Shown: piece by piece, positions 1-63,804 of the stretch
How the letters are laid out: every line of letters starts with the position of its first letter
How positions within the stretch are numbered: position 1 is the stretch's first letter
NCBI GenBank assembly: GCA_020445665.1
Contig: JAGRGD010000225.1
Coordinates: 1 to 63,804, forward strand
Reading direction: 5' to 3'
DNA length: 63,804 nucleotides
DNA from: Rhodocyclaceae bacterium
Lineage (GTDB): Bacteria; Pseudomonadota; Gammaproteobacteria; Burkholderiales; Rhodocyclaceae
The notes under the pieces: generated by a model
The model's input: only the letters and a program-made list of their open reading frames with translations
What the model was told of the DNA's origin: nothing
Database searches by the model: none
Position numbers and translations under genes: made by a program

Positions 1-471
1 GTGTCGCCAGCCGCGCACCAGGCCGCCAATGCGCTGGTGGAGCGTGGCCGGGTCGGCGGTGGATTCGAGGACGTGCTGCAGGGCTTCGCGCTTGCGCGCC
101 GCAGTCAGGCCGTGGTGAACACGCTGGTACTCGGCCATCAGGTCGCGAATGGCGGGCCCCCAGGCGAGCGGCTTGTCACTTTCGTTGCCGGCGCACAGTT
201 CAACGATCAGGGCCTCGAAGGCCTCCCAGCTGCCTTTCGCGACGCTCTGCTCGAAGCGGCGCGCCATGCGCGCGCGTTCGGTGGTGTCCTTGGGCAGGCT
301 CGCGGCGAGCGCCTTCAGTTTGCGCGCCGGGTAGGCTTCCTGGGGCGCGGTGCCGGCCACCTCGTGGTAGATCCGCTCGAAATTCGCCGGGGTCGGCGGC
401 ACCCGCCGCTGGGCGAGCAGGCGGAAGGTCTCGCGGGCAATCTCGGAGGGGTTGTTTCGATCGATCGCCAT
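1..471 (-). CDS. Partial protein, N-terminal region of a probable diguanylate cyclase
   Basis: The frame is open from an ATG at 471-469 to the window edge (157 codons), so the C-terminus is missing. It begins MAIDRNNPSEIARETFRLL and contains the motif PPTPANFERIYHEVAGT. From memory, that motif is typical of the helical N-terminal region of many betaproteobacterial GGDEF proteins. No GGDEF motif is visible because the gene is cut, so the diguanylate cyclase assignment rests on this N-terminal resemblance alone. It lies 81 nt downstream of the response regulator gene on the same strand and could be co-transcribed with it. The overlapping plus-strand frames here read as arginine/alanine-rich shadows. 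Confidence 0.55.
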   Translation of the reverse strand, partial: MAIDRNNPSEIARETFRLLAQRRVPPTPANFERIYHEVAGTAPQEAYPARKLKALAASLPKDTTERARMARRFEQSVAKGSWEAFEALIVELCAGNESDKPLAWGPAIRDLMAEYQRVHHGLTAARKREALQHVLESTADPATLHQRIGGLVRGWRH

Positions 472-552
472 GACGATGGAGCAGAGTCGGGACAGATCCC
501 AATCAACGGCGCGACAGGGGACGACTTGAGGCGCGAGTGCGCGGCGACCCGA

Positions 553-1194
553 TCACTCGACGAGACCGTGCTTGAGTCCGTAGTGGGTCAGCTCGGCATT
601 GTTGGACAGGCGCATCTTCTCGAGCAGCCGGGCCCGATAGACGCTGACCGTCTTGACGCTGAGGTTCAGCTCCTCGCCGATCTGGGTCAGGGTCTTGCCC
701 GACGCGATCAGGCACAGGGTCTGGTACTCGCGGTCGGACAGGCGCTCGTGGAGCGGGCGGTCGTCGTCGTCGGTGATGGCGTTGGCCAGCTCCTCGGCCA
801 GGGAGGCCGAGACGTACTTCTTGCCGCCGGCCACCTGGCGGATCGCGGTCACCAGCTGGTCCGGCGCACTCTGCTTGTTGAGGTAGCCCGCGGCGCCGGC
901 CTTCAGTGCGCGGATCGCGTACTGCTCTTCCGGATACATGCTGAGCATCAGCACGGGCAGGCGGGGGAACTCCTTGCGGATCAGCTTGAGGGCGTCGATG
1001 CCGTTGCGGTCGGGCATCGAGACGTCCATCAGCACCACGTCGTAGCTGGCCTGACGCAACTGCTGCAGGGCCTCGACCCCGTTGCCCGCCTCACCGGCGA
1101 CGGCGAGATCGTCGGTGTCCGACAGGATCTGTCGTAGCCCCTGCCGGACGATCGAGTGGTCGTCCGCGATCAGGACGCGGATCTGCTTGCTCAT
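553..1194 (-). CDS. NarL/FixJ-family two-component response regulator
   Basis: 213 aa, a normal length for the family. Residues 1-125 form a receiver domain with acidic residues D11/D12, the phospho-acceptor D57 in LMDVSMP, and the conserved lysine K107. Residues about 150-205 form a LuxR-type helix-turn-helix (LSDREYQTLCLIASGKT, then QIGEELNLSVKTVSVYR). The start codon follows directly after the stop codon of the sensor kinase gene, so the two are a cognate pair and probably translationally coupled. The protein should bind DNA when phosphorylated. Its targets cannot be read from the sequence. Confidence 0.93.
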   Translation of the reverse strand: MSKQIRVLIADDHSIVRQGLRQILSDTDDLAVAGEAGNGVEALQQLRQASYDVVLMDVSMPDRNGIDALKLIRKEFPRLPVLMLSMYPEEQYAIRALKAGAAGYLNKQSAPDQLVTAIRQVAGGKKYVSASLAEELANAITDDDDRPLHERLSDREYQTLCLIASGKTLTQIGEELNLSVKTVSVYRARLLEKMRLSNNAELTHYGLKHGLVE

Positions 1195-2751
1195 CTAGGT
1201 CTCCTCGGTCCGGATGTCCATCCCGGCATGAACCGGCAGCCGTGCGATCAGGCGCGCGCCGGCGGGGCGGCTGGTGTCGTGCGCGAAGCTGCCGCCCAGA
1301 CTGGTGAGCCGCTCCCGGATGCCCCGCAGGCCGAAGGAGCGGGGCTTGTTCAGGTCGTCCGCGGCGATGCCACAGCCGTTGTCCGCGATGTCCAGGATGA
1401 CGTCGTCGCCTTCCTCGGTGAGCCGCACCTCGACCCGGTCGGCGCCGGCATGCTTACTGATGTTGGTCAGCGCTTCCTGGAAAATCCGGAAGAGGGCGAT
1501 CGAGGCGGATTCGGCCAGCTCGATGTCGTGGTCCGCGCAGAGGATCTCGCAGGGGATGCCGGTGCGCTGGGTGAAATCCTCGGCCTGGCCCTCGATCGCG
1601 GCTGCGAGGCCGAAGTCGCGCAGGATGCCGGGGCGCAGTTCGCGGGTGACGCGTCCGACCGTCTCGATGCCCTCGTCAACCAGCCTGCCCAGGGCGGCAG
1701 CCCGCTGCGCCAGTGTCTCGGGTGGGGCGTCGAGCTTGTTGGCGAGCATCGCGATCTCGAACTTCATGGCCACCAGGTGCCCGCCCAGCACATCATGGAC
1801 ATCGCGCGCGATGCGCTCCCGCTCCTCCTCCTTGACGTGCTGGAGGTGGTTGGACAGTTCGGCCAGCTGGCGCTGGGATTCGCGCAATTCGGTCTCCGCC
1901 TGCTTGCTCTGGGTGATATTCCACATCACCCCTTCCCAGGCCATGCTGCCACCGGCGAGCAGGCGGGCGGAGGCGCGCAGGTTGATCCACTTGACGCCGC
2001 CGCGCGGGGTGCACACCCGGCCCTCCCAGTTGATCCGTGCGCCCGCTTCGCCGGCCCGGCCGAGGGCCTGCAGGAAGCTCTCCCGGTCCTCCGACAGGAC
2101 CCGGCGCGTGAAGCCGTCGGGCTGGCTGGCGAGCTTGTCGGCCGAGACGCCGAGCAGCATTTCGCAGGCGTCGCTGGCGAAGGGGAAGAGCAGGCCGCCG
2201 TCGGGCGAGCGCACCATCTGGAAGATCAGACCGGGGGTGTTGGAGGCCAGGGATCGCAGGCGGGCCTCGTTCTCGCGCAGGGTCTCCTCGGCAGCGCGCC
2301 GGCTGTTGCGGTTCTCGGCCTCCCGCAGCTCCCGCTCGACCGCCGGCAGGAGGCGCTCGAGGTGGTTCTTGTTGAGGTAGTCATGGGCCCCCGCGCGCAT
2401 CGCGGCGATCGCCTTGTCCTCCTCGATCTGGCCCGAGACGATGATGAACGGGATGTCGCGGCCGGTCTCCTGCACCAGGTTGAGGGCGGCCATCGCATCA
2501 AAGCCGGGCATCCGGTGGTCGCACAGGATCAGGTCCCAGGGCTGCGCCGTCAGGGCGGCACGCATTTCGTTTCCGGAGCACACCTGCCGGCTGCGCACCT
2601 CGTAGCCGGCGAGCCGGAAGCGCCGCAGCAGCAGGAAGGCATCGTCCTCGCTGTCCTCGATCAGCAGCACCGAGAGGGCGCGGGCGGGCGGCTGAACCGC
2701 CTCGGACGGCGGTGCGCCCGCGCTGTCGTGCATCGCGTCAACCGTGGGCAT
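1195..2751 (-). CDS. Hybrid sensor histidine kinase: receiver, PAS, HisKA_3, HATPase
   Basis: 518 aa from the ATG at 2751. A GGAGGG ribosome binding site sits just upstream, which favours this start over a longer frame reaching 2829. An N-terminal receiver domain (residues about 25-145) has the acceptor D78 in DLILCDHRMP. A PAS-like segment follows (about 160-285). Then comes a NarX/DesK-type dimerisation domain with phospho-acceptor H319 (RIARDVHDVLGGH), and a C-terminal ATPase with N box (FQEALTNISKHA) and G box (DNGCGIAADD). There are no transmembrane segments, so it is probably a cytosolic kinase whose own receiver tunes its activity. It overlaps the upstream DUF808 gene by 14 nt and abuts the response regulator. 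The signal is unknown. Confidence 0.9.
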   Translation of the reverse strand: MPTVDAMHDSAGAPPSEAVQPPARALSVLLIEDSEDDAFLLLRRFRLAGYEVRSRQVCSGNEMRAALTAQPWDLILCDHRMPGFDAMAALNLVQETGRDIPFIIVSGQIEEDKAIAAMRAGAHDYLNKNHLERLLPAVERELREAENRNSRRAAEETLRENEARLRSLASNTPGLIFQMVRSPDGGLLFPFASDACEMLLGVSADKLASQPDGFTRRVLSEDRESFLQALGRAGEAGARINWEGRVCTPRGGVKWINLRASARLLAGGSMAWEGVMWNITQSKQAETELRESQRQLAELSNHLQHVKEEERERIARDVHDVLGGHLVAMKFEIAMLANKLDAPPETLAQRAAALGRLVDEGIETVGRVTRELRPGILRDFGLAAAIEGQAEDFTQRTGIPCEILCADHDIELAESASIALFRIFQEALTNISKHAGADRVEVRLTEEGDDVILDIADNGCGIAADDLNKPRSFGLRGIRERLTSLGGSFAHDTSRPAGARLIARLPVHAGMDIRTEET

Positions 2752-3661
2752 GGGACCCTCCACGCAGGCGGCCGACCAGGCGCACACCGGCCAGCACCAG
2801 CGCGCCGGCGACCAGTCCGACCACGGCATTGAGGCCCATTTCGGTAAGGGTCGAGAGCACGCCCGAAAGACCGTGGAGCGTTTCCTGGACCCAGTGATGC
2901 AGCGGGCCCACGCCGTGCACCAGGATGCCGCCCCCGACCAGGAACATCGCCGCGGTGCCGGCGACCGACAGACCTTTCATCAGCCACGGCGCCGCGCGCA
3001 GGATGGCGTTGCCGATCGCGCTCGCGGCCGCGCTGCCCTTCTGGCTCAGGTAAAGCCCCAGGTCGTCGAGCTTGACGATCGCCGCGACGAGGCCGTACAC
3101 CCCGGCGGTCATCAGGATCGCGATACCGACCAGCACGGCCACCCGGGTGACCAGTTCGGCCTCCGCCACGGTGCCGAGGGTGATCGCGATGATCTCGGCC
3201 GAGAGGATGAAATCGGTGCGGATCGCCCCCTGGATCTTCTGCTTCTCGAGGACCACCAGGTCGACCCCGGGGGCCCGCACCGCCTCGGCCAGGGCCGCCT
3301 TGTGGGCGGCTTCCTCGTCGGCGTCGTGGAGGAATCGGTGGGCCAGCTTCTCGAAGCCCTCGAAGCACAGGAAGGCACCGCCGACCATCAGCAGCGGCAT
3401 CACCGCCCATGGGGCGAAGGCACTGATCAGCAGCGCGAGGGGGACGAGGATTGCCTTGTTGCGAAAGGAGCCCTTGGCCACCGCCCAGACCACCGGGATC
3501 TCCCGTTCGGCGGACACGCCGGTGACCTGCTGTGCGTTGAGCGCCAGGTCGTCGCCGAGCACGCCAGCCGTCTTCTTGGTGGCGACCTTGGTCAGCACCG
3601 CGACATCGTCGAGCACCGTCGCGATGTCGTCGAGCAGGGCCAGGAGACTGGCGGCGGCCAT
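2738..3661 (-). CDS. DUF808 family inner-membrane protein (YedI-like)
   Basis: 307 aa starting at MAAASLLALLDDIATVLDDVA, close to the roughly 305 aa of E. coli YedI. A longer frame up to 3736 would add an arginine-rich, non-conserved extension, so the internal ATG is preferred. The DUF808 signature shows in the N-terminal DDIATVLDDVAVLTKVA, the GVLGDDLALNA motif and LEKQKIQGAIRTDFILSAE. Several hydrophobic stretches follow (LVPLALLISAFAPW, VLVGIAILMTAGVYGLV, VVGLVAGALVLAGV). The family's function is unknown. Its place at the head of a two-component operon is only context. Confidence 0.85.
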   Translation of the reverse strand: MAAASLLALLDDIATVLDDVAVLTKVATKKTAGVLGDDLALNAQQVTGVSAEREIPVVWAVAKGSFRNKAILVPLALLISAFAPWAVMPLLMVGGAFLCFEGFEKLAHRFLHDADEEAAHKAALAEAVRAPGVDLVVLEKQKIQGAIRTDFILSAEIIAITLGTVAEAELVTRVAVLVGIAILMTAGVYGLVAAIVKLDDLGLYLSQKGSAAASAIGNAILRAAPWLMKGLSVAGTAAMFLVGGGILVHGVGPLHHWVQETLHGLSGVLSTLTEMGLNAVVGLVAGALVLAGVRLVGRLRGGSHAHG

Positions 3662-3686
3662 CAGGGGGCTCCGGTCGGGTCGGTGC

Positions 3687-4811
3687 TCAAAGGGCGCCCA
3701 GAGCCGATCGCAGGCGCGCGACCGCGCCTTCGACATCGTGCAGCTTGTCGAGGCCGAAAAGCCCGATGCGGAAGGTCCGGAAGTCGGCCGGCTCGTCGCA
3801 CTGGAGGGGCACCCCGGCGGCGGTCTGGAGGCCCTGGGCGACGAACTTCTTGCCGCTGTGCAGCTCGGCGTCGTCGGTGTAGCTCACGACCACGCCCGGC
3901 GCCTGGAAGCCCCTGGCGGCGACACTGATGAAGCCGGCGCCTTCCAGCAGGTCGCGCACCCGCCGGCCGAGTTCGAGTTGCTCGTCGCGTACCTTGTCGA
4001 AGCCGTAGGCCTCGGTTTCAAGCATCACGTCGCGGCACCGGCGCAGGGCATCGGTGGGCATCGTGGCGTGGTAGGCGTGGCCGCCGTTCTCATAGGCCTG
4101 CATGATCTGGTGCCACTTCTTCAGGTCGCAGGCGAAGCTGGTGCTGGTGGTGTCGTCCAGGCGCGCGAGGGCGCCTTCGCCGAGCATCACCAGGCCGGCG
4201 CAGGGCGAGCCGCTCCAGCCTTTCTGCGGCGCGCTGACGAGGACGTCTACGCCGAGGGCCCGCATGTCCACCCAGAGGGTGCCCGACGCGATGCAGTCGA
4301 GCACGAAGAGGCCGCCGACGGCATGGACGGCATCCGCGACCGCCCGCAGGTAGTCGTCGGGCAGCATCATGCCGGCGCTGGTTTCCACGTGCGGAGCGAA
4401 GACCACCTCGGGTTTGAAATCGCGGATCGTCGCGACCACCTCGTCGATCGGGGCCGGCGTGAATGGCGCCTGATGCTCGTCGGTGATGCGCCGGGCCTTG
4501 AGCACGCGCTCCTCGCTCGCGATGCCGCCCATCTCGAGGATCTGCGTCCATCGGAAGCTGAACCAGCCGTTGCGGATCACCAGGCAGCGCTTGCCGGTGG
4601 CGAACTGGCGGGCCACCGCCTCCATGCCAAAGGTGCCCGAGCCGGGCACCACGACTGCGGCGGAGGCGTTGTATACCTGCTTCAGAATGCGCGAGATGTC
4701 GCGCATGACGCCCTGGAAGCTCTGCGACATGTGGTTGAGGGCGCGGTCGGTATACACCACCGAGTATTCCAGCAGGCCGTCCGGGTCGACGTCGGGCAGC
4801 AGTCCGGGCAT
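3687..4811 (-). CDS. Class V aminotransferase, alanine/serine-glyoxylate aminotransferase family
   Basis: 374 aa, fold-type I PLP enzyme. The Schiff-base lysine lies in SAPQKGWSG, and the PLP-binding aspartate lies in LFVLDCIASGT. Family members transfer an amino group from alanine or serine to glyoxylate. Serine-glyoxylate aminotransferase is a step of the serine cycle in methylotrophs, and malate synthase in this window also consumes glyoxylate. That link is suggestive only. The substrate cannot be settled by eye, and 2-aminoethylphosphonate or phosphoserine relatives are not excluded. The gene is transcribed toward the DUF808 gene, with 25 nt between them. Confidence 0.82.
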   Translation of the reverse strand: MPGLLPDVDPDGLLEYSVVYTDRALNHMSQSFQGVMRDISRILKQVYNASAAVVVPGSGTFGMEAVARQFATGKRCLVIRNGWFSFRWTQILEMGGIASEERVLKARRITDEHQAPFTPAPIDEVVATIRDFKPEVVFAPHVETSAGMMLPDDYLRAVADAVHAVGGLFVLDCIASGTLWVDMRALGVDVLVSAPQKGWSGSPCAGLVMLGEGALARLDDTTSTSFACDLKKWHQIMQAYENGGHAYHATMPTDALRRCRDVMLETEAYGFDKVRDEQLELGRRVRDLLEGAGFISVAARGFQAPGVVVSYTDDAELHSGKKFVAQGLQTAAGVPLQCDEPADFRTFRIGLFGLDKLHDVEGAVARLRSALGAL

Positions 4812-5003
4812 GTCTGTCTCCTGTTCGCGTGGGGCGAGTCATTGTTCTGTCAGCCCGCTAGGATAACGCGAAGGGGCCGAATTGCTTAAGTGGCGTCCGG
4901 CGCCTTTCTGGGTCGCCGCCAACTGTGGCACAGTCGCCGCGGGGCCGTCGCCGGACGCGGCAGTAGCGGCCACCGGCCGGCATCGACGCGGGAGAGTCCA
5001 CAC

Positions 5004-5606
5004 GTGAAAGTCATTGGCAAGATATTCGCAACCGGCCTGCTGGCGGTGGTGCCGATCGGGGCAACGCTGTACCTGCTGGTCTGGATGTTTACGACCGCCG
5101 AATCCCTGTTCGGCGCGCTGCTTGTCGAACTCGTTCCCACCGGCATGCGCTTTCCCGGCATTGGCGTCCTGCTCGGCCTGTTCTCGATCTTCTGTGTCGG
5201 CCTGATGATGCGGGCCTGGCTGTTCCGCAAGCTGTTTCACCGCATCGAGGACGCGGTGATGTCGATTCCGCTCGTGAAATCGGTCTATTCAGCGCTGCGC
5301 GACTTCTTCGGCCTGATCACCCAGGACGGGCAGCAGGACCTGCTGAGGGTCGTTGCGGTGACGCTTCCGGGCAGCGACATGCGACTGATCGGCTTTGTCA
5401 CCCGGACCGACTTCTCGATGCTGCCCGCCGGTATCGCCCGGGAGGGCGACGTGATGGTCTATTGTCCGATGAGCTACCAGATCGGCGGGTACACGCTGCT
5501 CGTCCCCGAGACCCAGCTCGAACCGCTCGACATGCCCCGCGAGGCGGCCATGCGCTTTGCGCTGACCGCCGGGGTCAACGCCGGGCCACCGCGGCGCCAG
5601 GGCTGA
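5004..5606 (+). CDS. DUF502 family membrane protein
   Basis: 200 aa from a GTG start at 5004, preceded by GGGAGAG. The 38 codons upstream in the same frame are low-complexity and unlike the family. Hydrophobic segments lie at the N-terminus (IFATGLLAVVPIGATLYLLVW) and around residues 50-75 (FPGIGVLLGLFSIFCVGLMM). The DUF502 motifs IPLVKSVYSALRDF and the GFVTRTDFS...VMVYCPMSYQIGG region are clear. The molecular function is unknown. The gene stands alone between a divergent aminotransferase gene and the glutathione S-transferase pair. Confidence 0.87.
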   Translation: MKVIGKIFATGLLAVVPIGATLYLLVWMFTTAESLFGALLVELVPTGMRFPGIGVLLGLFSIFCVGLMMRAWLFRKLFHRIEDAVMSIPLVKSVYSALRDFFGLITQDGQQDLLRVVAVTLPGSDMRLIGFVTRTDFSMLPAGIAREGDVMVYCPMSYQIGGYTLLVPETQLEPLDMPREAAMRFALTAGVNAGPPRRQG

Positions 5607-5696
5607 GCCGAGGCGCGCTGCTTCGGGAACACACGGCCCGCGCCACCCGTCCCACTGACAGAATTCACAAGACTCGCGGAAGCGTGGAGACCCCTC

Positions 5697-6434
5697 TTGA
5701 TCGATCTCTACACGGCGGCGACGCCCAACGGCCACAAGATCTCCATTGCACTGGAGGAACTGGCGCTGCCCTATGCGCTGCATGTGCTCGACCTGGCGGC
5801 GCTGGAGCAGAAACAGCCCTGGTATCTGGCGATCAATCCGAACGGACGCATTCCGGCGATCATCGATCGGGAGGCCGGCGGGTTCGCAGTCTTCGAGTCG
5901 GGCGCCATCTTGATCTACCTCGCCGAGAAGGCCGGGCGCCTGCTGCCCGAGGACGCGCAGGCGCGCTCCCGGGTGATGCAGTGGCTGATGTTCCAGATGG
6001 GCGGCGTCGGCCCCATGATGGGGCAGGCGAATGTCTTTCACCGCTACTTTCCGGAGCGCATCCCGGCCGCGATCGATCGCTACCAGGGGGAAGTGCGGCG
6101 CCTCTTCGAGGTGCTCGACAAGCACCTGGCAGGTCGCGACTACCTTGCCGGAGACTACTCCATCGCCGATATTGCAAACTGGGCCTGGGTCCGGACCTAC
6201 CGCTGGTCGGGCGTCTCCGTGGATGGACTGCCTCATCTGCGCGCCTGGCTCGACCGGATCCGTGCGCGGCCGGCGGTGCAGCGGGGCATCGAGCGGCCGC
6301 CCTCGGCGATCGACTCCCGGCAGGAAGGCGGCGATGCGGCGCGGCGCTTCATCGACGGGGCGCGCAACATGATGGAGACCGGCCGGCCGCGAGGGGACGG
6401 CAGGTCGGGTTCCGGGCAGGAGGAGGGTGCATGA
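5697..6434 (+). CDS. Glutathione S-transferase family protein (Nu-class/YfcG-like)
   Basis: 245 aa from a TTG start with GGAG about 7 nt upstream. The N-terminal thioredoxin-like domain carries [20 protein letters not shown], the cis-proline loop NPNGRIPAI and the glutathione-binding [13 protein letters not shown]. The C-terminal helical domain has the conserved [11 protein letters not shown]. The TPNGHK start region and [16 protein letters not shown] match YghU/YfcG-type disulfide reductases. The last 40 residues are hydrophilic and look like a non-conserved tail. The stop overlaps the next gene's start as ATGA, so this and the following GST gene form one transcript. Confidence 0.86.
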
Positions 6435-7054
6435 GGCTTTTTGTATCGGAACGGGCGCCGAACCCGCGGCGCGTGCAGATGTTCGTGGCCGAGAAGGGCA
6501 TCGGCGACATCGAGCCGGTCGTCGTCGCGATTGGTCAGGACGAGCACAAGCGCCCCGAATTTCTCGCCCGCAACCCGATGGCCCGCCTGCCGGTGCTGGA
6601 ACTCGACGACGGCCGCAGCCTGTGCGAGACCCGGGCCATCTGCACCTATCTCGAAGGGCGATTTCCCGAACCGAACCTGATGGGCGTGGATGCCGAGGAG
6701 CGGGCCTTCATCGAGATGGCCGACCGGCGCATGGAGTGGTATCTGTTCCTCGCGATCGCCAACTGGATCCGTCACACCCACCCGGGACTGGCGCCCCTCG
6801 AGAGGCCCCAGTTCCCGGATTTTGGCGAGTCCCAGGCGGCGCGGGTCCGCGACGTGGCGCGCTGGCTCGATAGCGAACTCGCCAGTCAGCCGTGGGTGGC
6901 CGGCGAGCGCTTCACGATCGCCGACATCACGGCCTTCTGCGGTCTCGAGTTTGCCCGTGGGCTGAAGCGCTTTGTGCCACTCAAAGAGGGGTTCGAGCAC
7001 CTTCAGGCCTGGCGCGACCGGGTCGCCGCGCGCCCGAGCGCGTCGGCGTCATGA
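6431..7054 (+). CDS. Glutathione S-transferase family protein
   Basis: 207 aa with a strong GGAGGG ribosome binding site and a 4-nt ATGA overlap with the upstream GST gene. The N-terminal domain reads [22 protein letters not shown], then [26 protein letters not shown]. The C-terminal domain includes [17 protein letters not shown]. It differs from its neighbour, so the pair is not a recent duplication. The substrate is unknown. The family covers glutathione conjugation, disulfide reduction and ring-cleavage functions. Confidence 0.86.
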
Positions 7055-7064
7055 GGGCAGACGG

Positions 7065-7988
7065 ATGAAGATCCTGATGCTGGGCGTGGGCGGTGTCGGA
7101 GGCTATTTCGGAGCCCGACTGGTGCAGGCAGGCGCCGACGTGACGTTTCTCGTGCGACCCGCGCGCCAGGCGCGCCTGGCGCGCGATGGCCTGCGGATCG
7201 AGAGTCCGTATGGCAACTTCCAGGTGTCGCCCCGCTGCGTGACCGCCGAGACCCTGAAGCCCGGCTATGACGTGATCGTGCTCGCGCCAAAGGCCTTCGA
7301 CCTCGATTCGGCCATCGACACCGTCGCGCCGGCCGTGGGAGCCGAGACCGTCGTACTGCCGTTTCTCAACGGCTGGAGCCATCTGGCCCTGCTTGACGCA
7401 CGCTTCGGGCCGTCGCGGGTCCTCGGCGGCGTCGCCCACATTGCCGGTGAGCTTGGCGCGGACGGGGTGGTGCGTCAGCTCAGCCACATACACAGCCTGA
7501 CGGTCGGCGGGCGGGACGACGCGACCCGGGCGGTGGCGGAGCGATTCATCGCGGCCTGCAGCGCGGCGCACTTCGACAGCACGCTGTCGCAGGACATCAC
7601 ACGCGTGCTGTGGGAGAAGTGGGTCTTCCTGGCGACGCTCGCTGGCGCCACGACCCTGATGGGCGCCCCGGTCGGCGCCATCGTCGCAACGCCCCATGGC
7701 GACGCGCTGATCCGGCGCCTGTATGGCGAATGCGTTGCCATCGCCGAGGCCGATGGGCGAGCGGTTTCCCGGGACGCCAGCGGCAAGGCGCTGGGGCTGC
7801 TGACCGAACCGGGCTCCGCCTTCACCGCCTCGATGCTGCGGGATCTGCAGGCGGGTCTGCCGACCGAGCACGAGCACGTGCTCGGAGCGCTCGTGCGGAT
7901 TGGCGAGGCACGCGCCTGCGATCTGCCCTTGCTGACCGCAGCCCTGGTCCATATGCAGGTGCGGGCCGCTGGATGCGGAGTGCCATGA
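7065..7988 (+). CDS. Ketopantoate reductase family (2-dehydropantoate 2-reductase-like)
   Basis: 307 aa, the usual length for PanE/ApbA family enzymes. The N-terminal Rossmann motif is GVGGVGGYFGARL. The conserved lysine of the active site is probably in VLAPKAFDLD, and the C-terminal dimerisation domain contains VLWEKWVFLATLAGATTL. The family reduces 2-dehydropantoate to pantoate with NADPH for coenzyme A synthesis. Many genomes carry paralogues of unproven substrate, so I do not assign panE. It starts 11 nt after the second GST gene and probably ends that operon. Confidence 0.85.
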   Translation: MKILMLGVGGVGGYFGARLVQAGADVTFLVRPARQARLARDGLRIESPYGNFQVSPRCVTAETLKPGYDVIVLAPKAFDLDSAIDTVAPAVGAETVVLPFLNGWSHLALLDARFGPSRVLGGVAHIAGELGADGVVRQLSHIHSLTVGGRDDATRAVAERFIAACSAAHFDSTLSQDITRVLWEKWVFLATLAGATTLMGAPVGAIVATPHGDALIRRLYGECVAIAEADGRAVSRDASGKALGLLTEPGSAFTASMLRDLQAGLPTEHEHVLGALVRIGEARACDLPLLTAALVHMQVRAAGCGVP

Positions 7989-8140
7989 TGGTGGGCCGCA
8001 GGCTTGCGACACAGGAAGTCACAAGCGGTGCAGGCCCGTCGTGGCGCCATTCCTGACGCAAGGCTCGCCATGTATGCTTTGATGTCATATCGACGGCCGA
8101 CCCCCTTGCCTGAGGGGTCGCGGACCCAGAGAGCGCGACC

Positions 8141-9010
8141 GTGAAGCATCCCTTCTTTGCCGACCTGTTCAAGGCCGATCCGGAGAAATACCCCTCCGAG
8201 CTGGAGGCCCGTTTCGAACGCATCCTCAACCGGATCGCCGAGTTGTGGCACAAGCCCGACATGGAGGCCTATTTCGACGACCTCCTGATCGACAAGCGGG
8301 GCGGCCGTCAGGGCTTTCCGCCCGAAGTCGGCGCCGAGATCTTCCGCCTCTTCAGGTGCTATGAGGACATGCGGCGCAATGGCGAGATCGACGACGTGTG
8401 GGCCCAGGAGCCCGAGCTGGAGGCCGACAAGACCTTCACCGCGGCGGATCTCGGCAAGGCCGTCGAGGCCAACGACCTCAAGCGGATTGCCGAGATTCTG
8501 GCCTCCGGCATGTCGGTGGACACCGTGCTGCCCAATGGCTGGACGCCGCTCCAGTGGGCGACCTTCTGCGCCTGCGAAGATGCTGCGATGCTGCTGGTCG
8601 AGAAAGGCGCCACGGTGGGTGTCGTCGACTCCGATGGCTACACGCCGCTGCACTGGGCCTGCCTCAACGGCTTCAACCGTGTCGTGCCTGCGCTGATTGA
8701 ACGGGGGGCCGGGGTGAACACCCCGACCCGCTTCGGCATTTCACCCCTGATGCAGGCCAGCGGACGCGGTCACGCCCAGGTGGCGAGGGTGCTGATCGAA
8801 AATTCCGCCCGGGTGAATCATCAGGACCGGGAGGGCTGGACACCGCTGCACAAGGCCGTCTCCAACGGCCATGTGGACGTCGCCAACCTGCTCTACAAGA
8901 ACGGCGCCAACCCGGGTCTGCCTCACAAGAGCGGGGTGACGGCCGCGGAGATCGCCCGCCAGTCCAAGCGCCCCGGCGTACGGCTGCTGTTCCGCGGCGA
9001 CGCGGCCTGA
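8141..9010 (+). CDS. Ankyrin-repeat protein
   Basis: 289 aa from a GTG start. The first 105 residues are a charged region without recognised motifs (FFADLFKADPEKYPSELEAR). Residues about 105-285 hold five or so ankyrin repeats, visible as GWTPLQWATFCACEDAAMLL, GYTPLHWACLNGFNRVVPAL, GISPLMQASGRGHAQVARVL and GWTPLHKAVSNGHVDVANLL. No signal peptide is seen, so it is probably a cytosolic protein-binding scaffold. The partner is unknown. It converges on glcB, whose terminator lies just beyond its stop. Confidence 0.86.
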   Translation: MKHPFFADLFKADPEKYPSELEARFERILNRIAELWHKPDMEAYFDDLLIDKRGGRQGFPPEVGAEIFRLFRCYEDMRRNGEIDDVWAQEPELEADKTFTAADLGKAVEANDLKRIAEILASGMSVDTVLPNGWTPLQWATFCACEDAAMLLVEKGATVGVVDSDGYTPLHWACLNGFNRVVPALIERGAGVNTPTRFGISPLMQASGRGHAQVARVLIENSARVNHQDREGWTPLHKAVSNGHVDVANLLYKNGANPGLPHKSGVTAAEIARQSKRPGVRLLFRGDAA

Positions 9011-9030
9011 AGGATCCGCAACCCCAGGTC

Positions 9031-9060
9031 GAAAAAAAACGGCTCCCGAGGGAGCCGTTG
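9031..9060 (-). terminator. Rho-independent terminator of glcB
   Basis: A perfect stem of AACGGCTCCC and GGGAGCCGTT with a 2-nt loop is followed, on the minus strand, by a run of eight T residues (the A run at 32-39 after 9000). It lies 21 nt after the glcB stop. On the plus strand the T run is missing, so it mainly serves glcB. Confidence 0.9.
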
Positions 9061-9080
9061 CTATTGGCGTCGCGAGAGAC

Positions 9081-11258
9081 TCAGCCCTTCGCCTTGAACT
9101 GCTGGCGGTAGCTGTGCAGCAGCGGTTCGGTGTAGCCGCTCGGCTGAGCGCAGCCTTCGAAGATCAGCGCACGGGCGGCCGCGAAGGCGGTGCTGGTGTC
9201 GAGATGGCCCGCCATCGGCCGGTACAGCGGGTCGCCCGCATTCTGGCCATCGACCACCGCGGCCATACGCTGCAGGGTCGCGTCCACTTCGGCCTGGGTG
9301 ACGACGCCGTGGCGCAGCCAGTTGGCGATGTGCTGGCTGGAGATGCGCAGGGTGGCGCGGTCTTCCATCAGGCCGACGTCGTTGATATCCGGCACCTTCG
9401 AGCAGCCGACGCCCTGTTCGACCCAGCGCACCACGTAGCCGAGGATGCCCTGGCAGTTGTTGTCGAGCTCCTTCTGGCGATCCTCGGCGCTCCACTCGGC
9501 CTTGGCGACGACCGGAATCGTCAGCAGGTCGGTCATCAGCCTGTCGGACTCGGCGTCCAGGTCGAGCTTCTCGATCTCCCGCTGCACGTCAGCGACCTTC
9601 ACCTGGTGATAGTGCAGGGCGTGCAGCGTGGCGGCCGTCGGCGACGGCACCCAGGCGGTGTTGGCGCCCGACTTCGGATGGCCGATCTTCTGCTCCAGCA
9701 TCGCCGCCATCAGGTCCGGCATGGCCCACATGCCCTTGCCGATCTGGGCTTTGCCGCGCAGGCCGCAGGCCAGGCCGATCAGCACGTTGCGGCGCTCGTA
9801 GGCGGCGATCCACTGGCTGTTCTTGATATCACCCTTGCGCATCATCGGCCCCGCCTCCATGGCGGTGTGCATCTCGTCGCCGGTGCGGTCGAGGAAGCCG
9901 GTGTTGATGAACACCACGCGGGCCGGCGCGGCCGCGATGCAGGCCTTGAGGTTCACGCTGGTGCGGCGCTCCTCGTCCATGATGCCCATCTTGATGGTGT
10001 TCTCGGGCATGCCGAGCAGCTGCTCGACGCGGCCGAACAGCTCGCTGGCGAAGGCCACCTCGGCCGGGCCGTGCATCTTCGGCTTGACGATATAGGTGCT
10101 GCCGGTGCGCGAGTTGCCCCTGCGGGTCAGGTCGCGCTTGGAGATCAGCATCGTCACGACGCCGTCGAGGATGCCCTCGGGCACCTCGTTGCCGGACTCG
10201 TCGAGGATCGCGGGGTTGGTCATCAAGTGGCCGACGTTGCGCACGAACAGCAGCGCGCGGCCGTGCAGCGCGACGGTGCCGCCGTTCGGGGCGGTGTACG
10301 CCCGGTCGGCGTTGAGCCGGCGCTCGACGGTCTTTCCACCCTTCTGGAAGCTGTCGGTCAGGTCGCCATTGATGAGGCCCAGCCAGTTGCGATAGATCAG
10401 GGTCTTGTCTTCGGCGTCGACGGCGGCCACCGAGTCCTCGCAGTCCATGATCGTGGTCAGCGCCGACTCGAGCACGATGTCGTTCACGCCGGCGGCGTCG
10501 CTCTTGCCGATCGCGCCGGCCCGGTTGATCTGGATCTCCAGATGGAGGTCGTTGCTGCCGAGCAGGATCGCCGACGGGCTGGCGGCGTCGCCCTGGAAGC
10601 CCTTGAACTGGGTGCCGTCCTTCAGGCCGACGGTGCTGCCGTTGGCCAGGGATACGGCCAGAGCGCCGCCGGCCACGGCATAGGCCTTGGCGTCGCCATG
10701 GGAGCCCCCCGCCAGCGGCGCGGCATCATCGAGGAACTGGCGGCCGAAGGCGATGACCCTGGCGCCACGGGCCGGGTTGTACCCGGCACCGCGCTCGGCG
10801 CCGCCGGCGTCGGGGATCGCGTCGGTGCCGTACAGGGCGTCATAGAGCGAACCCCAGCGGGCATTCGCAGCATTCAGGGCGTAGCGGGCGTTCATCACCG
10901 GCACGACCAGCTGCGGGCCGGCCTGAATCGCGATCTCGGCATCCACGTTCTGGGTGGTGATGCGCACGTCCGCGGGCACTGGCTGAAGGTAGCCGATCGA
11001 CTCCAGGAAGGCGCGATAGGCCGCCATGTCGGTGATCGGACCCGGGTTGGCCCGGTGCCAGGCATCGAGTTCGGTCTGCAGGCGGTCCCGCTCGGCCAGC
11101 AGCGCCTTGTTCTTGGGCGCCAGGTCATGGACCAGGGCATCGAAGCCGCTCCAGAACGCGGCGGGATCGACGCCGCTGCCCGGCAGGGCTTCTTGTTCGA
11201 TGAACTGGTGCAACTGGCTGGACACCTGGAGGCGGCCGCACTGGATACGCTCGGTCAT
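9081..11258 (-). CDS. glcB: Malate synthase G
   Basis: 725 aa, compared with 723 in E. coli. The start chosen is the ATG of [16 protein letters not shown]; a longer frame adds 23 non-conserved residues. It condenses glyoxylate and acetyl-CoA to malate. Signature stretches include [18 protein letters not shown], the [13 protein letters not shown] region, [19 protein letters not shown] and [18 protein letters not shown], the last carrying the catalytic aspartate of the family. It is a monocistronic gene with its own terminator, divergent from a LysR gene that may regulate it. It would use glyoxylate from glycolate or two-carbon substrates. No isocitrate lyase gene is in the window. Confidence 0.97.
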
Positions 11259-11383
11259 GGTCTCGACTCTCTTCTGATGACGACAAAACGATGCGCCGGG
11301 CGGAGATCCCGACACCGCTGCGTCCATTATGGGAGCAGTGGCGACGGCCGCACCGGGCGACGATAGGCGGCAGTCTAATGCCT

Positions 11384-11440
11384 TACCTCTGGTTCAGAAA
11401 TGGTTGTTTCGTACTTATTAGATGTACCTCAGGTTTAGAA
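11384..11440. promoter_or_regulatory. Pair of 16-bp direct repeats between glcB and a LysR gene
   Basis: TACCTCTGGTTCAGAA at 11384-11399 and TACCTCAGGTTTAGAA at 11425-11440 match at 14 of 16 positions and are 41 bp apart, about four helical turns. The second copy ends 7 bp before the LysR start codon. They are placed as operator sites for the divergent LysR protein, with possible autorepression and control of glcB. This is inferred from position and repetition only. Confidence 0.5.
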
Positions 11441-11447
11441 TCCGGCC

Positions 11448-12353
11448 ATGGACAAGCTCAAGCAGATGCAGGCCTTCGTCTCCGCGGTCGAACTCGGCAG
11501 CCTGGCCCGGGCCGCGCAGGCGGTCGGCGTCTCGCCGGCCATGCTGGGGCGGCGCGTCGATGCCCTCGAGCGCCGCCTCGGCGTGCGGCTGCTTCATCGC
11601 TCGACCCGTCACCTGACCCTCACCGAGGAGGGGCAGCTCTTCCTCGAACGCTGCCGGCGCGTCTTCGCCGAGCTGGAACTGGCCGAGGAACTGATGGGCG
11701 CCTCGCGGGAGTCGGCGGTCGGCCACCTCCGTGTCACCGCACCGGCAGGCTTCGGCCGGCGTCATGTGGCGGTGCATGCCGCGAGCTTTCTCGCCGCCAA
11801 CCCGAAGGTCCAGTTGTCCTTCGATCTGACCGACCAGGTCGTGGACGTCGCCCGCCAGGGCTACGACCTGGGTATCCGGATCGGGGCGGTGGCCGACACC
11901 GACCTCGTCGCGATCCGCCTCGCCGCCAACCGGCGCGCGGTGTGCGCCGCGCCGTCCTACCTGGAGCGGCACGGCGTACCGCGAGAGCTGTCCGACCTGC
12001 AGCACCACAACTGCCTGGTGTTCACCCCCCAGGGTGGCCAGACCGGCGGCTGGAGCTTCCGCCGGGATGGCAAGTCCGTGACGATCCGGGTCAGCGGCAA
12101 TCCCGACTGCAACGACGGCGAGATGCTCCACCGCTGGGCCCGCGCCGGGGTCGGCCTGGCGTGGCGCTCCACCTGGGAGATCCAGCGCGAGCTGGGTCGG
12201 GGCGAACTGGTCACGGTGCTCGATGAGTTCGCAATCCCCGACTACGATGTGCGCGCGGTGTATCCCCAGCAGCGTCATATCCCCGCCAAGGTGCGGTTCT
12301 TCGTCGAGCACCTGAAGACGGTCTATGCGTCGGCGGGCTACTGGGACGGGTGA
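11448..12353 (+). CDS. LysR-family transcriptional regulator, divergent from glcB
   Basis: 301 aa. The N-terminal winged helix-turn-helix is MDKLKQMQAFVSAVELGSLA, then RAAQAVGVSPAMLGRRVDALE, the CrgA-like subgroup pattern. The C-terminal region is a periplasmic-binding-like effector domain. It faces glcB across 189 bp containing a pair of near-identical direct repeats, so regulation of malate synthase is a reasonable guess. The effector is unknown. No clear Shine-Dalgarno sequence precedes the ATG, and the second direct repeat occupies that position. Confidence 0.88.
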   Translation: MDKLKQMQAFVSAVELGSLARAAQAVGVSPAMLGRRVDALERRLGVRLLHRSTRHLTLTEEGQLFLERCRRVFAELELAEELMGASRESAVGHLRVTAPAGFGRRHVAVHAASFLAANPKVQLSFDLTDQVVDVARQGYDLGIRIGAVADTDLVAIRLAANRRAVCAAPSYLERHGVPRELSDLQHHNCLVFTPQGGQTGGWSFRRDGKSVTIRVSGNPDCNDGEMLHRWARAGVGLAWRSTWEIQRELGRGELVTVLDEFAIPDYDVRAVYPQQRHIPAKVRFFVEHLKTVYASAGYWDG

Positions 12354-12367
12354 GAATCGCGCCCGCG

Positions 12368-13288
12368 TCAGTTGAGGAGCGCGGGCCGCCACCTCAGGAG
12401 CAGGCGGAGGCTCCAGTACGCATCGTTGTCGCGCGACGCACCGCCCCGCGCCACTTCGAGCGGGACATAGAGCACCTGTGCCTGCCAATCGACATTGCGC
12501 TGGATGTGGCTTCCCAGGCCAACGCTGAAATAGCGCACGTAGCGCCTCGTGTACAGGCGAGAGCGGTCCAGCGCGTCGCCCAGCAACGGGGCGTGCACCT
12601 GGACGCTGGGCGACAGTCGCGCCACCCCGGCGCCCAGGTGCACACCCAGGCCTTCCGGCTCGGGCTGCCATGACAGCCCCAGATCGGCGCCGACATAGTT
12701 GAGCCGCAACTCGTCTTCTGAGCGGGCGGCGCAGCCGAAGGGGTTTTCGGCCGGGTCCGGGTTGCCAGCGAGACCGGCCGGGCAGGTGATGTCGCCCCGC
12801 GCCCGGCCACGCTGGATGAAGCCGCGAACGCTGACCTGCAGGTCCGGAGTCGCGTGGAAGCCGCGTCCGACCGCCAGTGCAAACAGGCGCTTGGCACGCA
12901 CATCATTGACCTCGATGTCCGGCGTGTAGGCGACTTCTCCGACCAGTCCGGCCGGCAACCCGATCCATGCCCGCAGGCGGCCAAAGAGCGGCGACTTGTT
13001 GAGATCTTCCGCCTTTTCGCCTGCGAAGCCGACCTGCCGCTGCGCGTCGCTCAGGCGCGGAATGGTGGCCAGTTCGGCCGCCAGCGCGATACGTCCCGGG
13101 GCCAGCGCGGGGAGGCCGCCGATGCCGGTCAGCAGTGTCGAGGCCGTCATGAAACTCATGGCCCAGCCCTCCGGGGTTTCGGCGCCCACCCGCTGCTCGT
13201 CCTCGAAAACCTGCTGGGCGAAGGCGGGGCTGAGCGATGCCGCCGCGAGCAGCGCCCATGCCAAGACGACTGGAACTGCGCGAACCAT
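12368..13288 (-). CDS. Secreted protein of unknown function, possible outer-membrane beta-barrel
   Basis: 306 aa with a clear signal peptide (MVRAVPVVLAWALLAAASL, cleavage likely after SPAFA). I do not recognise the family. The mature part has alternating hydrophobic and polar residues, aromatic-rich strands, and a C-terminus of repeated short strands (YVRYFSVGLGSHIQ, VDWQAQVLYVPLEV, YWSLRLLLRW), consistent with an outer-membrane barrel. Two cysteines (ITCP and FGCAA) could form a disulfide. It converges on the LysR gene with 14 nt between the stops and has no evident operon partner. Confidence 0.6.
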   Translation of the reverse strand: MVRAVPVVLAWALLAAASLSPAFAQQVFEDEQRVGAETPEGWAMSFMTASTLLTGIGGLPALAPGRIALAAELATIPRLSDAQRQVGFAGEKAEDLNKSPLFGRLRAWIGLPAGLVGEVAYTPDIEVNDVRAKRLFALAVGRGFHATPDLQVSVRGFIQRGRARGDITCPAGLAGNPDPAENPFGCAARSEDELRLNYVGADLGLSWQPEPEGLGVHLGAGVARLSPSVQVHAPLLGDALDRSRLYTRRYVRYFSVGLGSHIQRNVDWQAQVLYVPLEVARGGASRDNDAYWSLRLLLRWRPALLN

Positions 13289-13472
13289 GAGGTGGCTCCC
13301 TGTCCTGGAAGGTCTCAGTCTAGAACATCGCCAGGGCGGGCGAGGGCGGTTGCGTGGGCGCTCCGGCGGTCACCTGCCCGCTGGCTGGTCGAATTCCGCT
13401 GACATGGGCTGACGAGTCGCAGCCGGGCATCTATTCTGAATGGTCCGGTAATTCAGCCCACAGGGAGATGTC

Positions 13473-14234
13473 ATGCGAGAGATCCTCGGCCTTGCACTCG
13501 TCATTGTCGTGCTGGCGGTTTCCCCGATCACCAGCGCAGCGGAGCACACCGTGACCGTGCGCAGCTTCGCGTTCGAGCCGAACGACCTCACCATCCAAGT
13601 TGGCGACACCGTCACCTTCGTCAACCAGGGCGGCTTCCACGACGTGAAGGCGGACGACGGCAGCTTCGGCAACACCGCATCGAGCACGGCATGGACGTTC
13701 AGCCGAACCTTCACCTCCGCCGGGGAGGTGCGGGTCTACTGCTCGGTTCATAGCGTGCCCGGACGCGACATCAACAGCGGGATGAATGCCCGCATCACGG
13801 TAGCCGAGGCGACCCCCGCGGCAACGTTCCAGATCAATCAAGGGATCTCGGGCAGCTGGTATGACCCCAACAACCCCGGGCAGGGCTTCCTGATCGACGT
13901 GGATCCGACCCTGCCTTTCATCTTCGTCGCCTGGTTCACCTTCGACCTGCCGGACGATAGCGGGGCCGGGAGCAGCAGCCAGCTATGGTTGAGCGGTGGT
14001 GCCGCCTATTCGGGCGGGTCGGCCGAGTTTGACCTGCTGCTGACCGCTGGCGGGCAGTTTGCGGCACCCTCGGGTGCGGTGACCAATACCACCATCGGGA
14101 CCGGTTCGATCAGCTTCACGTCGTGTACCGAGGGCGTGTTCGCCTACCAGATCACGAATCCTCCGGTGAGTGGTTCGATCACCCTGTCGCGCCTCCTCTC
14201 CGGCGGAGCGACCCTGTGTGAGCAGCTGCAGTAG
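13473..14234 (+). CDS. Periplasmic cupredoxin-domain protein with unknown C-terminal domain
   Basis: 253 aa with a signal peptide ending near ITSAAE. Residues about 24-112 form a plastocyanin-type domain: FAFEPNDLTIQVGDTVTFVN, copper ligand H56 in GGFHDVKAD, and C90 and H93 in YCSVHSVPG, with M104 as the likely axial ligand. The His-to-Met loop is longer than in plastocyanin. The remaining 140 residues start with GISGSWYDPNNPGQGFLIDV, a motif I have seen in other secreted proteins of unknown role. The protein may carry or store copper, or transfer electrons. It is divergent from the preceding secreted protein. Confidence 0.75.
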   Translation: MREILGLALVIVVLAVSPITSAAEHTVTVRSFAFEPNDLTIQVGDTVTFVNQGGFHDVKADDGSFGNTASSTAWTFSRTFTSAGEVRVYCSVHSVPGRDINSGMNARITVAEATPAATFQINQGISGSWYDPNNPGQGFLIDVDPTLPFIFVAWFTFDLPDDSGAGSSSQLWLSGGAAYSGGSAEFDLLLTAGGQFAAPSGAVTNTTIGTGSISFTSCTEGVFAYQITNPPVSGSITLSRLLSGGATLCEQLQ

Positions 14235-14255
14235 CGGCCAGCGCCCTCGCGCACC

Positions 14256-15338
14256 TCAGCGCAGGCGGCTGCAGTTGGCGCGGGCGCTGGCCGAGTCAGA
14301 GGATTCCAGCGCGCGGTTCATGCACGCCCAGTAGCGCTCTTCGCGGGCGGCCCGGGCCGCATCGCGCTCCTGGGCCGCCGAGCGCGCGTTCTCGCGGCGT
14401 GCTTCCGCGCTGCGTCGCGCGTTTTCCTGCGCCTGCGCCTGTGCGCTGGCCTGTCGCTGCGCCCGGAGCGTTTCCATGTTGCGTCGGTGTTCCGCCTGCG
14501 CCTGCAGCTCCTCCTGACGCTTCTTCTCGCGCTGCTGGCGGGCTTCGGCATCCCGTGCATCGCGTCTGGCCCAGGCCGCCTGGAGGCGCTCGTCGTTGGC
14601 CTGTTGCTGCGCCTTCCAGGCGTCCCGGGCGGACCGGGACTGTTCGATCGCCGCCGCGTCGGCGGCGTCAATCTGGGCCTTGACGCCCCACTGGGCGGCG
14701 ACATAGGCACCCGCAATGATCGCGATGCCGATGGCGATCGCGACATATCGGCGCGAACGCACCGAATCGTCGTCGAAGGCCGGCAGCGACACCTCGGCGG
14801 CAGGCGCCGCCGCTTCGGGGGCAGGCGATGTGCCCCGCAACTGGTCCATCAGGCGCCGGTCGTAGGCTTCGCGGGCATCCGGCTTGCCCAGCGATTCGAT
14901 CGCGTAGCGCTTGTCCGCTTCCCGGTCTGCACCTTGTTCCGCCAGGTCTGCAATGCGGCGGCGGATGTCGTTGTCGCTGCATTCCGGCGAAAGGCCCAGG
15001 GCGGCGTAGAGCGACCCCTTGCCTGCCGAGGCCAGCGCCGCGGCGAGTTCGCTCCGCAGGCGCCGCAGTGCGGGCGAGGCATCGTCGTCGCCCACGGCAC
15101 GGCTACCACCACCTGCCGTCCCGGCGCTTTGCCGCGGCGGCGCATCGACCAGTGCCAGCGTGGGCGCTGGCGCCCGGTCCGCGGCTGCCAGTTGGTCGTG
15201 ACGGGCGCGGATGTAGAGGACCCGGGCCTGGTCGTGGTTGCCGCCGGCATCCTTCAGCGCCTGTTGCCAGAGCCCCTGCTGAAGCCCCTCTCCGGAAATT
15301 TCGCGGGCGATGCGTTCGAAGTGCTTGCGATCATCCAT
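14256..15338 (-). CDS. Membrane protein with degenerate J-like domain and long coiled coil
   Basis: 360 aa starting at MDDRKHFERIAREISGEG; a longer frame to 15410 lacks conserved character. Residues about 105-165 resemble a J domain (SLYAALGLSPECSDNDIRRR, ending KPDAREAYDRRL). No HPD tripeptide is visible, so it is unlikely to stimulate DnaK in the standard way. One transmembrane segment follows (YVAIAIGIAIIAGAYVAAQW). The rest is a glutamine/arginine/alanine-rich coiled coil of about 130 residues, ending in a region with two cysteines (WACMNRALES, ARANCSRLR). The function is unknown. It is transcribed away from the yhcB-like gene. Confidence 0.6.
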   Translation of the reverse strand: MDDRKHFERIAREISGEGLQQGLWQQALKDAGGNHDQARVLYIRARHDQLAAADRAPAPTLALVDAPPRQSAGTAGGGSRAVGDDDASPALRRLRSELAAALASAGKGSLYAALGLSPECSDNDIRRRIADLAEQGADREADKRYAIESLGKPDAREAYDRRLMDQLRGTSPAPEAAAPAAEVSLPAFDDDSVRSRRYVAIAIGIAIIAGAYVAAQWGVKAQIDAADAAAIEQSRSARDAWKAQQQANDERLQAAWARRDARDAEARQQREKKRQEELQAQAEHRRNMETLRAQRQASAQAQAQENARRSAEARRENARSAAQERDAARAAREERYWACMNRALESSDSASARANCSRLR

Positions 15339-15596
15339 GGTCGTCGTGTCCGGAGCGGGCCGGCACCGATGGCTGGGCGCACCAGTATGACGGGCGCAGG
15401 TGCGAAGCAATTGATGTATCGCAACATATATTGAAGATTCATGGCGACGGCGGTCGGCACATGCCGCCCGGTCACGGGCCGGGGGCGCCCTTCAGGGCGA
15501 AGGGCGGTATCCTTGGGGCATCCGCGTTCAGTCTTGATGGCGCAGCCGGCCCCGCGGCCGGCGTGGCGTTGTCGCGAGTCCAGGGAGTAAGCAAGC

Positions 15597-16262
15597 ATGA
15601 CGGAGCAATTGTGGTGGATGGTGGGCATCGTTGCGGTGATTCTGGCCGCTGCGGTCGGGTTCCTGCTGGGGCGTCGGGGCCAGGGCGATCGCCTGCGTCT
15701 CGCTGAACTCGAGGAGACGGTAGAGCGCCAGAAGGAGGAAATTGCCGGCTACAAGCGGGAGGTCGAGTCCCACTTCGACCGGACGGCGGCGCTGTTCACA
15801 TCCATGGCGGGCAACTACCGCGAACTGTTCGACCATCTCTCGTCGGGCTACGAGAAGCTCTCCGGCGGCTCGGCGCGGGACCTGTTCCGGCAGCGGGTCG
15901 ATGCCGTGCTGCTCGAGGGCGGCGCGACGGTAGCCGAAGAGGCCCCCGAAGCGACCCCGGCCGAAGGGGACGCGACGGCAACGCCCGCCGCCGACAGCGC
16001 CGCGGACGTGGCCGCCACGACGGACGCCGCCGCCGAGGGGCGTGTCGATCCGGTCGCAGCAGCCATGGCAGAGAGCGCCGAAGCGGAGCAGACCGGTGCG
16101 ACCGGGGCCGCGGCGACGGATCTGGTCGAAGACGCCACCACCGAGGTGACGGACTCGGGCGGCGACGGCACCGGCAAGACCGAGGGCGACGTCAAGGCAG
16201 AGGGCGCCGCCGCGCCGGCAGCCGCCGACGAGCCGCCCAAGACGGCTCGGAGCGATCGCTGA
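15597..16262 (+). CDS. YhcB/ZapG-like membrane-anchored coiled-coil protein (DUF1043)
   Basis: 221 aa. An N-terminal membrane anchor (WWMVGIVAVILAAAVGFLLG) is followed by RRGQGDRLRLAELEETVERQ and the DUF1043 motif YKREVESHFDRTAALFTSMA with YRELFDHLSSGYEKL. From residue about 110 the sequence is an acidic, alanine-rich, low-complexity tail longer than in E. coli YhcB. Family members link cell-envelope growth and division. The AGGGAGTAAGC upstream is a plausible ribosome binding site. Confidence 0.82.
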   Translation: MTEQLWWMVGIVAVILAAAVGFLLGRRGQGDRLRLAELEETVERQKEEIAGYKREVESHFDRTAALFTSMAGNYRELFDHLSSGYEKLSGGSARDLFRQRVDAVLLEGGATVAEEAPEATPAEGDATATPAADSAADVAATTDAAAEGRVDPVAAAMAESAEAEQTGATGAAATDLVEDATTEVTDSGGDGTGKTEGDVKAEGAAAPAAADEPPKTARSDR

Positions 16263-16271
16263 ATCGCGGCC

Positions 16272-17141
16272 TCAGGCGGCCAGGGTGCCGTCGCGGTAGT
16301 CGGCCAGCGCCTGCTCGAGTTCGGCCTGCGAGTTCATGACGAAGGGACCGTACTGGGCGATCGGTTCGCCCAGCGGGCGACCGGCGACCAGCAGCAGGCG
16401 CGCATCGGACGTCGCCGTGAGCGCCACCCCGTCGGCCTCCGGATCGTTGGCGAGAACCGCCATCCGGGTCGTCGGGACAGACTCGGCCTCGTCGCCCACC
16501 AGCACTTCGCCGCGATAGACATACAGGAAGGCGTTGTGCCCCGGCGGTAGCGCCTGTGCCAACTGGCGCCCGGCCGGCAGATGGATGTCGAGCAGCAGCG
16601 GTTCGGTCACGGGGCGCTGCACGGCTCCCGATACCCCCTGGCTACTGCCCGCGATGACCCGCACGCGGGTCCCGTCGTCGAGCATCGCTTCGGGGATCTG
16701 CGTCGACGGGATGTCCTGATAGGCGGCGGGCTGCATCTTGTCCTGCGCGGGCAGGTTCAGCCACAGCTGGAAGCCCTCCATCAATCCATCCTCCTGCTCG
16801 GGCATTTCGCTGTGAATGATGCCCCGGGCGGCGGTCATCCACTGGACGTCGCCGTTGTCGAGCAGGCCCTCGCCGCCGGTGCTGTCGCGGTGGCGCATGC
16901 GGCCGGCGATCATGTAGGTGATGGTTTCGAAGCCCCGGTGGGGGTGGGCCGGAAAGCCGGCGATATAGTCATCCGGGTCGTCGGAGCGGAAGGCGTCGAG
17001 CATCAGGAAGGGGTCGAGCCGACCCTGCAGGGGCTGGGTCAGAACCCGGGTCAGGCGCACGCCGGCGCCGTCCGAAGTGGCCATGCCGGCCACCTGCCGT
17101 TCGACGCGTCGGGAGCGGGTGATGGTGTCGGGGTGAGTCAT
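16272..17141 (-). CDS. Pirin family protein
   Basis: 289 aa bicupin. The metal site of the N-terminal cupin shows as FPAHPHRGFETITYMIAGRM and the following ARGIIHSEMP. The C-terminal cupin has LPPGHNAFLYVYRGEV and a conserved QYGPFVMNS. Pirins are iron proteins, some with quercetinase activity. The physiological substrate here is unknown. It lies 105 nt downstream of an azoreductase gene on the same strand and may be co-transcribed with it under the divergent LysR regulator, a common arrangement. Confidence 0.9.
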   Translation of the reverse strand: MTHPDTITRSRRVERQVAGMATSDGAGVRLTRVLTQPLQGRLDPFLMLDAFRSDDPDDYIAGFPAHPHRGFETITYMIAGRMRHRDSTGGEGLLDNGDVQWMTAARGIIHSEMPEQEDGLMEGFQLWLNLPAQDKMQPAAYQDIPSTQIPEAMLDDGTRVRVIAGSSQGVSGAVQRPVTEPLLLDIHLPAGRQLAQALPPGHNAFLYVYRGEVLVGDEAESVPTTRMAVLANDPEADGVALTATSDARLLLVAGRPLGEPIAQYGPFVMNSQAELEQALADYRDGTLAA

Positions 17142-17246
17142 GGTGTCTCTCCTGTTGCCCCCGCCGGATGGTCCGCCGGCGCCGCGGTCCGGCAGCCTGC
17201 GGGGTTCACCCGGGGGGGTGATCCGATGCGGTTCGGCGCCCGCGTT

Positions 17247-17852
17247 TCAGCTCTGCGCCACCACCGATGCGAGTTCTCGCTCGGCGGCCTCGCGGGCGGC
17301 GGCGAGGCTCTCCTCGCCCATCGCCACGCCTTCCACGTAGAGGAAGCGGACGTCGGTCATGCCCAGGAAGCCCAGCACGGTCTTCAGGTAGGGCACCTGG
17401 GTGTCCATCTCGCTATCACGGTAGCGACCGCCGCGGGCCAGCGCCACGTACACCGTCTTGCCGGTCAGCAGGCCGACCGGGCCGTTCTCGGTGTAGCGGA
17501 AGGTGACGCCGGCCCGTGCGATGGCGTCAATCCAGTGCTTGAGCTGGGCGGGGATGGTCAGGTTGTACATCGGCACGCCAAGCACAATCGTGTCCGCGGC
17601 CTGCACCTGGGCGATGGCCCGGTCGTCGATCGCGACGCGGGCGGCCTGTTCGGCGGTCCGTGTCTCGGCCGGCGAGAAGAGCGCCTGCAGCGCCGCTTCG
17701 TCGAGGACCGGCTGCGGATCGGTGGCCAGGTCGCGGCGGACGAGCCGGGCCTCCGGATGGCTTTCGAGCAGGCGTGCAACGATGCGCCCGGCGAGGCGGG
17801 TGGACTCGGAGCCCTCACTTCGGGCGGAAGAATTGATTTGCAGGATGTTCAT
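17247..17852 (-). CDS. azoR: FMN-dependent NADH-azoreductase
   Basis: 201 aa, the usual length for AzoR. The start is at [15 protein letters not shown]; 32 upstream codons in frame are not family-like. The flavodoxin-like fold shows [36 protein letters not shown] and [13 protein letters not shown]. The enzyme is a quinone and azo-compound reductase using NADH and FMN, and may protect against quinone stress. It is divergent from a LysR gene with 85 bp between the start codons. Confidence 0.9.
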
Positions 17853-17926
17853 GGTCGGCACCTCTCGATTGGGGTGATGCCACTTTATTTCGAACATCCT
17901 GTGCGATAAATAGCGGATTTGGATAA

Positions 17927-17950
17927 GATTGTTCCGTATGGGGAACAATC
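17927..17950. promoter_or_regulatory. Perfect inverted repeat overlapping the LysR start codon
   Basis: GATTGTTCC at 17927-17935 and GGAACAATC at 17942-17950 form a perfect 9-bp inverted repeat around a 6-bp spacer (GTATGG). The LysR ATG lies inside the spacer. Binding here would block translation or transcription of the regulator and could also control azoR. It is a strong autoregulatory operator candidate. Functional assignment is inference. Confidence 0.6.
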
Positions 17951-18885
17951 AAGCCGCGTCTGCGGCCGACCTGCTGCTGTTTGCCGAGGTGGTGGAGGCC
18001 GGTAGCTTCACCGCCGCAGCCGACCGTCTCGGCCTGCCGAAGTCGTCGGTCTCCCGCCGGATCGCAGCCCTCGAGGCGCGCCTTGGCGAACGCCTGCTCA
18101 CACGCAGCACGCGCCGTCTGGCCTTGACCGACTTTGGCTCTGCGCTGCAGGCCCACGCCCGCCGCGTCGCCGAGGAGGTCGAGGCGGTGCAGGCCCTGGC
18201 CGAACATCGCCGCAGCGAACCGAGTGGTCTGCTTCGGGTGTCGATGCCGGGGGATTTCGCGATGCTGACGCTGCCGCAGATGCTCACCGACTTCACCCGT
18301 CGGCACCCGCGGATCGTGCTTCAGCTCGACCTTTCCCCTCGTCGGGTGGATCTGCTGGCAGAGAATTTCGACCTGGCGATTCGCATGGGTGTGCTGCCCG
18401 ATGACGCGACCCTGGTCGCCCGCCGCCTGGCCGAGTTCGAGTTCGGCCTTGTGGCGGCGCCGGCCTACCTGGCCGTGGCAGGGATGCCCCGCCACCCCGA
18501 GTCGCTGCCCGCCCACCGCTGCATCGCCGTGCTGACCCGCGACGGCCGCTCGATGCCATGGCACCTGCAACGCGAGGCCGAGCACTGGAGCGGCGCACTG
18601 GCGGAACCGATCGCGGCCAACTCGATGGGCGTACTGGTGCAACTGGCGCGGGCAGGGGCCGGCATTGCCGCGGTGAGCCTGCACTACGTCGAAGAGGCCC
18701 TTGAGCAGGGGGAACTGGTGCGACTGTTGCCGGATTGGCGCATGCCCTCCAACCCGGCCTGGGCGGTCATGCCGAGCCGGCGGCTGGTGCCGCCCAAGAC
18801 CCGCGCCTTCATCGATGCCCTCAAGGGGGAACTGGCCCGCTGGGCCGGGCCCGGCCGCCCCGTCGCGCCCGGCCCCGCAGGGTGA
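17938..18885 (+). CDS. LysR-family transcriptional regulator, divergent from azoR
   Basis: 315 aa from the ATG at 17938; a TTG three codons upstream is possible. The N-terminal helix-turn-helix is [20 protein letters not shown] with [20 protein letters not shown]. The C-terminal half is a typical effector-binding domain. A perfect inverted repeat surrounds its start codon. It probably controls the azoR-pirin unit, as such pairs often do. The inducer is not known. Confidence 0.88.
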
Positions 18886-18898
18886 CACAGTGTCCCGG
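18882..18898. promoter_or_regulatory. Candidate upstream activator site, H4MPT operon
   Basis: GTGACACAGTGTCCCGG contains the 11-bp palindrome GACACAGTGTC. It differs at one base from the site at 43611-43627 upstream of fhcB. It lies about 75-90 bp upstream of the -24 element at 18973, a usual distance for an enhancer-like site of a sigma54 activator. It overlaps the last codon and stop of the LysR gene. Confidence 0.55.
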
Positions 18899-18972
18899 TT
18901 CGCGCAGGGCGGTGCGCTCCGATCTGCGGTGCCGCGGGCGGCGAGCGTGCTGTGGCGGTGCAAAGCCCCGGC

Positions 18973-18988
18973 TGGAATGGGGCTTGCT
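18973..18988 (+). promoter_or_regulatory. Candidate sigma54 promoter, beta-RFAP synthase/mtdB/mch/fae operon
   Basis: TGGAAT-N5-TTGCT has the GG and GC dinucleotides at the exact -24/-12 spacing. The predicted transcription start is near 18999, leaving a leader of about 41 nt before the ATG at 19040. The -24 half is weaker than the xoxF and fhc copies (AAT in place of CAC). The match is supported by an upstream dyad shared with the fhc promoter. Confidence 0.55.
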
Positions 18989-19039
18989 TTGTTTGCGCCC
19001 TGACCCAGAATCCGCCGCGCTGTCGTCCCTGCCTGCCCC

Positions 19040-20071
19040 ATGACCCAGACCCTCCGCCACATCAGTCCCGTGCCGTCCCCTGTCCGGGTCGAGGCACCGG
19101 CGCGCCTGCATCTCGGCTTCCTCGACCCCAGCGCCTCGCTCGGGCGTCACTTTGCCAGCCTCGGTCTGGTCATCGACGGCCTCGGCACGGTCGTGGACGT
19201 GCTGCCGTCGAGCATGAACGAGGTGAGCCTGGATGGTCCGGCCGACGAGGCGGTCGCGTCGCGATTGCGCTGGCAGCTGGCGCGCCTGCAGGGCGAGACC
19301 GGCGCCGGCCATCCGGTCCGGGTGGTCTTGCGCCGCGCGCCGCTGGCCCACTGTGGCCTGGGTTCGGGCACGCAACTGGCGCTGGCCCTCGGGCGTGCCT
19401 TCGCACGCTCCCACGGCATTGCGCTCGACAGCCGGCAGATCGCGCAGATGCTCGGCCGCGGCGAGCGCTCCGGCATCGGTATCGCCGGCTTCGACCATGG
19501 CGGCCTGTTGCTCGATGGCGGCCCCGGCGCCGGGCGGCAACCCGCGCCGCTGCTGGCTCGGGCCACGTTCCCGGAGGCCTGGCGGGTGGTGCTTGTGCTC
19601 GACCAGGCGATGCACGGCCTGCACGGCAGCGAGGAGCGACAGGCGATGGCCAGCCTGCCGCCTTTCGCCGAAGAGCGTGCGGCTGCGATGTGCCATCAGG
19701 TGCTGATGCGGGTGCTTCCGGCAGCCCTCGAGGCCGATTTCCAGCCCTTTGCGGACGGCGTGACGGCCATCCAGCGCCAGATCGGCGACTACTTCGCGGA
19801 TGCGCAGGGGGGCTCGATGTTCACCAGTGAGCGGGTGGGCCGTGCCGTCGAATGGCTTGGTGAGCGCCATCGCGCCGGCATCGGCCAGAGTTCCTGGGGA
19901 CCGACCGGCTTCGCCATCTTCCCCAGCGAGCAGGCGGCGAGGTCGGCGGTCGGGGCGGCGACCGAGGCGGGCGTGATCGGCGGGCGGCTCAAGGTCGAGA
20001 TCGTCAGCGGCCGCAACAGCGGCGGGAGAACCGTCGTCGGCAAGGACGCCATGGGCCCGCTCGCGGGCTGA
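19040..20071 (+). CDS. Beta-ribofuranosylaminobenzene 5'-phosphate synthase (beta-RFAP synthase)
   Basis: 343 aa. It catalyses the first committed step of H4MPT synthesis, joining para-aminobenzoate and phosphoribosyl pyrophosphate with loss of CO2. Family features are the GHMP-kinase-like fold with VEAPARLHLGFLDPSASLGR, the glycine-rich LAHCGLGSGTQLALALGRAF, GRGERSGIGIAGFDHGG and the C-terminal GIGQSSWGPTGFAIF. It corresponds to orf4 in Methylobacterium extorquens. It is the first gene of a seven-gene operon ending with fae, preceded by a candidate sigma54 promoter. The pabBC fusion at 49025 could supply its para-aminobenzoate. Confidence 0.93.
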   Translation: MTQTLRHISPVPSPVRVEAPARLHLGFLDPSASLGRHFASLGLVIDGLGTVVDVLPSSMNEVSLDGPADEAVASRLRWQLARLQGETGAGHPVRVVLRRAPLAHCGLGSGTQLALALGRAFARSHGIALDSRQIAQMLGRGERSGIGIAGFDHGGLLLDGGPGAGRQPAPLLARATFPEAWRVVLVLDQAMHGLHGSEERQAMASLPPFAEERAAAMCHQVLMRVLPAALEADFQPFADGVTAIQRQIGDYFADAQGGSMFTSERVGRAVEWLGERHRAGIGQSSWGPTGFAIFPSEQAARSAVGAATEAGVIGGRLKVEIVSGRNSGGRTVVGKDAMGPLAG

Positions 20072-20098
20072 CCGGAATCATCAGGAGAGAGATGCAGC

Positions 20099-21004
20099 AT
20101 GCAGCGACAGACCATTCTTCACATGTTCACCCCGGGCAAGCAGATGAGCCCCTTCGACATCAACATGGCGGTAGATGCCGGCTTCCAGGTGGTCGTGCCC
20201 TATTGCGGTGTCGGTGAAGACGAGATCCGCGGCATGACGCAGGACGCGATCTTCTCGCGTGGCCCGAAAGGGGTGAAGGCGACCGGCATCTTCATTGGCG
20301 GGCGCGATGTGCTTCTGGCCGCAGACATGCTCGAGACTGCCCGAAAGTCGATGGTGCCGCCCTTCGAGGTGTCGGTGATGGCCGACCCCAGCGGCTCCTA
20401 CACCACCGCCGCGGCGCTGGTCGCCTGCGTCGAGCGCCAGCTTCGCCTGAGCCACGACACGGGCCTGTCCGGGCGGCGGGTGGCGATCCTCGGGGGTACC
20501 GGCACGGTGGGTCGTATCGCCGGCGTGCTGGCGGCCGGCGAGGGCGCCACGGTCATCCTCGGCAGCCACCGGGACGCGGCAACCGCCGAGCGGGCCGCCG
20601 ACGAGACCGGCGCGCGTTTCGACTGTCGCCTGTCCGGCGCCGATGCGGGCGCTGGCGCCGCCCGGCGCGCCCTGATCGCGGACGCGGACGTGGTCCTCGC
20701 CACCGCCGCCGCGGGTGTGCAGGTCATGGACGCCGCCGATCGCGAGGCCGCTGGCGCGCTGCTGGTGGCCGCGGATGTGAACGCCGTGCCGCCGGAGGGC
20801 ATTGCCGGGGTGGGCGTCATGGACGACGGCAAGGCGCTGCCGGGCGGCAAGGCGGTGGGGATCGGTGCGCTGGCGGTCGGCAACGTCAAGTACCAGACCG
20901 AGCAGCGGCTGCTGGCGAGCATGATCGGCGCCGACAAGCCGCGCTACATCGGCTTCCACGAGGCGTTCGCGATGGCCCGTGAGGTGGCGGCCGAGAAGGA
21001 CTGA
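20099..21004 (+). CDS. mtdB: NAD(P)-dependent methylene-H4MPT dehydrogenase
   Basis: 301 aa with an AGGAGAGAG ribosome binding site. It oxidises methylene-H4MPT to methenyl-H4MPT in the cytoplasm. The N-terminus (TILHMFTPGKQMSPFDINMA) and VVPYCGVGEDEI are characteristic of the MtdA/MtdB family, and the nucleotide site is VAILGGTGTVGRIAGVLAAG. I favour MtdB over the NADP-specific MtdA because of its place between beta-RFAP synthase and mch. Cofactor preference cannot be proved by eye. No second copy (mtdA) or fch is in the window. Confidence 0.92.
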   Translation: MQRQTILHMFTPGKQMSPFDINMAVDAGFQVVVPYCGVGEDEIRGMTQDAIFSRGPKGVKATGIFIGGRDVLLAADMLETARKSMVPPFEVSVMADPSGSYTTAAALVACVERQLRLSHDTGLSGRRVAILGGTGTVGRIAGVLAAGEGATVILGSHRDAATAERAADETGARFDCRLSGADAGAGAARRALIADADVVLATAAAGVQVMDAADREAAGALLVAADVNAVPPEGIAGVGVMDDGKALPGGKAVGIGALAVGNVKYQTEQRLLASMIGADKPRYIGFHEAFAMAREVAAEKD

Positions 21005-21011
21005 CAGCCGG

Positions 21012-22139
21012 GTGGCCACGCGCGAGCGTCCCTGTGTGCTGGTGGCCGGCCTGTCGGTGCGACAGCTGGCCCAGGCCTGCCGGGCAGATGGCTTCGACGT
21101 GATCGCCGCCGACTGCTTCGGCGACGCCGACACCGTCGCCGCGAGCCGGCGCTGGTTTCCGGTCGGCCAGGCAGGCGCCCTCGCACTCGACCCGGGCCGA
21201 CTGATCCCGCTCCTGGCCAGCCTCGCGGAGGCTGGCGAAGTGGATGGCTGGATCGCCGGCAGCGGTTTCGAGGGGCAGGTCGAGTGGCTCGCCGAAGGGG
21301 CGCGGCGTCTGCCCCTGTGGGGCAATCCGGCGGCGGTGGTGGACCGCGTGCGGGACCCCCGCCACTTCTTCGCCGCGCTCGATGCCCTGGCAATCGACCA
21401 TCCGCCGGTGCGCTTCGACAGCGTCGATGCGGCTGGCTGGCTGCAGAAGGATTTCGGCGGCTGCGGGGGGTGGCACATCCGCCCGGCCGTGCGTGGCGCG
21501 GTCCTCGGATCGCGGGGCTATTTGCAGAAACGGGCGGCGGGAGAGCCGATGTCGGCCCTGTTCCTCGCGCACGGGGGACAAGCCGAGTTGCTGGGCCTGG
21601 CCAGGCAGCGGTTCCAGCCCCTGGGGCGGCGGCCGTTCGTTTTCCGCGGTTGCGTGGGGCCGGTGACGGTCGCACGCCCTATCGCGGACGAAATCGGAAG
21701 AATCGTCCAGGCGCTGGCCTCGGTGTTTCCGCTGCAGGGGCTCAACGGCGTGGACTTTCTGAGCGATGCCGGCCGGGTGCGTGTGCTCGAAGTCAATCCC
21801 CGCCCCACGGCGAGCATCGCCGTGCATGGGGCGGGCCTGATGCGGGCCCATCATCGCGCCTGTGCAGATGGTGTGCTGGCGGCGCCGGCGGTGCCGGCGG
21901 AGCGCCCTGCGATGCGTGGCGAGGAGATCGTGTTCGCCCGCCGACCGCTTCGACTCGACGCGTCGGACTGCGCGGCGATCGAGAAGGCCGGCTGGTGTCA
22001 CGACTTGCCCCGAGAGGGCGCCCGGCTCGCCTGGGGCGATCCCCTGTGCAGTGTCAGCGCGACGGGCGGCGACTGCAAAGCGGTGGCGGACGAACTCGAC
22101 CGCCGCAGAGAAGAAACCTTGACTTGGGTGGAGCATTGA
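21012..22139 (+). CDS. ATP-grasp protein of the H4MPT gene cluster (OrfY-like)
   Basis: 375 aa from a GTG 7 nt after the mtdB stop; an in-frame ATG at 20979 inside mtdB is a less likely start. It has an ATP-grasp arrangement: ERPCVLVAGLSVRQLAQACR at the N-terminus, RDPRHFFAALDALAIDHPPV, and metal-binding FPLQGLNGVDFLSDAGRVRV followed by LEVNPRPTASI. Genes of this kind sit next to mtdB and mch in other methylotrophs, under the name orfY as I recall it. It probably ligates an amino acid or similar group to a C1 cofactor. The exact substrate is unknown. Confidence 0.8.
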   Translation: MATRERPCVLVAGLSVRQLAQACRADGFDVIAADCFGDADTVAASRRWFPVGQAGALALDPGRLIPLLASLAEAGEVDGWIAGSGFEGQVEWLAEGARRLPLWGNPAAVVDRVRDPRHFFAALDALAIDHPPVRFDSVDAAGWLQKDFGGCGGWHIRPAVRGAVLGSRGYLQKRAAGEPMSALFLAHGGQAELLGLARQRFQPLGRRPFVFRGCVGPVTVARPIADEIGRIVQALASVFPLQGLNGVDFLSDAGRVRVLEVNPRPTASIAVHGAGLMRAHHRACADGVLAAPAVPAERPAMRGEEIVFARRPLRLDASDCAAIEKAGWCHDLPREGARLAWGDPLCSVSATGGDCKAVADELDRRREETLTWVEH

Positions 22140-22140
22140 T

Positions 22141-23148
22141 ATGGAACAGGACAAGCCGGCCATCCCCGGCGCCAATCTGAGCGTCAATCACCTGGCCGCA
22201 CCGCTCGTGGCGCGCCTCGTCGCCAACGCCGCAAGCCTGGGCGTGGTGGTCGAGACCGATGCCTCGGGCGCCACGATCGTCGATGCCGGCATCGATGCCG
22301 CAGGCAGCGTCGAGGCCGGGCTCCTGATCGGCGAGATCTGCATGGGCGGCCTTGGACGGGTGCACCTCGCGAGCCGCGCCCGCGAGGGCTGGCCGGACTG
22401 GCTCGAGGTGACCAGCGCCCGTCCGGTGCTGGCCTGCCTGGGCAGCCAGTATGCGGGCTGGAGCCTGGCTGCGAGCAAGGAGGAGGCCGGCGGCAAGAAA
22501 TTCTTCGCCCTCGGTTCCGGGCCGGCACGTGCCTTGTCCGTGCGCGAGGATCTGTTCGCGGAGCTGGGCTATCGGGATCACTGCGACTCCGGGGCTCTGG
22601 TGCTCGAGGTGGATCGGCGCCCCCCCCGCGTGGTGATCGACAAGGTCCTGACCCAGTGCGGCCTCGATCCGGCCGGGCTGACCATCGTGTTGACCCCCAC
22701 TTCCAGCCTGGCGGGTACCACCCAGGTCGTGGCGCGGGTCCTCGAGGTGGCGCTGCACAAGGCCCACGAGCTGGGCTTTCCCCTGGCGGCGATCGTTGAC
22801 GGCAGCGCCTGCGCGCCGCTGCCGGCGCCAAGCCCGGACGGGGTCGAGGCGATGGGGCGGACCAACGACGCGATCCTCTACGGTGGCCAGGTGCGCCTGA
22901 CGGTGCGGTGCGACGACGCCGAGGCCGAGCGGCTCGCCCGCGAGCTGCCGTCGTCCAGTTCGAAGGACTATGGCCGCAGCTTTGCCGATACCTTCCGCGA
23001 GGTGGAGTTTGACTTCTACAAGATCGACCCGGGCCTGTTCGCGCCCAGCGAGGTCTGGGTCAGCAACGTCGCCAGCGGTCGCAGCTGGCGGGCCGGCGGA
23101 CTCGACATGGGCCTGCTGCGCAGCCTGTGGCTGGGCGCGCCGGCATGA
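22141..23148 (+). CDS. mch: Methenyltetrahydromethanopterin cyclohydrolase
   Basis: 335 aa. It hydrolyses methenyl-H4MPT to formyl-H4MPT. Recognised by LSVNHLAAPLVARLVANAAS, ICMGGLGRVHLAS, VTSARPVLACLGSQYAGWSL, FFALGSGPARAL, and the tail EVEFDFYKIDPGLFAPSEVW. The gene starts 1 nt after the upstream stop and overlaps the next start as ATGA. It is the only cyclohydrolase for the H4MPT branch in the window. Confidence 0.97.
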   Translation: MEQDKPAIPGANLSVNHLAAPLVARLVANAASLGVVVETDASGATIVDAGIDAAGSVEAGLLIGEICMGGLGRVHLASRAREGWPDWLEVTSARPVLACLGSQYAGWSLAASKEEAGGKKFFALGSGPARALSVREDLFAELGYRDHCDSGALVLEVDRRPPRVVIDKVLTQCGLDPAGLTIVLTPTSSLAGTTQVVARVLEVALHKAHELGFPLAAIVDGSACAPLPAPSPDGVEAMGRTNDAILYGGQVRLTVRCDDAEAERLARELPSSSSKDYGRSFADTFREVEFDFYKIDPGLFAPSEVWVSNVASGRSWRAGGLDMGLLRSLWLGAPA

Positions 23149-24110
23149 GCGGCGAGTCGGCTAGGCCGCGCGTCGCGATCCTGACCGACGAGACCGGCTG
23201 GCATACCCGCAAGCTGCGCGAAGCCCTGGCCAGGCGCGGCTTCGAGGGTCGCTGCGCCGATCTGGCCGACTGCCGCTTCGACAGCGGGGCGCCAAATGGC
23301 CTGGTCATTCCCGGCTTCTCGCGCCGCCTGCCGGTGGCCGTGATCGTGCGAGGGATCGCCGGCGGCACCCTCGAGCAGATCACCAAGCGGCTGGGCATCC
23401 TGCACGCCCTGCGCGAAATGGGCGTTCCGGTCTACAACGACGCGCGGGCCATCGAGCGCAGCGTCGACAAGGCGATGACCAGCTTCCTGCTGGCCCGCGC
23501 TGGCGTGGCGACCCCCCAGGCCTGGGCCGTCGAATCCGAGGTCGAGGCCCGGCGGATCCTGATGCGGGAGGCCTCGGCCGGGCGCAGCCTGGTCCTGAAG
23601 CCAATGTTCGGCTCCCAGGGCAAGGGCATCGTTCGCGTGGGCCTGGTCGATGGCGAGGTCGTGCCCTTGCCGGACCTGAAGGCTTACGGCCAACTCGCCT
23701 ACCTGCAGCGTTTCGTCCCCCAGCCGCAGCAGGGCGGATTCGACTGGCGGGTGCTGGTGGTCGGCGGGCGCGCCGTGGCGGCGATGCAGCGGGTGAGCGA
23801 CCACTGGATTCGCAATATCGCGCGGGGCGCGCGCAGCGTCGCGGCCCCGCTGACGCCCGGCCTTGCCGCGCTGGCCGAGGCGGCATCGGATGCGCTGGGC
23901 ATGGACTATGCCGGTGTCGACCTGCTGCCGGACGCCGCCGCACCGGGTGGGGCGGTGGTCATGGAGGTCAATGGTGTTGCCGCGTGGCGCGGCCTGCAGC
24001 GGGTCACCCCGGTGGATATCGCGGCCGCCATCGTCGATGACCTCCTCACGCGGCGACTTGGTCTGCCACGCCAGGGCGGGACGCCGATCGCGGGGTCGGC
24101 CCTGCCGTGA
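23145..24110 (+). CDS. RimK-like ATP-grasp ligase of the H4MPT gene cluster
   Basis: 321 aa. A RimK/MptN-type ATP-grasp protein: VAILTDETGWHTRKLREALA at the N-terminus, then GVPVYNDARAIERSVDKAMT, ATP-binding LVLKPMFGSQGKGIVRV, and the metal site VVMEVNGVAAWRGLQRV. Relatives add glutamate to H4MPT or F420-type cofactors. A glutamylation step on H4MPT or methylofuran is therefore a reasonable but unproven role. It is tightly packed, with ATGA overlap at the start and GTGA overlap at the end. I recall the equivalent M. extorquens gene as orf5, but this label is from memory. Confidence 0.83.
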   Translation: MSGESARPRVAILTDETGWHTRKLREALARRGFEGRCADLADCRFDSGAPNGLVIPGFSRRLPVAVIVRGIAGGTLEQITKRLGILHALREMGVPVYNDARAIERSVDKAMTSFLLARAGVATPQAWAVESEVEARRILMREASAGRSLVLKPMFGSQGKGIVRVGLVDGEVVPLPDLKAYGQLAYLQRFVPQPQQGGFDWRVLVVGGRAVAAMQRVSDHWIRNIARGARSVAAPLTPGLAALAEAASDALGMDYAGVDLLPDAAAPGGAVVMEVNGVAAWRGLQRVTPVDIAAAIVDDLLTRRLGLPRQGGTPIAGSALP

Positions 24111-25066
24111 GCGAGCGGCGCGAGCGCCTCCTGGACGCGTGGCTGTGGGCCTGCGGCCTCGACGTGGCGGTCCGCAAGGCCGGTAACGTGAGCGCTCAGT
24201 CCGCCGGTCACGGCATGGCGGCCAGCGCATTTCTCGACAGTGCGCGTGCTGCTGCGCCGGCGATTGCGGGCAGGAACGCAGTGGGAGAGAGCATTGAGGC
24301 AGCCGTGCGCGCCACGCGGGACGCCGCCGGCTGCAACACCAACCTGGGCATCGTCCTGCTGTGCGTCCCCCTCGCCCGCGCCTGGCAGGCCAGTGGGGCC
24401 GATTCGCCGGACCGGCTCCTGGCTACCCTGGCGCCGGGCCTGGCGGCGCTTGATCTCGCCGATGCCGAGGCGGCCTACCGGGCGATTGCGGTGGCCTCGC
24501 CCGGCGGCCTCGGGCAGGCTCCCGCCGAGGACGTCGCCGACGCCCCGAGCGTCGATCTGCGAGCGGCCATGACCCTCGCGGCCGGGCGCGACAGCGTTGC
24601 CCGGCAGTATCGCGACGGCTTTGCCGACATCCTCGGCTTCGGCATCGGTGAGTTCCTCGCTGCCGGCGCCTGCGAGGCAACCCTCGGTGATGCCGTACAG
24701 CGCCTGCACACGGCCTTTCTGGCCCGATGGCCCGATTCACACATTGTGCGAAAACTCGGTGGCGGGGTTGCGCAGACTGTCACCGCGGAGGCGGCAGGCT
24801 GGCTGGCACGCTTTCGCGATGATCCGGCTGTCGGGCGGGGCCGCGACTACGGCGACTGGGACAACTCCCTGAAGCAGCGGGGAATAAATCCCGGAACGAG
24901 TGCCGACATGACAGTGGCGACCCTCTTCGCCGCGGCGCTGATGTGGCCGCGATGCGTCGCCCTGGGGGTTGACCAGAGCTGGCACGGTTTCTGTATATCC
25001 AGCCCCCGCACCGGAAGTCATCCGGCTTCCACGCGTCCGGACCCGTTGGGGGCAAAATCCGGCTAA
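24107..25066 (+). CDS. CitG-like protein of the H4MPT gene cluster
   Basis: 319 aa from a GTG overlapping the previous stop. It resembles triphosphoribosyl-dephospho-CoA synthase: [20 protein letters not shown], then [20 protein letters not shown] and TLFAAALMW near the C-terminus. There are no citrate lyase or malonate decarboxylase genes nearby, so the usual CitG/MdcB role does not fit. The family is linked to H4MPT genes in methylotrophs (orf7, as recalled), so a ribosyl-transfer step in cofactor synthesis is plausible. The last 30 residues look non-conserved. Confidence 0.8.
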
Positions 25067-25088
25067 TCTCAAAAACGGAGACAGAAGA

Positions 25089-25598
25089 ATGGCAAAGATC
25101 GATCGCATGTTGGTTGGCGAATCCCTGGTCGGTGACGGCAACGAAGTCGCTCACATCGACCTGATCCTGGGCCCGCGGGGCAGCGCTGCCGAAACCGCCT
25201 TCGCCAACGCGCTGACCAACAACAAGGACGGCTTCACGTCCCTGCTTGCGGTCGTCGCCCCGAACCTGCTGTGCAAGCCCGCCACCGTGATGTTCAACAA
25301 GGTCACGATCAAGGGCGCCAAGCAGGCCGTGCAGATGTTCGGCCCGGCCCAGCGCGCGGTCGCCATGGCGGTGGCCGACAGTGTCGAGGACGGCACGATC
25401 CCGGCCGACGAGGCCGACAACATCTTCGTCAGCGTCGGTGTTTTCATCCACTGGCTGGCAGAGGACGACGCCAAGATCCAGGAGTACAACTACAAGGCGA
25501 CCCGCGAGGCGATCCAGCGCGCCGTCGCCGGCAGCCCCACGGCCGCCGAAGTGGTTGCCAAGAAGGGCAGCTCGGCGCACCCGTTCGCGGCCAACTGA
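25089..25598 (+). CDS. fae: Formaldehyde-activating enzyme
   Basis: 169 aa. It condenses formaldehyde with H4MPT to methylene-H4MPT, the entry point of the pathway. Hallmarks are [20 protein letters not shown] (with the catalytic histidine H22), [39 protein letters not shown], the [19 protein letters not shown] region and the C-terminal HPFAAN. It starts 22 nt after the CitG-like gene and is the last gene of the operon. A strong terminator follows. Confidence 0.98.
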
Positions 25599-25640
25599 TC
25601 CGGGGCAGGGCCCCGCGCCCTCTCCCGATCGGAAACAGGA

Positions 25641-25667
25641 AAGCCGGCTTTCGCCGGCTTTTTTTTG
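25641..25667 (+). terminator. Rho-independent terminator after fae
   Basis: AAGCCGGC and GCCGGCTT form a stem with a 4-nt loop, followed by a run of eight T residues. It lies about 43 nt after the fae stop and closes the beta-RFAP synthase-fae operon. Confidence 0.92.
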
Positions 25668-25683
25668 CGCTGCTCCCGCCGCC

Positions 25684-26205
25684 TCAGCGCTTCGAGCCGG
25701 GCACCATGCCGGTGCCGATCAGGCTCAGCACCTCGGCCGAACTCGACCCGGTCCGCGGGCTGCCTTCGCTGCCGCCGGCGCGGCGACGCTCGATGATCAC
25801 GCCGACCCCCTCCACGTCGTCGAACTTGGCCGGCTTGGTGACACCGACGCGGACCCAGTGCGCGCCGAAGTCATGGACCAGCAGCGCCGCGACGGCCTCG
25901 GCGAAGGCCTCGAGCAACTGGAACCGGTGGCTGCCGAGCATCTCGCGCAGGGCCAGCCGCACCTCGCCGTAGTCGATGGTGTCGCCGATGCGGTCGGTGT
26001 CGCAGGCCAGTGGGCGCGGGATGCCGATAGCCAGGTCGATGCGAACGGGTTGGGTCGCGTGCAACTCGTCCTGGTGGATGCCGATGATGGTCTCGCCGCG
26101 GAAGCCGTCGATGAAGACGATGTCGAGGGGTTCGTCCCCCGGGGCGGCGGCGGGGGAATGGGATGGCGGCTTGGGCATGGCGAAAGGGGACACGGTCGAC
26201 TCCAT
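25684..26205 (-). CDS. Dihydroneopterin aldolase family protein (FolB-like)
   Basis: 173 aa. The FolB core spans residues about 26-145: DIVFIDGFRGETIIGIHQDE, then DTDRIGDTIDYGEVRLALRE, FQLLEAFAEAVAALLV and the C-terminal VGVTKPAKFDDVEGVGVIIE. The first 25 residues and the last 30 extend beyond the usual 120-aa aldolase. A later start at 26178 is possible. The position among H4MPT biosynthesis genes suggests a role in making 6-hydroxymethyl-dihydropterin for H4MPT as well as, or instead of, folate. That is inference. Confidence 0.82.
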   Translation of the reverse strand: MESTVSPFAMPKPPSHSPAAAPGDEPLDIVFIDGFRGETIIGIHQDELHATQPVRIDLAIGIPRPLACDTDRIGDTIDYGEVRLALREMLGSHRFQLLEAFAEAVAALLVHDFGAHWVRVGVTKPAKFDDVEGVGVIIERRRAGGSEGSPRTGSSSAEVLSLIGTGMVPGSKR

Positions 26206-26568
26206 CGGTCATCGGGCCGGCAACCGATGTGCATCAGTGCGGACGCCGGAGTGGTGAGCATTCCGCGCCGACTACGGCGGCGGCGGGGCAATCTCGGCGC
26301 CTAGCTTAAGCGAAAAGCAGGCCAGCGGGAAAACCTGTAAATCCCCGTCGGCAAAGGCTTTTCGATGGTGCGATGCGGCAAGGGTTTCGACGCGGAGGGC
26401 TGGTGTTCACTGCCGCTTCGGGGGCTATAATCGCTCGGCAGATCAGAATATAACTAGGCACTTGACCTGGAAACCAGTAGCGGTGGAGAGAGATTTTCGC
26501 GAGCGGATCCTGGACGTTCGTGGGGCGCTCCATCGCGGTGTCCGGGTTGGCAACCTGGGGGAGACGAA
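26206..26568. other. 363-bp intergenic region between folB-like and sigma54-activator genes
   Basis: This is the divergent promoter region of the two genes. A TATAAT occurs at 26426-26431, but no good -35 hexamer is found at 16-18 bp. No -24/-12 element facing the activator gene is visible, so the activator is probably sigma70-transcribed. GGGGGAGA at 26556-26563 is its ribosome binding site. The stretch is locally less GC-rich than its surroundings, as promoters often are. Confidence 0.5.
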
Positions 26569-28545
<1,977 letters not shown>

Positions 28546-29133
28546 GGCCTGGCCCGAGGCCGCCCGCCCCACCGGCGGGACCGCTGGCGATCCGGCGCGG
28601 CGCAGCCGCTTTGCGTGGGCCGTCACCGGCTCGGGACATTTCCTCGAAGAGTCGCTCGAACTGGCCTTCCGCCTGCCGAACGTGGACCTGTTTCTGTCGG
28701 CCGCAGCGGAAGAAGTGCTGCCCATCTACGACTACCGCCTCGAGGTCCTCAAGGAGCGGTGCCGCATCTTTCGCGACAAGACGGCCAGCTCGGTGCCGGT
28801 CGGCTCGCTCTACGACGACGTCTATCACACCGTCGTGGTTGCGCCGGCCACCAGCAACACGGTGGCCAAATGCGCCTTCGGGATCTCCGACACGCTGCCG
28901 ACCAATGTCTTCGCCCAGGCTGGCAAGCTGGCGATCCCCGGCATCGTATTTGCGTGCGACACGGCACCGGTGGTCATCACCAAGGCCCCGAAGGAGTGGG
29001 TCGAGCTGCGCCCACGCAACATTGAACTGGAGAACGTGGAGCGCCTGCGCCGGATCGACCACTGCATCGTCGTCGAGACGCCGGCGCAGCTCGAGCAGAC
29101 GCTGGATGCCCGCCTGGCCGAGCTTTCGTTGAA

Positions 29134-30564
29134 ATGGAACACATTGTCTTCCTGACCGGACGGCTGGCGCAGCGCAATCTGGAGAAGGTGCTGGCGGCAA
29201 TCGATCCGCCCCTGTTTACCTGGGAAGTGCGCGAGATCGGCTTGCAGGTCGCCGGCCTGATGACGGCCGACATGATCCGCCGCCGCGTCGAGGCGCCGAT
29301 CGCCGCCGACCGGGTCATGGTGCCCGGCCGCTGCCGGGGCGACCTCGACGCCCTGTCGGCCCACTATGGCCTGCCGGTCGAGCGGGGGCCGGATGAGCTG
29401 AAGGACATCCCGCGCCACTTCAACCGGGCCGCCCGCGGCGTTGACCTCTCCCGCTACGAGACCCGGATCTTTGCCGAGATCGTCGACGCCTCGACCCTGA
29501 GCGTCGCGCAGATCGTCGAGCGCGGTGGCTATCTGCGCAGCCAGGGGGCCGACGTGATCGACCTGGGCTGCCTGCCGGCGACCCCGTTCGAGCACCTCGA
29601 AGCCGCGGTGGCGGCCCTCAAGGCCGAGGGACACCGGGTCAGCGTGGACTCCCTCGAGCCGGACGAGCTGCTGCGGGGCGGGCGTGCCGGGGCCGACTAT
29701 CTCCTGAGCCTGACACCGGACACCCTGTGGATCGCCGACGAGGTGGCCGCCACGCCGGTGCTGATCCCGCGCGAGCCGGCCGACGAGGCCTCGCTGCATC
29801 AGGCGGTCGAGCGCTTCCTGGCCGATGGCCGCCCCTTTCTCGCAGACAGCATCCTCGACCCGATCCCCTTCGGCCTGCTCGGCTCCCTGTGCCGCTACCA
29901 GCGCCTGCGCGAGCGCTTCCCGGAGATCGACATCATGATGGGGGTCGGCAACGTCACCGAGCTGACCGAGGCCGACACCAGCGGCATCAACGCGGTGCTG
30001 TTCGGCATCGCCGCCGAGCTGGGCGTGGCCGCGGTGCTGACGACCCAGGTCAGCCCGCACGCGCGGCGCGCGGTGCGGGAGGCGGACGTAGCCCGCCGGG
30101 TGATGTTCGCCGCACGCGAGACCCAGTCCCTGCCCAAGGGCTTCTCCGACGCGCTGATGACAGTGCACGGCCGGCGCCCCTTCCCCGATGGCCCGGACGA
30201 GATCGCCCAGGCCGCCGCCGCGGTCAAGGACCCCAACTTCCGGGTCCAGGTCAGCGGCGACGGCATCCATGTTTACAACCGCGACGGCCTCTTCACCCAC
30301 ACCGACCCCTTCGAGCTGTATCCGGAACTGGGGCTCGAAGCCGACGGCGGACACGCCTTCTACATGGGGGTCGAACTCGCCCGCGCCGAGATCGCCTTCC
30401 AGCTCGGCAAGCGCTACGTCCAGGATCGGCCCCTCGACTGGGGCTGCGCGGCCGACCGGGTCGAGGAGGATCTGCTCAAACACCGGGCGCCGGGCACCAC
30501 CCTGCGCCGTCGCCGCACGCCGGCCAAAAGTGAGGACACACCGCCGAATGCCCAGGATTCTTGA
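29134..30564 (+). CDS. Dihydropteroate-synthase-related protein of the H4MPT cluster (DUF6513)
   Basis: 476 aa. It begins MEHIVFLTGRLAQRNLEKVL and overlaps the dmrB-like gene by 22 nt. The central TIM-barrel part resembles dihydropteroate synthase (FAEIVDASTLSVAQIVERGG, GADVIDLGCLPATP, FPEIDIMMGVGNVTELTEAD). Homologues occur in H4MPT-making archaea and bacteria, where folate-type condensation of a pterin with beta-RFAP is needed. I infer that it joins the pterin to the aminobenzene moiety. The reaction is not proven for this protein. The C-terminal 60 residues are hydrophilic and less conserved. Confidence 0.85.
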   Translation: MEHIVFLTGRLAQRNLEKVLAAIDPPLFTWEVREIGLQVAGLMTADMIRRRVEAPIAADRVMVPGRCRGDLDALSAHYGLPVERGPDELKDIPRHFNRAARGVDLSRYETRIFAEIVDASTLSVAQIVERGGYLRSQGADVIDLGCLPATPFEHLEAAVAALKAEGHRVSVDSLEPDELLRGGRAGADYLLSLTPDTLWIADEVAATPVLIPREPADEASLHQAVERFLADGRPFLADSILDPIPFGLLGSLCRYQRLRERFPEIDIMMGVGNVTELTEADTSGINAVLFGIAAELGVAAVLTTQVSPHARRAVREADVARRVMFAARETQSLPKGFSDALMTVHGRRPFPDGPDEIAQAAAAVKDPNFRVQVSGDGIHVYNRDGLFTHTDPFELYPELGLEADGGHAFYMGVELARAEIAFQLGKRYVQDRPLDWGCAADRVEEDLLKHRAPGTTLRRRRTPAKSEDTPPNAQDS

Positions 30565-31129
30565 GACCCTCGTCACCACCGTGTCGCCAGCGGGGACGGT
30601 TCACCTTGCCCCGATGGGCATGCAGGAGGCGGACGGCCTCGTCGTGCTGATGCCCTTTCGCCCGTCCGCGACCCTCGACAACATCCTCGCGAGCCGCCGC
30701 GCCGTCCTCAATCTCACGGACGACGTGCGCATCTTCGCCGGCTGCGTCACGGGCCGGCGCGACTGGCCGACCGAGCCCGTCGGCGAGGGCAGCGACGTGC
30801 GGCTTTCGGGCTGCCTGACCCACGTTCCGCTCGAGCTGGCCGAGTGGCGCGACGATGCGCTCCGCCCGGTGCTGCACCTGCGGCCCGGCGCGCCGGTGAT
30901 CCACGGTCCGTTTGCCGGCTTCAACCGCGCGCAGGCCGCGGTGATCGAGGGGGCAGTGCTGGTGAGCCGGCTGTCGATGCTGGCCGACGACAAGGTGGAC
31001 CAGGAGATGGCCTACCTGCAGATCGCGATCGACAAGACCGCCGGCGACGCCGAGCGCGAAGCGTGGGGCTGGCTGAGGCAGGCCGTCGCGGATCACCGCA
31101 GCGGCCGCAGCCGGGGGCAGAGCGCCTGA
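30548..31129 (+). CDS. DUF447 family protein of the H4MPT cluster
   Basis: 193 aa. It overlaps the previous gene by 17 nt and shares TGATG with the next. Motifs are ILETLVTTVSPAGTVHLAPM, RRAVLNLTDDVRIFAGCVTG and VEGAVLVSRLSM-like text (EGAVLVSRLSMLADDKVDQE). The family has a split-barrel, flavin-reductase-like fold and is found in archaea and in methylotrophs with H4MPT. Its role in cofactor synthesis or maintenance is unknown. Confidence 0.8.
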   Translation: MPRILETLVTTVSPAGTVHLAPMGMQEADGLVVLMPFRPSATLDNILASRRAVLNLTDDVRIFAGCVTGRRDWPTEPVGEGSDVRLSGCLTHVPLELAEWRDDALRPVLHLRPGAPVIHGPFAGFNRAQAAVIEGAVLVSRLSMLADDKVDQEMAYLQIAIDKTAGDAEREAWGWLRQAVADHRSGRSRGQSA

Positions 31130-31821
31130 TGCGCGTCCTGGTCAGCGTCCGGGATCCGGCCGAGGCCGGTATCGCGGCGGCGGCCGGCGTCGATTTCATC
31201 GACCTCAAGGAGCCTTCGGCCGGCGCGCTCGGCGGGCTGCCGGCCGCGACGATCCGGGCGACTGTCCGCTCCCTCGCCGCGCGGGATCCGTCGATCCGGA
31301 TCAGCGCCACGATCGGCGACCTGCCGGTGTCGTCCGCCGCGGCCATCGAGGCCAGGGTGCGCGAGGTGGCGGATTGCGGGGTCGATCTGGTCAAGGTCGG
31401 CCTGCCCGGCCGAGGCGGTACGGCGGCCGAGGCCCTTGCGGTCCGCCTCGCCGGGCTCGGCGTGGCCCTGGTGCCGGTGCTGATCGCCGACGATGGACTG
31501 GACCCCGGCTTCGTCGAGCGGCTCGCCCGCCTGCCATTTGCCGCGCTGATGCTCGACACGCAGGCCAAGACGACCGGCAGCCTGCTTGCGCTGCTGCCCG
31601 AGCCACCGATCCGGCATTTCCTTGCCACTGCCGCACGCGCGGGACGGCCTGCGGGACTGGCGGGCGCACTCCGGCAGGCAGATCTGCCCCGTCTTGGGGC
31701 GCTGGCGCCGGATTTTGCCGGCTTTCGCAGTGCGGTTTGCGAGGGCCCGCGCGAAGGGCAACTCAGCCGTCACCGCCTGGACGCGCTATTGGCCGAACTG
31801 CGCCCGGCGACGATGGCCTGA
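31129..31821 (+). CDS. mfnB: (5-formylfuran-3-yl)methyl phosphate synthase
   Basis: 230 aa, DUF556/MfnB family. It makes the furan ring of methanofuran-type cofactors from two glyceraldehyde 3-phosphate molecules. The TIM barrel keeps the active-site lysines: K27 in FIDLKEPSAGALGGL, K89 in GVDLVKVGLPG, and D143/K147 in LMLDTQAKTTGS. Its product would feed synthesis of methylofuran, the carrier used by the Fhc complex. The start is a 1-nt overlap with the DUF447 stop. It converges on mfnE with 14 nt between stops. Confidence 0.92.
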   Translation: MRVLVSVRDPAEAGIAAAAGVDFIDLKEPSAGALGGLPAATIRATVRSLAARDPSIRISATIGDLPVSSAAAIEARVREVADCGVDLVKVGLPGRGGTAAEALAVRLAGLGVALVPVLIADDGLDPGFVERLARLPFAALMLDTQAKTTGSLLALLPEPPIRHFLATAARAGRPAGLAGALRQADLPRLGALAPDFAGFRSAVCEGPREGQLSRHRLDALLAELRPATMA

Positions 31822-31835
31822 AGGGTCGGCAGCGC

Positions 31836-32438
31836 TCAGGGCAGGGCGCAGGGGACCCTTGCGTCGAGGAGCAGGGCGCGCATCGCGCCGAGCTCGGTGC
31901 GCTCCAGCAGGCTGACCAGATTGCCGGACTTCTCGGCCAGCTCCGGGAAGGCGCGATCAACGATGTCCGCGTCGGCCAGTTGCTGCCAGTGCTCGAACGG
32001 CGGAATCTGGCAGGACTTCACCAGGATCACCCGCTCGGCGTTCAGGCGCTCGGCGAGCCACAGGGCCAGGCTGTCCGAAGTGACCCCCCAGTTGGTCAGT
32101 TCGTCACGGTTCTGGCGCAACAGATTGAGCGGCATCCACACCGGCACCCGGCCCCGGTGCATCGTCGCGATCATGTCCTCGTCGTTGGCGCACAGCTCGA
32201 GATCCGGGTGCAGGCCCTGCAGCATGAAGGCGAACTGGCCCATGCCGAGGACGGCCATGTTGTGGGCCGCGAGATCGTCGAAGTGCCAGTGGGCCTGGGC
32301 GCGCCGCGAGGCCTCGGCGAAGTTGCCGCCGCCCGGGACGATCACGACCCGGCCGCCGCCCAGGTCGGCCAGGACCTCCAGCCAATCCACGAGCATCGGG
32401 TCCTCGCAGAGGCTGCCGCCCAGCTTGACTACCCACAT
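31836..32438 (-). CDS. mfnE: Amino acid kinase family protein, MfnE-like furan phosphate kinase
   Basis: 200 aa from the ATG of MWVVKLGGSLCEDPMLVDWL; 92 upstream codons in frame overlap mfnF and are unrelated to the family. It has the kinase-fold motifs VVKLGGS, VVIVPGGGNFAE, NWGVTSDSLALWLAERL and AERVILVKSCQIPP. MfnE phosphorylates (aminomethyl)furan-methyl phosphate to the diphosphate in methanofuran synthesis. It overlaps the upstream mfnF-like gene by 10 nt. Placement between mfnB and mfnF supports the name. Activity is inferred. Confidence 0.85.
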   Translation of the reverse strand: MWVVKLGGSLCEDPMLVDWLEVLADLGGGRVVIVPGGGNFAEASRRAQAHWHFDDLAAHNMAVLGMGQFAFMLQGLHPDLELCANDEDMIATMHRGRVPVWMPLNLLRQNRDELTNWGVTSDSLALWLAERLNAERVILVKSCQIPPFEHWQQLADADIVDRAFPELAEKSGNLVSLLERTELGAMRALLLDARVPCALP

Positions 32439-33487
32439 GGTCGTTCTCCTGCCAGGTACAGGCTGGCGATCGCCGCGCTCGGCGCGCAGGTGCTCACCCA
32501 GGCTTCGAGCCCGGGCGGGGCGAGCACCTGTCGATGGAAGGGAATGAACGGGCGACCCAGCCGATGTGCCAACTCGCGAGCAAGAAACGAACCGCAACCG
32601 GCGCCGATGATCGGCGCGTCGATCGGCAGCGCTGCCGCAGCGAGGACGCGGCCTGCGTTGGCGGCGATGCACTCGATCATGCGTGACGCCCAGGCCGTGG
32701 CCAGCTCGCGCCACGCCAGCAGGTCGGCGTCGCGGCCGTCGTGGCCCACCATCCGGGCCAGCCGCCGACAGGTCGCAGCCTGACTCTTGTCGCTGCCGTC
32801 AGCGGGTGGATGCTGGTCGTGATCGGGGTCGAGTTGCCCGAGCAGGCGGAACACGTCGGCGGTGGTGGCAAAGAACTCGTTCATCACGTTGCGCGCCTGG
32901 CCGCGCCAGACGACGCGTTCTCCCAGCGCACATAGCGGCGTGCGCGACACGCCGACATAGACCAGTTCGCCGGTGGCAAGGCGCTCCGCGTCGCTGCGTC
33001 CGGACGGCACCGGGAGCCCGCTGGCGAGGGGGATGATGTCGGTCGTGGTGCTGCCAATATCCACCAGCAAGCCGTCACCGACGCGCCCCGCGACGCAGTG
33101 GGCGGTCGCCAGCCAGTTGGCCGAGGCCACCTGCTGCCAGGCCCGTGCCGCGGCGGTGGCGTCGAGCCAGCCGGCGTCGCCGGCGAAGAACAGCGGGCTC
33201 GGCGACAGGGCGTGGGCCAGGTGGCCGACGAGGGCCTCGACACCCCGCTGACGGTCCTCGAAGAGGTCGGTCATCTCGGCGGTCATCGTCACCACGTGGT
33301 GGCTTGGCGTGAGGTCCGGCCAGCGCCGTGCCGCGGCATCGATGGCGGCGTCCAGCCGGTCGAGGCCCTGCCACAGGGGCGCCGCCCACTGGGCGACATC
33401 GGCGATGCGGCCGCCTTGCAGCACGCTGGCCTTGACATGAGCGCCGCCCACGTCCCAGCCCACGATGATCGGCTCAGGCGGGGGCAA
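32429..33487 (-). CDS. mfnF: Hydantoinase/oxoprolinase-fold protein, MfnF-like
   Basis: 352 aa from a TTG start. The ATPase-fold motifs are PIIVGWDVGGAHVKASVLQG, GRVGDGLLVDIGSTTTDIIP and PIIGAGCGSFLARELAHRLG. This family, annotated as an H4MPT-linked C1 pathway protein, includes MfnF, which couples the furan diphosphate to the glutamyl-tyramine part of methanofuran. In M. extorquens methylofuran I recall tyrosine in place of tyramine. It overlaps the upstream ATP-grasp gene by 14 nt. Confidence 0.83.
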   Translation of the reverse strand: MPPPEPIIVGWDVGGAHVKASVLQGGRIADVAQWAAPLWQGLDRLDAAIDAAARRWPDLTPSHHVVTMTAEMTDLFEDRQRGVEALVGHLAHALSPSPLFFAGDAGWLDATAAARAWQQVASANWLATAHCVAGRVGDGLLVDIGSTTTDIIPLASGLPVPSGRSDAERLATGELVYVGVSRTPLCALGERVVWRGQARNVMNEFFATTADVFRLLGQLDPDHDQHPPADGSDKSQAATCRRLARMVGHDGRDADLLAWRELATAWASRMIECIAANAGRVLAAAALPIDAPIIGAGCGSFLARELAHRLGRPFIPFHRQVLAPPGLEAWVSTCAPSAAIASLYLAGERPCG

Positions 33488-34460
33488 GGGTGCGCGCCTC
33501 CCGGGTGGGTGTGGTGACCTGGGCCAGGATCTCCGCTGCCAGCGGGCGGCCCAGGCGATCCGACAGCCCGATATAGGCGCAGGTCAGCCGCGGGTTGATC
33601 TCGATGACCGTCGCGAGGCCCGCCCCGTCGACCACCAGATCGACGCCGATGTAGCCGGCAAGCCCGGGAACGGCGGCGTGGATCTGCGCCGCGAGGCGCG
33701 TCAGGACGTCGTCCGCACCGGCGCTCGGTGCGCGCAGGTAATGCACCCCGTGGTAACACACCGTGCCATCGGCCCGAACCGAAACGTCCTGCCGGTTAAC
33801 CGCCAGGATCTCGACCGAGCTGGGCGTGGCGAGCAGGGAGAGGCTGAGCGGGGTGCCATCGACCCAGCGTTCGAGGGTCACCGCTTCGCCCGTCGCCCGC
33901 CGTTTCTCGGCAGCGGCCTGCGCGGTGGCGAGACTGTCGAAGCGCTCCGTGGCGATCGCCCCGGCGCCGTCGTCGGGCTTGACCGTCCACCGACCCGCGA
34001 CGTCATCCTCCGCGGCTTCCTGCGGCACCGCGATGCCGTGGCGCCGCAGGTGGCAGCGGGTAGCCGTCTTGCTCGCGGTGAGCCGGATCGCTTCGAGCCT
34101 ACAGCCGACCCAGGGCGTCGCGCCCGCCGCCTCGCAGAGCGTTGCGAGGATACCGTCCGCCTCCGGCGCGACCACCCACACCGCGTCGTGGTCGGCGGCG
34201 ACCCGTCGCAGGAAGGCGGCCGGCGCCTCTCCTGCCGCAAGGGCCAACGCGAGCGTTCCGAGCGGCGGCGATTCGCCTGCGGGGCTGGTGGCGCAGGTGA
34301 TCGTGACGCCGTCGATGGCCCGCAGGTCTGCGGCGAGCGCATCCCGCATCGCCCGGCCCTGGTCAAGGAGCGCCCTGTGCGCCGACGCCGGCATCGGATC
34401 CGCCGCCATGCCACCGGCGCTGATAAATTCAAGCACCAGGATGCGATGAGGCAAGGGCAT
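33474..34460 (-). CDS. mfnD: ATP-grasp protein, MfnD-like (tyramine/tyrosine-glutamate ligase)
   Basis: 328 aa. ATP-grasp features are RILVLEFISAGGMAADPM at the N-terminus, LTASKTATRCHLRRHGIAVP, WTVKPDDGAGAIAT, GYIGVDLVVDGAGLATVIEI and NPRLTCAYIGLSDRLG. MfnD-type enzymes add glutamate to tyramine in methanofuran synthesis. Substrate identity in bacteria may differ. Its ATG (34460-34458) overlaps the ATG of the divergent HisA-like gene by two bases, so both genes start inside the same CATG. It is the first gene of the mfnD-mfnF-mfnE operon. Confidence 0.82.
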   Translation of the reverse strand: MPLPHRILVLEFISAGGMAADPMPASAHRALLDQGRAMRDALAADLRAIDGVTITCATSPAGESPPLGTLALALAAGEAPAAFLRRVAADHDAVWVVAPEADGILATLCEAAGATPWVGCRLEAIRLTASKTATRCHLRRHGIAVPQEAAEDDVAGRWTVKPDDGAGAIATERFDSLATAQAAAEKRRATGEAVTLERWVDGTPLSLSLLATPSSVEILAVNRQDVSVRADGTVCYHGVHYLRAPSAGADDVLTRLAAQIHAAVPGLAGYIGVDLVVDGAGLATVIEINPRLTCAYIGLSDRLGRPLAAEILAQVTTPTREARTLAPA

Positions 34461-35175
34461 GAAGCTGATTCCGGTGATGGATCTGAAGGCGGGTTGCGTG
34501 GTGCGGGCGGTCCAGGGCGATCGGGAGCGCTACCGCCCCATCGTGTCGGGCCTGTGCGGCGGGCACGAGCCGGTGACGGTGGCGCGGGCCCTGCTCGACT
34601 GCAGCGGCGCCGACGTGCTCTACCTGGCAGACCTTGACGCACTGACCGGCGGCGAACGTCAGGCGGTCGTGATCACAACCCTCCTCGAGGCGCTGCCGGA
34701 TACCCGCCTTTGGCTCGACGCGGCGTTCCGCGACCGCGCCGACTGGCTGGCGCTGCAGGCGATGCTGGGGGGCGCGGCCAGCCGGGTGCAGCCGGTATAC
34801 GCCAGTGAGGCCCTGAGTTCCGGAGCGGCCCTCACGGAAGCCTTCGATGCGCCGGCTTCGGGGATTCTGTCGCTGGACACCCGAGGCGGCGAGCCGCTTG
34901 ACGCAGGGGGCTGCTGGCAGCGGCCGGACGCCTGGCCGGGCCACGTCATCGTGATGACGCTCGATCGCGTTGGCAGCGGGGGTGGCCCCGACCTGGCAAC
35001 GCTGGCGCGCATCCGCCGGCGCCGCCCCGATGTTCGCGTGGTCGGCGCGGGCGGTATCCGGGATAAGGCCGATCTGACGCGGGCGGCGGCAACGGGGGCC
35101 TGGGCCTGGCTGGTGGCCTCGGCGCTCCACGACCGGCGCATTGTGGCTGTTGGGCATGGGGTGTCGCTTTTCTAG
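34459..35175 (+). CDS. HisA/HisF-like protein of the H4MPT/methylofuran cluster
   Basis: 238 aa TIM-barrel protein beginning LIPVMDLKAGCVVRAVQGDR. It has YLADLDALTGG, LWLDAAFRDRADW and the C-terminal phosphate-binding VVGAGGIRDKADLTRAAATG. It resembles HisA but lies among cofactor genes, and HisA-like genes of this kind are conserved in H4MPT clusters of methylotrophs. Its reaction is unknown. It shares its start region with divergent mfnD and has no more than a weak AGG upstream. Confidence 0.82.
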   Translation: MKLIPVMDLKAGCVVRAVQGDRERYRPIVSGLCGGHEPVTVARALLDCSGADVLYLADLDALTGGERQAVVITTLLEALPDTRLWLDAAFRDRADWLALQAMLGGAASRVQPVYASEALSSGAALTEAFDAPASGILSLDTRGGEPLDAGGCWQRPDAWPGHVIVMTLDRVGSGGGPDLATLARIRRRRPDVRVVGAGGIRDKADLTRAAATGAWAWLVASALHDRRIVAVGHGVSLF

Positions 35176-35335
35176 CGTGTTCTCGTTGTAGCTGCCAGGG
35201 ACTCACGATCCATGCCAGCCGGGGCGATGGGCCGTGGTTTCCCCGGTCGGGTCCCCCGTGCGTAGCACATCGGTCTGCGCCGGGGTGTCGGCCGCTGCAC
35301 CCGGGACCGGTTCCGTGTGGTGGCCGAGGAGCAAA

Positions 35336-35380
35336 GTGTCACGTCGCAGTGTGTAACCGATTTCACGGTCGTCGTGACAC
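35336..35380. promoter_or_regulatory. Candidate activator-binding cluster upstream of xoxF
   Basis: Half-sites GTGTCAC (35336-35342), CAGTGTG (35347-35353) and GTGACAC (35374-35380) resemble parts of the GTGACACAGTGT dyad found upstream of fhcB and the beta-RFAP synthase operon. None is a full match. They lie 135-180 bp upstream of the -24 element, a distance sigma54 enhancers often use. Confidence 0.4.
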
Positions 35381-35513
35381 GCGCTGGCGTCAAGCGGGAT
35401 GACCCGGTGCGTGAGATTTCTCCATCCGCGCCGGGAAAACCTCCCGATTCCCCCAAGGCCGGTGCGGGCAAGCGCGGCGCCCGCGCCGTCGGCGGGAACC
35501 CGTGCCGGGCCGG

Positions 35514-35529
35514 TGGCACATGACTTGCA
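35514..35529 (+). promoter_or_regulatory. Candidate sigma54 promoter of xoxF
   Basis: TGGCAC-N5-TTGCA is almost the textbook -24/-12 consensus with exact spacing. Transcription should begin near 35540. The surrounding 18 bases agree with the fhcB promoter at 16 positions. Confidence 0.75.
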
Positions 35530-35675
35530 GACCTCTCGGCCGGGCAGGCGTGATCCACGCCGGTCCGAGGTGGCAAGCCCCGACCCGGCCTGGCCGGCGA
35601 GGGCGAGCAAAAATCAGGTACCGGGCTTTCGACAGGCGTCGGCATCCTGGGGGGTTAAAAGAAAAGGAGACATGA

Positions 35676-37478
35676 ATGATCGCAGGGCTTAAGCACAAGG
35701 TGGCGGCCGCACTGGCCTGCATGACCGCAGCAGGTTTCGCTGTGGCGGATGCGGACCTGGATCGGGCCATGAAGAACCCGGGCAACTGGGCATCGCAGGC
35801 GGGCGACGAGTACAACCAGCGCTACAGCTCGCTGGACCAGATCAACGCCGGCAACGTCGGTAATCTCCAGGTGGCATGGACCTTCTCGACCGGTGTGCTG
35901 CGCGGTCACGAGGGCTCCCCGCTGGTCATCGGCGACATGATGTACATCCACTCGCCCTTCCCGAACAACGTTTACGCCGTCGATCTCAACACCCAGCAGA
36001 TCGTCTGGAAGCACACGCCGAAGCAGGACTCGGCCGTGATCGCGCAGATGTGCTGCGACACCGTCAACCGGGGCCTGGCCTACGGCGACGGCAAGGTCTT
36101 CCTGCAGCGTGCCGACTCGGTCCTCGAGGCGCTTGACGCCAAGACCGGCAAGGTGGTCTGGCAGGCCACCAACGGCGATCCGAAGCTGGGCGCCGTCAAC
36201 ACCAACGCACCGCACATCTTCGGCGACAAGGTCATCACCGGTATCTCCGGTGGCGAGTGGGGCGTGCGCGGCTACATCTCCGCCTACAACATCAAGGACG
36301 GCAAGATGGCGTGGCGCGGCTACTCCGTCGGCCCCGACGCCGAGATGCTGATGGACCCGGCCAAGTCCATGACCTGGGCCGATGGCAAGATGCAGCCGGT
36401 CGGCAAGGACTCCTCGCTGAAGACCTGGAAGGGCGATCAGTGGAAGATCGGTGGCGGCACGACCTGGGGCTGGTATTCCTACGATCGCGCAGAGAACCTG
36501 CTCTACTACGGGACCGGCAACCCCTCGACCTGGAACCCGACCCAGCGTCCGGGTGACAACAAGTGGTCGATGAGCATCTGGGCCCGCGACCTCGACACCG
36601 GCATGGTCAAGTGGGTCTATCAGATGACGCCGCACGACGAGTGGGACTTCGACGGCATCAACGAGATGATCCTCGCGGACATCGACGTCAAGGGCAAGAA
36701 GCGCAAGGCCCTGGTTCACTTCGACCGCAACGGCTTTGGCTACACGCTGGACCGGATCTCGGGTGAACTGCTGGTGGCCGAGAAGTATGACCCGGTGGTG
36801 AACTGGGCGACCCACGTGGACATGAAGACCGGTCGTCCGCAGGTCGTGGCCCAGTACAGTACCGAGCACAACGGCGAGGACGTGAACTCCAAGGGCATCT
36901 GCCCGGCCGCACTCGGTACCAAGGACCAGCAGCCTGCCGCCTTCCATCCGAAGACCGGCCTGTTCTACGTGCCGACCAACCACGTGTGCATGGACTACGA
37001 GCCGTTCGAGGTGGAGTACACCGCCGGTCAGCCGTACGTCGGCGCCACGCTGGCCATGTACCCGGCGCCGAACAGCCATGGTGGCATGGGCAACTTCATC
37101 GCCTGGGACGCCGGCGCGGGCAAGATCGTCTGGTCCAAGCCGGAGCAGTTCTCGGTCTGGAGCGGCGCGCTCACCACGGCCGGTGATGTGATCTTCTATG
37201 GCACCCTGGAAGGCTACCTGAAGGCGGTGAACCTGAAGGACGGCAAGGAGCTGTGGAAGTTCAAGACCCCGTCCGGCATCATCGGCAACGTCTTCACCTA
37301 CCTGCACAAGGGCAAGCAGTACGTCGGTGTGTACTCGGGTATCGGTGGCTGGGCCGGCATCGGCATGGCCGCGGGCCTCGAGAATGACAGCGACGGCCTG
37401 GGTGCGGTCGGTGGCTACCGCGACCTGCAGAAGTACACCAACCTTGGTGGTTCCCTGACGGTCTTCGCCCTGCCGTAA
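35676..37478 (+). CDS. xoxF: Lanthanide-dependent PQQ methanol dehydrogenase XoxF
   Basis: 600 aa, eight-bladed quinoprotein of the periplasm with signal peptide [20 protein letters not shown]. It oxidises methanol, to formaldehyde or formate, and passes electrons to a c-type cytochrome. It shows the vicinal disulfide C126-C127 (QMCCDT), metal ligands E194 (GGEWGVRG) and N282 (GTGNPSTWN), catalytic D324, and the extra D326 in WDFDG. The extra Asp marks lanthanide rather than calcium enzymes. No mxaF is present. The start at 35676 is preferred over an out-of-frame ATG 4 nt earlier. The gene heads the xoxFGJ cluster and is followed by a terminator. Confidence 0.98.
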
Positions 37479-37505
37479 GCGGCACGACGACCGTATCACC
37501 TTCGG

Positions 37506-37536
37506 AAATCCCCCGGCTTACGGCCGGGGGATTTTT
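37506..37536 (+). terminator. Hairpin terminator between xoxF and xoxG
   Basis: AAATCCCCCGG pairs with CCGGGGGATTT around a 7-nt loop and is followed by five T residues. It lies 28 nt after the xoxF stop. It would make xoxF the main transcript, with reduced read-through into xoxG, or xoxG may have its own promoter. Confidence 0.85.
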
Positions 37537-37630
37537 CCCGACCGAATGAACTTGCCCGCCTCGACGAGGTCAGCGCAAGTGCGCGGCACAGACCGCGGAT
37601 CAGCTACAAAAAACGATCGGAGACAATTTC

Positions 37631-38032
37631 ATGAAGCGTGCCCTCATCCTCTCGCTTTCCACGTTCGTCGCGGGCGTCGCCTTGCCGACTGCGGCCGTGA
37701 GCGGTGATGACAAACCCCTGTACACCGTCCAGGACGGTGTCAATGTGGATGAGAACACCTACAACGGGTTCAAGACGTGGCGCGCAGCGGCATGCGACCG
37801 CTGCCACGGTCCGAACCAGGAAGGCATGGTCGGCCCCTCGCTGATCGAAAGCCTCAAGGTGCTGACCCGGGAAGAGTTCGACAAGGTCCTGACGGACGGC
37901 CGGATGGCCAAGGGCATGCCTGCGTGGAACACCAACCAGAAGGTCATGGACAACCTCGATGACCTCTACGCCTACCTCAAGGGCCGCTCCGACGGGGCGA
38001 TCACCAAGGCCAAGGTCAGAAAGATCAAGTAA
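37631..38032 (+). CDS. xoxG: Cytochrome c, XoxG-type electron acceptor of XoxF
   Basis: 133 aa with signal peptide MKRALILSLSTFVAGVALPT. A single haem site C55-x-x-C58-H59 (ACDRCHG) and likely axial M96 (RMAKGMPAWN) mark a monohaem class I cytochrome. It is shorter than some XoxG/MxaG proteins. Its place immediately after xoxF argues that it takes electrons from the dehydrogenase. TGCAGGAATGA-like initiation is not seen; GGAG lies about 10 nt upstream of the ATG. Confidence 0.9.
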   Translation: MKRALILSLSTFVAGVALPTAAVSGDDKPLYTVQDGVNVDENTYNGFKTWRAAACDRCHGPNQEGMVGPSLIESLKVLTREEFDKVLTDGRMAKGMPAWNTNQKVMDNLDDLYAYLKGRSDGAITKAKVRKIK

Positions 38033-38044
38033 GAGGGGGCCGAC

Positions 38045-38917
38045 ATGCCATTGCCGCATCTGTCCCGCCTGCTGCCGGGCCTCATTCTCGCGCTGGGCCT
38101 CGCCGGCCCCGCCAGTGCCGAAGGGGCCATGCCCCACAAGAATCTGCGGGTCTGCAAGGACCCCAACAACATGCCCTTCGCCAACCTCAAGGGCGAAGGC
38201 TTCGAGGACCGGATTGCCGAACTGTTCGGTCGCAAGCTGGGCGTCGAGGTCGAGTACTTCACCTTCCCGCAGCGACTCGGCTTCATCCGAAACACGCTGC
38301 GCCACAAGGTGCCCGGTCAGGATTACCCGTGCGACATCGTGCTGGGCGTACCGGCCGGCTGGGGGCAGGTCGATTCGACCAGGCCCTACTATCGCTCGAC
38401 CTATGTCATGGTCTTCTCGCCCGAACGCAGCGACCTTGGGGCGGTCCAGACCGAAGACGACTTCCTCAAGCTGCCCCAGGCCAAGCTTGACGGCCTGAAG
38501 ATCGGCATCTTCGACCGCTCGCCCGGCTCGGCCTGGGTTGCCCACCACGGGCTGGTTGAGTCCGGCGTGCCGTACAAGAGCATGAACCCCAACCCCGACG
38601 AGTATCCCGGGCAGATCGTCGAACGGGATCTCGCCGACGGCAAGATTGACGTGGCGGTTGTCTGGGGCCCTGTGGGTGCCTACTTCGCAAAGCGGGTGAC
38701 CACCACCGAATTGCGGGTGGTGCCGCTGGTATCGGAAGAGGGGGTGCGCTTCGACTATGCCATTTCCATGGGTGTTCGCCGCGGCGAGCCCGAGTGGAAG
38801 GCCCGGGTCGAGCAGTTCCTCGATGAGAGCCAGGCCGAGATCGCGGCGATTCTCGACGACTACGGTGTGCCAACCATGGCGCTCGACGAGGCCAGCGGGG
38901 CGCCGAATGGCCGCTGA
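38045..38917 (+). CDS. xoxJ: XoxJ/MxaJ-like periplasmic binding protein
   Basis: 290 aa with a signal peptide ending near PASAEG. It is a solute-binding-protein fold (LRVCKDPNNMPFANLKGEGF, AELFGRKLGVEVEYFTFPQR, VAVVWGPVGAYFAKR). Proteins of this family are always found with PQQ methanol dehydrogenases. XoxJ is thought to help activate or assemble XoxF. It starts 12 nt after xoxG and its stop overlaps the next gene by 11 nt. Confidence 0.93.
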   Translation: MPLPHLSRLLPGLILALGLAGPASAEGAMPHKNLRVCKDPNNMPFANLKGEGFEDRIAELFGRKLGVEVEYFTFPQRLGFIRNTLRHKVPGQDYPCDIVLGVPAGWGQVDSTRPYYRSTYVMVFSPERSDLGAVQTEDDFLKLPQAKLDGLKIGIFDRSPGSAWVAHHGLVESGVPYKSMNPNPDEYPGQIVERDLADGKIDVAVVWGPVGAYFAKRVTTTELRVVPLVSEEGVRFDYAISMGVRRGEPEWKARVEQFLDESQAEIAAILDDYGVPTMALDEASGAPNGR

Positions 38918-39590
38918 GCGTCCGCTGGGCCGTTTGCTGACGGCGCTCGCGCTCAGTGCCGGCCTGCTGTTTGCACCCCCGCTGGTGGCCGGCGACGAGA
39001 TCTCCGAGGCCGAGCAGGTCGTGTTCATGCAACCGCACCTCGACAACGTGGCGGGTGACCGGGATCTCCACTACGCCTTCCACCGCGAGGAGACCGAACA
39101 GCCGGCGCTCGACGACACGGTGACGCTCTTCGTGCGGGCGGATGGCGAGCGGGGCCGCGTCGTGACCGCCGAGTTCCTCCATGGCGAGCATGCCCTGACC
39201 CTGCCGGAGGTCACGCACGCGACGGCCAATCCGGTGGTGCTCTACTTCCTCGAGCGCGATGTGCGGGACATGCACCGTCGGCTCGGCGGCAAGGAGCATT
39301 ACTTCCGCAAGCGCATCCGGATGGCGCTGGCCAACGAGGCCACCGTCGAGGCGGTGCGCTTCGAGTACGACGGCCAGACCCGGTCCGGCACCCGGGTGAC
39401 GGTACAGCCCTACGCGGGCGACCCGAACGTGCACCGCTTCCAGGGGCTGGACAACAAGCGCTACGAGTTCACGTTTTCCGACGACGTGCCCGGTGGCATT
39501 TTCGAGCTGGGTACCGTTGTCACCGGCGACAAGACCCGCAAGGTCCCCGAGATCCGCGAAGCGTTGACGCTCTCGCCGGACAAGGGCTAG
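38907..39590 (+). CDS. Periplasmic protein of unknown function in the xox operon
   Basis: 227 aa from the ATG at 38907 (MAAERPLGRLLTALALSAGL), with a signal peptide ending near LVAGDE. I do not recognise the family. The mature protein is acidic, with few cysteines and mixed beta-type sequence (EQVVFMQPHLDNVAGDRDLH, FLHGEHALTLPEVTHAT, NKRYEFTFSDDVPGGIFELG). The 11-nt overlap with xoxJ makes it part of the xox operon. It could help handle the quinoprotein, its metal or its electrons. No function can be assigned. Confidence 0.75.
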   Translation: MAAERPLGRLLTALALSAGLLFAPPLVAGDEISEAEQVVFMQPHLDNVAGDRDLHYAFHREETEQPALDDTVTLFVRADGERGRVVTAEFLHGEHALTLPEVTHATANPVVLYFLERDVRDMHRRLGGKEHYFRKRIRMALANEATVEAVRFEYDGQTRSGTRVTVQPYAGDPNVHRFQGLDNKRYEFTFSDDVPGGIFELGTVVTGDKTRKVPEIREALTLSPDKG

Positions 39591-39619
39591 CCACCCCCCA
39601 CTTTTGCAGGAATGACCTC

Positions 39620-39970
39620 ATGATTCGCGCTCTCACCACGCTTGTTCTTCTCGCGACCGCCCTCGCCGGACCGGCCATCGCCGCCGGCGACGACTATCCG
39701 ACCCGCGAGAAAGTCGAATACGTGCTCGCCTGCATGCGTGACGGCCAGGCACCGCAGCAGGAAATGCTCTACAAGTGCTCCTGCGTGATCGACCGCATCA
39801 CCGAGCGCATGAGCTACGAGCAGTACACCCGCGACGCCACCACCACCAACGCCCTGTCCATCGGTGGCGAGCGGGGCGAGACGATGCGCGCCTACGTGGA
39901 TGGTCGCAGGCTCGCCCGTGAGTTGCGCGACGTCGAGAACGAGGCGCGCAAGGCGTGCTTTCTCAAGTAA
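39620..39970 (+). CDS. Small periplasmic four-cysteine protein of unknown function
   Basis: 116 aa with a signal peptide ending near GPAIAA. Four cysteines remain in the mature part (C38, C53, C55, C113), with CSC at 53-55. Sequence such as KVEYVLACMRDGQ and YKCSCVIDRITERMSYEQY is reminiscent of small proteins seen beside PQQ alcohol dehydrogenases, but I cannot name a family. It is helical in character. It overlaps the following hydrolase by 16 nt and sits in the xox operon. Confidence 0.75.
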   Translation: MIRALTTLVLLATALAGPAIAAGDDYPTREKVEYVLACMRDGQAPQQEMLYKCSCVIDRITERMSYEQYTRDATTTNALSIGGERGETMRAYVDGRRLARELRDVENEARKACFLK

Positions 39971-40887
39971 CCCGGCACTTCGCCGGACTCTGGCTGGCCG
40001 CCCTGGCGGTCGGCGCCTGGGGCGCGCAAGCGCCCCTTTCCGTTGCCGAGATCGCCACCGGCGTCTTCGTTCACCGCGGGGCGGTGGCCGAGGTTACCCG
40101 CGACAACGGCGGCGACATCGCCAACCTCTCCTTCGTGGTCGGCGAGCGCTGCGTGGCGGTGATCGACACCGGGTCCACCGCCGCCATCGGACGCGCCCTG
40201 CTGGCAGCGATCCGGCAGCACACGCGGCTGCCGGTGTGCTACGTCATCAACACCCACATGCACTTCGACCATGTCTTCGGCAACGTTGCGTTTGAGGGCG
40301 ACGGCGTTCGATTCGTGGCGAGTCAGCGTCTTCCGTCAAGCCTCTCCGCCCGTGCGGAGGGCTTTCTGCAGCGGGTCGGGGACAGTCTTGGCGAGGCTGC
40401 CGAGGGCACCCGCCCGGTCTATCCGACGGAACTGGTCGACACGGTGACAACCCTCGATCTCGGCGGGCGGCGCCTGGTCCTGAAGGCCTGGCCGACTGCC
40501 CATACCGACAACGATCTCACTGTCTATGATGAAAGGACGGCCACCCTGTGGACGGGTGATCTGCTGTTTGTCGAGCACCTGCCGGTGATCGACGGCAGCG
40601 TGCGCGGCTGGCTCGCCGCGATCGACGATCTGGTGGCGCTCGGAGCGCGCCACGTGGTGCCCGGCCATGGCCCGGTGGACGTCGCTGGCAGTGACGGGCT
40701 CGAACGTGAGCGGGCCTATCTTTCGCACGTCGCCGCGACCGTGCGCCGCGCGATTCGCGATGGCCGGAGCCTGCGCGAGGTGATCGACGCTGGCGAGTCG
40801 GAGACCGTGGCCGAGTGGCAACTCGTGGAGGCCTTTCATCCGCGCAATCTGAGCGCGGCCTACACGGAACTGGAGTGGGAAGATTGA
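39955..40887 (+). CDS. Metallo-beta-lactamase-fold hydrolase associated with quinoproteins
   Basis: 310 aa from a GTG start, with an N-terminal signal peptide (AALAVGAWGA). The zinc motif H101-x-H103-x-D105-H106 is intact (NTHMHFDHVFG), with further ligands H in AWPTAHTDNDL and VVPGHGPVD. The family is annotated as a quinoprotein relay system zinc metallohydrolase, which accompanies PQQ dehydrogenases and a SoxYZ-like carrier, both present here. The substrate is unknown. A persulfide or thioester on the carrier is a possibility suggested by SoxYZ biology. Confidence 0.88.
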   Translation: MLSQVTRHFAGLWLAALAVGAWGAQAPLSVAEIATGVFVHRGAVAEVTRDNGGDIANLSFVVGERCVAVIDTGSTAAIGRALLAAIRQHTRLPVCYVINTHMHFDHVFGNVAFEGDGVRFVASQRLPSSLSARAEGFLQRVGDSLGEAAEGTRPVYPTELVDTVTTLDLGGRRLVLKAWPTAHTDNDLTVYDERTATLWTGDLLFVEHLPVIDGSVRGWLAAIDDLVALGARHVVPGHGPVDVAGSDGLERERAYLSHVAATVRRAIRDGRSLREVIDAGESETVAEWQLVEAFHPRNLSAAYTELEWED

Positions 40888-40951
40888 CCCGGTTCGCGCG
40901 ACCCCGCCCGGTCAGGAAGGCGGGGCGCTGGACTCACCATTGGAGACAGAC

Positions 40952-41791
40952 ATGAAACGCAGGCAATTCATCGCCGCGGGGCTCGGACTGGCGGTCGGCG
41001 CCCGCCTGGCCTCTGCAGCGGAGCCCAAGGGGCCGGGCACGGCCCAGTCACTGAACGTCGAAGTGTGGCAGGGCTTGCGCCCGGGCCTCTTCGGTGAGCG
41101 CGAGATCGACATCGACGCGGGCGAGATCATCAGCCTCGATACGCCCTACCGTGCCGCCGACGCAGCCGCGGTCCCGATCGCGGTGCGCAGCCACCTGGAT
41201 GGCAGCGATGGCCGCTACATCAAGCGGATGTGGCTCCTGATCGACCAGAACCCGACACCGGTGGTCGGGGTGTTCTCGTTCTATCCGGAGAGTGGCGGGG
41301 CGGACGTCGAGACGCGGGTGCGGGTGAATGACTACACATTCGTGCGTGCCATCGCCGAGACCAGTGACGACAAGCTCTACATGACCGCCAACTTCGTCAA
41401 GGCTTCGGGCGGGTGCTCGGCGCCGGCCTCCAAGGACGCGGCGGCCGCCCGCCAGTCCCTCGGCAAGATGAAGCTGCGCATCGACCCGCCTGCGGCACCG
41501 GGCGGCGCGGCACGGGCCCAGCTGCTGATCCGCCACCCCAACGTCACCGGCCTGGCAATGGATCAGCTGACCCGCATGTACCCGCAGCCCCACTACGTGC
41601 GCAAGATCGACATCAGCTATCAGGACAAGCCGGTCATGCAGGCCGAGGTGACCTTCGCCATCGCCGAGAACCCGAGCTTCCGCTTCAACTTCCGCCACCA
41701 GGGCGCGGGCGTGCTCGTCGCTCGGGTCGAGGACACCGAGGACGGCCACTTCGAGGCGCGCGCCCAGGTGGACGCCAGCGGCGCCTCCTGA
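40952..41791 (+). CDS. Quinoprotein-associated SoxYZ-like carrier protein
   Basis: 279 aa. A Tat-type signal peptide (MKRRQFIAAGLGLAVGARLA) precedes a SoxY-like domain and a C-terminal SoxZ-like domain, fused. The swinging-arm cysteine C155 sits in ASGGCSAPAS, corresponding to SoxY's GGCG arm, but here in mid-protein because of the fusion. In sulfur oxidation this cysteine carries sulfur intermediates. In quinoprotein clusters its cargo is unknown. It is the last gene of the xox operon and forms a conserved pair with the metallohydrolase. Confidence 0.88.
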   Translation: MKRRQFIAAGLGLAVGARLASAAEPKGPGTAQSLNVEVWQGLRPGLFGEREIDIDAGEIISLDTPYRAADAAAVPIAVRSHLDGSDGRYIKRMWLLIDQNPTPVVGVFSFYPESGGADVETRVRVNDYTFVRAIAETSDDKLYMTANFVKASGGCSAPASKDAAAARQSLGKMKLRIDPPAAPGGAARAQLLIRHPNVTGLAMDQLTRMYPQPHYVRKIDISYQDKPVMQAEVTFAIAENPSFRFNFRHQGAGVLVARVEDTEDGHFEARAQVDASGAS

Positions 41792-41813
41792 CTGGGGAGC
41801 CGACCTGTTCACG

Positions 41814-41841
41814 AAAAACGGGCGCCCCGCGGGGCGCCCGT
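41814..41841 (-). terminator. Rho-independent terminator of the mxaD-like gene
   Basis: ACGGGCGCCCC and GGGGCGCCCGT form an 11-bp stem with a GC loop, followed on the minus strand by a run of five T residues. On the plus strand the stem follows the SoxYZ-like gene without a T run, so termination there would be weaker. Confidence 0.85.
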
Positions 41842-41862
41842 CGTCATGACGGAGCGGTGCCT

Positions 41863-42405
41863 CTACTTGCCTTCGACCAGTGTCTTCAGATTGCCCAGAC
41901 CGGCCTTGTAGATGCCGGTGACCGCCTGGATGGCCGCCTCGTCGTTGCGCTCCGGCGGCGGATTGTTGTTCGGGTCGCCCCGGTAGAAGGCGCCTCGCCA
42001 GGTCACGACGCTGCCGTCGCCCTTGCCCTTCACGCTGATGGTCGAACTGTAGTTGGTCACCGGCACGGGGCCCGGGTCTTCCATCTTGTAGGCGTAGCTC
42101 ATCCCGTCGGCATCGTATTTCTTCAGGCTCTCGACGATGGTGGCGCCACCCTTCAGGTGCAGGGTCCGCACCGAGCCCGGGTTGTTGCCGTCCGAGGTTT
42201 CCGATGACTCCACCGCCGGGTGCCAGCTCTCGAGGGCCGCGTAGTCCTTGATCTGTCCCCAGACCTTGGCGGCGGGGGCGGCGATCTCGATGGTCTCGGT
42301 GACCTTCTGCCGGGTTGGCCCGTGGGCGGCCGCATCCAGGGCTGTGCCCAGCGCCGCGAGGGGCATGGTCAGGCTGAGCGCCGTCGAAAGCAGGGATCTG
42401 TGCAT
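41863..42405 (-). CDS. SRPBCC-fold periplasmic protein, MxaD-like
   Basis: 180 aa from the ATG of MHRSLLSTALSLTMPLAALG; GGAG lies about 9 nt upstream. The signal peptide ends near DAAAHG. The mature part is a polyketide-cyclase/START fold (TETIEIAAPAAKVWGQIKDY, ALESWHPAVESSETSDG, GGATIVESLKKYDADGM). MxaD is a periplasmic protein that helps electron transfer between methanol dehydrogenase and cytochrome in the mxa system. A similar role with XoxF is inferred from the neighbourhood. It is transcribed toward the xox operon. Confidence 0.82.
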   Translation of the reverse strand: MHRSLLSTALSLTMPLAALGTALDAAAHGPTRQKVTETIEIAAPAAKVWGQIKDYAALESWHPAVESSETSDGNNPGSVRTLHLKGGATIVESLKKYDADGMSYAYKMEDPGPVPVTNYSSTISVKGKGDGSVVTWRGAFYRGDPNNNPPPERNDEAAIQAVTGIYKAGLGNLKTLVEGK

Positions 42406-42443
42406 CAGTCGTGTCTCCATTCTTGTCGTTTCGGGAAAAGCGA

Positions 42444-42477
42444 CCCTGGCCGGCGGCCGTCGCCGGTCCGGCCAGGG
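42444..42477. repeat. Perfect 10-bp inverted repeat upstream of the MxaD-like gene
   Basis: CCCTGGCCGG (42444-42453) and CCGGCCAGGG (42468-42477) flank a 14-nt spacer that could extend the stem by CGGC/GCCG. It sits in the intergenic space between the beta-propeller gene and the MxaD-like gene. It could be a terminator without a T run, or an attenuator or operator. Confidence 0.45.
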
Positions 42478-42548
42478 GGGAAGGCGGCACAGGGCGGACT
42501 GTCGCCCGGTTGCCGCGAGGAGGGGAATCGGCATCGGGGGGGCGCCGC

Positions 42549-43520
42549 TCACCGGGGTGTCTCCGAGGGCGCCGTGTGGGTTAGAAAAGGGCCGAAGCCG
42601 CGTGGGTTGCTGCCCAGGTCGACGCTGCCCACCGGCTTTCCGCTGCGGTCGTCGAGCACCTGAAGGCGCTCTTCCATCCAGCTCACGACCCATACACGGC
42701 CGGGCGACCAGGCGATGCCCTCGGGGTACTCGGCGGCCTCCCAGGTGGCCGAGACGGTACCGCTTGCCAGCGCGATCACCGACACCGAGGCGGCATGCTG
42801 GTTGGTCACGAAGGCCCGCTCGCCGGTCGCGTCGAAGGCGATGCCGTAGGGGGCGGAGCCGACCGGAATGCGGGCAGACTCGCGCAGGGTGGCCAGCTCG
42901 ACCCGGCTCACGTCGTCAGACAGCACATTGGCCGCCAGCAGCGTGTGGCCGTCGGGCGTCAGCGCGAGGGCAAAGGGGTGCTCGCCGACCGCCACCCGCC
43001 GCGATTCGCGCCAGGTGGCGGTGTCGATGACGCTGATGTCGTTGTCGTCCCGGTTGGCGACGAACACCATCTTCCCGTCCGGGCTGGCGACAATGCCGGC
43101 CGGGGCGTGGCCGACGGCCACCTCGCGGCGGGTCTCGAGGCTGGTGGCATCGAGCACCAGCAGTCGATTGCGGTACCAGTCGGCGAGATACAGCAGGCGC
43201 CCATCCGGCGAGGCCTCGATGCCGACCACTGCGCTGGGCAGCCGGCGCTCCGCGACTGAGCCGTCGGCCAGGTCGATGGCGCTCACCGACGGGCCATCGG
43301 GGCTGCTGACGAAGGCCTTGCCGGCGACCCTGGAAACCACCACGCCAGCCGGGGAGCGCCCCACCGGGATGCGTCGCAGCTCGGTCAGGCGGTCGCCGTC
43401 CACCACGCTCACATCATGGGAGCCCTGGTTGGTGATGTAGGCGAACGGTGCGGCGCCGCCCGTAGCGGGCGCGAGCAGGGTGCAGGTGGTAAGCAACAGG
43501 GTGGGGAGGCGGCGTCTCAT
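42549..43520 (-). CDS. PQQ-catabolism-associated YVTN beta-propeller protein
   Basis: 323 aa from the ATG at 43520, with a signal peptide (MRRRLPTLLLTTCTLLAPAT). The YVTN-type repeats are plain: AYITNQGSHDVSVVDGDRLT, VFVANRDDNDISVIDTATWR, AFVTNQHAASVSVIALASGT, spaced about 42 residues apart. The family is found beside PQQ alcohol dehydrogenases. Its role is not known, and it lacks obvious catalytic or quinone-binding residues. It runs divergent from fhcB across 208 bp that contain two activator-site candidates. Confidence 0.87.
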   Translation of the reverse strand: MRRRLPTLLLTTCTLLAPATGGAAPFAYITNQGSHDVSVVDGDRLTELRRIPVGRSPAGVVVSRVAGKAFVSSPDGPSVSAIDLADGSVAERRLPSAVVGIEASPDGRLLYLADWYRNRLLVLDATSLETRREVAVGHAPAGIVASPDGKMVFVANRDDNDISVIDTATWRESRRVAVGEHPFALALTPDGHTLLAANVLSDDVSRVELATLRESARIPVGSAPYGIAFDATGERAFVTNQHAASVSVIALASGTVSATWEAAEYPEGIAWSPGRVWVVSWMEERLQVLDDRSGKPVGSVDLGSNPRGFGPFLTHTAPSETPR

Positions 43521-43610
43521 CGTCGAACGGTGTCGGGTCCGATGGCACGGGCAAACAGATTCCGTGCCAAGGGCTGGCGCCTGTCGCAGCATGCCGGCAG
43601 GCTGATCCCG

Positions 43611-43658
43611 GTGACACAGTGTGCCGGTCCCTCCGCGGCGCCATTGACACACTGTGCG
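43611..43658. promoter_or_regulatory. Two candidate upstream activator sites between the beta-propeller gene and fhcB
   Basis: GTGACACAGTGTGCCGG (43611-43627) and TTGACACACTGTGCG (43644-43658) share a TGACACA-S-TGTGC core. Their cores are 33 bp apart, about three helical turns, so both face the same side. They lie 45-90 bp upstream of the fhc -24 element. The first copy is a 16/17 match to the site at 18882. Confidence 0.6.
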
Positions 43659-43700
43659 TCCGCCTCCCACCGCGCGCGGCAATCCGGGCTCGCGAACGGG

Positions 43701-43716
43701 TGGCATATGTCTTGCA
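43701..43716 (+). promoter_or_regulatory. Candidate sigma54 promoter of fhcBADC
   Basis: TGGCAT-N5-TTGCA with exact -24/-12 spacing. Transcription should start near 43727, two bases before the fhcB ATG. The element matches the xoxF promoter at 16 of 18 bases. Confidence 0.72.
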
Positions 43717-43728
43717 CTCCGGGCTCGC

Positions 43729-44967
43729 ATGAACGAAACAACGCCCCCGCCCGCGGCCGCACCTGCGCTCGCCGCCCACTGGACCTGCCCGTTCTGCCCT
43801 CTGCTGTGCGATGACCTCCAGCCCGACGCCGCGACGCTCGGGCTGCCGGACTCGGCCTGTCCGCGCGCCCGGGACGGGCTCTCTGCCCTGGCAGGTGCGC
43901 CCGCCTCCGGTGCCCGCGTTGACGGACGGGCTGCCGACCTCGACGACGCCCTGGCCGCTGCCGCAGCGCGCCTCGCCGCCGTGCGCCAGCCCCTCATGGC
44001 AGGACTCGGGGGCGACGTGGCTGCCGCTCGTGCCGCATTCCGGCTGGCCGCTGCCGTGGGTGCGATCTGCGATGCGGTCGGGGGCGATGCGTTGGTGCAG
44101 GGGCTGCGCGTGCAGCAGGACCGGGGGGGCTTCAACCTGACCCTCGCCGAGGTACGGGAGCGGGCCGACCTGGTGGTCTTCGTCGGCAGCTGGCCCGAGG
44201 GCAGGGCGCCGCGCCTGATCGAGCGATTCACGGCCGGTCGTGATCAGGGGCCCGCGATGGTGGCTCTGGGCGCCGTGCCGATGGCGGAGGGGGTCGAGAG
44301 CGTGTTGCCGGTGGCCGCGCTGGCCGACAGCCTGACGATGCTCTCGGCGCTCGTCGCCGGGCGACGACTGGAACGCCCCAACCCCGAGCTGCAGGTGCTG
44401 GCCGAGCGCCTGCGCGCTGCGCATTACGCGGTGCTGGTGTGGGAGCCGGCTCAGCTGGGGCCGCACGGCGGACTGCTCATCGAGATGATCCAGCGCATTG
44501 TCGTGACCCTGAACCAGAGCACCCGCGCCGCCGGTTTCCCGCTGGCCGGTGCCAATGGCGCCGCCACCGCCAACCAGGCCTTCACCTGGCTCGGTGGCCT
44601 GCCCCTGCGCAGCCGCATCGGCCACCACGCCATCGAGCACCAGCCCCAGCGCTACGGCGCCGCACGACTGGTGGCAGAGGGTGAGACGGACCTCCTCCTC
44701 TGGGCCAATCCGTTTCCGGGGGTGGTGCCGATCGACACACCGCTGCCACGCATCGTCCTTGCGGCCCCGGATGCCGCGGCGACGCTGGGCGACGAGTCGA
44801 ACACCATCTTCATTCCCGTGGCCACGCCCGGCGTTCACCACAGGGGGCATCTGTTCCGCACCGACGGTGTCGTGCTGATGCCGCTCTTCGCGTTGCGGGA
44901 GGACGGTCTGCCCCCGCTGGCGGAGGTGCTGGGCCGCCTCGCCGAGGCGATGGAGGGCGGCGCATGA
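43729..44967 (+). CDS. fhcB: Formyltransferase/hydrolase complex subunit B (formylmethanofuran dehydrogenase B homologue)
   Basis: 412 aa. FhcB is related to the molybdenum/tungsten subunit of archaeal formylmethanofuran dehydrogenase, but the bacterial family is thought to have lost that catalytic role and to act as a structural subunit. The N-terminal CPFCPLLCDDL keeps a Cys cluster motif. The rest includes QPLMAGLGGDVAAARAAFRL and GHHAIEHQPQRYGAARL. No upstream ribosome binding site is seen and no other start codon is near. With a transcription start predicted 2 nt upstream, the mRNA may be leaderless. It is the first gene of fhcBADC. Confidence 0.93.
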   Translation: MNETTPPPAAAPALAAHWTCPFCPLLCDDLQPDAATLGLPDSACPRARDGLSALAGAPASGARVDGRAADLDDALAAAAARLAAVRQPLMAGLGGDVAAARAAFRLAAAVGAICDAVGGDALVQGLRVQQDRGGFNLTLAEVRERADLVVFVGSWPEGRAPRLIERFTAGRDQGPAMVALGAVPMAEGVESVLPVAALADSLTMLSALVAGRRLERPNPELQVLAERLRAAHYAVLVWEPAQLGPHGGLLIEMIQRIVVTLNQSTRAAGFPLAGANGAATANQAFTWLGGLPLRSRIGHHAIEHQPQRYGAARLVAEGETDLLLWANPFPGVVPIDTPLPRIVLAAPDAAATLGDESNTIFIPVATPGVHHRGHLFRTDGVVLMPLFALREDGLPPLAEVLGRLAEAMEGGA

Positions 44968-46649
44968 AAACCCTCAGACTGCGGGGCGGTCGCGTCGTCG
45001 ATCCGGCCAACCCGGGCAGCGGCACCATCCGGGACATCGGCGTGCGCGACGGTCGGATCGTGGACCTCCACCCGGACGCGCCGGCGGACGAAGTGATCGA
45101 CTGCGGCGGCTGCCTGGTGATGGCCGGCGGGATCGACCTGCACACCCACATCGGCGGCGGCAAGGTGAACCTGGCCCGCCTGCTGCTGCCCGAACTGCAG
45201 CGCGACTGCTGCACCCCGGACGCGGCCCAGGCCTGGCCCGAGGCGCTCGACCCGGCCGCCCACGTGGTGCCCGGCACCCTGCTCACCGGCTACCGCTATG
45301 CCCAGATGGGCTACACCTCGGCCTTCGAGCCGGCGATGGTGCCGGCCAACGCCCGCCACGCCCATATGGAGATGGGCGACGTCCCGATCCTCGACCACGG
45401 CGCCTACGTGATGCTCGGCAGCGACGAGCTGCTGCTGCGCTGGATGGCCGAGGGCAAGCCCTTCGAGCAGATCCGCGACTACATCGGCTGGACCCTCAAC
45501 GCCACCAAGGCCCTCGGCCTCAAGGTGGTCAACCCGGGCGGCATCTCGGCCTTCAAGTTCAACCAGCGCAAGCTCGATGTGGACGAGCACCACAGCCACT
45601 GGCGGGTCACGCCGCGGGACATCCTGCACACCCTGGCGCGGGGGCTGACCGAGCTGGGCGTGCCGCACCCGCTGCACATCCACGGCAGCAATCTGGGGAT
45701 CCCCGGCAACATCGAATCGACCCTCGCCACCATCGACGCCCTCGAGGGCCTGCGCGCCCACCTGACCCACATCCAGTTCCACAGCTACGGAACCGAGGGG
45801 CCGAAGAAGTTCTCGTCGGCGGCGCTGCAGCTGGTCGAGGCGGTCAACCGCCACCCCAACATCAGCATCGACGTGGGCCAGATCATGTTCGGCCAGACCG
45901 TCACGGCCTCCGGTGACACCATGCGCCAGCTCGCCAATGCCCACCACGCCAGCCCGCGCAAGTGGGTCGGCGCCGACATCGAGTGCGATGCCGGCTGCGG
46001 CGTGGTGCCCTTCCGCTACAAGGAGCAGAGCTACGTCAACGCGCTGCAGTGGGCCATCGGCCTCGAGATCTTCCTGCTGGTCAAGGACCCGTGGCGGGTG
46101 GTGCTGACCACCGACCACCCCAACGGCGGCCCCTTCACCAGCTACCCGCACCTGATCCGCCTGCTGATGGACCGGGACTTCCGCAACGAGCAGCTGGCCC
46201 GCATCCACCCCGACGTGGCGGCCAACTCGGCCCTCAAGGACATCACCCGCGAGCTGACGCTCGACGAGATCGCGATCATGACCCGCGCCGGCCCGGCCCG
46301 CCTGCTCGGCCTCGCCGACCGGGGCCACCTGGCCGCCGGGGCGGCGGCGGACATCGCCGTGTATCGCGAAGCCGGAGACCCCGAATCGATGTTCACGACA
46401 CCCGAGCACGTCTTCAAGGACGGTGTCCGCGTGGCCTACAAGGGGCGCATCACGGCCTCGCCGGTGGGTGGCACCCACTTCGTCGAGCCCGCGTTCGACC
46501 GGGGCATCGAGAAGCACCTCAAGGCCCACCACGATGTGCATGGCAGCGTGCGCTTCGAGCACCTGGCGATCAGCCACGACGAGCTGTGCGAGTGCAGCCG
46601 TTGCGGCGGCACCCACGTGGTGGCCTGCGAGCCGGGAGGGGCGGTCTGA
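44964..46649 (+). CDS. fhcA: Formyltransferase/hydrolase complex subunit A (formylmethanofuran hydrolase)
   Basis: 561 aa amidohydrolase. It hydrolyses formyl-methylofuran to formate. The metal-binding motif GGIDLHTHIGGGKVN, the conserved ISAFKFNQRKLDVDEHHSHW, LTHIQFHSYGTEG and VLTTDHPNGGPFTSYPHL are intact. It overlaps fhcB as ATGA and shares TGATG with fhcD. In M. extorquens FhcA holds the methylofuran carrier in a complex with FhcD. Confidence 0.97.
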   Translation: MKTLRLRGGRVVDPANPGSGTIRDIGVRDGRIVDLHPDAPADEVIDCGGCLVMAGGIDLHTHIGGGKVNLARLLLPELQRDCCTPDAAQAWPEALDPAAHVVPGTLLTGYRYAQMGYTSAFEPAMVPANARHAHMEMGDVPILDHGAYVMLGSDELLLRWMAEGKPFEQIRDYIGWTLNATKALGLKVVNPGGISAFKFNQRKLDVDEHHSHWRVTPRDILHTLARGLTELGVPHPLHIHGSNLGIPGNIESTLATIDALEGLRAHLTHIQFHSYGTEGPKKFSSAALQLVEAVNRHPNISIDVGQIMFGQTVTASGDTMRQLANAHHASPRKWVGADIECDAGCGVVPFRYKEQSYVNALQWAIGLEIFLLVKDPWRVVLTTDHPNGGPFTSYPHLIRLLMDRDFRNEQLARIHPDVAANSALKDITRELTLDEIAIMTRAGPARLLGLADRGHLAAGAAADIAVYREAGDPESMFTTPEHVFKDGVRVAYKGRITASPVGGTHFVEPAFDRGIEKHLKAHHDVHGSVRFEHLAISHDELCECSRCGGTHVVACEPGGAV

Positions 46650-47575
46650 TGGCTGAACCCCGTATCGAGAACGGCGTCGTCATCGACGACACCTTCGCCG
46701 AGGCCTTCCCGATGAAGGCCACGCGCCTGATCATCACGGCCCACAACCCCACCTGGGCGATGCACGCCGCGACGGCCACCACCGGCTTCGCCACCTCGGT
46801 CATCGCCTGCGGCTGCGAGGCCGGCATCGAGCGGGTGCTGTCGCCCGGGGAGACCCCCGACGGCCGGCCCGGCGTCGCGGTGCTGATCTTCTCCATGTCG
46901 GGCAAGGAGCTCGCCAAGCAGATCGAGCGACGGGTCGGCCAGTGCGTGCTGACCTGCCCGACGACGGCGGTGTACGCCGGCCTTGACGAGGGCGAGCCGG
47001 TGGCCCTCGGCCGCAATCTGCGCTTCTTCGGCGACGGCTGGCAGATCTCCAAGATGATCGACGGCAAACGCTACTGGCGGGTGCCGGTGATGGACGGCGA
47101 GTTCGTCGCCGAGGAGACCACGGCGGTCACCAAGGGGGTCGGCGGCGGCAACCTGCTGATCCTCGCCCGCGACACCGACACCGCGCTGGCGGCCGCGGAG
47201 GCCGGCGTGGCGGCGATGCGCTCGGTGCCCAACGTGATCATGCCCTTCCCCGGCGGGGTGGTCCGCTCCGGCTCCAAGGTCGGCAGCAAGTACCCGGCCC
47301 TGATGGCCTCCACCAACGACGCCTTCTGCCCGGCGCTGACGCCGCTGGCGAAGAAGTCCGAACTGTCCGACGAGGTACGCTGCGTGATGGAGATCGTGAT
47401 CGACGGCCTCACCGACGCCGACGTCTCCGCCGCCACCCGCGCCGGCATGGACGCCATCATCGCCCGCGGCAGTGCCGCCGGCGTGGTGCGCCTGTCCGCC
47501 GGCAACTACGGCGGCAAGCTGGGGCCTTTCCACTTTCATCTGCACAAGCTGCTGGACGGGGAGGGCGCCGCATGA
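46649..47575 (+). CDS. fhcD: Formylmethanofuran:H4MPT formyltransferase
   Basis: 308 aa. It moves the formyl group from formyl-H4MPT to the methylofuran carrier, before hydrolysis by FhcA. Recognised by IENGVVIDDTFAEAFPMKAT, AHNPTWAMHAATATTGFATS, GVGGGNLLILARDTDTALAA and LSAGNYGGKLGPFHFHLHKL. It overlaps fhcA by one base and fhcC by four. Confidence 0.97.
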   Translation: MAEPRIENGVVIDDTFAEAFPMKATRLIITAHNPTWAMHAATATTGFATSVIACGCEAGIERVLSPGETPDGRPGVAVLIFSMSGKELAKQIERRVGQCVLTCPTTAVYAGLDEGEPVALGRNLRFFGDGWQISKMIDGKRYWRVPVMDGEFVAEETTAVTKGVGGGNLLILARDTDTALAAAEAGVAAMRSVPNVIMPFPGGVVRSGSKVGSKYPALMASTNDAFCPALTPLAKKSELSDEVRCVMEIVIDGLTDADVSAATRAGMDAIIARGSAAGVVRLSAGNYGGKLGPFHFHLHKLLDGEGAA

Positions 47576-48390
47576 GCCAGGCCTGTCACCTGCGCCTGAA
47601 GCACGCCCTGCCGGTGGGCGTCGATGCGTCGACCCTGCTGCCGGAGCGGCTCGCAACCCTCTCCATCGACGAAATCGCCCGCCTGCCCCTGGAACTGGGG
47701 CGCGACCTGGTCGCCGTGGGCGATCTGTTCGACATTTCGCTGCGTGAGGCCGATGGCGTCGAACTGCGTTTCGAGGGGGACTGCCGCAAGCTGCATGGCG
47801 TCGGCCGGGCCATGGGCGAAGGCCGCCTGGTGGTGGACGGCCCGGTCGGCGACCAGGTCGGTGTCGAGATGCGCGGCGGCGAGATCCAGGTCTGCGGCGA
47901 CGCCGGTGACCTGGCCGGCGGCGCCATGGCCGGCGGCCGGCTCGAGATCGGCGGATCGGTCGGCGACTTCGCCGCCTCGACCCTGCCCGGTGCCATGGAC
48001 GGCATGCGCGGCGGGGTGCTGATCGTGCGCGGTGACGCCGGCGACCGCTTCGGCGACCGGATGCGCCGCGGCGTGGCGGTGGTCCACGGCCGCACCGGCG
48101 ACTTTCTCGCCTCGCGGATGGTGGCCGGCACGATCGCCCTGGCCGGCGAGACCGGCGAGCACCCGGGCCACGGCATGCGGCGCGGCACCCTGGTGTTCGC
48201 CGGCGCGCAGCCGCGGGTGCCCGACACCTTCTCCGCCACCCACCACGACACCCGCGTCTTCTGGGCCCTGATGGCCCGCAGCCTGGCCCCCTTCGGCGCG
48301 CCCTTCGACGGCCTCGCGGCACGCTGCCCGGCCCGGGTGGTCGGCGACCTGGGCGCCGACGGCAAGGGCGAGTGGATGCTGCCCGCCTGA
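47572..48390 (+). CDS. fhcC: Formyltransferase/hydrolase complex subunit C
   Basis: 272 aa. Structural subunit of the Fhc complex with a GltS-C-terminal-like beta-helix made of G-x-x-G repeats (GVEMRGGEIQVCGDAGDLAG, MAGGRLEIGGSVGDFAAS, MRRGVAVVHGRTGDFLASRM). It is the last gene of the fhc operon, with 49 nt before the Fae paralogue and an AGGAG ribosome binding site for the latter, so the next gene may still be co-transcribed. Confidence 0.95.
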   Translation: MSQACHLRLKHALPVGVDASTLLPERLATLSIDEIARLPLELGRDLVAVGDLFDISLREADGVELRFEGDCRKLHGVGRAMGEGRLVVDGPVGDQVGVEMRGGEIQVCGDAGDLAGGAMAGGRLEIGGSVGDFAASTLPGAMDGMRGGVLIVRGDAGDRFGDRMRRGVAVVHGRTGDFLASRMVAGTIALAGETGEHPGHGMRRGTLVFAGAQPRVPDTFSATHHDTRVFWALMARSLAPFGAPFDGLAARCPARVVGDLGADGKGEWMLPA

Positions 48391-48439
48391 CGCGTCGTCC
48401 CGCACGGATTTCCCGCAACGCCTCCCCTCAGGAGACCCC

Positions 48440-48976
48440 ATGATCGAGAAGTACGTTTTCCATGCCGGCGAAGCCACGGTGCTCGCCGCAGAAGGCCAGT
48501 GCACGGATGCCATGCCCGAGATCCTCATCGGCCGCAAGGACGGCCCGGTGGGTCAGGCCTTCGCGAACATGATGGCGCAGACCAAGGGCCACACCGCGAT
48601 GTTCGCCATCCGCGCCTGCAACCAGATGGTCCGCCCGGCGACCCTCATGGTGCCCAAGGTGACCCTCAAGGACACCGCCAACATCGATCTGTTCGGCGGC
48701 GTGGTCCAGGCGGCGACGGCCGATGCGGTGCTCGACTGCGTCATCGAGGGCATCATCCCCCGCGACATCGCCAACGACCTGTGCATCGTCAGCCTGGTGT
48801 GGATCGACCCGGGCTGCGCCAAGGATCCCAAGCTCGACAGGAAGGACATGTACCGCACCAACTACGAGGCCACCAAGCTGGCGATCCAGCGCGCCCTGGC
48901 CGACGAGCCGTCCTTCGACGAGCTGATTGCCAACCGCCACAAGATCCGCCACGACATGGACGACTGGAGCGACTGA
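48440..48976 (+). CDS. Fae paralogue lacking the catalytic histidine
   Basis: 178 aa. The Fae fold is clear: GHTAMFAIRACNQMVRPATL, MVPKVTLKDTANIDLFGGVV, GIIPRDIANDLCIVSLVWID and YRTNYEATKLAIQRALADE. In the true Fae at 25089 the catalytic histidine lies in VAHIDL. The aligned stretch here reads DAMPEI, so Met replaces His. It is therefore unlikely to condense formaldehyde with H4MPT by the usual mechanism. Fae paralogues of this sort occur in other methylotrophs with no settled function. The position after fhcC suggests a sensor or carrier for formaldehyde or H4MPT. Confidence 0.9.
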   Translation: MIEKYVFHAGEATVLAAEGQCTDAMPEILIGRKDGPVGQAFANMMAQTKGHTAMFAIRACNQMVRPATLMVPKVTLKDTANIDLFGGVVQAATADAVLDCVIEGIIPRDIANDLCIVSLVWIDPGCAKDPKLDRKDMYRTNYEATKLAIQRALADEPSFDELIANRHKIRHDMDDWSD

Positions 48977-48988
48977 GCTCGCCTCGAG

Positions 48989-49012
48989 CCGGCCCGCGGT
49001 CGCGGGCCGGTT
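48989..49012 (+). terminator. Possible terminator after the Fae paralogue
   Basis: CCGGCCCGCG and CGCGGGCCGG form a 10-bp inverted repeat around GT, starting 13 nt after the stop codon. The tail TTAGACTT is only partly T-rich, so it may terminate weakly. pabBC starts 15 nt beyond the stem. Confidence 0.5.
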
Positions 49013-49024
49013 AGACTTCGCGCT

Positions 49025-50896
49025 ATGGACTGCTTCGCCCTCCTCGACGACTGCGCCGCCACCGACGCGGCGCCCACCAGCCGCCTCTACACCGGCTTCC
49101 GGCGCGAGGTCCGCTGCGGCGACCCGGCCACCCTCGATGCGGTCTGCGCCGACGTGGACACCGCCCTGCGCGGCGGCCTGCACGCCGTCGTGCTGGCCGA
49201 CTACGAATGGGGCGCGCGCCTGATCGGCGCCGGCCATGAGGCCATCGCGCCGGCGGATGCCGGCGCGCTGCGCTTCCTGCTGTTCGAGCGACTCGACCAT
49301 CTCGATGCGCGGGCGGTGGACAGCTGGCTGGCCGAGCGGGAGCATGGCGAATCCGGCGGGCCGGCGGCCGAGCCCGCCCCGGCGGGCATCCTCGACGTGG
49401 TGCCGAGCGTCGACCGCGGCGCCTTCTGCGACGCCATCGCCCGCATTCACGCCGCGATCACCGCCGGCGAGACCTACCAGGTCAACTACACCTACCGTCT
49501 CGATTTCCGCAGCTACGGCTCGCCGCTGGCCCTCTACCGCCGCCTGCGGGCGCGCCAGCCGGTGGGCTTCGGCGCCTTCATCGCGTTGCCGGCGGGGGAG
49601 GGCGCGACCCACGTTCTGTCGTGCTCGCCCGAACTGTTCCTGAAGAACGAGGGCGGGCGGCTGTCGGCGCGGCCGATGAAGGGCACCGCCTCCCGCGCCC
49701 GGGTCGCCGAGGGCGACAGCGAGATCGCGCGGATGCTCGCCGAGGACACCAAGAACCGCGCCGAGAACCTGATGATCGTGGACCTGCTGCGCAACGACCT
49801 CGGCCGCATCGCCGAGACTGGCAGCGTGAAGGTGCCGGCGCTGTTCTCGGTCGAGCCCTACCAGACCGTGTTCCAGATGACCTCGACCATCGAGGCGCGG
49901 CTGCCGCCGGCCACCGGTTTCGCCGAGCTGGTCCGGGCCCTTTTTCCCTGCGGCTCGATCACCGGCGCGCCCAAGCACCGCACGATGCAGATCATCGCCG
50001 CGCTCGAGACCACCCCCCGTGGCCTCTACACCGGCAGCATCGGCTGGCTGGATGCCCCTGCGGGCGACGCCGCCTGTGGGGATTTCTGCCTGTCGGTGGC
50101 GATCCGCACGGTGACCCTCGACGCTGCCACCGACGGGCTGGCGCGGGGCCAGCTGGGTATCGGCGCCGGCATCACGATCGACAGCCGGGCCGGAGAGGAG
50201 TACGAGGAGTGCGTGCTCAAGGCCCGCTTCCTGACCGGCCTCGACCCCGGCTTCTACCTCTTCGAGACCATGCACGCGACCCGCGCCGGTGGCGTGCGTC
50301 ACCTGGACCGTCACCTCGCCCGGCTGGCCGCCAGCGCGGCGCGGCTCGGCTTCGACTGCAACGTGGCCCACATCGGCGAGGTGGCCGCATCCCAGGCCCG
50401 CGGCCTGCCCGCCGTCGGCGCCAGCCGCCTGCGCCTGGCCCTGCACCGGGACGGCCGCTTCGACCTGGTCGTCGCGCCGCTGGACGAGATCCCGCGGGAC
50501 GCGGACGGCCGGGTCGGCCTGCTGGTGGCGAGCGACCCGATCGACGGCAGCGACCCCTTCCTGGCCCACAAGACCACCCTGCGCCAGCGCTACGACCTGG
50601 CCCTGCAGCAGGCCATGGCCCAGGGCGCCTTCGACGTGCTCTTCATCAACCGCGCCGGCCACCTCACCGAGGGGGCGCGCAGCAACGTCTTCGTCCGCCT
50701 CGACGGTGCCTGGTACACGCCGCCGCTGGGCGACGGCCTGCTGCCCGGCGTGATGCGCAGCGTCCTGCTCGACGACCCGGCCTATGGCGCCAGCGAGCGC
50801 CCCCTGACCCTCGTCGACCTGGACCGGGCCGAAGCCATCCTGGTGTGCAATGCGCTGCGCGGCGCGCTGCCGGCCCAGATCACCGGGGCCTGCTGA
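49025..50896 (+). CDS. pabBC: Fused aminodeoxychorismate synthase component I and 4-amino-4-deoxychorismate lyase
   Basis: 623 aa, two enzymes in one chain. Residues about 1-400 are PabB (chorismate-binding fold: GETYQVNYTYRLDFRSYGSP, MKGTASRARV, NLMIVDLLRNDLGRIAETGS, CGSITGAPKHRTMQIIAALE). Residues about 400-623 are PabC, fold-type IV PLP (LFETMHATRAGGVRHLDRHL, FINRAGHLTEGARSNVFVRL, GDGLLPGVMRSVLL). Together they convert chorismate and glutamine-derived ammonia to para-aminobenzoate. The separate amidotransferase PabA is not in the window. para-Aminobenzoate is the substrate of beta-RFAP synthase (19040), so this gene may serve H4MPT as well as folate. It shares TGATG with the next gene. Confidence 0.93.
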   Translation: MDCFALLDDCAATDAAPTSRLYTGFRREVRCGDPATLDAVCADVDTALRGGLHAVVLADYEWGARLIGAGHEAIAPADAGALRFLLFERLDHLDARAVDSWLAEREHGESGGPAAEPAPAGILDVVPSVDRGAFCDAIARIHAAITAGETYQVNYTYRLDFRSYGSPLALYRRLRARQPVGFGAFIALPAGEGATHVLSCSPELFLKNEGGRLSARPMKGTASRARVAEGDSEIARMLAEDTKNRAENLMIVDLLRNDLGRIAETGSVKVPALFSVEPYQTVFQMTSTIEARLPPATGFAELVRALFPCGSITGAPKHRTMQIIAALETTPRGLYTGSIGWLDAPAGDAACGDFCLSVAIRTVTLDAATDGLARGQLGIGAGITIDSRAGEEYEECVLKARFLTGLDPGFYLFETMHATRAGGVRHLDRHLARLAASAARLGFDCNVAHIGEVAASQARGLPAVGASRLRLALHRDGRFDLVVAPLDEIPRDADGRVGLLVASDPIDGSDPFLAHKTTLRQRYDLALQQAMAQGAFDVLFINRAGHLTEGARSNVFVRLDGAWYTPPLGDGLLPGVMRSVLLDDPAYGASERPLTLVDLDRAEAILVCNALRGALPAQITGAC

Positions 50897-51564
50897 TGCG
50901 CCTCGCCCTGTTCGACCTCGACCACACCCTGATCCCCTTCGATTCGACCATGGTGTGGCTGCGCTATCTGGTCGACGCAGGCGAGGTTGACGCCGGGCGG
51001 GACGAGGCCTACCTGGACTGCTGTCGCCAGTACGTCGCCGGTGAACTCGACGTGGCGGCACTGCACACCTGCGCCCTGGCGCCGCTGGCCCGCCGCACGA
51101 TGGACGAGGTGGGCGACTGGCAGGCGCGTTTCGGCCGCGACGTCCTCGCCACCGAACTGCCCGAGGCCGCGGTTCGACTGGTCGAGCGCCACCTTGCCCG
51201 CGGCGACACCTGCTGCCTCGTCACCAACACCACCGACGTGGTCGCCGAGCCCTTCGCCCGCGCCCTCGGCGTGCCCCACCTGATCGCCAGCCGCATCCGT
51301 CGCGAAGGCGAATGCCTGACCGGCGAGATCGACGGTGAGCCCTGCCACGGCTTCGGCAAGGTGCGCCTCGTCAGCGCCTGGCTGGCCGGGCAGGGCCTCT
51401 CCTGGGATCGTCTCGACTGGAGCGGCTTCTACTCCGACTCGATCAGTGACCTGCCGCTGCTGAGCTTCGTCCGGGAGCCGGTGGCGGTGGCGCCGGATGC
51501 CGCGCTCCGGGCCCATGCCGGCCGGGAGGGCTGGCGGGTGGTGGACGCACTCGCAGCCATCTGA
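50896..51564 (+). CDS. HAD-superfamily phosphatase (SerB-like, subfamily IB)
   Basis: 222 aa. HAD motif I is LALFDLDHTLIPFDS with nucleophile D8 and general acid D10. Motif II is VTNTTD. Motif III/IV is K in HGFGKVRLVSAW and YSDSISDLPLL. Length and cap match the HAD-IB family related to phosphoserine phosphatase. It shares TGATG with pabBC, so it is translationally coupled. A phosphatase is needed in several cofactor routes, but the substrate is not identifiable. Confidence 0.87.
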   Translation: MRLALFDLDHTLIPFDSTMVWLRYLVDAGEVDAGRDEAYLDCCRQYVAGELDVAALHTCALAPLARRTMDEVGDWQARFGRDVLATELPEAAVRLVERHLARGDTCCLVTNTTDVVAEPFARALGVPHLIASRIRREGECLTGEIDGEPCHGFGKVRLVSAWLAGQGLSWDRLDWSGFYSDSISDLPLLSFVREPVAVAPDAALRAHAGREGWRVVDALAAI

Positions 51565-51624
51565 CCGGGCCGGAGCCGCGGCTGACGTATCCTGTCCTTA
51601 CGAGGACCAAGGAACGGATCGGTC

Positions 51625-52488
51625 GTGACCCGGAAGGACCCAACGGCGTCGGCATGGCAACACGCCGCCCGGGCCGTGCGGCGCAGCCGCGCACCCGGCT
51701 GGCTGGTGGCGCTGGCCAAGCTCGGCTACGTCTCGCGCGGGCTGGTATACCTGATCGTCGGCGCGCTGGCGACGATGCGCGCGGTGGGTGTCGGCGGTGC
51801 CGCCGCGGACAGCCGCGACGCGCTGCTGCACCTGCCGGGTACGCCGCTCGGGACCGGTGCCCTGTGGCTGATTGCGGCGGGGCTTGTCGGCTACGCGGTC
51901 TGGCGGCTGTGCCAGTCGCTGCTCGACGCGGACGGGCGCGGCCGTGGCTGGCAGGCCCTGGCCTTGCGCTTCGCCTTCTTCGTCAGTGCGCTGACCCACC
52001 TCGGCCTGGCGATCTTCGCCGCCTGGCTGGCCACCGATCCGTTTTCGGCCGGCAGCGGTGACGGCGGCAGCAGTGCCCGGGAATGGTCGGCGCGGGCCTT
52101 GTCGTGGCCTGCGGGGCCTTGGATCGTCGCAGGGGCGGGCGGCCTCGTAGCGGCCGCGGGCGCGTCCCACATCAAGGCCAGCTTCGGCCGGGCCTTCGCC
52201 GAACGCTTCATCGTCGGCCCCCGCTTGCTGGCCTGGCTGGCGCCGGTCTGCAAGTTCGGGCTGGTGGCCCGGGGTGTGGCCCTGCTGCTGGCGGGCGCCT
52301 TCGTCACCTATGCCGGGCTGGCCCACGATCCGGCCGGGGCGGGCGGCCTGCGCGAGGTGCTGCTCACGCTGGCGCGCCAGCCCTTCGGCATGGCCCTGCT
52401 CGGCATCATGGGCGCGGGCCTGACGGCCTTCGGCCTCTACAGCCTTTTCGAGGCCGCGTTCCGCAGGGTGGACGGCCCGCCGATGTGA
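51625..52488 (+). CDS. DUF1206 family membrane protein
   Basis: 287 aa from a GTG start. Three repeated two-helix units typical of DUF1206 are visible: LAKLGYVSRGLVYLIVGALA, LRFAFFVSALTHLGLAIFAA and VCKFGLVARGVALLLAGAFV, each about 80 residues apart. Function is unknown. It is 60 nt downstream of the HAD gene and convergent with the PEP-CTERM gene, with 4 nt between stops. Confidence 0.85.
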   Translation: MTRKDPTASAWQHAARAVRRSRAPGWLVALAKLGYVSRGLVYLIVGALATMRAVGVGGAAADSRDALLHLPGTPLGTGALWLIAAGLVGYAVWRLCQSLLDADGRGRGWQALALRFAFFVSALTHLGLAIFAAWLATDPFSAGSGDGGSSAREWSARALSWPAGPWIVAGAGGLVAAAGASHIKASFGRAFAERFIVGPRLLAWLAPVCKFGLVARGVALLLAGAFVTYAGLAHDPAGAGGLREVLLTLARQPFGMALLGIMGAGLTAFGLYSLFEAAFRRVDGPPM

Positions 52489-52492
52489 GGCA

Positions 52493-55099
52493 TTAGCGGC
52501 GCGCCCGGGCGAGCCGCCGCTGGCCGCGTGCGCGGGTGACGAGCAGCGCGGACAGGGCCAGTGCGACGAGCGCCAGCATGCCGGGCTCGGGCACCGTGGC
52601 CTCGGCGATCGTCAGGCGGAAGATCTCCACCATCTGGCCGCCGATGAGATCGCTGACGATGGCCGTCGAGGCGACGAAGCCGCTGGCGAGACCCAGGAAG
52701 CTCTGGCTGGCGAACATGCCGTCGATGCCGTCGGCCAGCCCGGACACGATCAGGTCGAAGTGGGCCGGTCCGGTCGGCACGAGGGTCGACAGATCCACCA
52801 GCAGGTCGCCATCGAGCACGGCCTGATTGACATCGAAGGCGCCGTAGCTGTTACCCCGGTCGATGCCATGCACCGCGAAGTCGAGGGTCGCGCCGACGTC
52901 GAGGAAGAGCAGGTCGCCGATCGCAGCGAGCGAGCGATCGAGCGCGACGGTGCCGAGCCCGAACAGGGTGCCGCCGTTGGAGCTGAAGCCGACCCGCAGG
53001 CCGCCGTCGATCGACAGTTCGCTGTCCGTCAGTCGCAGCTCGCCGCTGCCGCTCGGGAAGCCGGGGCCGACGAAGGCGTCGCCGGCGACGGTCATCGTGA
53101 CCGCCTCGAGGGCGAGCAGGCCCTGGGTCGGTGCTGCGGCGAATGCGTTGAACGCGGCGACCTGCAGGTCGCCCGAGAGCTGGGCCGTGGCATTGCGGAT
53201 CGTGGCGATGCCGGTGGCGCCCGAGCCCTGGCCGATGGTCAGGTTCCGGGCGGTCAGGTTGGCGCCGTCGAGGTGCATTTCACCGATCGCGCTGGCCTGG
53301 CCGCCGGAGCCGGCCCCGATCGTGATGTCGCGTATGCTCAGCGCGCCCCCGTTGGCAAATACGCGTCCCTCGGCGTGGCTCGTTGCCTGGCCGCCAATGC
53401 CGGAGAAGGCCTGGCCGATGACGAGGTCGGCCGTCGGGGAAGCCACGTTGACTGCCTCCAGGCTCAGCCTGCCGTCGGCGCGAGCCGCGTCCTGCACCGG
53501 GTTGGCCGTGGTGTCCAGAATCGTGCTGCGACCGACGACGATGAGGCCGCCCACCTCCAGCGAGCCGCCGTTCAGTTGGCCGGTGCCGAGGCCGGTGGGG
53601 TTGCTGCCGGGCGTCGTCGCGGTGGAGAAATTGCTGCTCGCCGCGCCGACGTTGAAACTGTTGGCGCTGGTCACCCGTGCGTCCCGGGTGATCAGTCGGC
53701 CGATGCCGGTTCCGACATGGGTTGCCGTACCGACATCGATCGAGGAGAAGCCGGTGACGTCGCCCAGGCTGGTGACATCGCCCGTCGCACGGGCGCCGGT
53801 GCCAGTCACTTGATTGTTGTTCGCCAGGCCTTCGCTGACGCCGATGCGCAGGGCGCTGTTGCTGCCGGCGCCGGCGATGCCGCCGGTGCCGGCAGCCAGC
53901 GTGCCGTTGGCCGACATGTCGTTCAGCACCGTGCCCTGGACGACACCGATCCGGTAGCGGTTGAATCCGGCCACGCCGGAAACGGCTGCAGTGCCCGTGG
54001 CGCTGCCGGCGCCGGCGCTGCCGAGCCCGAGCGAGAGCGCATGGCCGACCTCAAGGGTGTCGGTGCCGTCTCCGCGGACCAGGACACCCGACAGGTCGGC
54101 CCTGCCGGTCGCCTGCTGGCCGCCATTGGCCAGCGTGGTGCCGATGTCCACCGAGCCGTTGGTGTTCAGTGTGCCGCTGCCAATGGAGAGGGTTCCGGTC
54201 GCGGTGGACGAGCCATTGGCGCCGAGCGTGCTGCCGACCGCGACGTCGCCCACCGGGTTCACCGCGGTGTCGATGGCGCCGGCATTGACGACGCCTGTGG
54301 CGGTGCCGCCGTCGGCGAGGCCGATCGTGATGCTCGGTGCGAAGGTGCCGTTGCGGAAATCGTCGGTCGTGATGGCGCCGCTGACGTCCAGCCGGCCGCT
54401 GGCGGTGGCCGTGCCCCCGCTGGCACGGCCGACCGTCATCGCGCCGCCGGTCAGGTGGAGGTCGCCGCCGTCGATCGTGACCTGCCCGGTGGCGCGGGTC
54501 GTCGCGTCGCTGCCGAAATCGGTGCCAATGACCGGGGTGCCGGTGAGGTCGCCGCCGGTGACGGTCACCGTGCCGTCGGCAGTGGCGCCGGTGGCGTTGG
54601 TGGTTGCGCCGACCCGGAGCGCGGTGTCGAGCGTGATGGGAGCACCCGTGGTGGCGACGGTGCCGTTAGCGGTGGCGGCGGCACCTGAGTTTGCGACGAC
54701 GCTGCCCGCCGTCATGCCGTTCGCCCGGATGCCGTCGCCGGCGGCCGTGATCGAGCCGTTGGCGCTCGCGACGTTGCCGCCGGCAACCCCGACGCGGGTG
54801 TCGAACAGGCTCCGCAGCAGGCCCATGGTGCCTTCGAGGAAACCGGAGACGGCGCTGCCGCTGCCGTCCTCCGCGCCGACATCGAGGCTGCGGGCCGTCG
54901 CATCCGCCGCGTAACTCGCGGTGCCGCCGTTGTTGATGCGCGCGTCGTCTGTAGGGGTCGGCACGCTCGAAGGCAGCCAGCTTGTTGCCGTGTGCCAGTC
55001 GCCGCTGGCGGCGTTCCACACGACCGGCGCCGCCTGGGCGGCGGGTACGGCGAGGGCCAGGCAAAGGCACAGGGGGCGGAGGCGGAATGTCGGCGCCAT
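52493..55099 (-). CDS. Large exported beta-helix protein with PEP-CTERM anchor
   Basis: 868 aa from MAPTFRLRPLCLCLALAVPA, with a signal peptide cut near AAQAAP. The body is glycine/threonine/serine-rich with dozens of short beta-type repeats (TGTLSIGSGTLNTNGSVDIG, GQATSHAEGRVFANGGALSI), like autotransporter passenger or surface-adhesion proteins. The C-terminal VPEPGMLALVALALSALLVT followed by RARGQRR is a PEP-CTERM sorting signal, recognised by exosortase and usually linked to exopolysaccharide production. No exosortase gene lies in the window. It has no visible catalytic motif. Confidence 0.82.
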   Translation of the reverse strand: MAPTFRLRPLCLCLALAVPAAQAAPVVWNAASGDWHTATSWLPSSVPTPTDDARINNGGTASYAADATARSLDVGAEDGSGSAVSGFLEGTMGLLRSLFDTRVGVAGGNVASANGSITAAGDGIRANGMTAGSVVANSGAAATANGTVATTGAPITLDTALRVGATTNATGATADGTVTVTGGDLTGTPVIGTDFGSDATTRATGQVTIDGGDLHLTGGAMTVGRASGGTATASGRLDVSGAITTDDFRNGTFAPSITIGLADGGTATGVVNAGAIDTAVNPVGDVAVGSTLGANGSSTATGTLSIGSGTLNTNGSVDIGTTLANGGQQATGRADLSGVLVRGDGTDTLEVGHALSLGLGSAGAGSATGTAAVSGVAGFNRYRIGVVQGTVLNDMSANGTLAAGTGGIAGAGSNSALRIGVSEGLANNNQVTGTGARATGDVTSLGDVTGFSSIDVGTATHVGTGIGRLITRDARVTSANSFNVGAASSNFSTATTPGSNPTGLGTGQLNGGSLEVGGLIVVGRSTILDTTANPVQDAARADGRLSLEAVNVASPTADLVIGQAFSGIGGQATSHAEGRVFANGGALSIRDITIGAGSGGQASAIGEMHLDGANLTARNLTIGQGSGATGIATIRNATAQLSGDLQVAAFNAFAAAPTQGLLALEAVTMTVAGDAFVGPGFPSGSGELRLTDSELSIDGGLRVGFSSNGGTLFGLGTVALDRSLAAIGDLLFLDVGATLDFAVHGIDRGNSYGAFDVNQAVLDGDLLVDLSTLVPTGPAHFDLIVSGLADGIDGMFASQSFLGLASGFVASTAIVSDLIGGQMVEIFRLTIAEATVPEPGMLALVALALSALLVTRARGQRRLARARR

Positions 55100-55345
55100 G
55101 ATTGTCTCTCCGTGTGGTCTTGTCCGGGGTGGGTTGCAAGATCGGCGCCGGAGGGTTCCAAGTGATTCATTTTTCGTGCGAGTTGTCAGCGCGGCGTCAT
55201 GCGCTGGCGCCGACTGTAAGATCCGTCGACGGGTCGTGAGTCCGGCGTGGCGACCCGATGACAAGACGATGCCGGGTTCGCGTGGCGGCGCGGAACCCGG
55301 CAACGGAGGGGGCAGTGCGTGGGGGCCGTGGGGTGGCCAGGGGTG

Positions 55346-55564
55346 TCAGCGGCGGGAGCCCAGCGCGAACACGAGGCCGCCGGCGACGATGATCGCGAGG
55401 CCGGCCCACAGGGGTACGTTCACGTCCTTGCGTTCCTCGACGCTCAGTTCCACCGGGCCGACCTTCACCGGCGTGTGCTCTTCGGTATACGAGAAGCCGC
55501 CGTAGGCGACTGCCAGCACGCCGCTCACGAGCAGGGCGATGGCGATGAGTTTGCTGCCGTTCAT
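55346..55564 (-). CDS. Small two-helix membrane protein of unknown function
   Basis: 72 aa. Two hydrophobic segments flank a short polar region: IAIALLVSGVLAVAYGGFSY and LWAGLAIIVAGGLVFALG, with SVEERKDVNVP between. The pattern resembles small conserved membrane proteins such as the DUF3185 type, but I do not claim the family. The start has an AGAACCCC region upstream with GGAG. Confidence 0.65.
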   Translation of the reverse strand: MNGSKLIAIALLVSGVLAVAYGGFSYTEEHTPVKVGPVELSVEERKDVNVPLWAGLAIIVAGGLVFALGSRR

Positions 55565-55708
55565 GGGGTTCTCCGATTTCCAGGAAGCCGCGGTGCGGCG
55601 ACAGGTCCATTGGGCGCCTGCGACGCCGGCGTGCGTGTAGGACGATGCCGGCCCGCCCTGACGGTCGATGCCGATTCGGGAGGCGGGGCGGAGAATCGGG
55701 AGGGTGGC

Positions 55709-56197
55709 TTACTGCGCGTCGAGGCGGACGATGCGCTGATCCGCGCAGCGCGGGATCAGTGCGGCGACCGGGCCGTGGCCGGGGATCTCGCAGTCCGGCG
55801 CCAGCTCCTGAAGCGGCAGCAGCACGAAGGCCCGCTCGTGGCAGCGGGGGTGGGGCAGGGTCAGCAGCGGGTCGTCCTGCTGCAGGTCGCCGAACAGGAC
55901 GATGTCGAGGTCCAGCGTGCGGGGCGCGTTGCGGAAGCTGCGCTGGCGGCCCTGGGCCTGTTCGATGGCCTGCAGCGCCGAGAGCAGGGCGCTGGGCGAC
56001 AGGGTCGTGGCGACCCTTGCCACCGCATTGACGAAGTCCGGCTGGTCGTCATAGCCGATCGGGGCGCTGCCGTAATGGGACGAGACGGCGCGAAGGGTCA
56101 CGCCGTCGATCGCGGCGATCGAGTGCACCGCGTCACGCAGTTGCTCGCGGGGCCGCGCCAGGTTGCTGCCGAGGCCGAGGTAGACGTCTTCCTGCAT
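55709..56197 (-). CDS. folK: 6-hydroxymethyl-7,8-dihydropterin pyrophosphokinase
   Basis: 162 aa. It activates hydroxymethyl-dihydropterin with ATP for coupling to para-aminobenzoate or its ribosyl derivative. Motifs are DVYLGLGSNLARPREQL, SSHYGSAPIGYDDQPDFVNA, APRTLDLDIVLFGD and LTLPHPRCHERAFVLLPL. All positions I know to be conserved are present. The gene stands alone and is divergent from the decarboxylase gene. It could serve both folate and H4MPT. Confidence 0.95.
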   Translation of the reverse strand: MQEDVYLGLGSNLARPREQLRDAVHSIAAIDGVTLRAVSSHYGSAPIGYDDQPDFVNAVARVATTLSPSALLSALQAIEQAQGRQRSFRNAPRTLDLDIVLFGDLQQDDPLLTLPHPRCHERAFVLLPLQELAPDCEIPGHGPVAALIPRCADQRIVRLDAQ

Positions 56198-56306
56198 CGG
56201 GGTTCCACTCGGGTCGAGGCCGCATTGTCCCCCAGGCCATGGCGGGACGCGAGCACGCTGGGCGGGCAGCCCCTACAATGCCGCCCATCAACAGGGGAGG
56301 GACGAA

Positions 56307-57512
56307 ATGCTGGTCAGGAAGCAGACGGCGCGTTGGCAGGCGGGGGCGGCGGATGATTCGGGCAGCCTCAGCCTGGCGGAACTGGCCGAGTCCTTCGGGA
56401 CGCCGTTCTACCTGACCGTCTCGGCCGCCATCGACGAGCGGATCGGCGAGCTGCGCGAGGCTTTGCCGGCCGGGATGCGCCTGCTCTATTCCATCAAGGC
56501 GAATCCGCTGCTCGGCATCGTGGCGCGCCTCGCCGGCCAGGTGGATGGCTTCGACGTGGCTTCGGCGGCAGAGCTCGAGTCGGCCCTGGCCTGCGGTGTC
56601 AGCGGTGGCGCATTGTCGATGACGGGCCCTGGCAAGCGGGACGACGACCTGGCCGCTGCCGTGGCCTGCGGTGCGCGGGTGGTGCTCGAATCGGAGGACG
56701 AAGCGCGTCGTCTCGCCCGCCTGGCCGCTGGTGCGACCGCGCGCGTGCTGCTGCGTGTCAATCCGCCCTTCGAACTGGCGGCCGAGGCGCGCATGGGCGG
56801 CGGTCCGCGCAAGTTCGGTGTCGACTCGGAGCAGGCCGGCGAGGTGCTGCGGGCGATTGGTCGCCTGCCGCTGGCCTTCGAAGGCCTGCACGTCTATCCG
56901 GGTTCCAATTGTCTCGACGCCGGCGCCATTGCCGCGGCCCAGCGCGCGGCCCTCGCGCTTGCCGCGGAACTTCTCCCCTTCGCGCCCGCCCCGCTGCGGA
57001 CGCTGAATCTTGGGGGCGGTTTCGGTATTCCCTGCTTCCCCGGCGAGCAGCCGCTCGACCTTGCCGCGCTGGGCGAGGCGATGCACGAAGTGGCGCGGGA
57101 GGCGGCCCGCCGCCTGCCCGCGTGTGAGCTCAGCCTGGAACTGGGGCGCTACGTGGTGGGAGAAGCCGGCGCCTACGTGGCGCGGGTGCTGGAGCGCAAG
57201 GCATCGCGGGGTCGGACCTACCTGATCCTCGACGGCGGCCTTCACCATCACTGGCATGCCACCGGGGCCCTCGAGGGGCGACGCCACCTGCATTTTCCGA
57301 TGTGGGTGGTGGGGGGGGACGACCGGCCGCTCGAGGAGGTGACCGTCTGTGGGCCCCTCTGCGCCCCCCACGACACCTGGGCCGAGAACCTGAGCCTGCC
57401 GCGGGCGGCGCCGGGCGACCTCGTCATCGTCTACCAGTCGGGCGCCTACGGGGCCGGCGCAAGCCCGGTTGGCTTCATGCAACGCCCGGAGGCGGCCCAG
57501 GTCCTGGCCTGA
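56307..57512 (+). CDS. Fold-type III PLP-dependent decarboxylase (LysA/ornithine decarboxylase-like)
   Basis: 401 aa. The PLP lysine is in RLLYSIKANPLLGIVARLAG. Glycine-rich phosphate binding (LNLGGGFGIPCFPGEQPLDL), ELGRYVVGEAGAYVARVLER, and VCGPLCAPHDTWAENLSLPR with YQSGAYGAGASPVGF complete the family pattern. Relatives decarboxylate diaminopimelate, ornithine or amino-acid adducts. The LysA role is not certain because no neighbouring lysine genes occur. Position between folK and formate dehydrogenase hints at a link to cofactor synthesis, but this is speculation. Confidence 0.85.
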   Translation: MLVRKQTARWQAGAADDSGSLSLAELAESFGTPFYLTVSAAIDERIGELREALPAGMRLLYSIKANPLLGIVARLAGQVDGFDVASAAELESALACGVSGGALSMTGPGKRDDDLAAAVACGARVVLESEDEARRLARLAAGATARVLLRVNPPFELAAEARMGGGPRKFGVDSEQAGEVLRAIGRLPLAFEGLHVYPGSNCLDAGAIAAAQRAALALAAELLPFAPAPLRTLNLGGGFGIPCFPGEQPLDLAALGEAMHEVAREAARRLPACELSLELGRYVVGEAGAYVARVLERKASRGRTYLILDGGLHHHWHATGALEGRRHLHFPMWVVGGDDRPLEEVTVCGPLCAPHDTWAENLSLPRAAPGDLVIVYQSGAYGAGASPVGFMQRPEAAQVLA

Positions 57513-57520
57513 GCCCGCCC

Positions 57521-57548
57521 GCCTGTCACCGCCGGGGGCGTGACAGGC
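57521..57548. repeat. Inverted repeat after the decarboxylase gene, one arm similar to the activator site
   Basis: GCCTGTCAC (57521-57529) and GTGACAGGC (57540-57548) are perfect inverted repeats around a 10-nt spacer, 9 nt after the decarboxylase stop. It may be a terminator without a T run. The right arm, extended as GTGACAGGCTGTACCGG (57540-57556), also resembles the GTGACACAGTGTSCCGG sites at 18882 and 43611. Confidence 0.5.
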
Positions 57549-57833
57549 TGTACCGGGATCGGTAACTGTTTCGCTGGCGCCTGGCGATACGCCGGGTCCG
57601 GCGCGGCCTCTGGCGGCGTTCGATTTATCCGGACAGGCATCCGGGAAATCTCGATTTCCGGATCGCGTCGTGGCCGCTAGTCTTGTCGCCAGCCTGGTGC
57701 AAGGGCTGGCGGCGACCGGTTCCTCTCCTCTCTCCCGCACCGATCCCCTCGATAGGTGTGTTCGTCGCAGTCGGCACCGGGCGTTTTTTTGCCTCGCGCG
57801 GCACCTCCAGGTCCGGGTCCGCACCGTCGTGGC

Positions 57834-57849
57834 TGGCACGACACTTGTT
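57834..57849 (+). promoter_or_regulatory. Candidate sigma54 promoter of formate dehydrogenase operon
   Basis: TGGCAC-N5-TTGTT has a perfect -24 half and the right spacing. The -12 half has T where C is expected, so it may be a weak promoter. Transcription would begin near 57860. Confidence 0.45.
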
Positions 57850-57910
57850 TCTCGTTTCCCCGGCGGGCCGTTTTGGCCCGTCCCTGAGCGGACCTGTACG
57901 GACTGAGCCG

Positions 57911-59629
57911 ATGACAAAGAACCTGCCTTCCGGGCGTCGCCGACAGACGCGTGGCCTGCCCCGCGGCCGCGCCCTCGACCCGGCCGCCCTGGCCGACCTC
58001 GACACGTTGCTGGGCGATAGCCCGAATGCACCGGACTTGCTGATCGAGCACCTGCACCGGCTGCAGGACCACTTCGGCCACCTGTCGACCCGCCACCTGC
58101 GCGCCCTGGCCCATCGCATGCGGCTGCCGATGGCGGCGGTGTTCGAGACCGCCACCTTCTACGCCCACTTCGACATCGTCGACGACGGCGAGACGCCACC
58201 GCCGGCGGTGACGATCCGGGTCTGCGATTCCCTCTCGTGCCAGCTCGCCGGTGCCGGGCAGCTGAAGTCCGCCCTCGAGGCCGGCCATGACGCCGGCCAG
58301 GTGCGCGTCATCAACGCCCCGTGCATGGGGCGTTGCCACGAAGCGCCAGTGGTCGAGGTGGGCCATCGTCACCTGGGCAATACCTCCGTCGCGGCCGTGG
58401 AAGCGGTGCTGAAAGCCGGCGACCTGTCGCCCGAGGCCATTGACTGGCAGCGCCTCGCGGCCTACCGGGCCGACGGTGGCTTCGCGCTGCTGGCGGACCT
58501 GCGCGAAGGCCGGGTCACGGTGGACCAGCTCGCGGCCACGCTCGAGGCCGCCGGCCTGCGGGGTCTGGGCGGCGCGGGTTTCCCGACCTTCCGCAAGTGG
58601 GGCTTCGTGCGGGCCGAGCCGGCCCCGCGCTACATGGTCATCAACGCCGACGAGGGCGAGCCCGGCACCATCAAGGATCGCTACTACCTCGAGCGCTCGC
58701 CCCACCAGTTCCTGGAAGGGGCGCTGATCAGCGCCGCGGTGGTGGACGCCACCGCCATCTATATCTATCTGCGGGACGAATATCCCGGTCTGCACCACGT
58801 GCTGCACGAGGCCATCGCCGAACTGGAGGAAGCCGGCCTGGCGGCACCGGGCTACATCGTGCTGCGCCGGGGCGCCGGGGCCTACATCTGCGGCGAGGAG
58901 TCGGCGCTGATCGAATCCCTCGAAGGCAAACCGGGCAAGCCGCGCCACCGACCCCCGTTCGTGGCCCAGCGTGGTCTCTTCGACCGGCCGACCCTGGTGA
59001 ACAACGTCGAGACGGTCTACTGGATTCCGGAGATCCACCGCCGCGGCGCCGACTGGTTCGCCAGCCAGGGTCGCCATGGGCGCAAGGGCCTGCGCAGTTT
59101 CTCGGTGTCCGGCCGGGTCAACAAGCCCGGCGTCCATCTGGCGCCGGCCGGCATCACGCTGGCCGAGCTGGTCGAGGAATACTGCGGGGGCATGCTCGAC
59201 GGCCACCAGTTGATGGCCTACCTGCCCGGTGGCGCGTCCGGCGGCATCCTGCCGGCGAGCCTGGCGGATGTGCCGCTCGATTTCGACACGCTGCAGCCCC
59301 ATGGCTGCTTCATCGGCTCCGCGGCGGTGATGGTGGTGTCCGACCAGGACGACCTGCGCGGCGTGCTGACCAACCTGATGGCCTTCTTCGCCGACGAATC
59401 CTGTGGCCAGTGCACACCGTGCCGGGTCGGCACCGAGAAGATGCTCGGCATGCTCGAGCAGGACGAATGGGACGCGGGCGCCCTGCGCCAGCTCTCCCAG
59501 GTGATGATGGACGCGTCCATCTGCGGCCTCGGCCAGGCGGCGCCGAACCCGGTGCTGGGCGTCCTGAATCACTTCACAGAACGCCTGGCCGCCCAGGGCA
59601 TCCGGGTTGTCCAGGAGGACGCGCGATGA
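57911..59629 (+). CDS. NAD-dependent formate dehydrogenase beta subunit (NuoE-NuoF fusion)
   Basis: 572 aa, as in the two-subunit formate dehydrogenase 1 of M. extorquens. The N-terminal NuoE-like part has a [2Fe-2S] site (VCDSLSCQLAG, CMGRCHEAP). The NuoF-like part holds FMN/NADH sites (GLRGLGGAGFPTFRKWGF, INADEGEPGTIKDRYYLE, GAYICGEESALIESLEGKPG) and a [4Fe-4S] motif CGQCTPCRVGTEKML. It passes electrons from the alpha subunit to NAD. It overlaps the alpha subunit gene as ATGA. Confidence 0.93.
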   Translation: MTKNLPSGRRRQTRGLPRGRALDPAALADLDTLLGDSPNAPDLLIEHLHRLQDHFGHLSTRHLRALAHRMRLPMAAVFETATFYAHFDIVDDGETPPPAVTIRVCDSLSCQLAGAGQLKSALEAGHDAGQVRVINAPCMGRCHEAPVVEVGHRHLGNTSVAAVEAVLKAGDLSPEAIDWQRLAAYRADGGFALLADLREGRVTVDQLAATLEAAGLRGLGGAGFPTFRKWGFVRAEPAPRYMVINADEGEPGTIKDRYYLERSPHQFLEGALISAAVVDATAIYIYLRDEYPGLHHVLHEAIAELEEAGLAAPGYIVLRRGAGAYICGEESALIESLEGKPGKPRHRPPFVAQRGLFDRPTLVNNVETVYWIPEIHRRGADWFASQGRHGRKGLRSFSVSGRVNKPGVHLAPAGITLAELVEEYCGGMLDGHQLMAYLPGGASGGILPASLADVPLDFDTLQPHGCFIGSAAVMVVSDQDDLRGVLTNLMAFFADESCGQCTPCRVGTEKMLGMLEQDEWDAGALRQLSQVMMDASICGLGQAAPNPVLGVLNHFTERLAAQGIRVVQEDAR

Positions 59630-62427
59630 GCACGATGAAACGGTCTTCCTTCGTCCTGACCCTGGACGGGCGTGAAGTGACCGCCTTCGAAGTTGAGTCC
59701 CTGTGGCAGGTGGCCAAGCGCGAGGGCGAGCGCATTCCGCACCTGTGCTTCAAGGATTCGCCGGGCTACCGCTCCGACGGCAACTGCCGCGCCTGCATGG
59801 TCGAGATCGAGGGCGAGCGGGTCCTCGCGGCAAGCTGCCACCGGGAAGCGCGTCCGGGCATGAAGGTGAAGAGCGCGAGCTCCGAGCGGGCCCAGGTGGC
59901 GCGCAAGGGCGTGCTCGAGCTACTGGCCGCGGACCAGCCCGAACGCGAGGCAGCGCCCGATCGCTCGAGCCACTTCTGGCAGATGGCCGACGAGCTCGGC
60001 GTGGATGCCGCCGTGGCACGGCGCCGCTACGGCAGCGACGGCGAGCAGGCTCACCTGAAGGACCCCTCCCACACCGCGATGCGGGTCAACTTCAACGCCT
60101 GCATCGACTGCAACCTGTGCGTGCGCGCCTGTCGCGAGGTGCAGGTGAACGACGTGATCGGTCTGGCCTACCGGGGCCACCGCTCGAAGATCGTGTTCGA
60201 CTTCGACGACCCGATGGGCAGCAGCACCTGTGTGGCCTGTGGCGAGTGCGTGCAGGCCTGCCCGACCGGGGCGCTGATGCCGGCCACGCTCGTCGATGAA
60301 GCGGGACGGGGCGATTCGGCCGTGGCCGACCGCCAGGTGGACTCGGTGTGCCCGTTCTGCGGCGTCGGTTGCCAGCTGACCTACCACGTCAAGGATGACC
60401 GCATCCTCTTCGTCGAGGGCCGCAACGGGCCGTCCAACGAGAACCGCCTGTGCGTCAAGGGGCGTTTCGGCTTCGACTATCCGAACCATCGCTCGCGCCT
60501 GACGAAACCGCTGATCCGCAAGCCCGGCGTGCCCAAGGGCCTGGACCCCGATTTCGATCCCGCGGAGCCCCTCACCCATTTCCGCGAGGCGAACTGGGAC
60601 GAGGCGCTCGACCTGGCCGCCTCCGGCCTCAAGCGTCTCCACGAGGCCTACGGCCCACCGGCGCTGGCCGGCTTCGGCAGCGCCAAGTGCTCGAACGAAG
60701 AGGCCTGGATGTTCCAGAAGCTGGTCCGCACCGGCTTCCGCTCCAACAACGTGGACCACTGCACGCGCCTGTGCCACGCCAGCTCGGTGGCGGCGCTGAT
60801 GGAGTGCATCGGCTCCGGCGCGGTGACCGCCTCGTTCATGCAGGCCGAGAACGCCGACGTGGTGCTCCTGACCGGCTGCAACCCGACCGTGAACCACCCG
60901 GTCGCGGCCACCTACTTCAAGCAGGCCGCCAAGCGCGGCACCAAGCTGATCGTTCTCGACCCGCGCGGGCTGGCGCTCGGCGACTACGCCCACCGCATGG
61001 TGCGTTTCAAGCCCGGCGGCGATGTCTCGCTGTTCAACGCCATGCTCAACGTGATCGTCACCGAAGGGCTGGTGGACGAGGCCTATGTCTCGGCGCACAC
61101 CGAAGGCTTCGAGGCCTTCCGCGAGCACGTGAAGGCGCTGACGCCCGAAGCGATGTCGCCCCTGTGCGGGGTCGAGCCGGACGAGATCCGGGAGATCGCG
61201 CGTCTCTACGCGAACGCCGAACGGGCCATGATCTTCTGGGGCATGGGGGTGTCGCAGCACGTGCATGGCACCGACAACGCCCGCTGCCTGATCTCGCTCG
61301 CGCTCGCCACCGGCAACGTCGGCCGGCCGGGCACCGGCCTGCATCCGCTGCGGGGCCAGAACAATGTGCAGGGCGCCTCCGACGCCGGCCTGATCCCGAT
61401 GGTGTTCCCGGACTACCACCCGGTGGGCGACGTCCAGTACCGGGCGGCCTTCGAAGAGCTGTGGCAGACGCCGCTGGAGGACAAGCCCGGCCTGACCGTG
61501 GTCGAGATCATGGACGCCATCCATGCCGGCACGATCCGCGGCATGTACGTCCAGGGCGAGAACCCGGCCATGTCGGACCCGGACCTGCACCATGCCCGCG
61601 GGGCGCTGGCGAAGCTCGAGCACTTGGTGGTGCAGGACCTGTTCGTCACCGAAACGGCCCAGTTCGCCGACGTGATCCTGCCGGCCTCGGCCTGGTCCGA
61701 GAAGGACGGCACCGTCACCAACACCAACCGCCAGGTCCAGATGGGGCGCGCGGCCGTGCCGCTGCCGGGCGACGCCCGGCAGGACTGGTGGATCATCCAG
61801 GAGATCGCACGACGGCTTGGGCTGGACTGGAACTACACCCACCCCCGTGACGTGTACGCGGAGATGCAGCGGGGGATGGCGTCGCTCGACCACATCACCT
61901 GGGAACGGGTCGAGCGGGAGGCATCGGTCACCTACCCGAGCCCGTCGGAAGACCAGCCCGGGCTCGACGTGGTGTTCGGCGACAGCTTCCCGCGGGCCGG
62001 TGGGCGGGCCAAGTTCTCGCCGACCGTGCCGCTGCCACCGGACGAGCCGGTGGATGACGCGTTCCCGACGGTGCTGATCACCGGCCGCCAGCTCGAGCAC
62101 TGGCACACCGGCTCGATGACCCGCCGCTCGCGGGTCCTCGATGACCTCGAACCGGCGGCGGTGGCGACGGCATCACCAAGCCAGCTGGCGCGGATCGGTG
62201 TCGCCCCGGGCGAGCCGATGCGGATCGAGACGCGCCGCGGCGAGATCGTGCTCACCGCGCGCACCGATCCGCTGATGCCGGAGGGGATGGTGTTCGTGCC
62301 GTTCTGTTACGTCGAGGCGGCGGCCAACACCCTGACCAACCCGGCCCTCGACCCCTTCGGCAAGATCCCGGAGTTCAAGTACGCGGCCTGCCGCCTGGCT
62401 CCCGCGGGTAGCGCCGCGACGGCCTGA
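59626..62427 (+). CDS. NAD-dependent formate dehydrogenase alpha subunit (Mo/W-bis-MGD)
   Basis: 933 aa. It oxidises formate to CO2. In order: a [2Fe-2S] NuoG-like domain (HLCFKDSPGYRSDGNCRACM), two [4Fe-4S] ferredoxin motifs (CIDCNLCVRACREV, CVACGECVQACPTGAL), a further [4Fe-4S] site (CPFCGVGCQLTYHV), and the molybdopterin domain. The active-site residue is C383 in DHCTRLCHASSV, replacing selenocysteine. The substrate-pocket sequence GMGVSQHVHGTDNARCL and the NTNRQVQMG region are conserved. Whether the metal is W or Mo cannot be decided here. No delta subunit or fdhD gene is adjacent. Confidence 0.95.
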   Translation: MSTMKRSSFVLTLDGREVTAFEVESLWQVAKREGERIPHLCFKDSPGYRSDGNCRACMVEIEGERVLAASCHREARPGMKVKSASSERAQVARKGVLELLAADQPEREAAPDRSSHFWQMADELGVDAAVARRRYGSDGEQAHLKDPSHTAMRVNFNACIDCNLCVRACREVQVNDVIGLAYRGHRSKIVFDFDDPMGSSTCVACGECVQACPTGALMPATLVDEAGRGDSAVADRQVDSVCPFCGVGCQLTYHVKDDRILFVEGRNGPSNENRLCVKGRFGFDYPNHRSRLTKPLIRKPGVPKGLDPDFDPAEPLTHFREANWDEALDLAASGLKRLHEAYGPPALAGFGSAKCSNEEAWMFQKLVRTGFRSNNVDHCTRLCHASSVAALMECIGSGAVTASFMQAENADVVLLTGCNPTVNHPVAATYFKQAAKRGTKLIVLDPRGLALGDYAHRMVRFKPGGDVSLFNAMLNVIVTEGLVDEAYVSAHTEGFEAFREHVKALTPEAMSPLCGVEPDEIREIARLYANAERAMIFWGMGVSQHVHGTDNARCLISLALATGNVGRPGTGLHPLRGQNNVQGASDAGLIPMVFPDYHPVGDVQYRAAFEELWQTPLEDKPGLTVVEIMDAIHAGTIRGMYVQGENPAMSDPDLHHARGALAKLEHLVVQDLFVTETAQFADVILPASAWSEKDGTVTNTNRQVQMGRAAVPLPGDARQDWWIIQEIARRLGLDWNYTHPRDVYAEMQRGMASLDHITWERVEREASVTYPSPSEDQPGLDVVFGDSFPRAGGRAKFSPTVPLPPDEPVDDAFPTVLITGRQLEHWHTGSMTRRSRVLDDLEPAAVATASPSQLARIGVAPGEPMRIETRRGEIVLTARTDPLMPEGMVFVPFCYVEAAANTLTNPALDPFGKIPEFKYAACRLAPAGSAATA

Positions 62428-62451
62428 GCCGGGCGGCGCGGCGGTTTCGGA

Positions 62452-63003
62452 TCAGAAACTGCGGACCACGTCGCCGGCCCGCGCGTGGAGCACGGCCTGG
62501 GCCCGGCCGGCCTGGTCGCTCGAGGTCGGGTGGGCGATGACGGCCCAGCGTCCTGAGCGGACCGCCGCACGGACCTGCTCGAGAACCCGGCTGTGGTCGG
62601 GTCGCAGGGCCAGCAGGCCGCCTGCCAGCAAACCGAGGGTTGCGCCGTAGAAGACGAAGGCGCCCAGGCTCATCCACGGCGTGGTCGCCAGCGCAGCGAG
62701 GCCGATGGCCATCAGCGCCACGAAGAGCAGGGCGCCCGCGGCGGCGCCGACGGCGGCGGAGACCAGGTGCGCGCGGGTCAGCGTGCGGCCGACACCGGTC
62801 GGCTCTGGCTCGATCTTGTCGGCGATGCGCGTGCCGGACGCATCGGCATCGTCGGCCGGCCCCACCACCGCCACCTGGCGATCTGACATCGCAGCCGCAC
62901 GCGGCAACTCGTGGGCGGCGCTCATGGCCGCTTCGCGGCTTGGAAAGAGGCCGGCAATCTTGGTCAGCGAGCGCTCTCCGAACAACAGTTCCTTGGCTTT
63001 CAT
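62452..63003 (-). CDS. Membrane protein of unknown function with two hydrophobic helices
   Basis: 183 aa from the ATG of MKAKELLFGERSLTKIAGLF, with AAGGAGG upstream; a longer frame to 63099 is not supported. The N-terminal third is a cytoplasmic region (FPSREAAMSAAHELP, QVAVVGPADDADASG) that resembles proteins predicted to sense or bind something at the membrane. Two hydrophobic segments follow (VSAAVGAAAGALLFVALMAI, LGAFVFYGATLGLLAGGLLA), then a short cytoplasmic tail. I do not recognise the family. Confidence 0.65.
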   Translation of the reverse strand: MKAKELLFGERSLTKIAGLFPSREAAMSAAHELPRAAAMSDRQVAVVGPADDADASGTRIADKIEPEPTGVGRTLTRAHLVSAAVGAAAGALLFVALMAIGLAALATTPWMSLGAFVFYGATLGLLAGGLLALRPDHSRVLEQVRAAVRSGRWAVIAHPTSSDQAGRAQAVLHARAGDVVRSF

Positions 63004-63135
63004 GGGGTCCTCCTTGTCTGTGACACGAGGCATGCGGTGCATCGCATGCCTTGGGTAACAGTCTCGCCGGGCGGCCCGGCTCACGACATCGGTCGCCACC
63101 GATAGCCGTGTCGGAGGGGTCCGACGCTCGCCGCG

Positions 63136-63510
63136 TCAGTCGTACTTGATATAGCGGAAACGGGCGTCGTCGTTCGGCGTCCCTTCGAGGGGACCTGCCT
63201 CCTTCCCCGGTTGCCAGCCCACCACCGCCTCGATCTGACGGGCGAGGGCGAAGTCCTTGTCCGTGATCCCCTTGGCGGAGTGGGTCATCAGCTTGACGAT
63301 GACGAAGGCGTAGGAGACCGTCAGGTCCGGGTGGTGCCAGGCCGCCTCGGCCAGATGCCCGACCGTATTCACCACCATCAGGGTGCTCTTCCAGCCCTCG
63401 GTGCGGTACTTGCGCCGGATCCAGCCATTCTCGAGGTACCAGTGGGGCAACTCGGCGGCCAGTCGTTCCTCGATCGCCGCATCGCTCATCGGTGTTTCTC
63501 GCGTCGTCAT
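63136..63510 (-). CDS. Pterin-4a-carbinolamine dehydratase family protein
   Basis: 124 aa with GGGAGG before the ATG at 63510. The PCD core shows as WYLENGWIRRKYRTEGWKST, LMVVNTVGHLAEAAWHHPDL and HSAKGITDKDFALARQIEAV. The conserved histidine pattern is AWHHPD. The family recycles 4a-hydroxy-tetrahydropterins or acts as a coactivator (DCoH). Homologues also occur in organisms without phenylalanine hydroxylase, including near pterin and C1 genes. A role with H4MPT is possible but unproven. It lies 132 nt beyond the membrane protein gene. Confidence 0.83.
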   Translation of the reverse strand: MTTRETPMSDAAIEERLAAELPHWYLENGWIRRKYRTEGWKSTLMVVNTVGHLAEAAWHHPDLTVSYAFVIVKLMTHSAKGITDKDFALARQIEAVVGWQPGKEAGPLEGTPNDDARFRYIKYD

Positions 63511-63804
63511 CGTCGCCTCCCGGGCGGGTGTGGACTCCGACCGTAGGTGACCGGCGTCCTGAAGGCAAGGGCGGTCGGCGCCGGCCTAGGGTCTGTGGAC
63601 ATTTGTATGGCGGATCGCGTTGAGACTTTGAGCCTGTGCCACAAGGCGCGGGAGGAAGGCAAGGGTGGTCCCCTTGGCGAAGTGGCGCGGGCTCACAGCC
63701 TCAACCCGTTGGGCTGTGGTCTGCTGGGCCCGATGACCGCGTTACGCCTCCTTGCCTGGGGGCCACCCAGGCCGCGTCGGCGCGCCTTGTCCTCGAACCC
63801 AGCA
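63511..63804. other. Last 294 bp of the window, possible end of a mobile element
   Basis: The stretch from 63590 on begins AGGGTCTGTGGACATTTGTA, a start that looks like an insertion-sequence terminus, but no inverted partner or transposase is inside the window. A plus-strand frame from 63607 stays open to the edge (66 codons). Its product has no recognised motif and its character differs from neighbouring genes. An inverted repeat around the GCCTGGG/CCCAGGC segment near 63750-63768 is visible. Evidence is thin. Confidence 0.25.

What the first reader, a model, noticed from the sequence alone, without database searches (positions are those of the whole stretch)
18882..57849. Possible sigma54 regulon covering the whole methanol-to-CO2 pathway
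Four C1 transcription units (beta-RFAP synthase-fae, xoxF, fhcBADC, formate dehydrogenase) each have a -24/-12-like element with identical spacing, at 18973, 35514, 43701 and 57834. The window also carries one AcoR-type sigma54 activator. Together this suggests one switch for the pathway, in a group where such control has not, as far as I know, been described.
Basis: inference. Interest (0 to 1): 0.78.

Follow-up and report, generated by a model that had tools for sequence, protein, structure and literature searches.

The report
Shared sigma54 switch for methanol oxidation
In a group of wastewater and soil bacteria, the genes that burn methanol to CO2 sit behind four matching sigma54-type promoters and a shared, otherwise rare enhancer-like sequence, so one activator protein probably turns most or all of the pathway on together.

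Summary
The four elements are the best four -24/-12 matches on both strands of the window, all in front of C1 operons. Each is kept in 5 of 5 same-genus genomes that carry the operons, in otherwise diverged DNA, and at three operon heads in further genera of the family. A second shared part was not in the finding: an enhancer-like sequence GTGACAS-N-STGT upstream of bRFAPS, fhcB and fdh, with a degenerate inverted form at xoxF. It occurs four times in the 4.79-Mb genome; three are these. The AcoR-type activator between fae and xoxF is present where the C1 genes are and missing in the same-genus genome without them. In genus g81, which lacks it, the promoters remain but the enhancer is mostly not found. 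Best reading: a sigma54 regulon for methanol-to-CO2 oxidation under this activator. Promoters are well supported; activator binding, inducer and the fdh enhancer are less certain. Order-level relatives, genus g6 and Paraburkholderia oxyphila do not fit. fhcB looks (near-)leaderless in 16 of 16 genomes. Ten library searches showed no prior description.

The parts
18882..18897 (+). Enhancer-like UAS GTGACACAGTGTCCCG, 91 nt upstream of the TGG of the beta-RFAP synthase promoter
   Evidence: GTGACA and GTGTCCCG identical in 5 of 5 genus genomes; exact GTGACACAGTGT only twice in the genome
18973..18988 (+). -24/-12 element TGGAATGGGGCTTGCT of the beta-RFAP synthase - mtdB - mch - fae unit
   Evidence: kept 5 of 5 in genus; score >=13 within 200 nt in 23 of 31 family genomes examined
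19040..20071 (+). beta-RFAP synthase family gene, head of the H4MPT operon (mtdB, ATP-grasp, mch, RimK-like, CitG-like, fae follow)
   Evidence: TIGR00144 over cut-off; Pfam of the operon
25089..25598 (+). fae, formaldehyde-activating enzyme
   Evidence: TIGR03126, 250.7 bits
26569..28545 (+). AcoR-type sigma54 activator (GAF-PAS-AAA+-HTH_8), candidate regulator of the four units
   Evidence: orthologues 83-91% in 4 of 4 other genus genomes with the C1 genes, best 41% in G004 without them
35328..35359 (+). xoxF upstream block GGAGCAAAGTGTCACGTCGCAGTGTGTAACCG (two UAS-like half-sites in inverted orientation, degenerate)
   Evidence: identical in 5 of 5 genus genomes; one of only two identical runs >=6 nt in the region
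35514..35529 (+). -24/-12 element TGGCACATGACTTGCA of xoxF
   Evidence: score >=13 in 13 of 14 genomes
35676..37478 (+). xoxF-type PQQ methanol dehydrogenase (EWDFDG, lanthanide-type Asp by a recalled rule), followed by cytochrome c and xoxJ-like genes
43611..43626 (+). UAS1 GTGACACAGTGTGCCG, 90 nt upstream of the fhcB -24/-12 element
43644..43658 (+). UAS2 TTGACACACTGTGCG, 33 nt after UAS1
   Evidence: TTGACACA run identical 5 of 5
43701..43716 (+). -24/-12 element TGGCATATGTCTTGCA of fhcBADC
   Evidence: 12 of 13 genomes >=13
43729..48390 (+). fhcB-fhcA-fhcD-fhcC; fhcB ATG 28 nt after the T of TGG, i.e. about +3 of the predicted transcript
57524..57555 (+). fdh UAS candidate: TGTCAC-N10-GTGACAGGCTGTACCG, 294 nt upstream of the -24/-12 element (weak, 11 bits)
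   Evidence: GTGACAGSCTGTM kept in 5 of 5 genus genomes; one of four GTGACASNSTGT in the genome; but hits above 11 bits are near chance in the window
57834..57849 (+). -24/-12 element TGGCACGACACTTGTT of the formate dehydrogenase unit
   Evidence: TGGCACGACACTTG identical in 5 of 5
57911..62427 (+). formate dehydrogenase: NuoEF-like subunit (57911-59629) and molybdopterin alpha subunit (about 59650-62427)

Best explanation
The four C1 transcription units (H4MPT genes to fae, xoxF, fhcBADC, formate dehydrogenase) form one sigma54 regulon. RNA polymerase-sigma54 waits at a -24/-12 promoter in front of each unit. The AcoR-type activator encoded at 26569, probably after binding a small C1 signal (methanol, formaldehyde or formate; unknown) in its N-terminal GAF/PAS region, binds a roughly palindromic enhancer GTGACAC-N-GTGTC-CCG 57-294 nt upstream through its Fis-type HTH domain. 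It contacts sigma54 through its GAFTGA loop and opens the four promoters by ATP hydrolysis, so methanol oxidation through to CO2 is induced together. Supported by sequence and conservation: the promoters, the enhancer-like motif at bRFAPS and fhcB (weaker at xoxF and fdh), an activator with its key motifs, rpoN, and joint presence and absence within the genus. Inferred: binding of this activator to that motif, the inducer, and induction itself.
For: Top four window sites are these four, above shuffles. All four kept in 5 of 5 genus genomes. Identical runs >=6 nt upstream: xoxF only two, a 32-nt block and the 17-nt promoter; bRFAPS and fhcB only UAS and promoter pieces. Beyond the genus, operon heads score >=13 in 40 of 45 cases (bRFAPS 12/13, xoxF 13/14, fhcB 12/13, fdhB 3/5; the own genome is one of the rows) against 9 of 278 other gene starts in the same stretches; reversed sequences 0 of 45 and 1 of 278 (g6 left out, threshold chosen by me). 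GTGACASNSTGT: 4 in the genome, 3 at these promoters, 1 inside a coding sequence that I read by eye as LysM-type. The UAS is also found at bRFAPS and fhcB in g77 and g99, which carry the activator at 68-72% (5 of 5 genomes), and between bRFAPS and fhcB in G033 (53%). In g81 no activator match exceeds 43% in 10 of 10 genomes. G004 lacks bRFAPS and fhcB, and its best xoxF and activator matches are 41%. rpoN present.
Against: No expression, binding or mutant data. The activator is one of about 25, assigned by position and co-occurrence. P. oxyphila (56%) has no element at bRFAPS or fae; g6 (45%, same clade) has 0 of 6 at bRFAPS and none at fhcB or xoxF of G010; G073 (49%, same clade) has sites at bRFAPS and fhcB but no UAS and no xoxF or fdh site. 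Of nine genomes outside the genus with a xoxF homologue, only G014 has a site there. The fdh UAS is 294 nt away at 11 bits; hits above 11 bits number 7 in the window against 3.6 in shuffles. The fdh upstream also has unexplained identical runs TCGATTT, GCACCGG, CCGCAC. The xoxF UAS is inverted and degenerate. The UAS pattern was written after seeing the sites; composition predicts about 2 in the genome, the reversed control gave 2, and GTGACACAGTGT with one mismatch gave 4 against 3, so placement and conservation, not number, are the evidence. Reversed controls reach 19.5 bits because a near-palindrome reads alike backwards, so they are no null. One g81 promoter (fhcB of G265) keeps GTGACACACTCGG, 12.1 bits, as high as some activator carriers.
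Confidence: 0.68

Rival explanations
1. The four promoters are real sigma54 promoters, but the regulator is another of the ~25 activators (a different AcoR paralogue or an NtrC type), and the activator at 26569 controls something else.
For: In g81 and G014 the same promoters exist without the 26569-type activator, and a member of another AcoR clade lies in the cluster in the genomes where one was seen (after pabB or divergent from fdh). G010/g6 and P. oxyphila have the homologue without the promoters.
Against: In g1, g77, g99 and G033 the activator sits among the C1 genes, and the GTGACAC-type UAS is found there; in g81 it is mostly not found; absent from G004 together with the C1 genes.
Confidence: 0.12
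2. Only part of the pathway (bRFAPS/fae, fhc, xoxF) is under this activator; fdh has its own sigma54 activator or other control.
For: The fdh UAS is far (294 nt) and weak (11-12 bits) and near chance level in the window; in G014 and G226 another AcoR gene is divergent from fdhB.
Against: GTGACAGSCTGTM is kept in 5 of 5 genus genomes at fdh and is one of the four genome-wide pattern matches.
Confidence: 0.18
3. The elements are chance resemblances to a -24/-12 consensus.
For: Two of the four are off consensus, and such strings occur elsewhere: 27 strict matches against 7 control.
Against: Conservation of each site in orthologues and across genera; constant distance to the fhcB ATG.
Confidence: 0.02

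Closest known systems
BmoR / butane monooxygenase promoter, Thauera butanivorans
   Same: sigma54-dependent activator of an alkane oxidation operon, responding to C2-C8 alcohols (table passage of the review PMC8784404)
   Different: One operon and C2-C8 alcohols; here four units and the methanol-to-CO2 route. BmoR itself was not compared by sequence here
MmoR / soluble methane monooxygenase (Methylocella and others)
   Same: sigma54 regulator gene beside a C1 oxidation operon (PMC6778391 passage)
   Different: Beside methane monooxygenase genes, not XoxF, H4MPT or formate dehydrogenase genes
AcoR / DhaR type enhancer-binding proteins
   Same: Domain order GAF, PAS, AAA+, Fis-type HTH; the best NCBIfam match, DhaR, is far below its cut-off (282 of 551 bits)
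   Different: Known members serve acetoin or dihydroxyacetone operons (recalled and model names)
MxbDM, MxcQE, MxaYB, PedS2R2 two-component control of PQQ alcohol dehydrogenases
   Same: Regulate mxaF/xoxF or pedE/pedH switching (PMC11845868 passages)
   Different: Two-component systems; PMC11845868 says XoxF regulation 'still requires further studies' and a figure legend names a GAF-modulated sigma54 regulator gene among xox cluster genes, in the passages seen without a regulon

Membership tests
sigma54 (RpoN) promoter | TGG and TTGC-type elements at fixed spacing | tested here: met
   Four sites, identical spacing; 18973 and 57834 deviate at one or two positions
sigma54 (RpoN) promoter | rpoN in the genome | tested here: met
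   PF04552, E 1.5e-67
sigma54 (RpoN) promoter | Transcript starts about 12 nt after the -12 element and depends on RpoN | not testable with these tools
   Needs 5'-end mapping and an rpoN mutant
AcoR-type enhancer-binding protein | AAA+ domain with Walker A and GAFTGA | tested here: met
   PF00158, 204.8 bits; GETGAGKE and GAFTGA
AcoR-type enhancer-binding protein | N-terminal GAF, PAS and C-terminal Fis-type HTH | tested here: met
   PF01590, PF08448 (E 9e-6), PF02954
AcoR-type enhancer-binding protein | Binds an upstream enhancer of its operons | tested here: inconclusive
   Conserved UAS mostly co-occurs with the orthologue, with exceptions; no binding data
C1 regulon of one activator | Shared enhancer at all four units | tested here: inconclusive
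   Strong at bRFAPS and fhcB, conserved but weak at fdh, inverted and degenerate at xoxF
Lanthanide-type XoxF | Extra metal-binding Asp (EWD[FY]DG) | tested here: met
   EWDFDG at 322; the rule itself is recalled

The most novel reading that the evidence does not exclude
A whole catabolic route from methanol to CO2 is wired to sigma54 in a group of Rhodocyclaceae-type betaproteobacteria. The core promoters have outlived a swap of the activator and its enhancer: GTGACAC-type UAS with the 26569-type activator in g1, g77 and g99; another AcoR clade and, at xoxF, another conserved block (TGTNNCAAAA-N3-AGCAC) in g81, with perhaps a remnant of the old UAS in G265. The fhc operon in addition starts as a conserved (near-)leaderless sigma54 transcript, tying induction directly to SD-independent translation.
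Probability: 0.35. Interest if true: 0.78.

Novelty: new member of a known kind. Interest (0 to 1): 0.66.

Why it matters
How XoxF is regulated outside the model methylotrophs is open (PMC11845868 passage). Here a concrete activator, a concrete enhancer and four promoters can be tested. A named species, Aromatoleum toluvorans, carries the activator and the bRFAPS promoter with UAS; G264, which I take to be the same genome because the contig has the same length, also has the xoxF and fhcB promoters (fdh not seen). If right, methanol oxidation in this group is an ATP-gated, jointly induced programme, and the UAS plus -24/-12 signature can predict further members.

Tried and rejected
Chance resemblance: rejected by shuffles and orthologue conservation. 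The idea that -24/-12 sites alone mark C1 genes: rejected (5 of the 25 outside sites, L008, L013, L017, L020 and L025, were not scanned; the downstream gene was taken as the longest ORF starting within 20-400 nt). An enhancer common to g81/g10 promoters: a k-mer count gave nothing clear over 21 promoters; alignment shows a conserved block at xoxF but I saw none common to fhcB and bRFAPS. A weak site at 24980 before fae is not kept well: 2 of 13 genomes reach 13 bits. P. oxyphila, g6 and G073 were checked as extensions and fit badly or in part. Literature: ten searches; passages only were read in PMC12403871, PMC11845868, PMC6778391, PMC12316311, PMC8784404, PMC11237559, PMC8012365, PMC5748707 and PMC3616915; all other hits were seen as listings. 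Nothing seen describes such a regulon; only open-licence papers are held. PMC5748707 lists formylmethanofuran dehydrogenase A and FTR of Paraburkholderia phymatum in a table of changed genes whose heading I did not see; no link to RpoN was shown in the passages. Corrections: my note was written, and both it and one search's text say g6 absent in 7 of 7; one search holds 6 g6 genomes. On re-checking I lowered the main confidence (0.78 to 0.68) because the fdh UAS is near chance level in the window, and the novel case (0.40 to 0.35) because one g81 promoter keeps a UAS-like sequence.
Full report
What is there. The window is a complete contig (C126, 63,804 nt) of a 4.79-Mb draft genome in 341 contigs. 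By its activator protein its nearest named records are the Rhodocyclaceae MAGs HKST-UBA161, 162, 163 and 165, then Aromatoleum toluvorans (70%), an Azoarcus MAG (66%) and Paraburkholderia oxyphila (56%). On the + strand it holds beta-RFAP synthase, mtdB, mch and fae (19040-25598), an AcoR-type activator (26569-28545), further pterin-type genes, xoxF with cytochrome c and a xoxJ-like gene, a SoxYZ fusion, fhcBADC, a second fae paralogue and formate dehydrogenase.

The observation. The four elements exist at the stated places with the same spacing. With a sigma54 matrix written from memory they are the four best of all positions on both strands: 20.1, 19.1, 16.2 and 16.0 bits, the fifth 14.1. 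Block shuffles gave a mean of 0.24 such sites, at most 3, in 200. Markov re-samples of the upstream stretches reached the threshold in 2, 2, 6 and 6 of 5000. rpoN is present.

Genome background. The strict pattern TGGCANNNNNNTTGCW occurs 27 times against 7 for the reversed pattern; two of the 27 are in the window (xoxF, fhcB). Of the 25 outside sites I scanned the likely downstream protein of 20: flagellin, FlgK, FliK, FliE, FliD, an NtrC-like regulator, homocitrate synthase, three multihaem cytochromes, TonB, a kinase, six others (transport, Sel1, cyclophilin, ferredoxin types) and two without a family. None is a C1 pathway gene.

Conservation in the genus. Five genomes of genus g1 (own, G001, G002, G003, G005) carry the C1 operons; each of the four sites is kept in all five (fhcB of G005 is cut by a contig end). 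Upstream alignments show islands in diverged DNA. For xoxF only two identical runs of 6 nt or more exist, a 32-nt block and the 17-nt promoter. For fhcB they are CGGTGACACAGTGTG, TTGACACA and TGGCATATGTCTTGC; for bRFAPS GTGACA, GTGTCCCG, TGGAATGG and TTGCTT. For fdh the longest is TGGCACGACACTTG, and three further runs (TCGATTT, GCACCGG, CCGCAC) are unexplained. The sixth genus member, G004, has no bRFAPS or fhcB; its best xoxF and activator matches are 41%; it has a 57% fdhB homologue without a site.

Conservation beyond the genus. In the first set only G014 of nine outside genomes with a xoxF homologue has a xoxF site; bRFAPS sites are in G014, G040, G033 and G073, fhcB sites in G014 and G073 (G033 12.4); fdh sites in G014, G033 and, about 600 nt upstream, G040, not in G073 or G010. 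G010, G064, G070 and G072 have none at the xoxF, bRFAPS or fhcB genes. A bRFAPS search of 395 family genomes gave 45 matches, 41 strong. Loci were at hand for 31; 23 have a site of 13 bits or more within 200 nt (g1 5/5, g77 4/4, g99 1/1, g81 9/10, one each of g36, g10, g29 and g2), g6 0 of 6, and none of 31 reversed controls reaches 13. Stretches around the cluster in 13 relatives outside g6 plus the window (gene starts from tblastn, rows under identity limits or near stretch ends dropped) give head promoters at 13 or more in 40 of 45 cases, other gene starts in 9 of 278; reversed sequences 0 of 45 and 1 of 278. Misses: bRFAPS of G386 (11.0), xoxF of G033, fhcB of G033 (12.4), and two fdhB rows (in G245 a distant paralogue; in G226 a site lies about 590 nt upstream, outside the 300 nt scored).

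The enhancer. The islands share GTGACAS-N-STGT followed by CCG-like bases: bRFAPS -91, fhcB -90 with a second, looser copy at -57, fdh -294 (GTGACAGSCTGTM in 5 of 5), and at xoxF an inverted, degenerate pair inside the 32-nt block. Exact GTGACACAGTGT occurs twice in the genome, both here; with one mismatch four times against three for the reversed control. GTGACASNSTGT occurs four times, three here, against two for the control; the fourth lies in a coding sequence that I read by eye as LysM-type, near def and fmt. Composition predicts about two. The pattern was written after the sites were seen, so the argument rests on placement and conservation. In the window, hits above 11 bits number 7 against 3.6 in shuffles and above 16 bits 3 against 0.24: bRFAPS and fhcB stand out, fdh (11.1) does not by score alone. 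Reversed controls reach 19.5 bits because the near-palindrome reads alike backwards, so they are not a null.

The activator. It has GAF, PAS, AAA+ with GETGAGKE and GAFTGA, and a Fis-type HTH. Orthologues: 83-91% in g1, 68-72% in g77 and g99 (5 of 5), 53% in G033 on the same contig as its C1 genes. In g81 no match exceeds 43% in 10 of 10 genomes, and cluster AcoR genes of G354, G386, G226, G174, G308 and G014 belong to another clade (quick tree, SH-aLRT only). In one search the UAS scores 11.7-20.0 at bRFAPS and 12.9-20.0 at fhcB in g77 and g99 (G385 bRFAPS 14.5 on the other strand). In the 21 promoters of g81 and G014 the best is 12.1 (fhcB of G265), the next 9.6, so presence and absence separate well but not perfectly. 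P. oxyphila, g6 and G073 have homologues in the activator clade without the full set of parts.

Mechanism. Sigma54 polymerase at -24/-12; activator on the UAS; ATP-driven opening; C1 signal through the GAF/PAS part. The promoter step follows from established knowledge of RpoN; the signal and the binding are inferred.

A side finding. An in-frame fhcB ATG lies 27 or 28 nt after the T of TGG in 16 of 16 genomes examined (5 g1; 11 others in g77, g99, g81 and g10). If T is -26, the ATG is at +2 or +3, leaving no room for a ribosome-binding site. Caveats: G003 and G005 have a downstream in-frame GTG (T+54, T+48), three others an upstream GTG (T+21 or 22), and four g1 genomes an in-frame ATG inside the promoter (T+6); no start is mapped.

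Known or new. The kind (a sigma54 regulon run by an enhancer-binding protein) is known. Ten searches of an open-licence library showed no description of sigma54 control of XoxF-H4MPT-formate genes. One review legend names a GAF-type sigma54 regulator gene among xox cluster genes, one methanotroph study assigns RpoD promoters to methane and carbon genes and RpoN to nitrogen genes, and a broad sigma54 comparison mentions formate dehydrogenases but not methanol. Papers were seen as listings or passages only.

Noticed in passing
43701-43731: An in-frame fhcB ATG is 27-28 nt after the T of TGG in 16 of 16 genomes across five genera, which predicts a conserved (near-)leaderless sigma54 transcript; some genomes have other in-frame starts nearby.
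   Followed up: partly
L202-L204, L211-L213, L219-L230 (g81 stretches) and L231-L232 (G014): g81 and G014 keep the -24/-12 promoters but have another AcoR clade in the cluster and, at xoxF in g81, a different conserved block TGTNNCAAAA-N3-AGCAC(T/C)TG.
   Followed up: partly
48440-48976: A second, diverged Fae-family gene follows fhcC and is kept in the g77, g81 and g99 stretches where fhc was seen (80-87% identity); its role is unclear.
   Followed up: no
39955-41791: A metallo-beta-lactamase gene and a SoxYZ fusion sit downstream of xoxF; PMC11237559 (passages) discusses a SoxYZ-S4 type beside xoxF and fdh genes.
   Followed up: no
24980-24995: A weak -24/-12-like site (13.3 bits) lies about 110 nt before fae; 2 of 13 genomes reach 13 bits there.
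   Followed up: partly
L015, L016, L050 (G000:C222): Strict sigma54 sites lie on both sides of a PQQ alcohol dehydrogenase on C222 (before a TonB gene and a kinase), on a contig with another AcoR paralogue whose match carries in-frame TGA codons.
   Followed up: no
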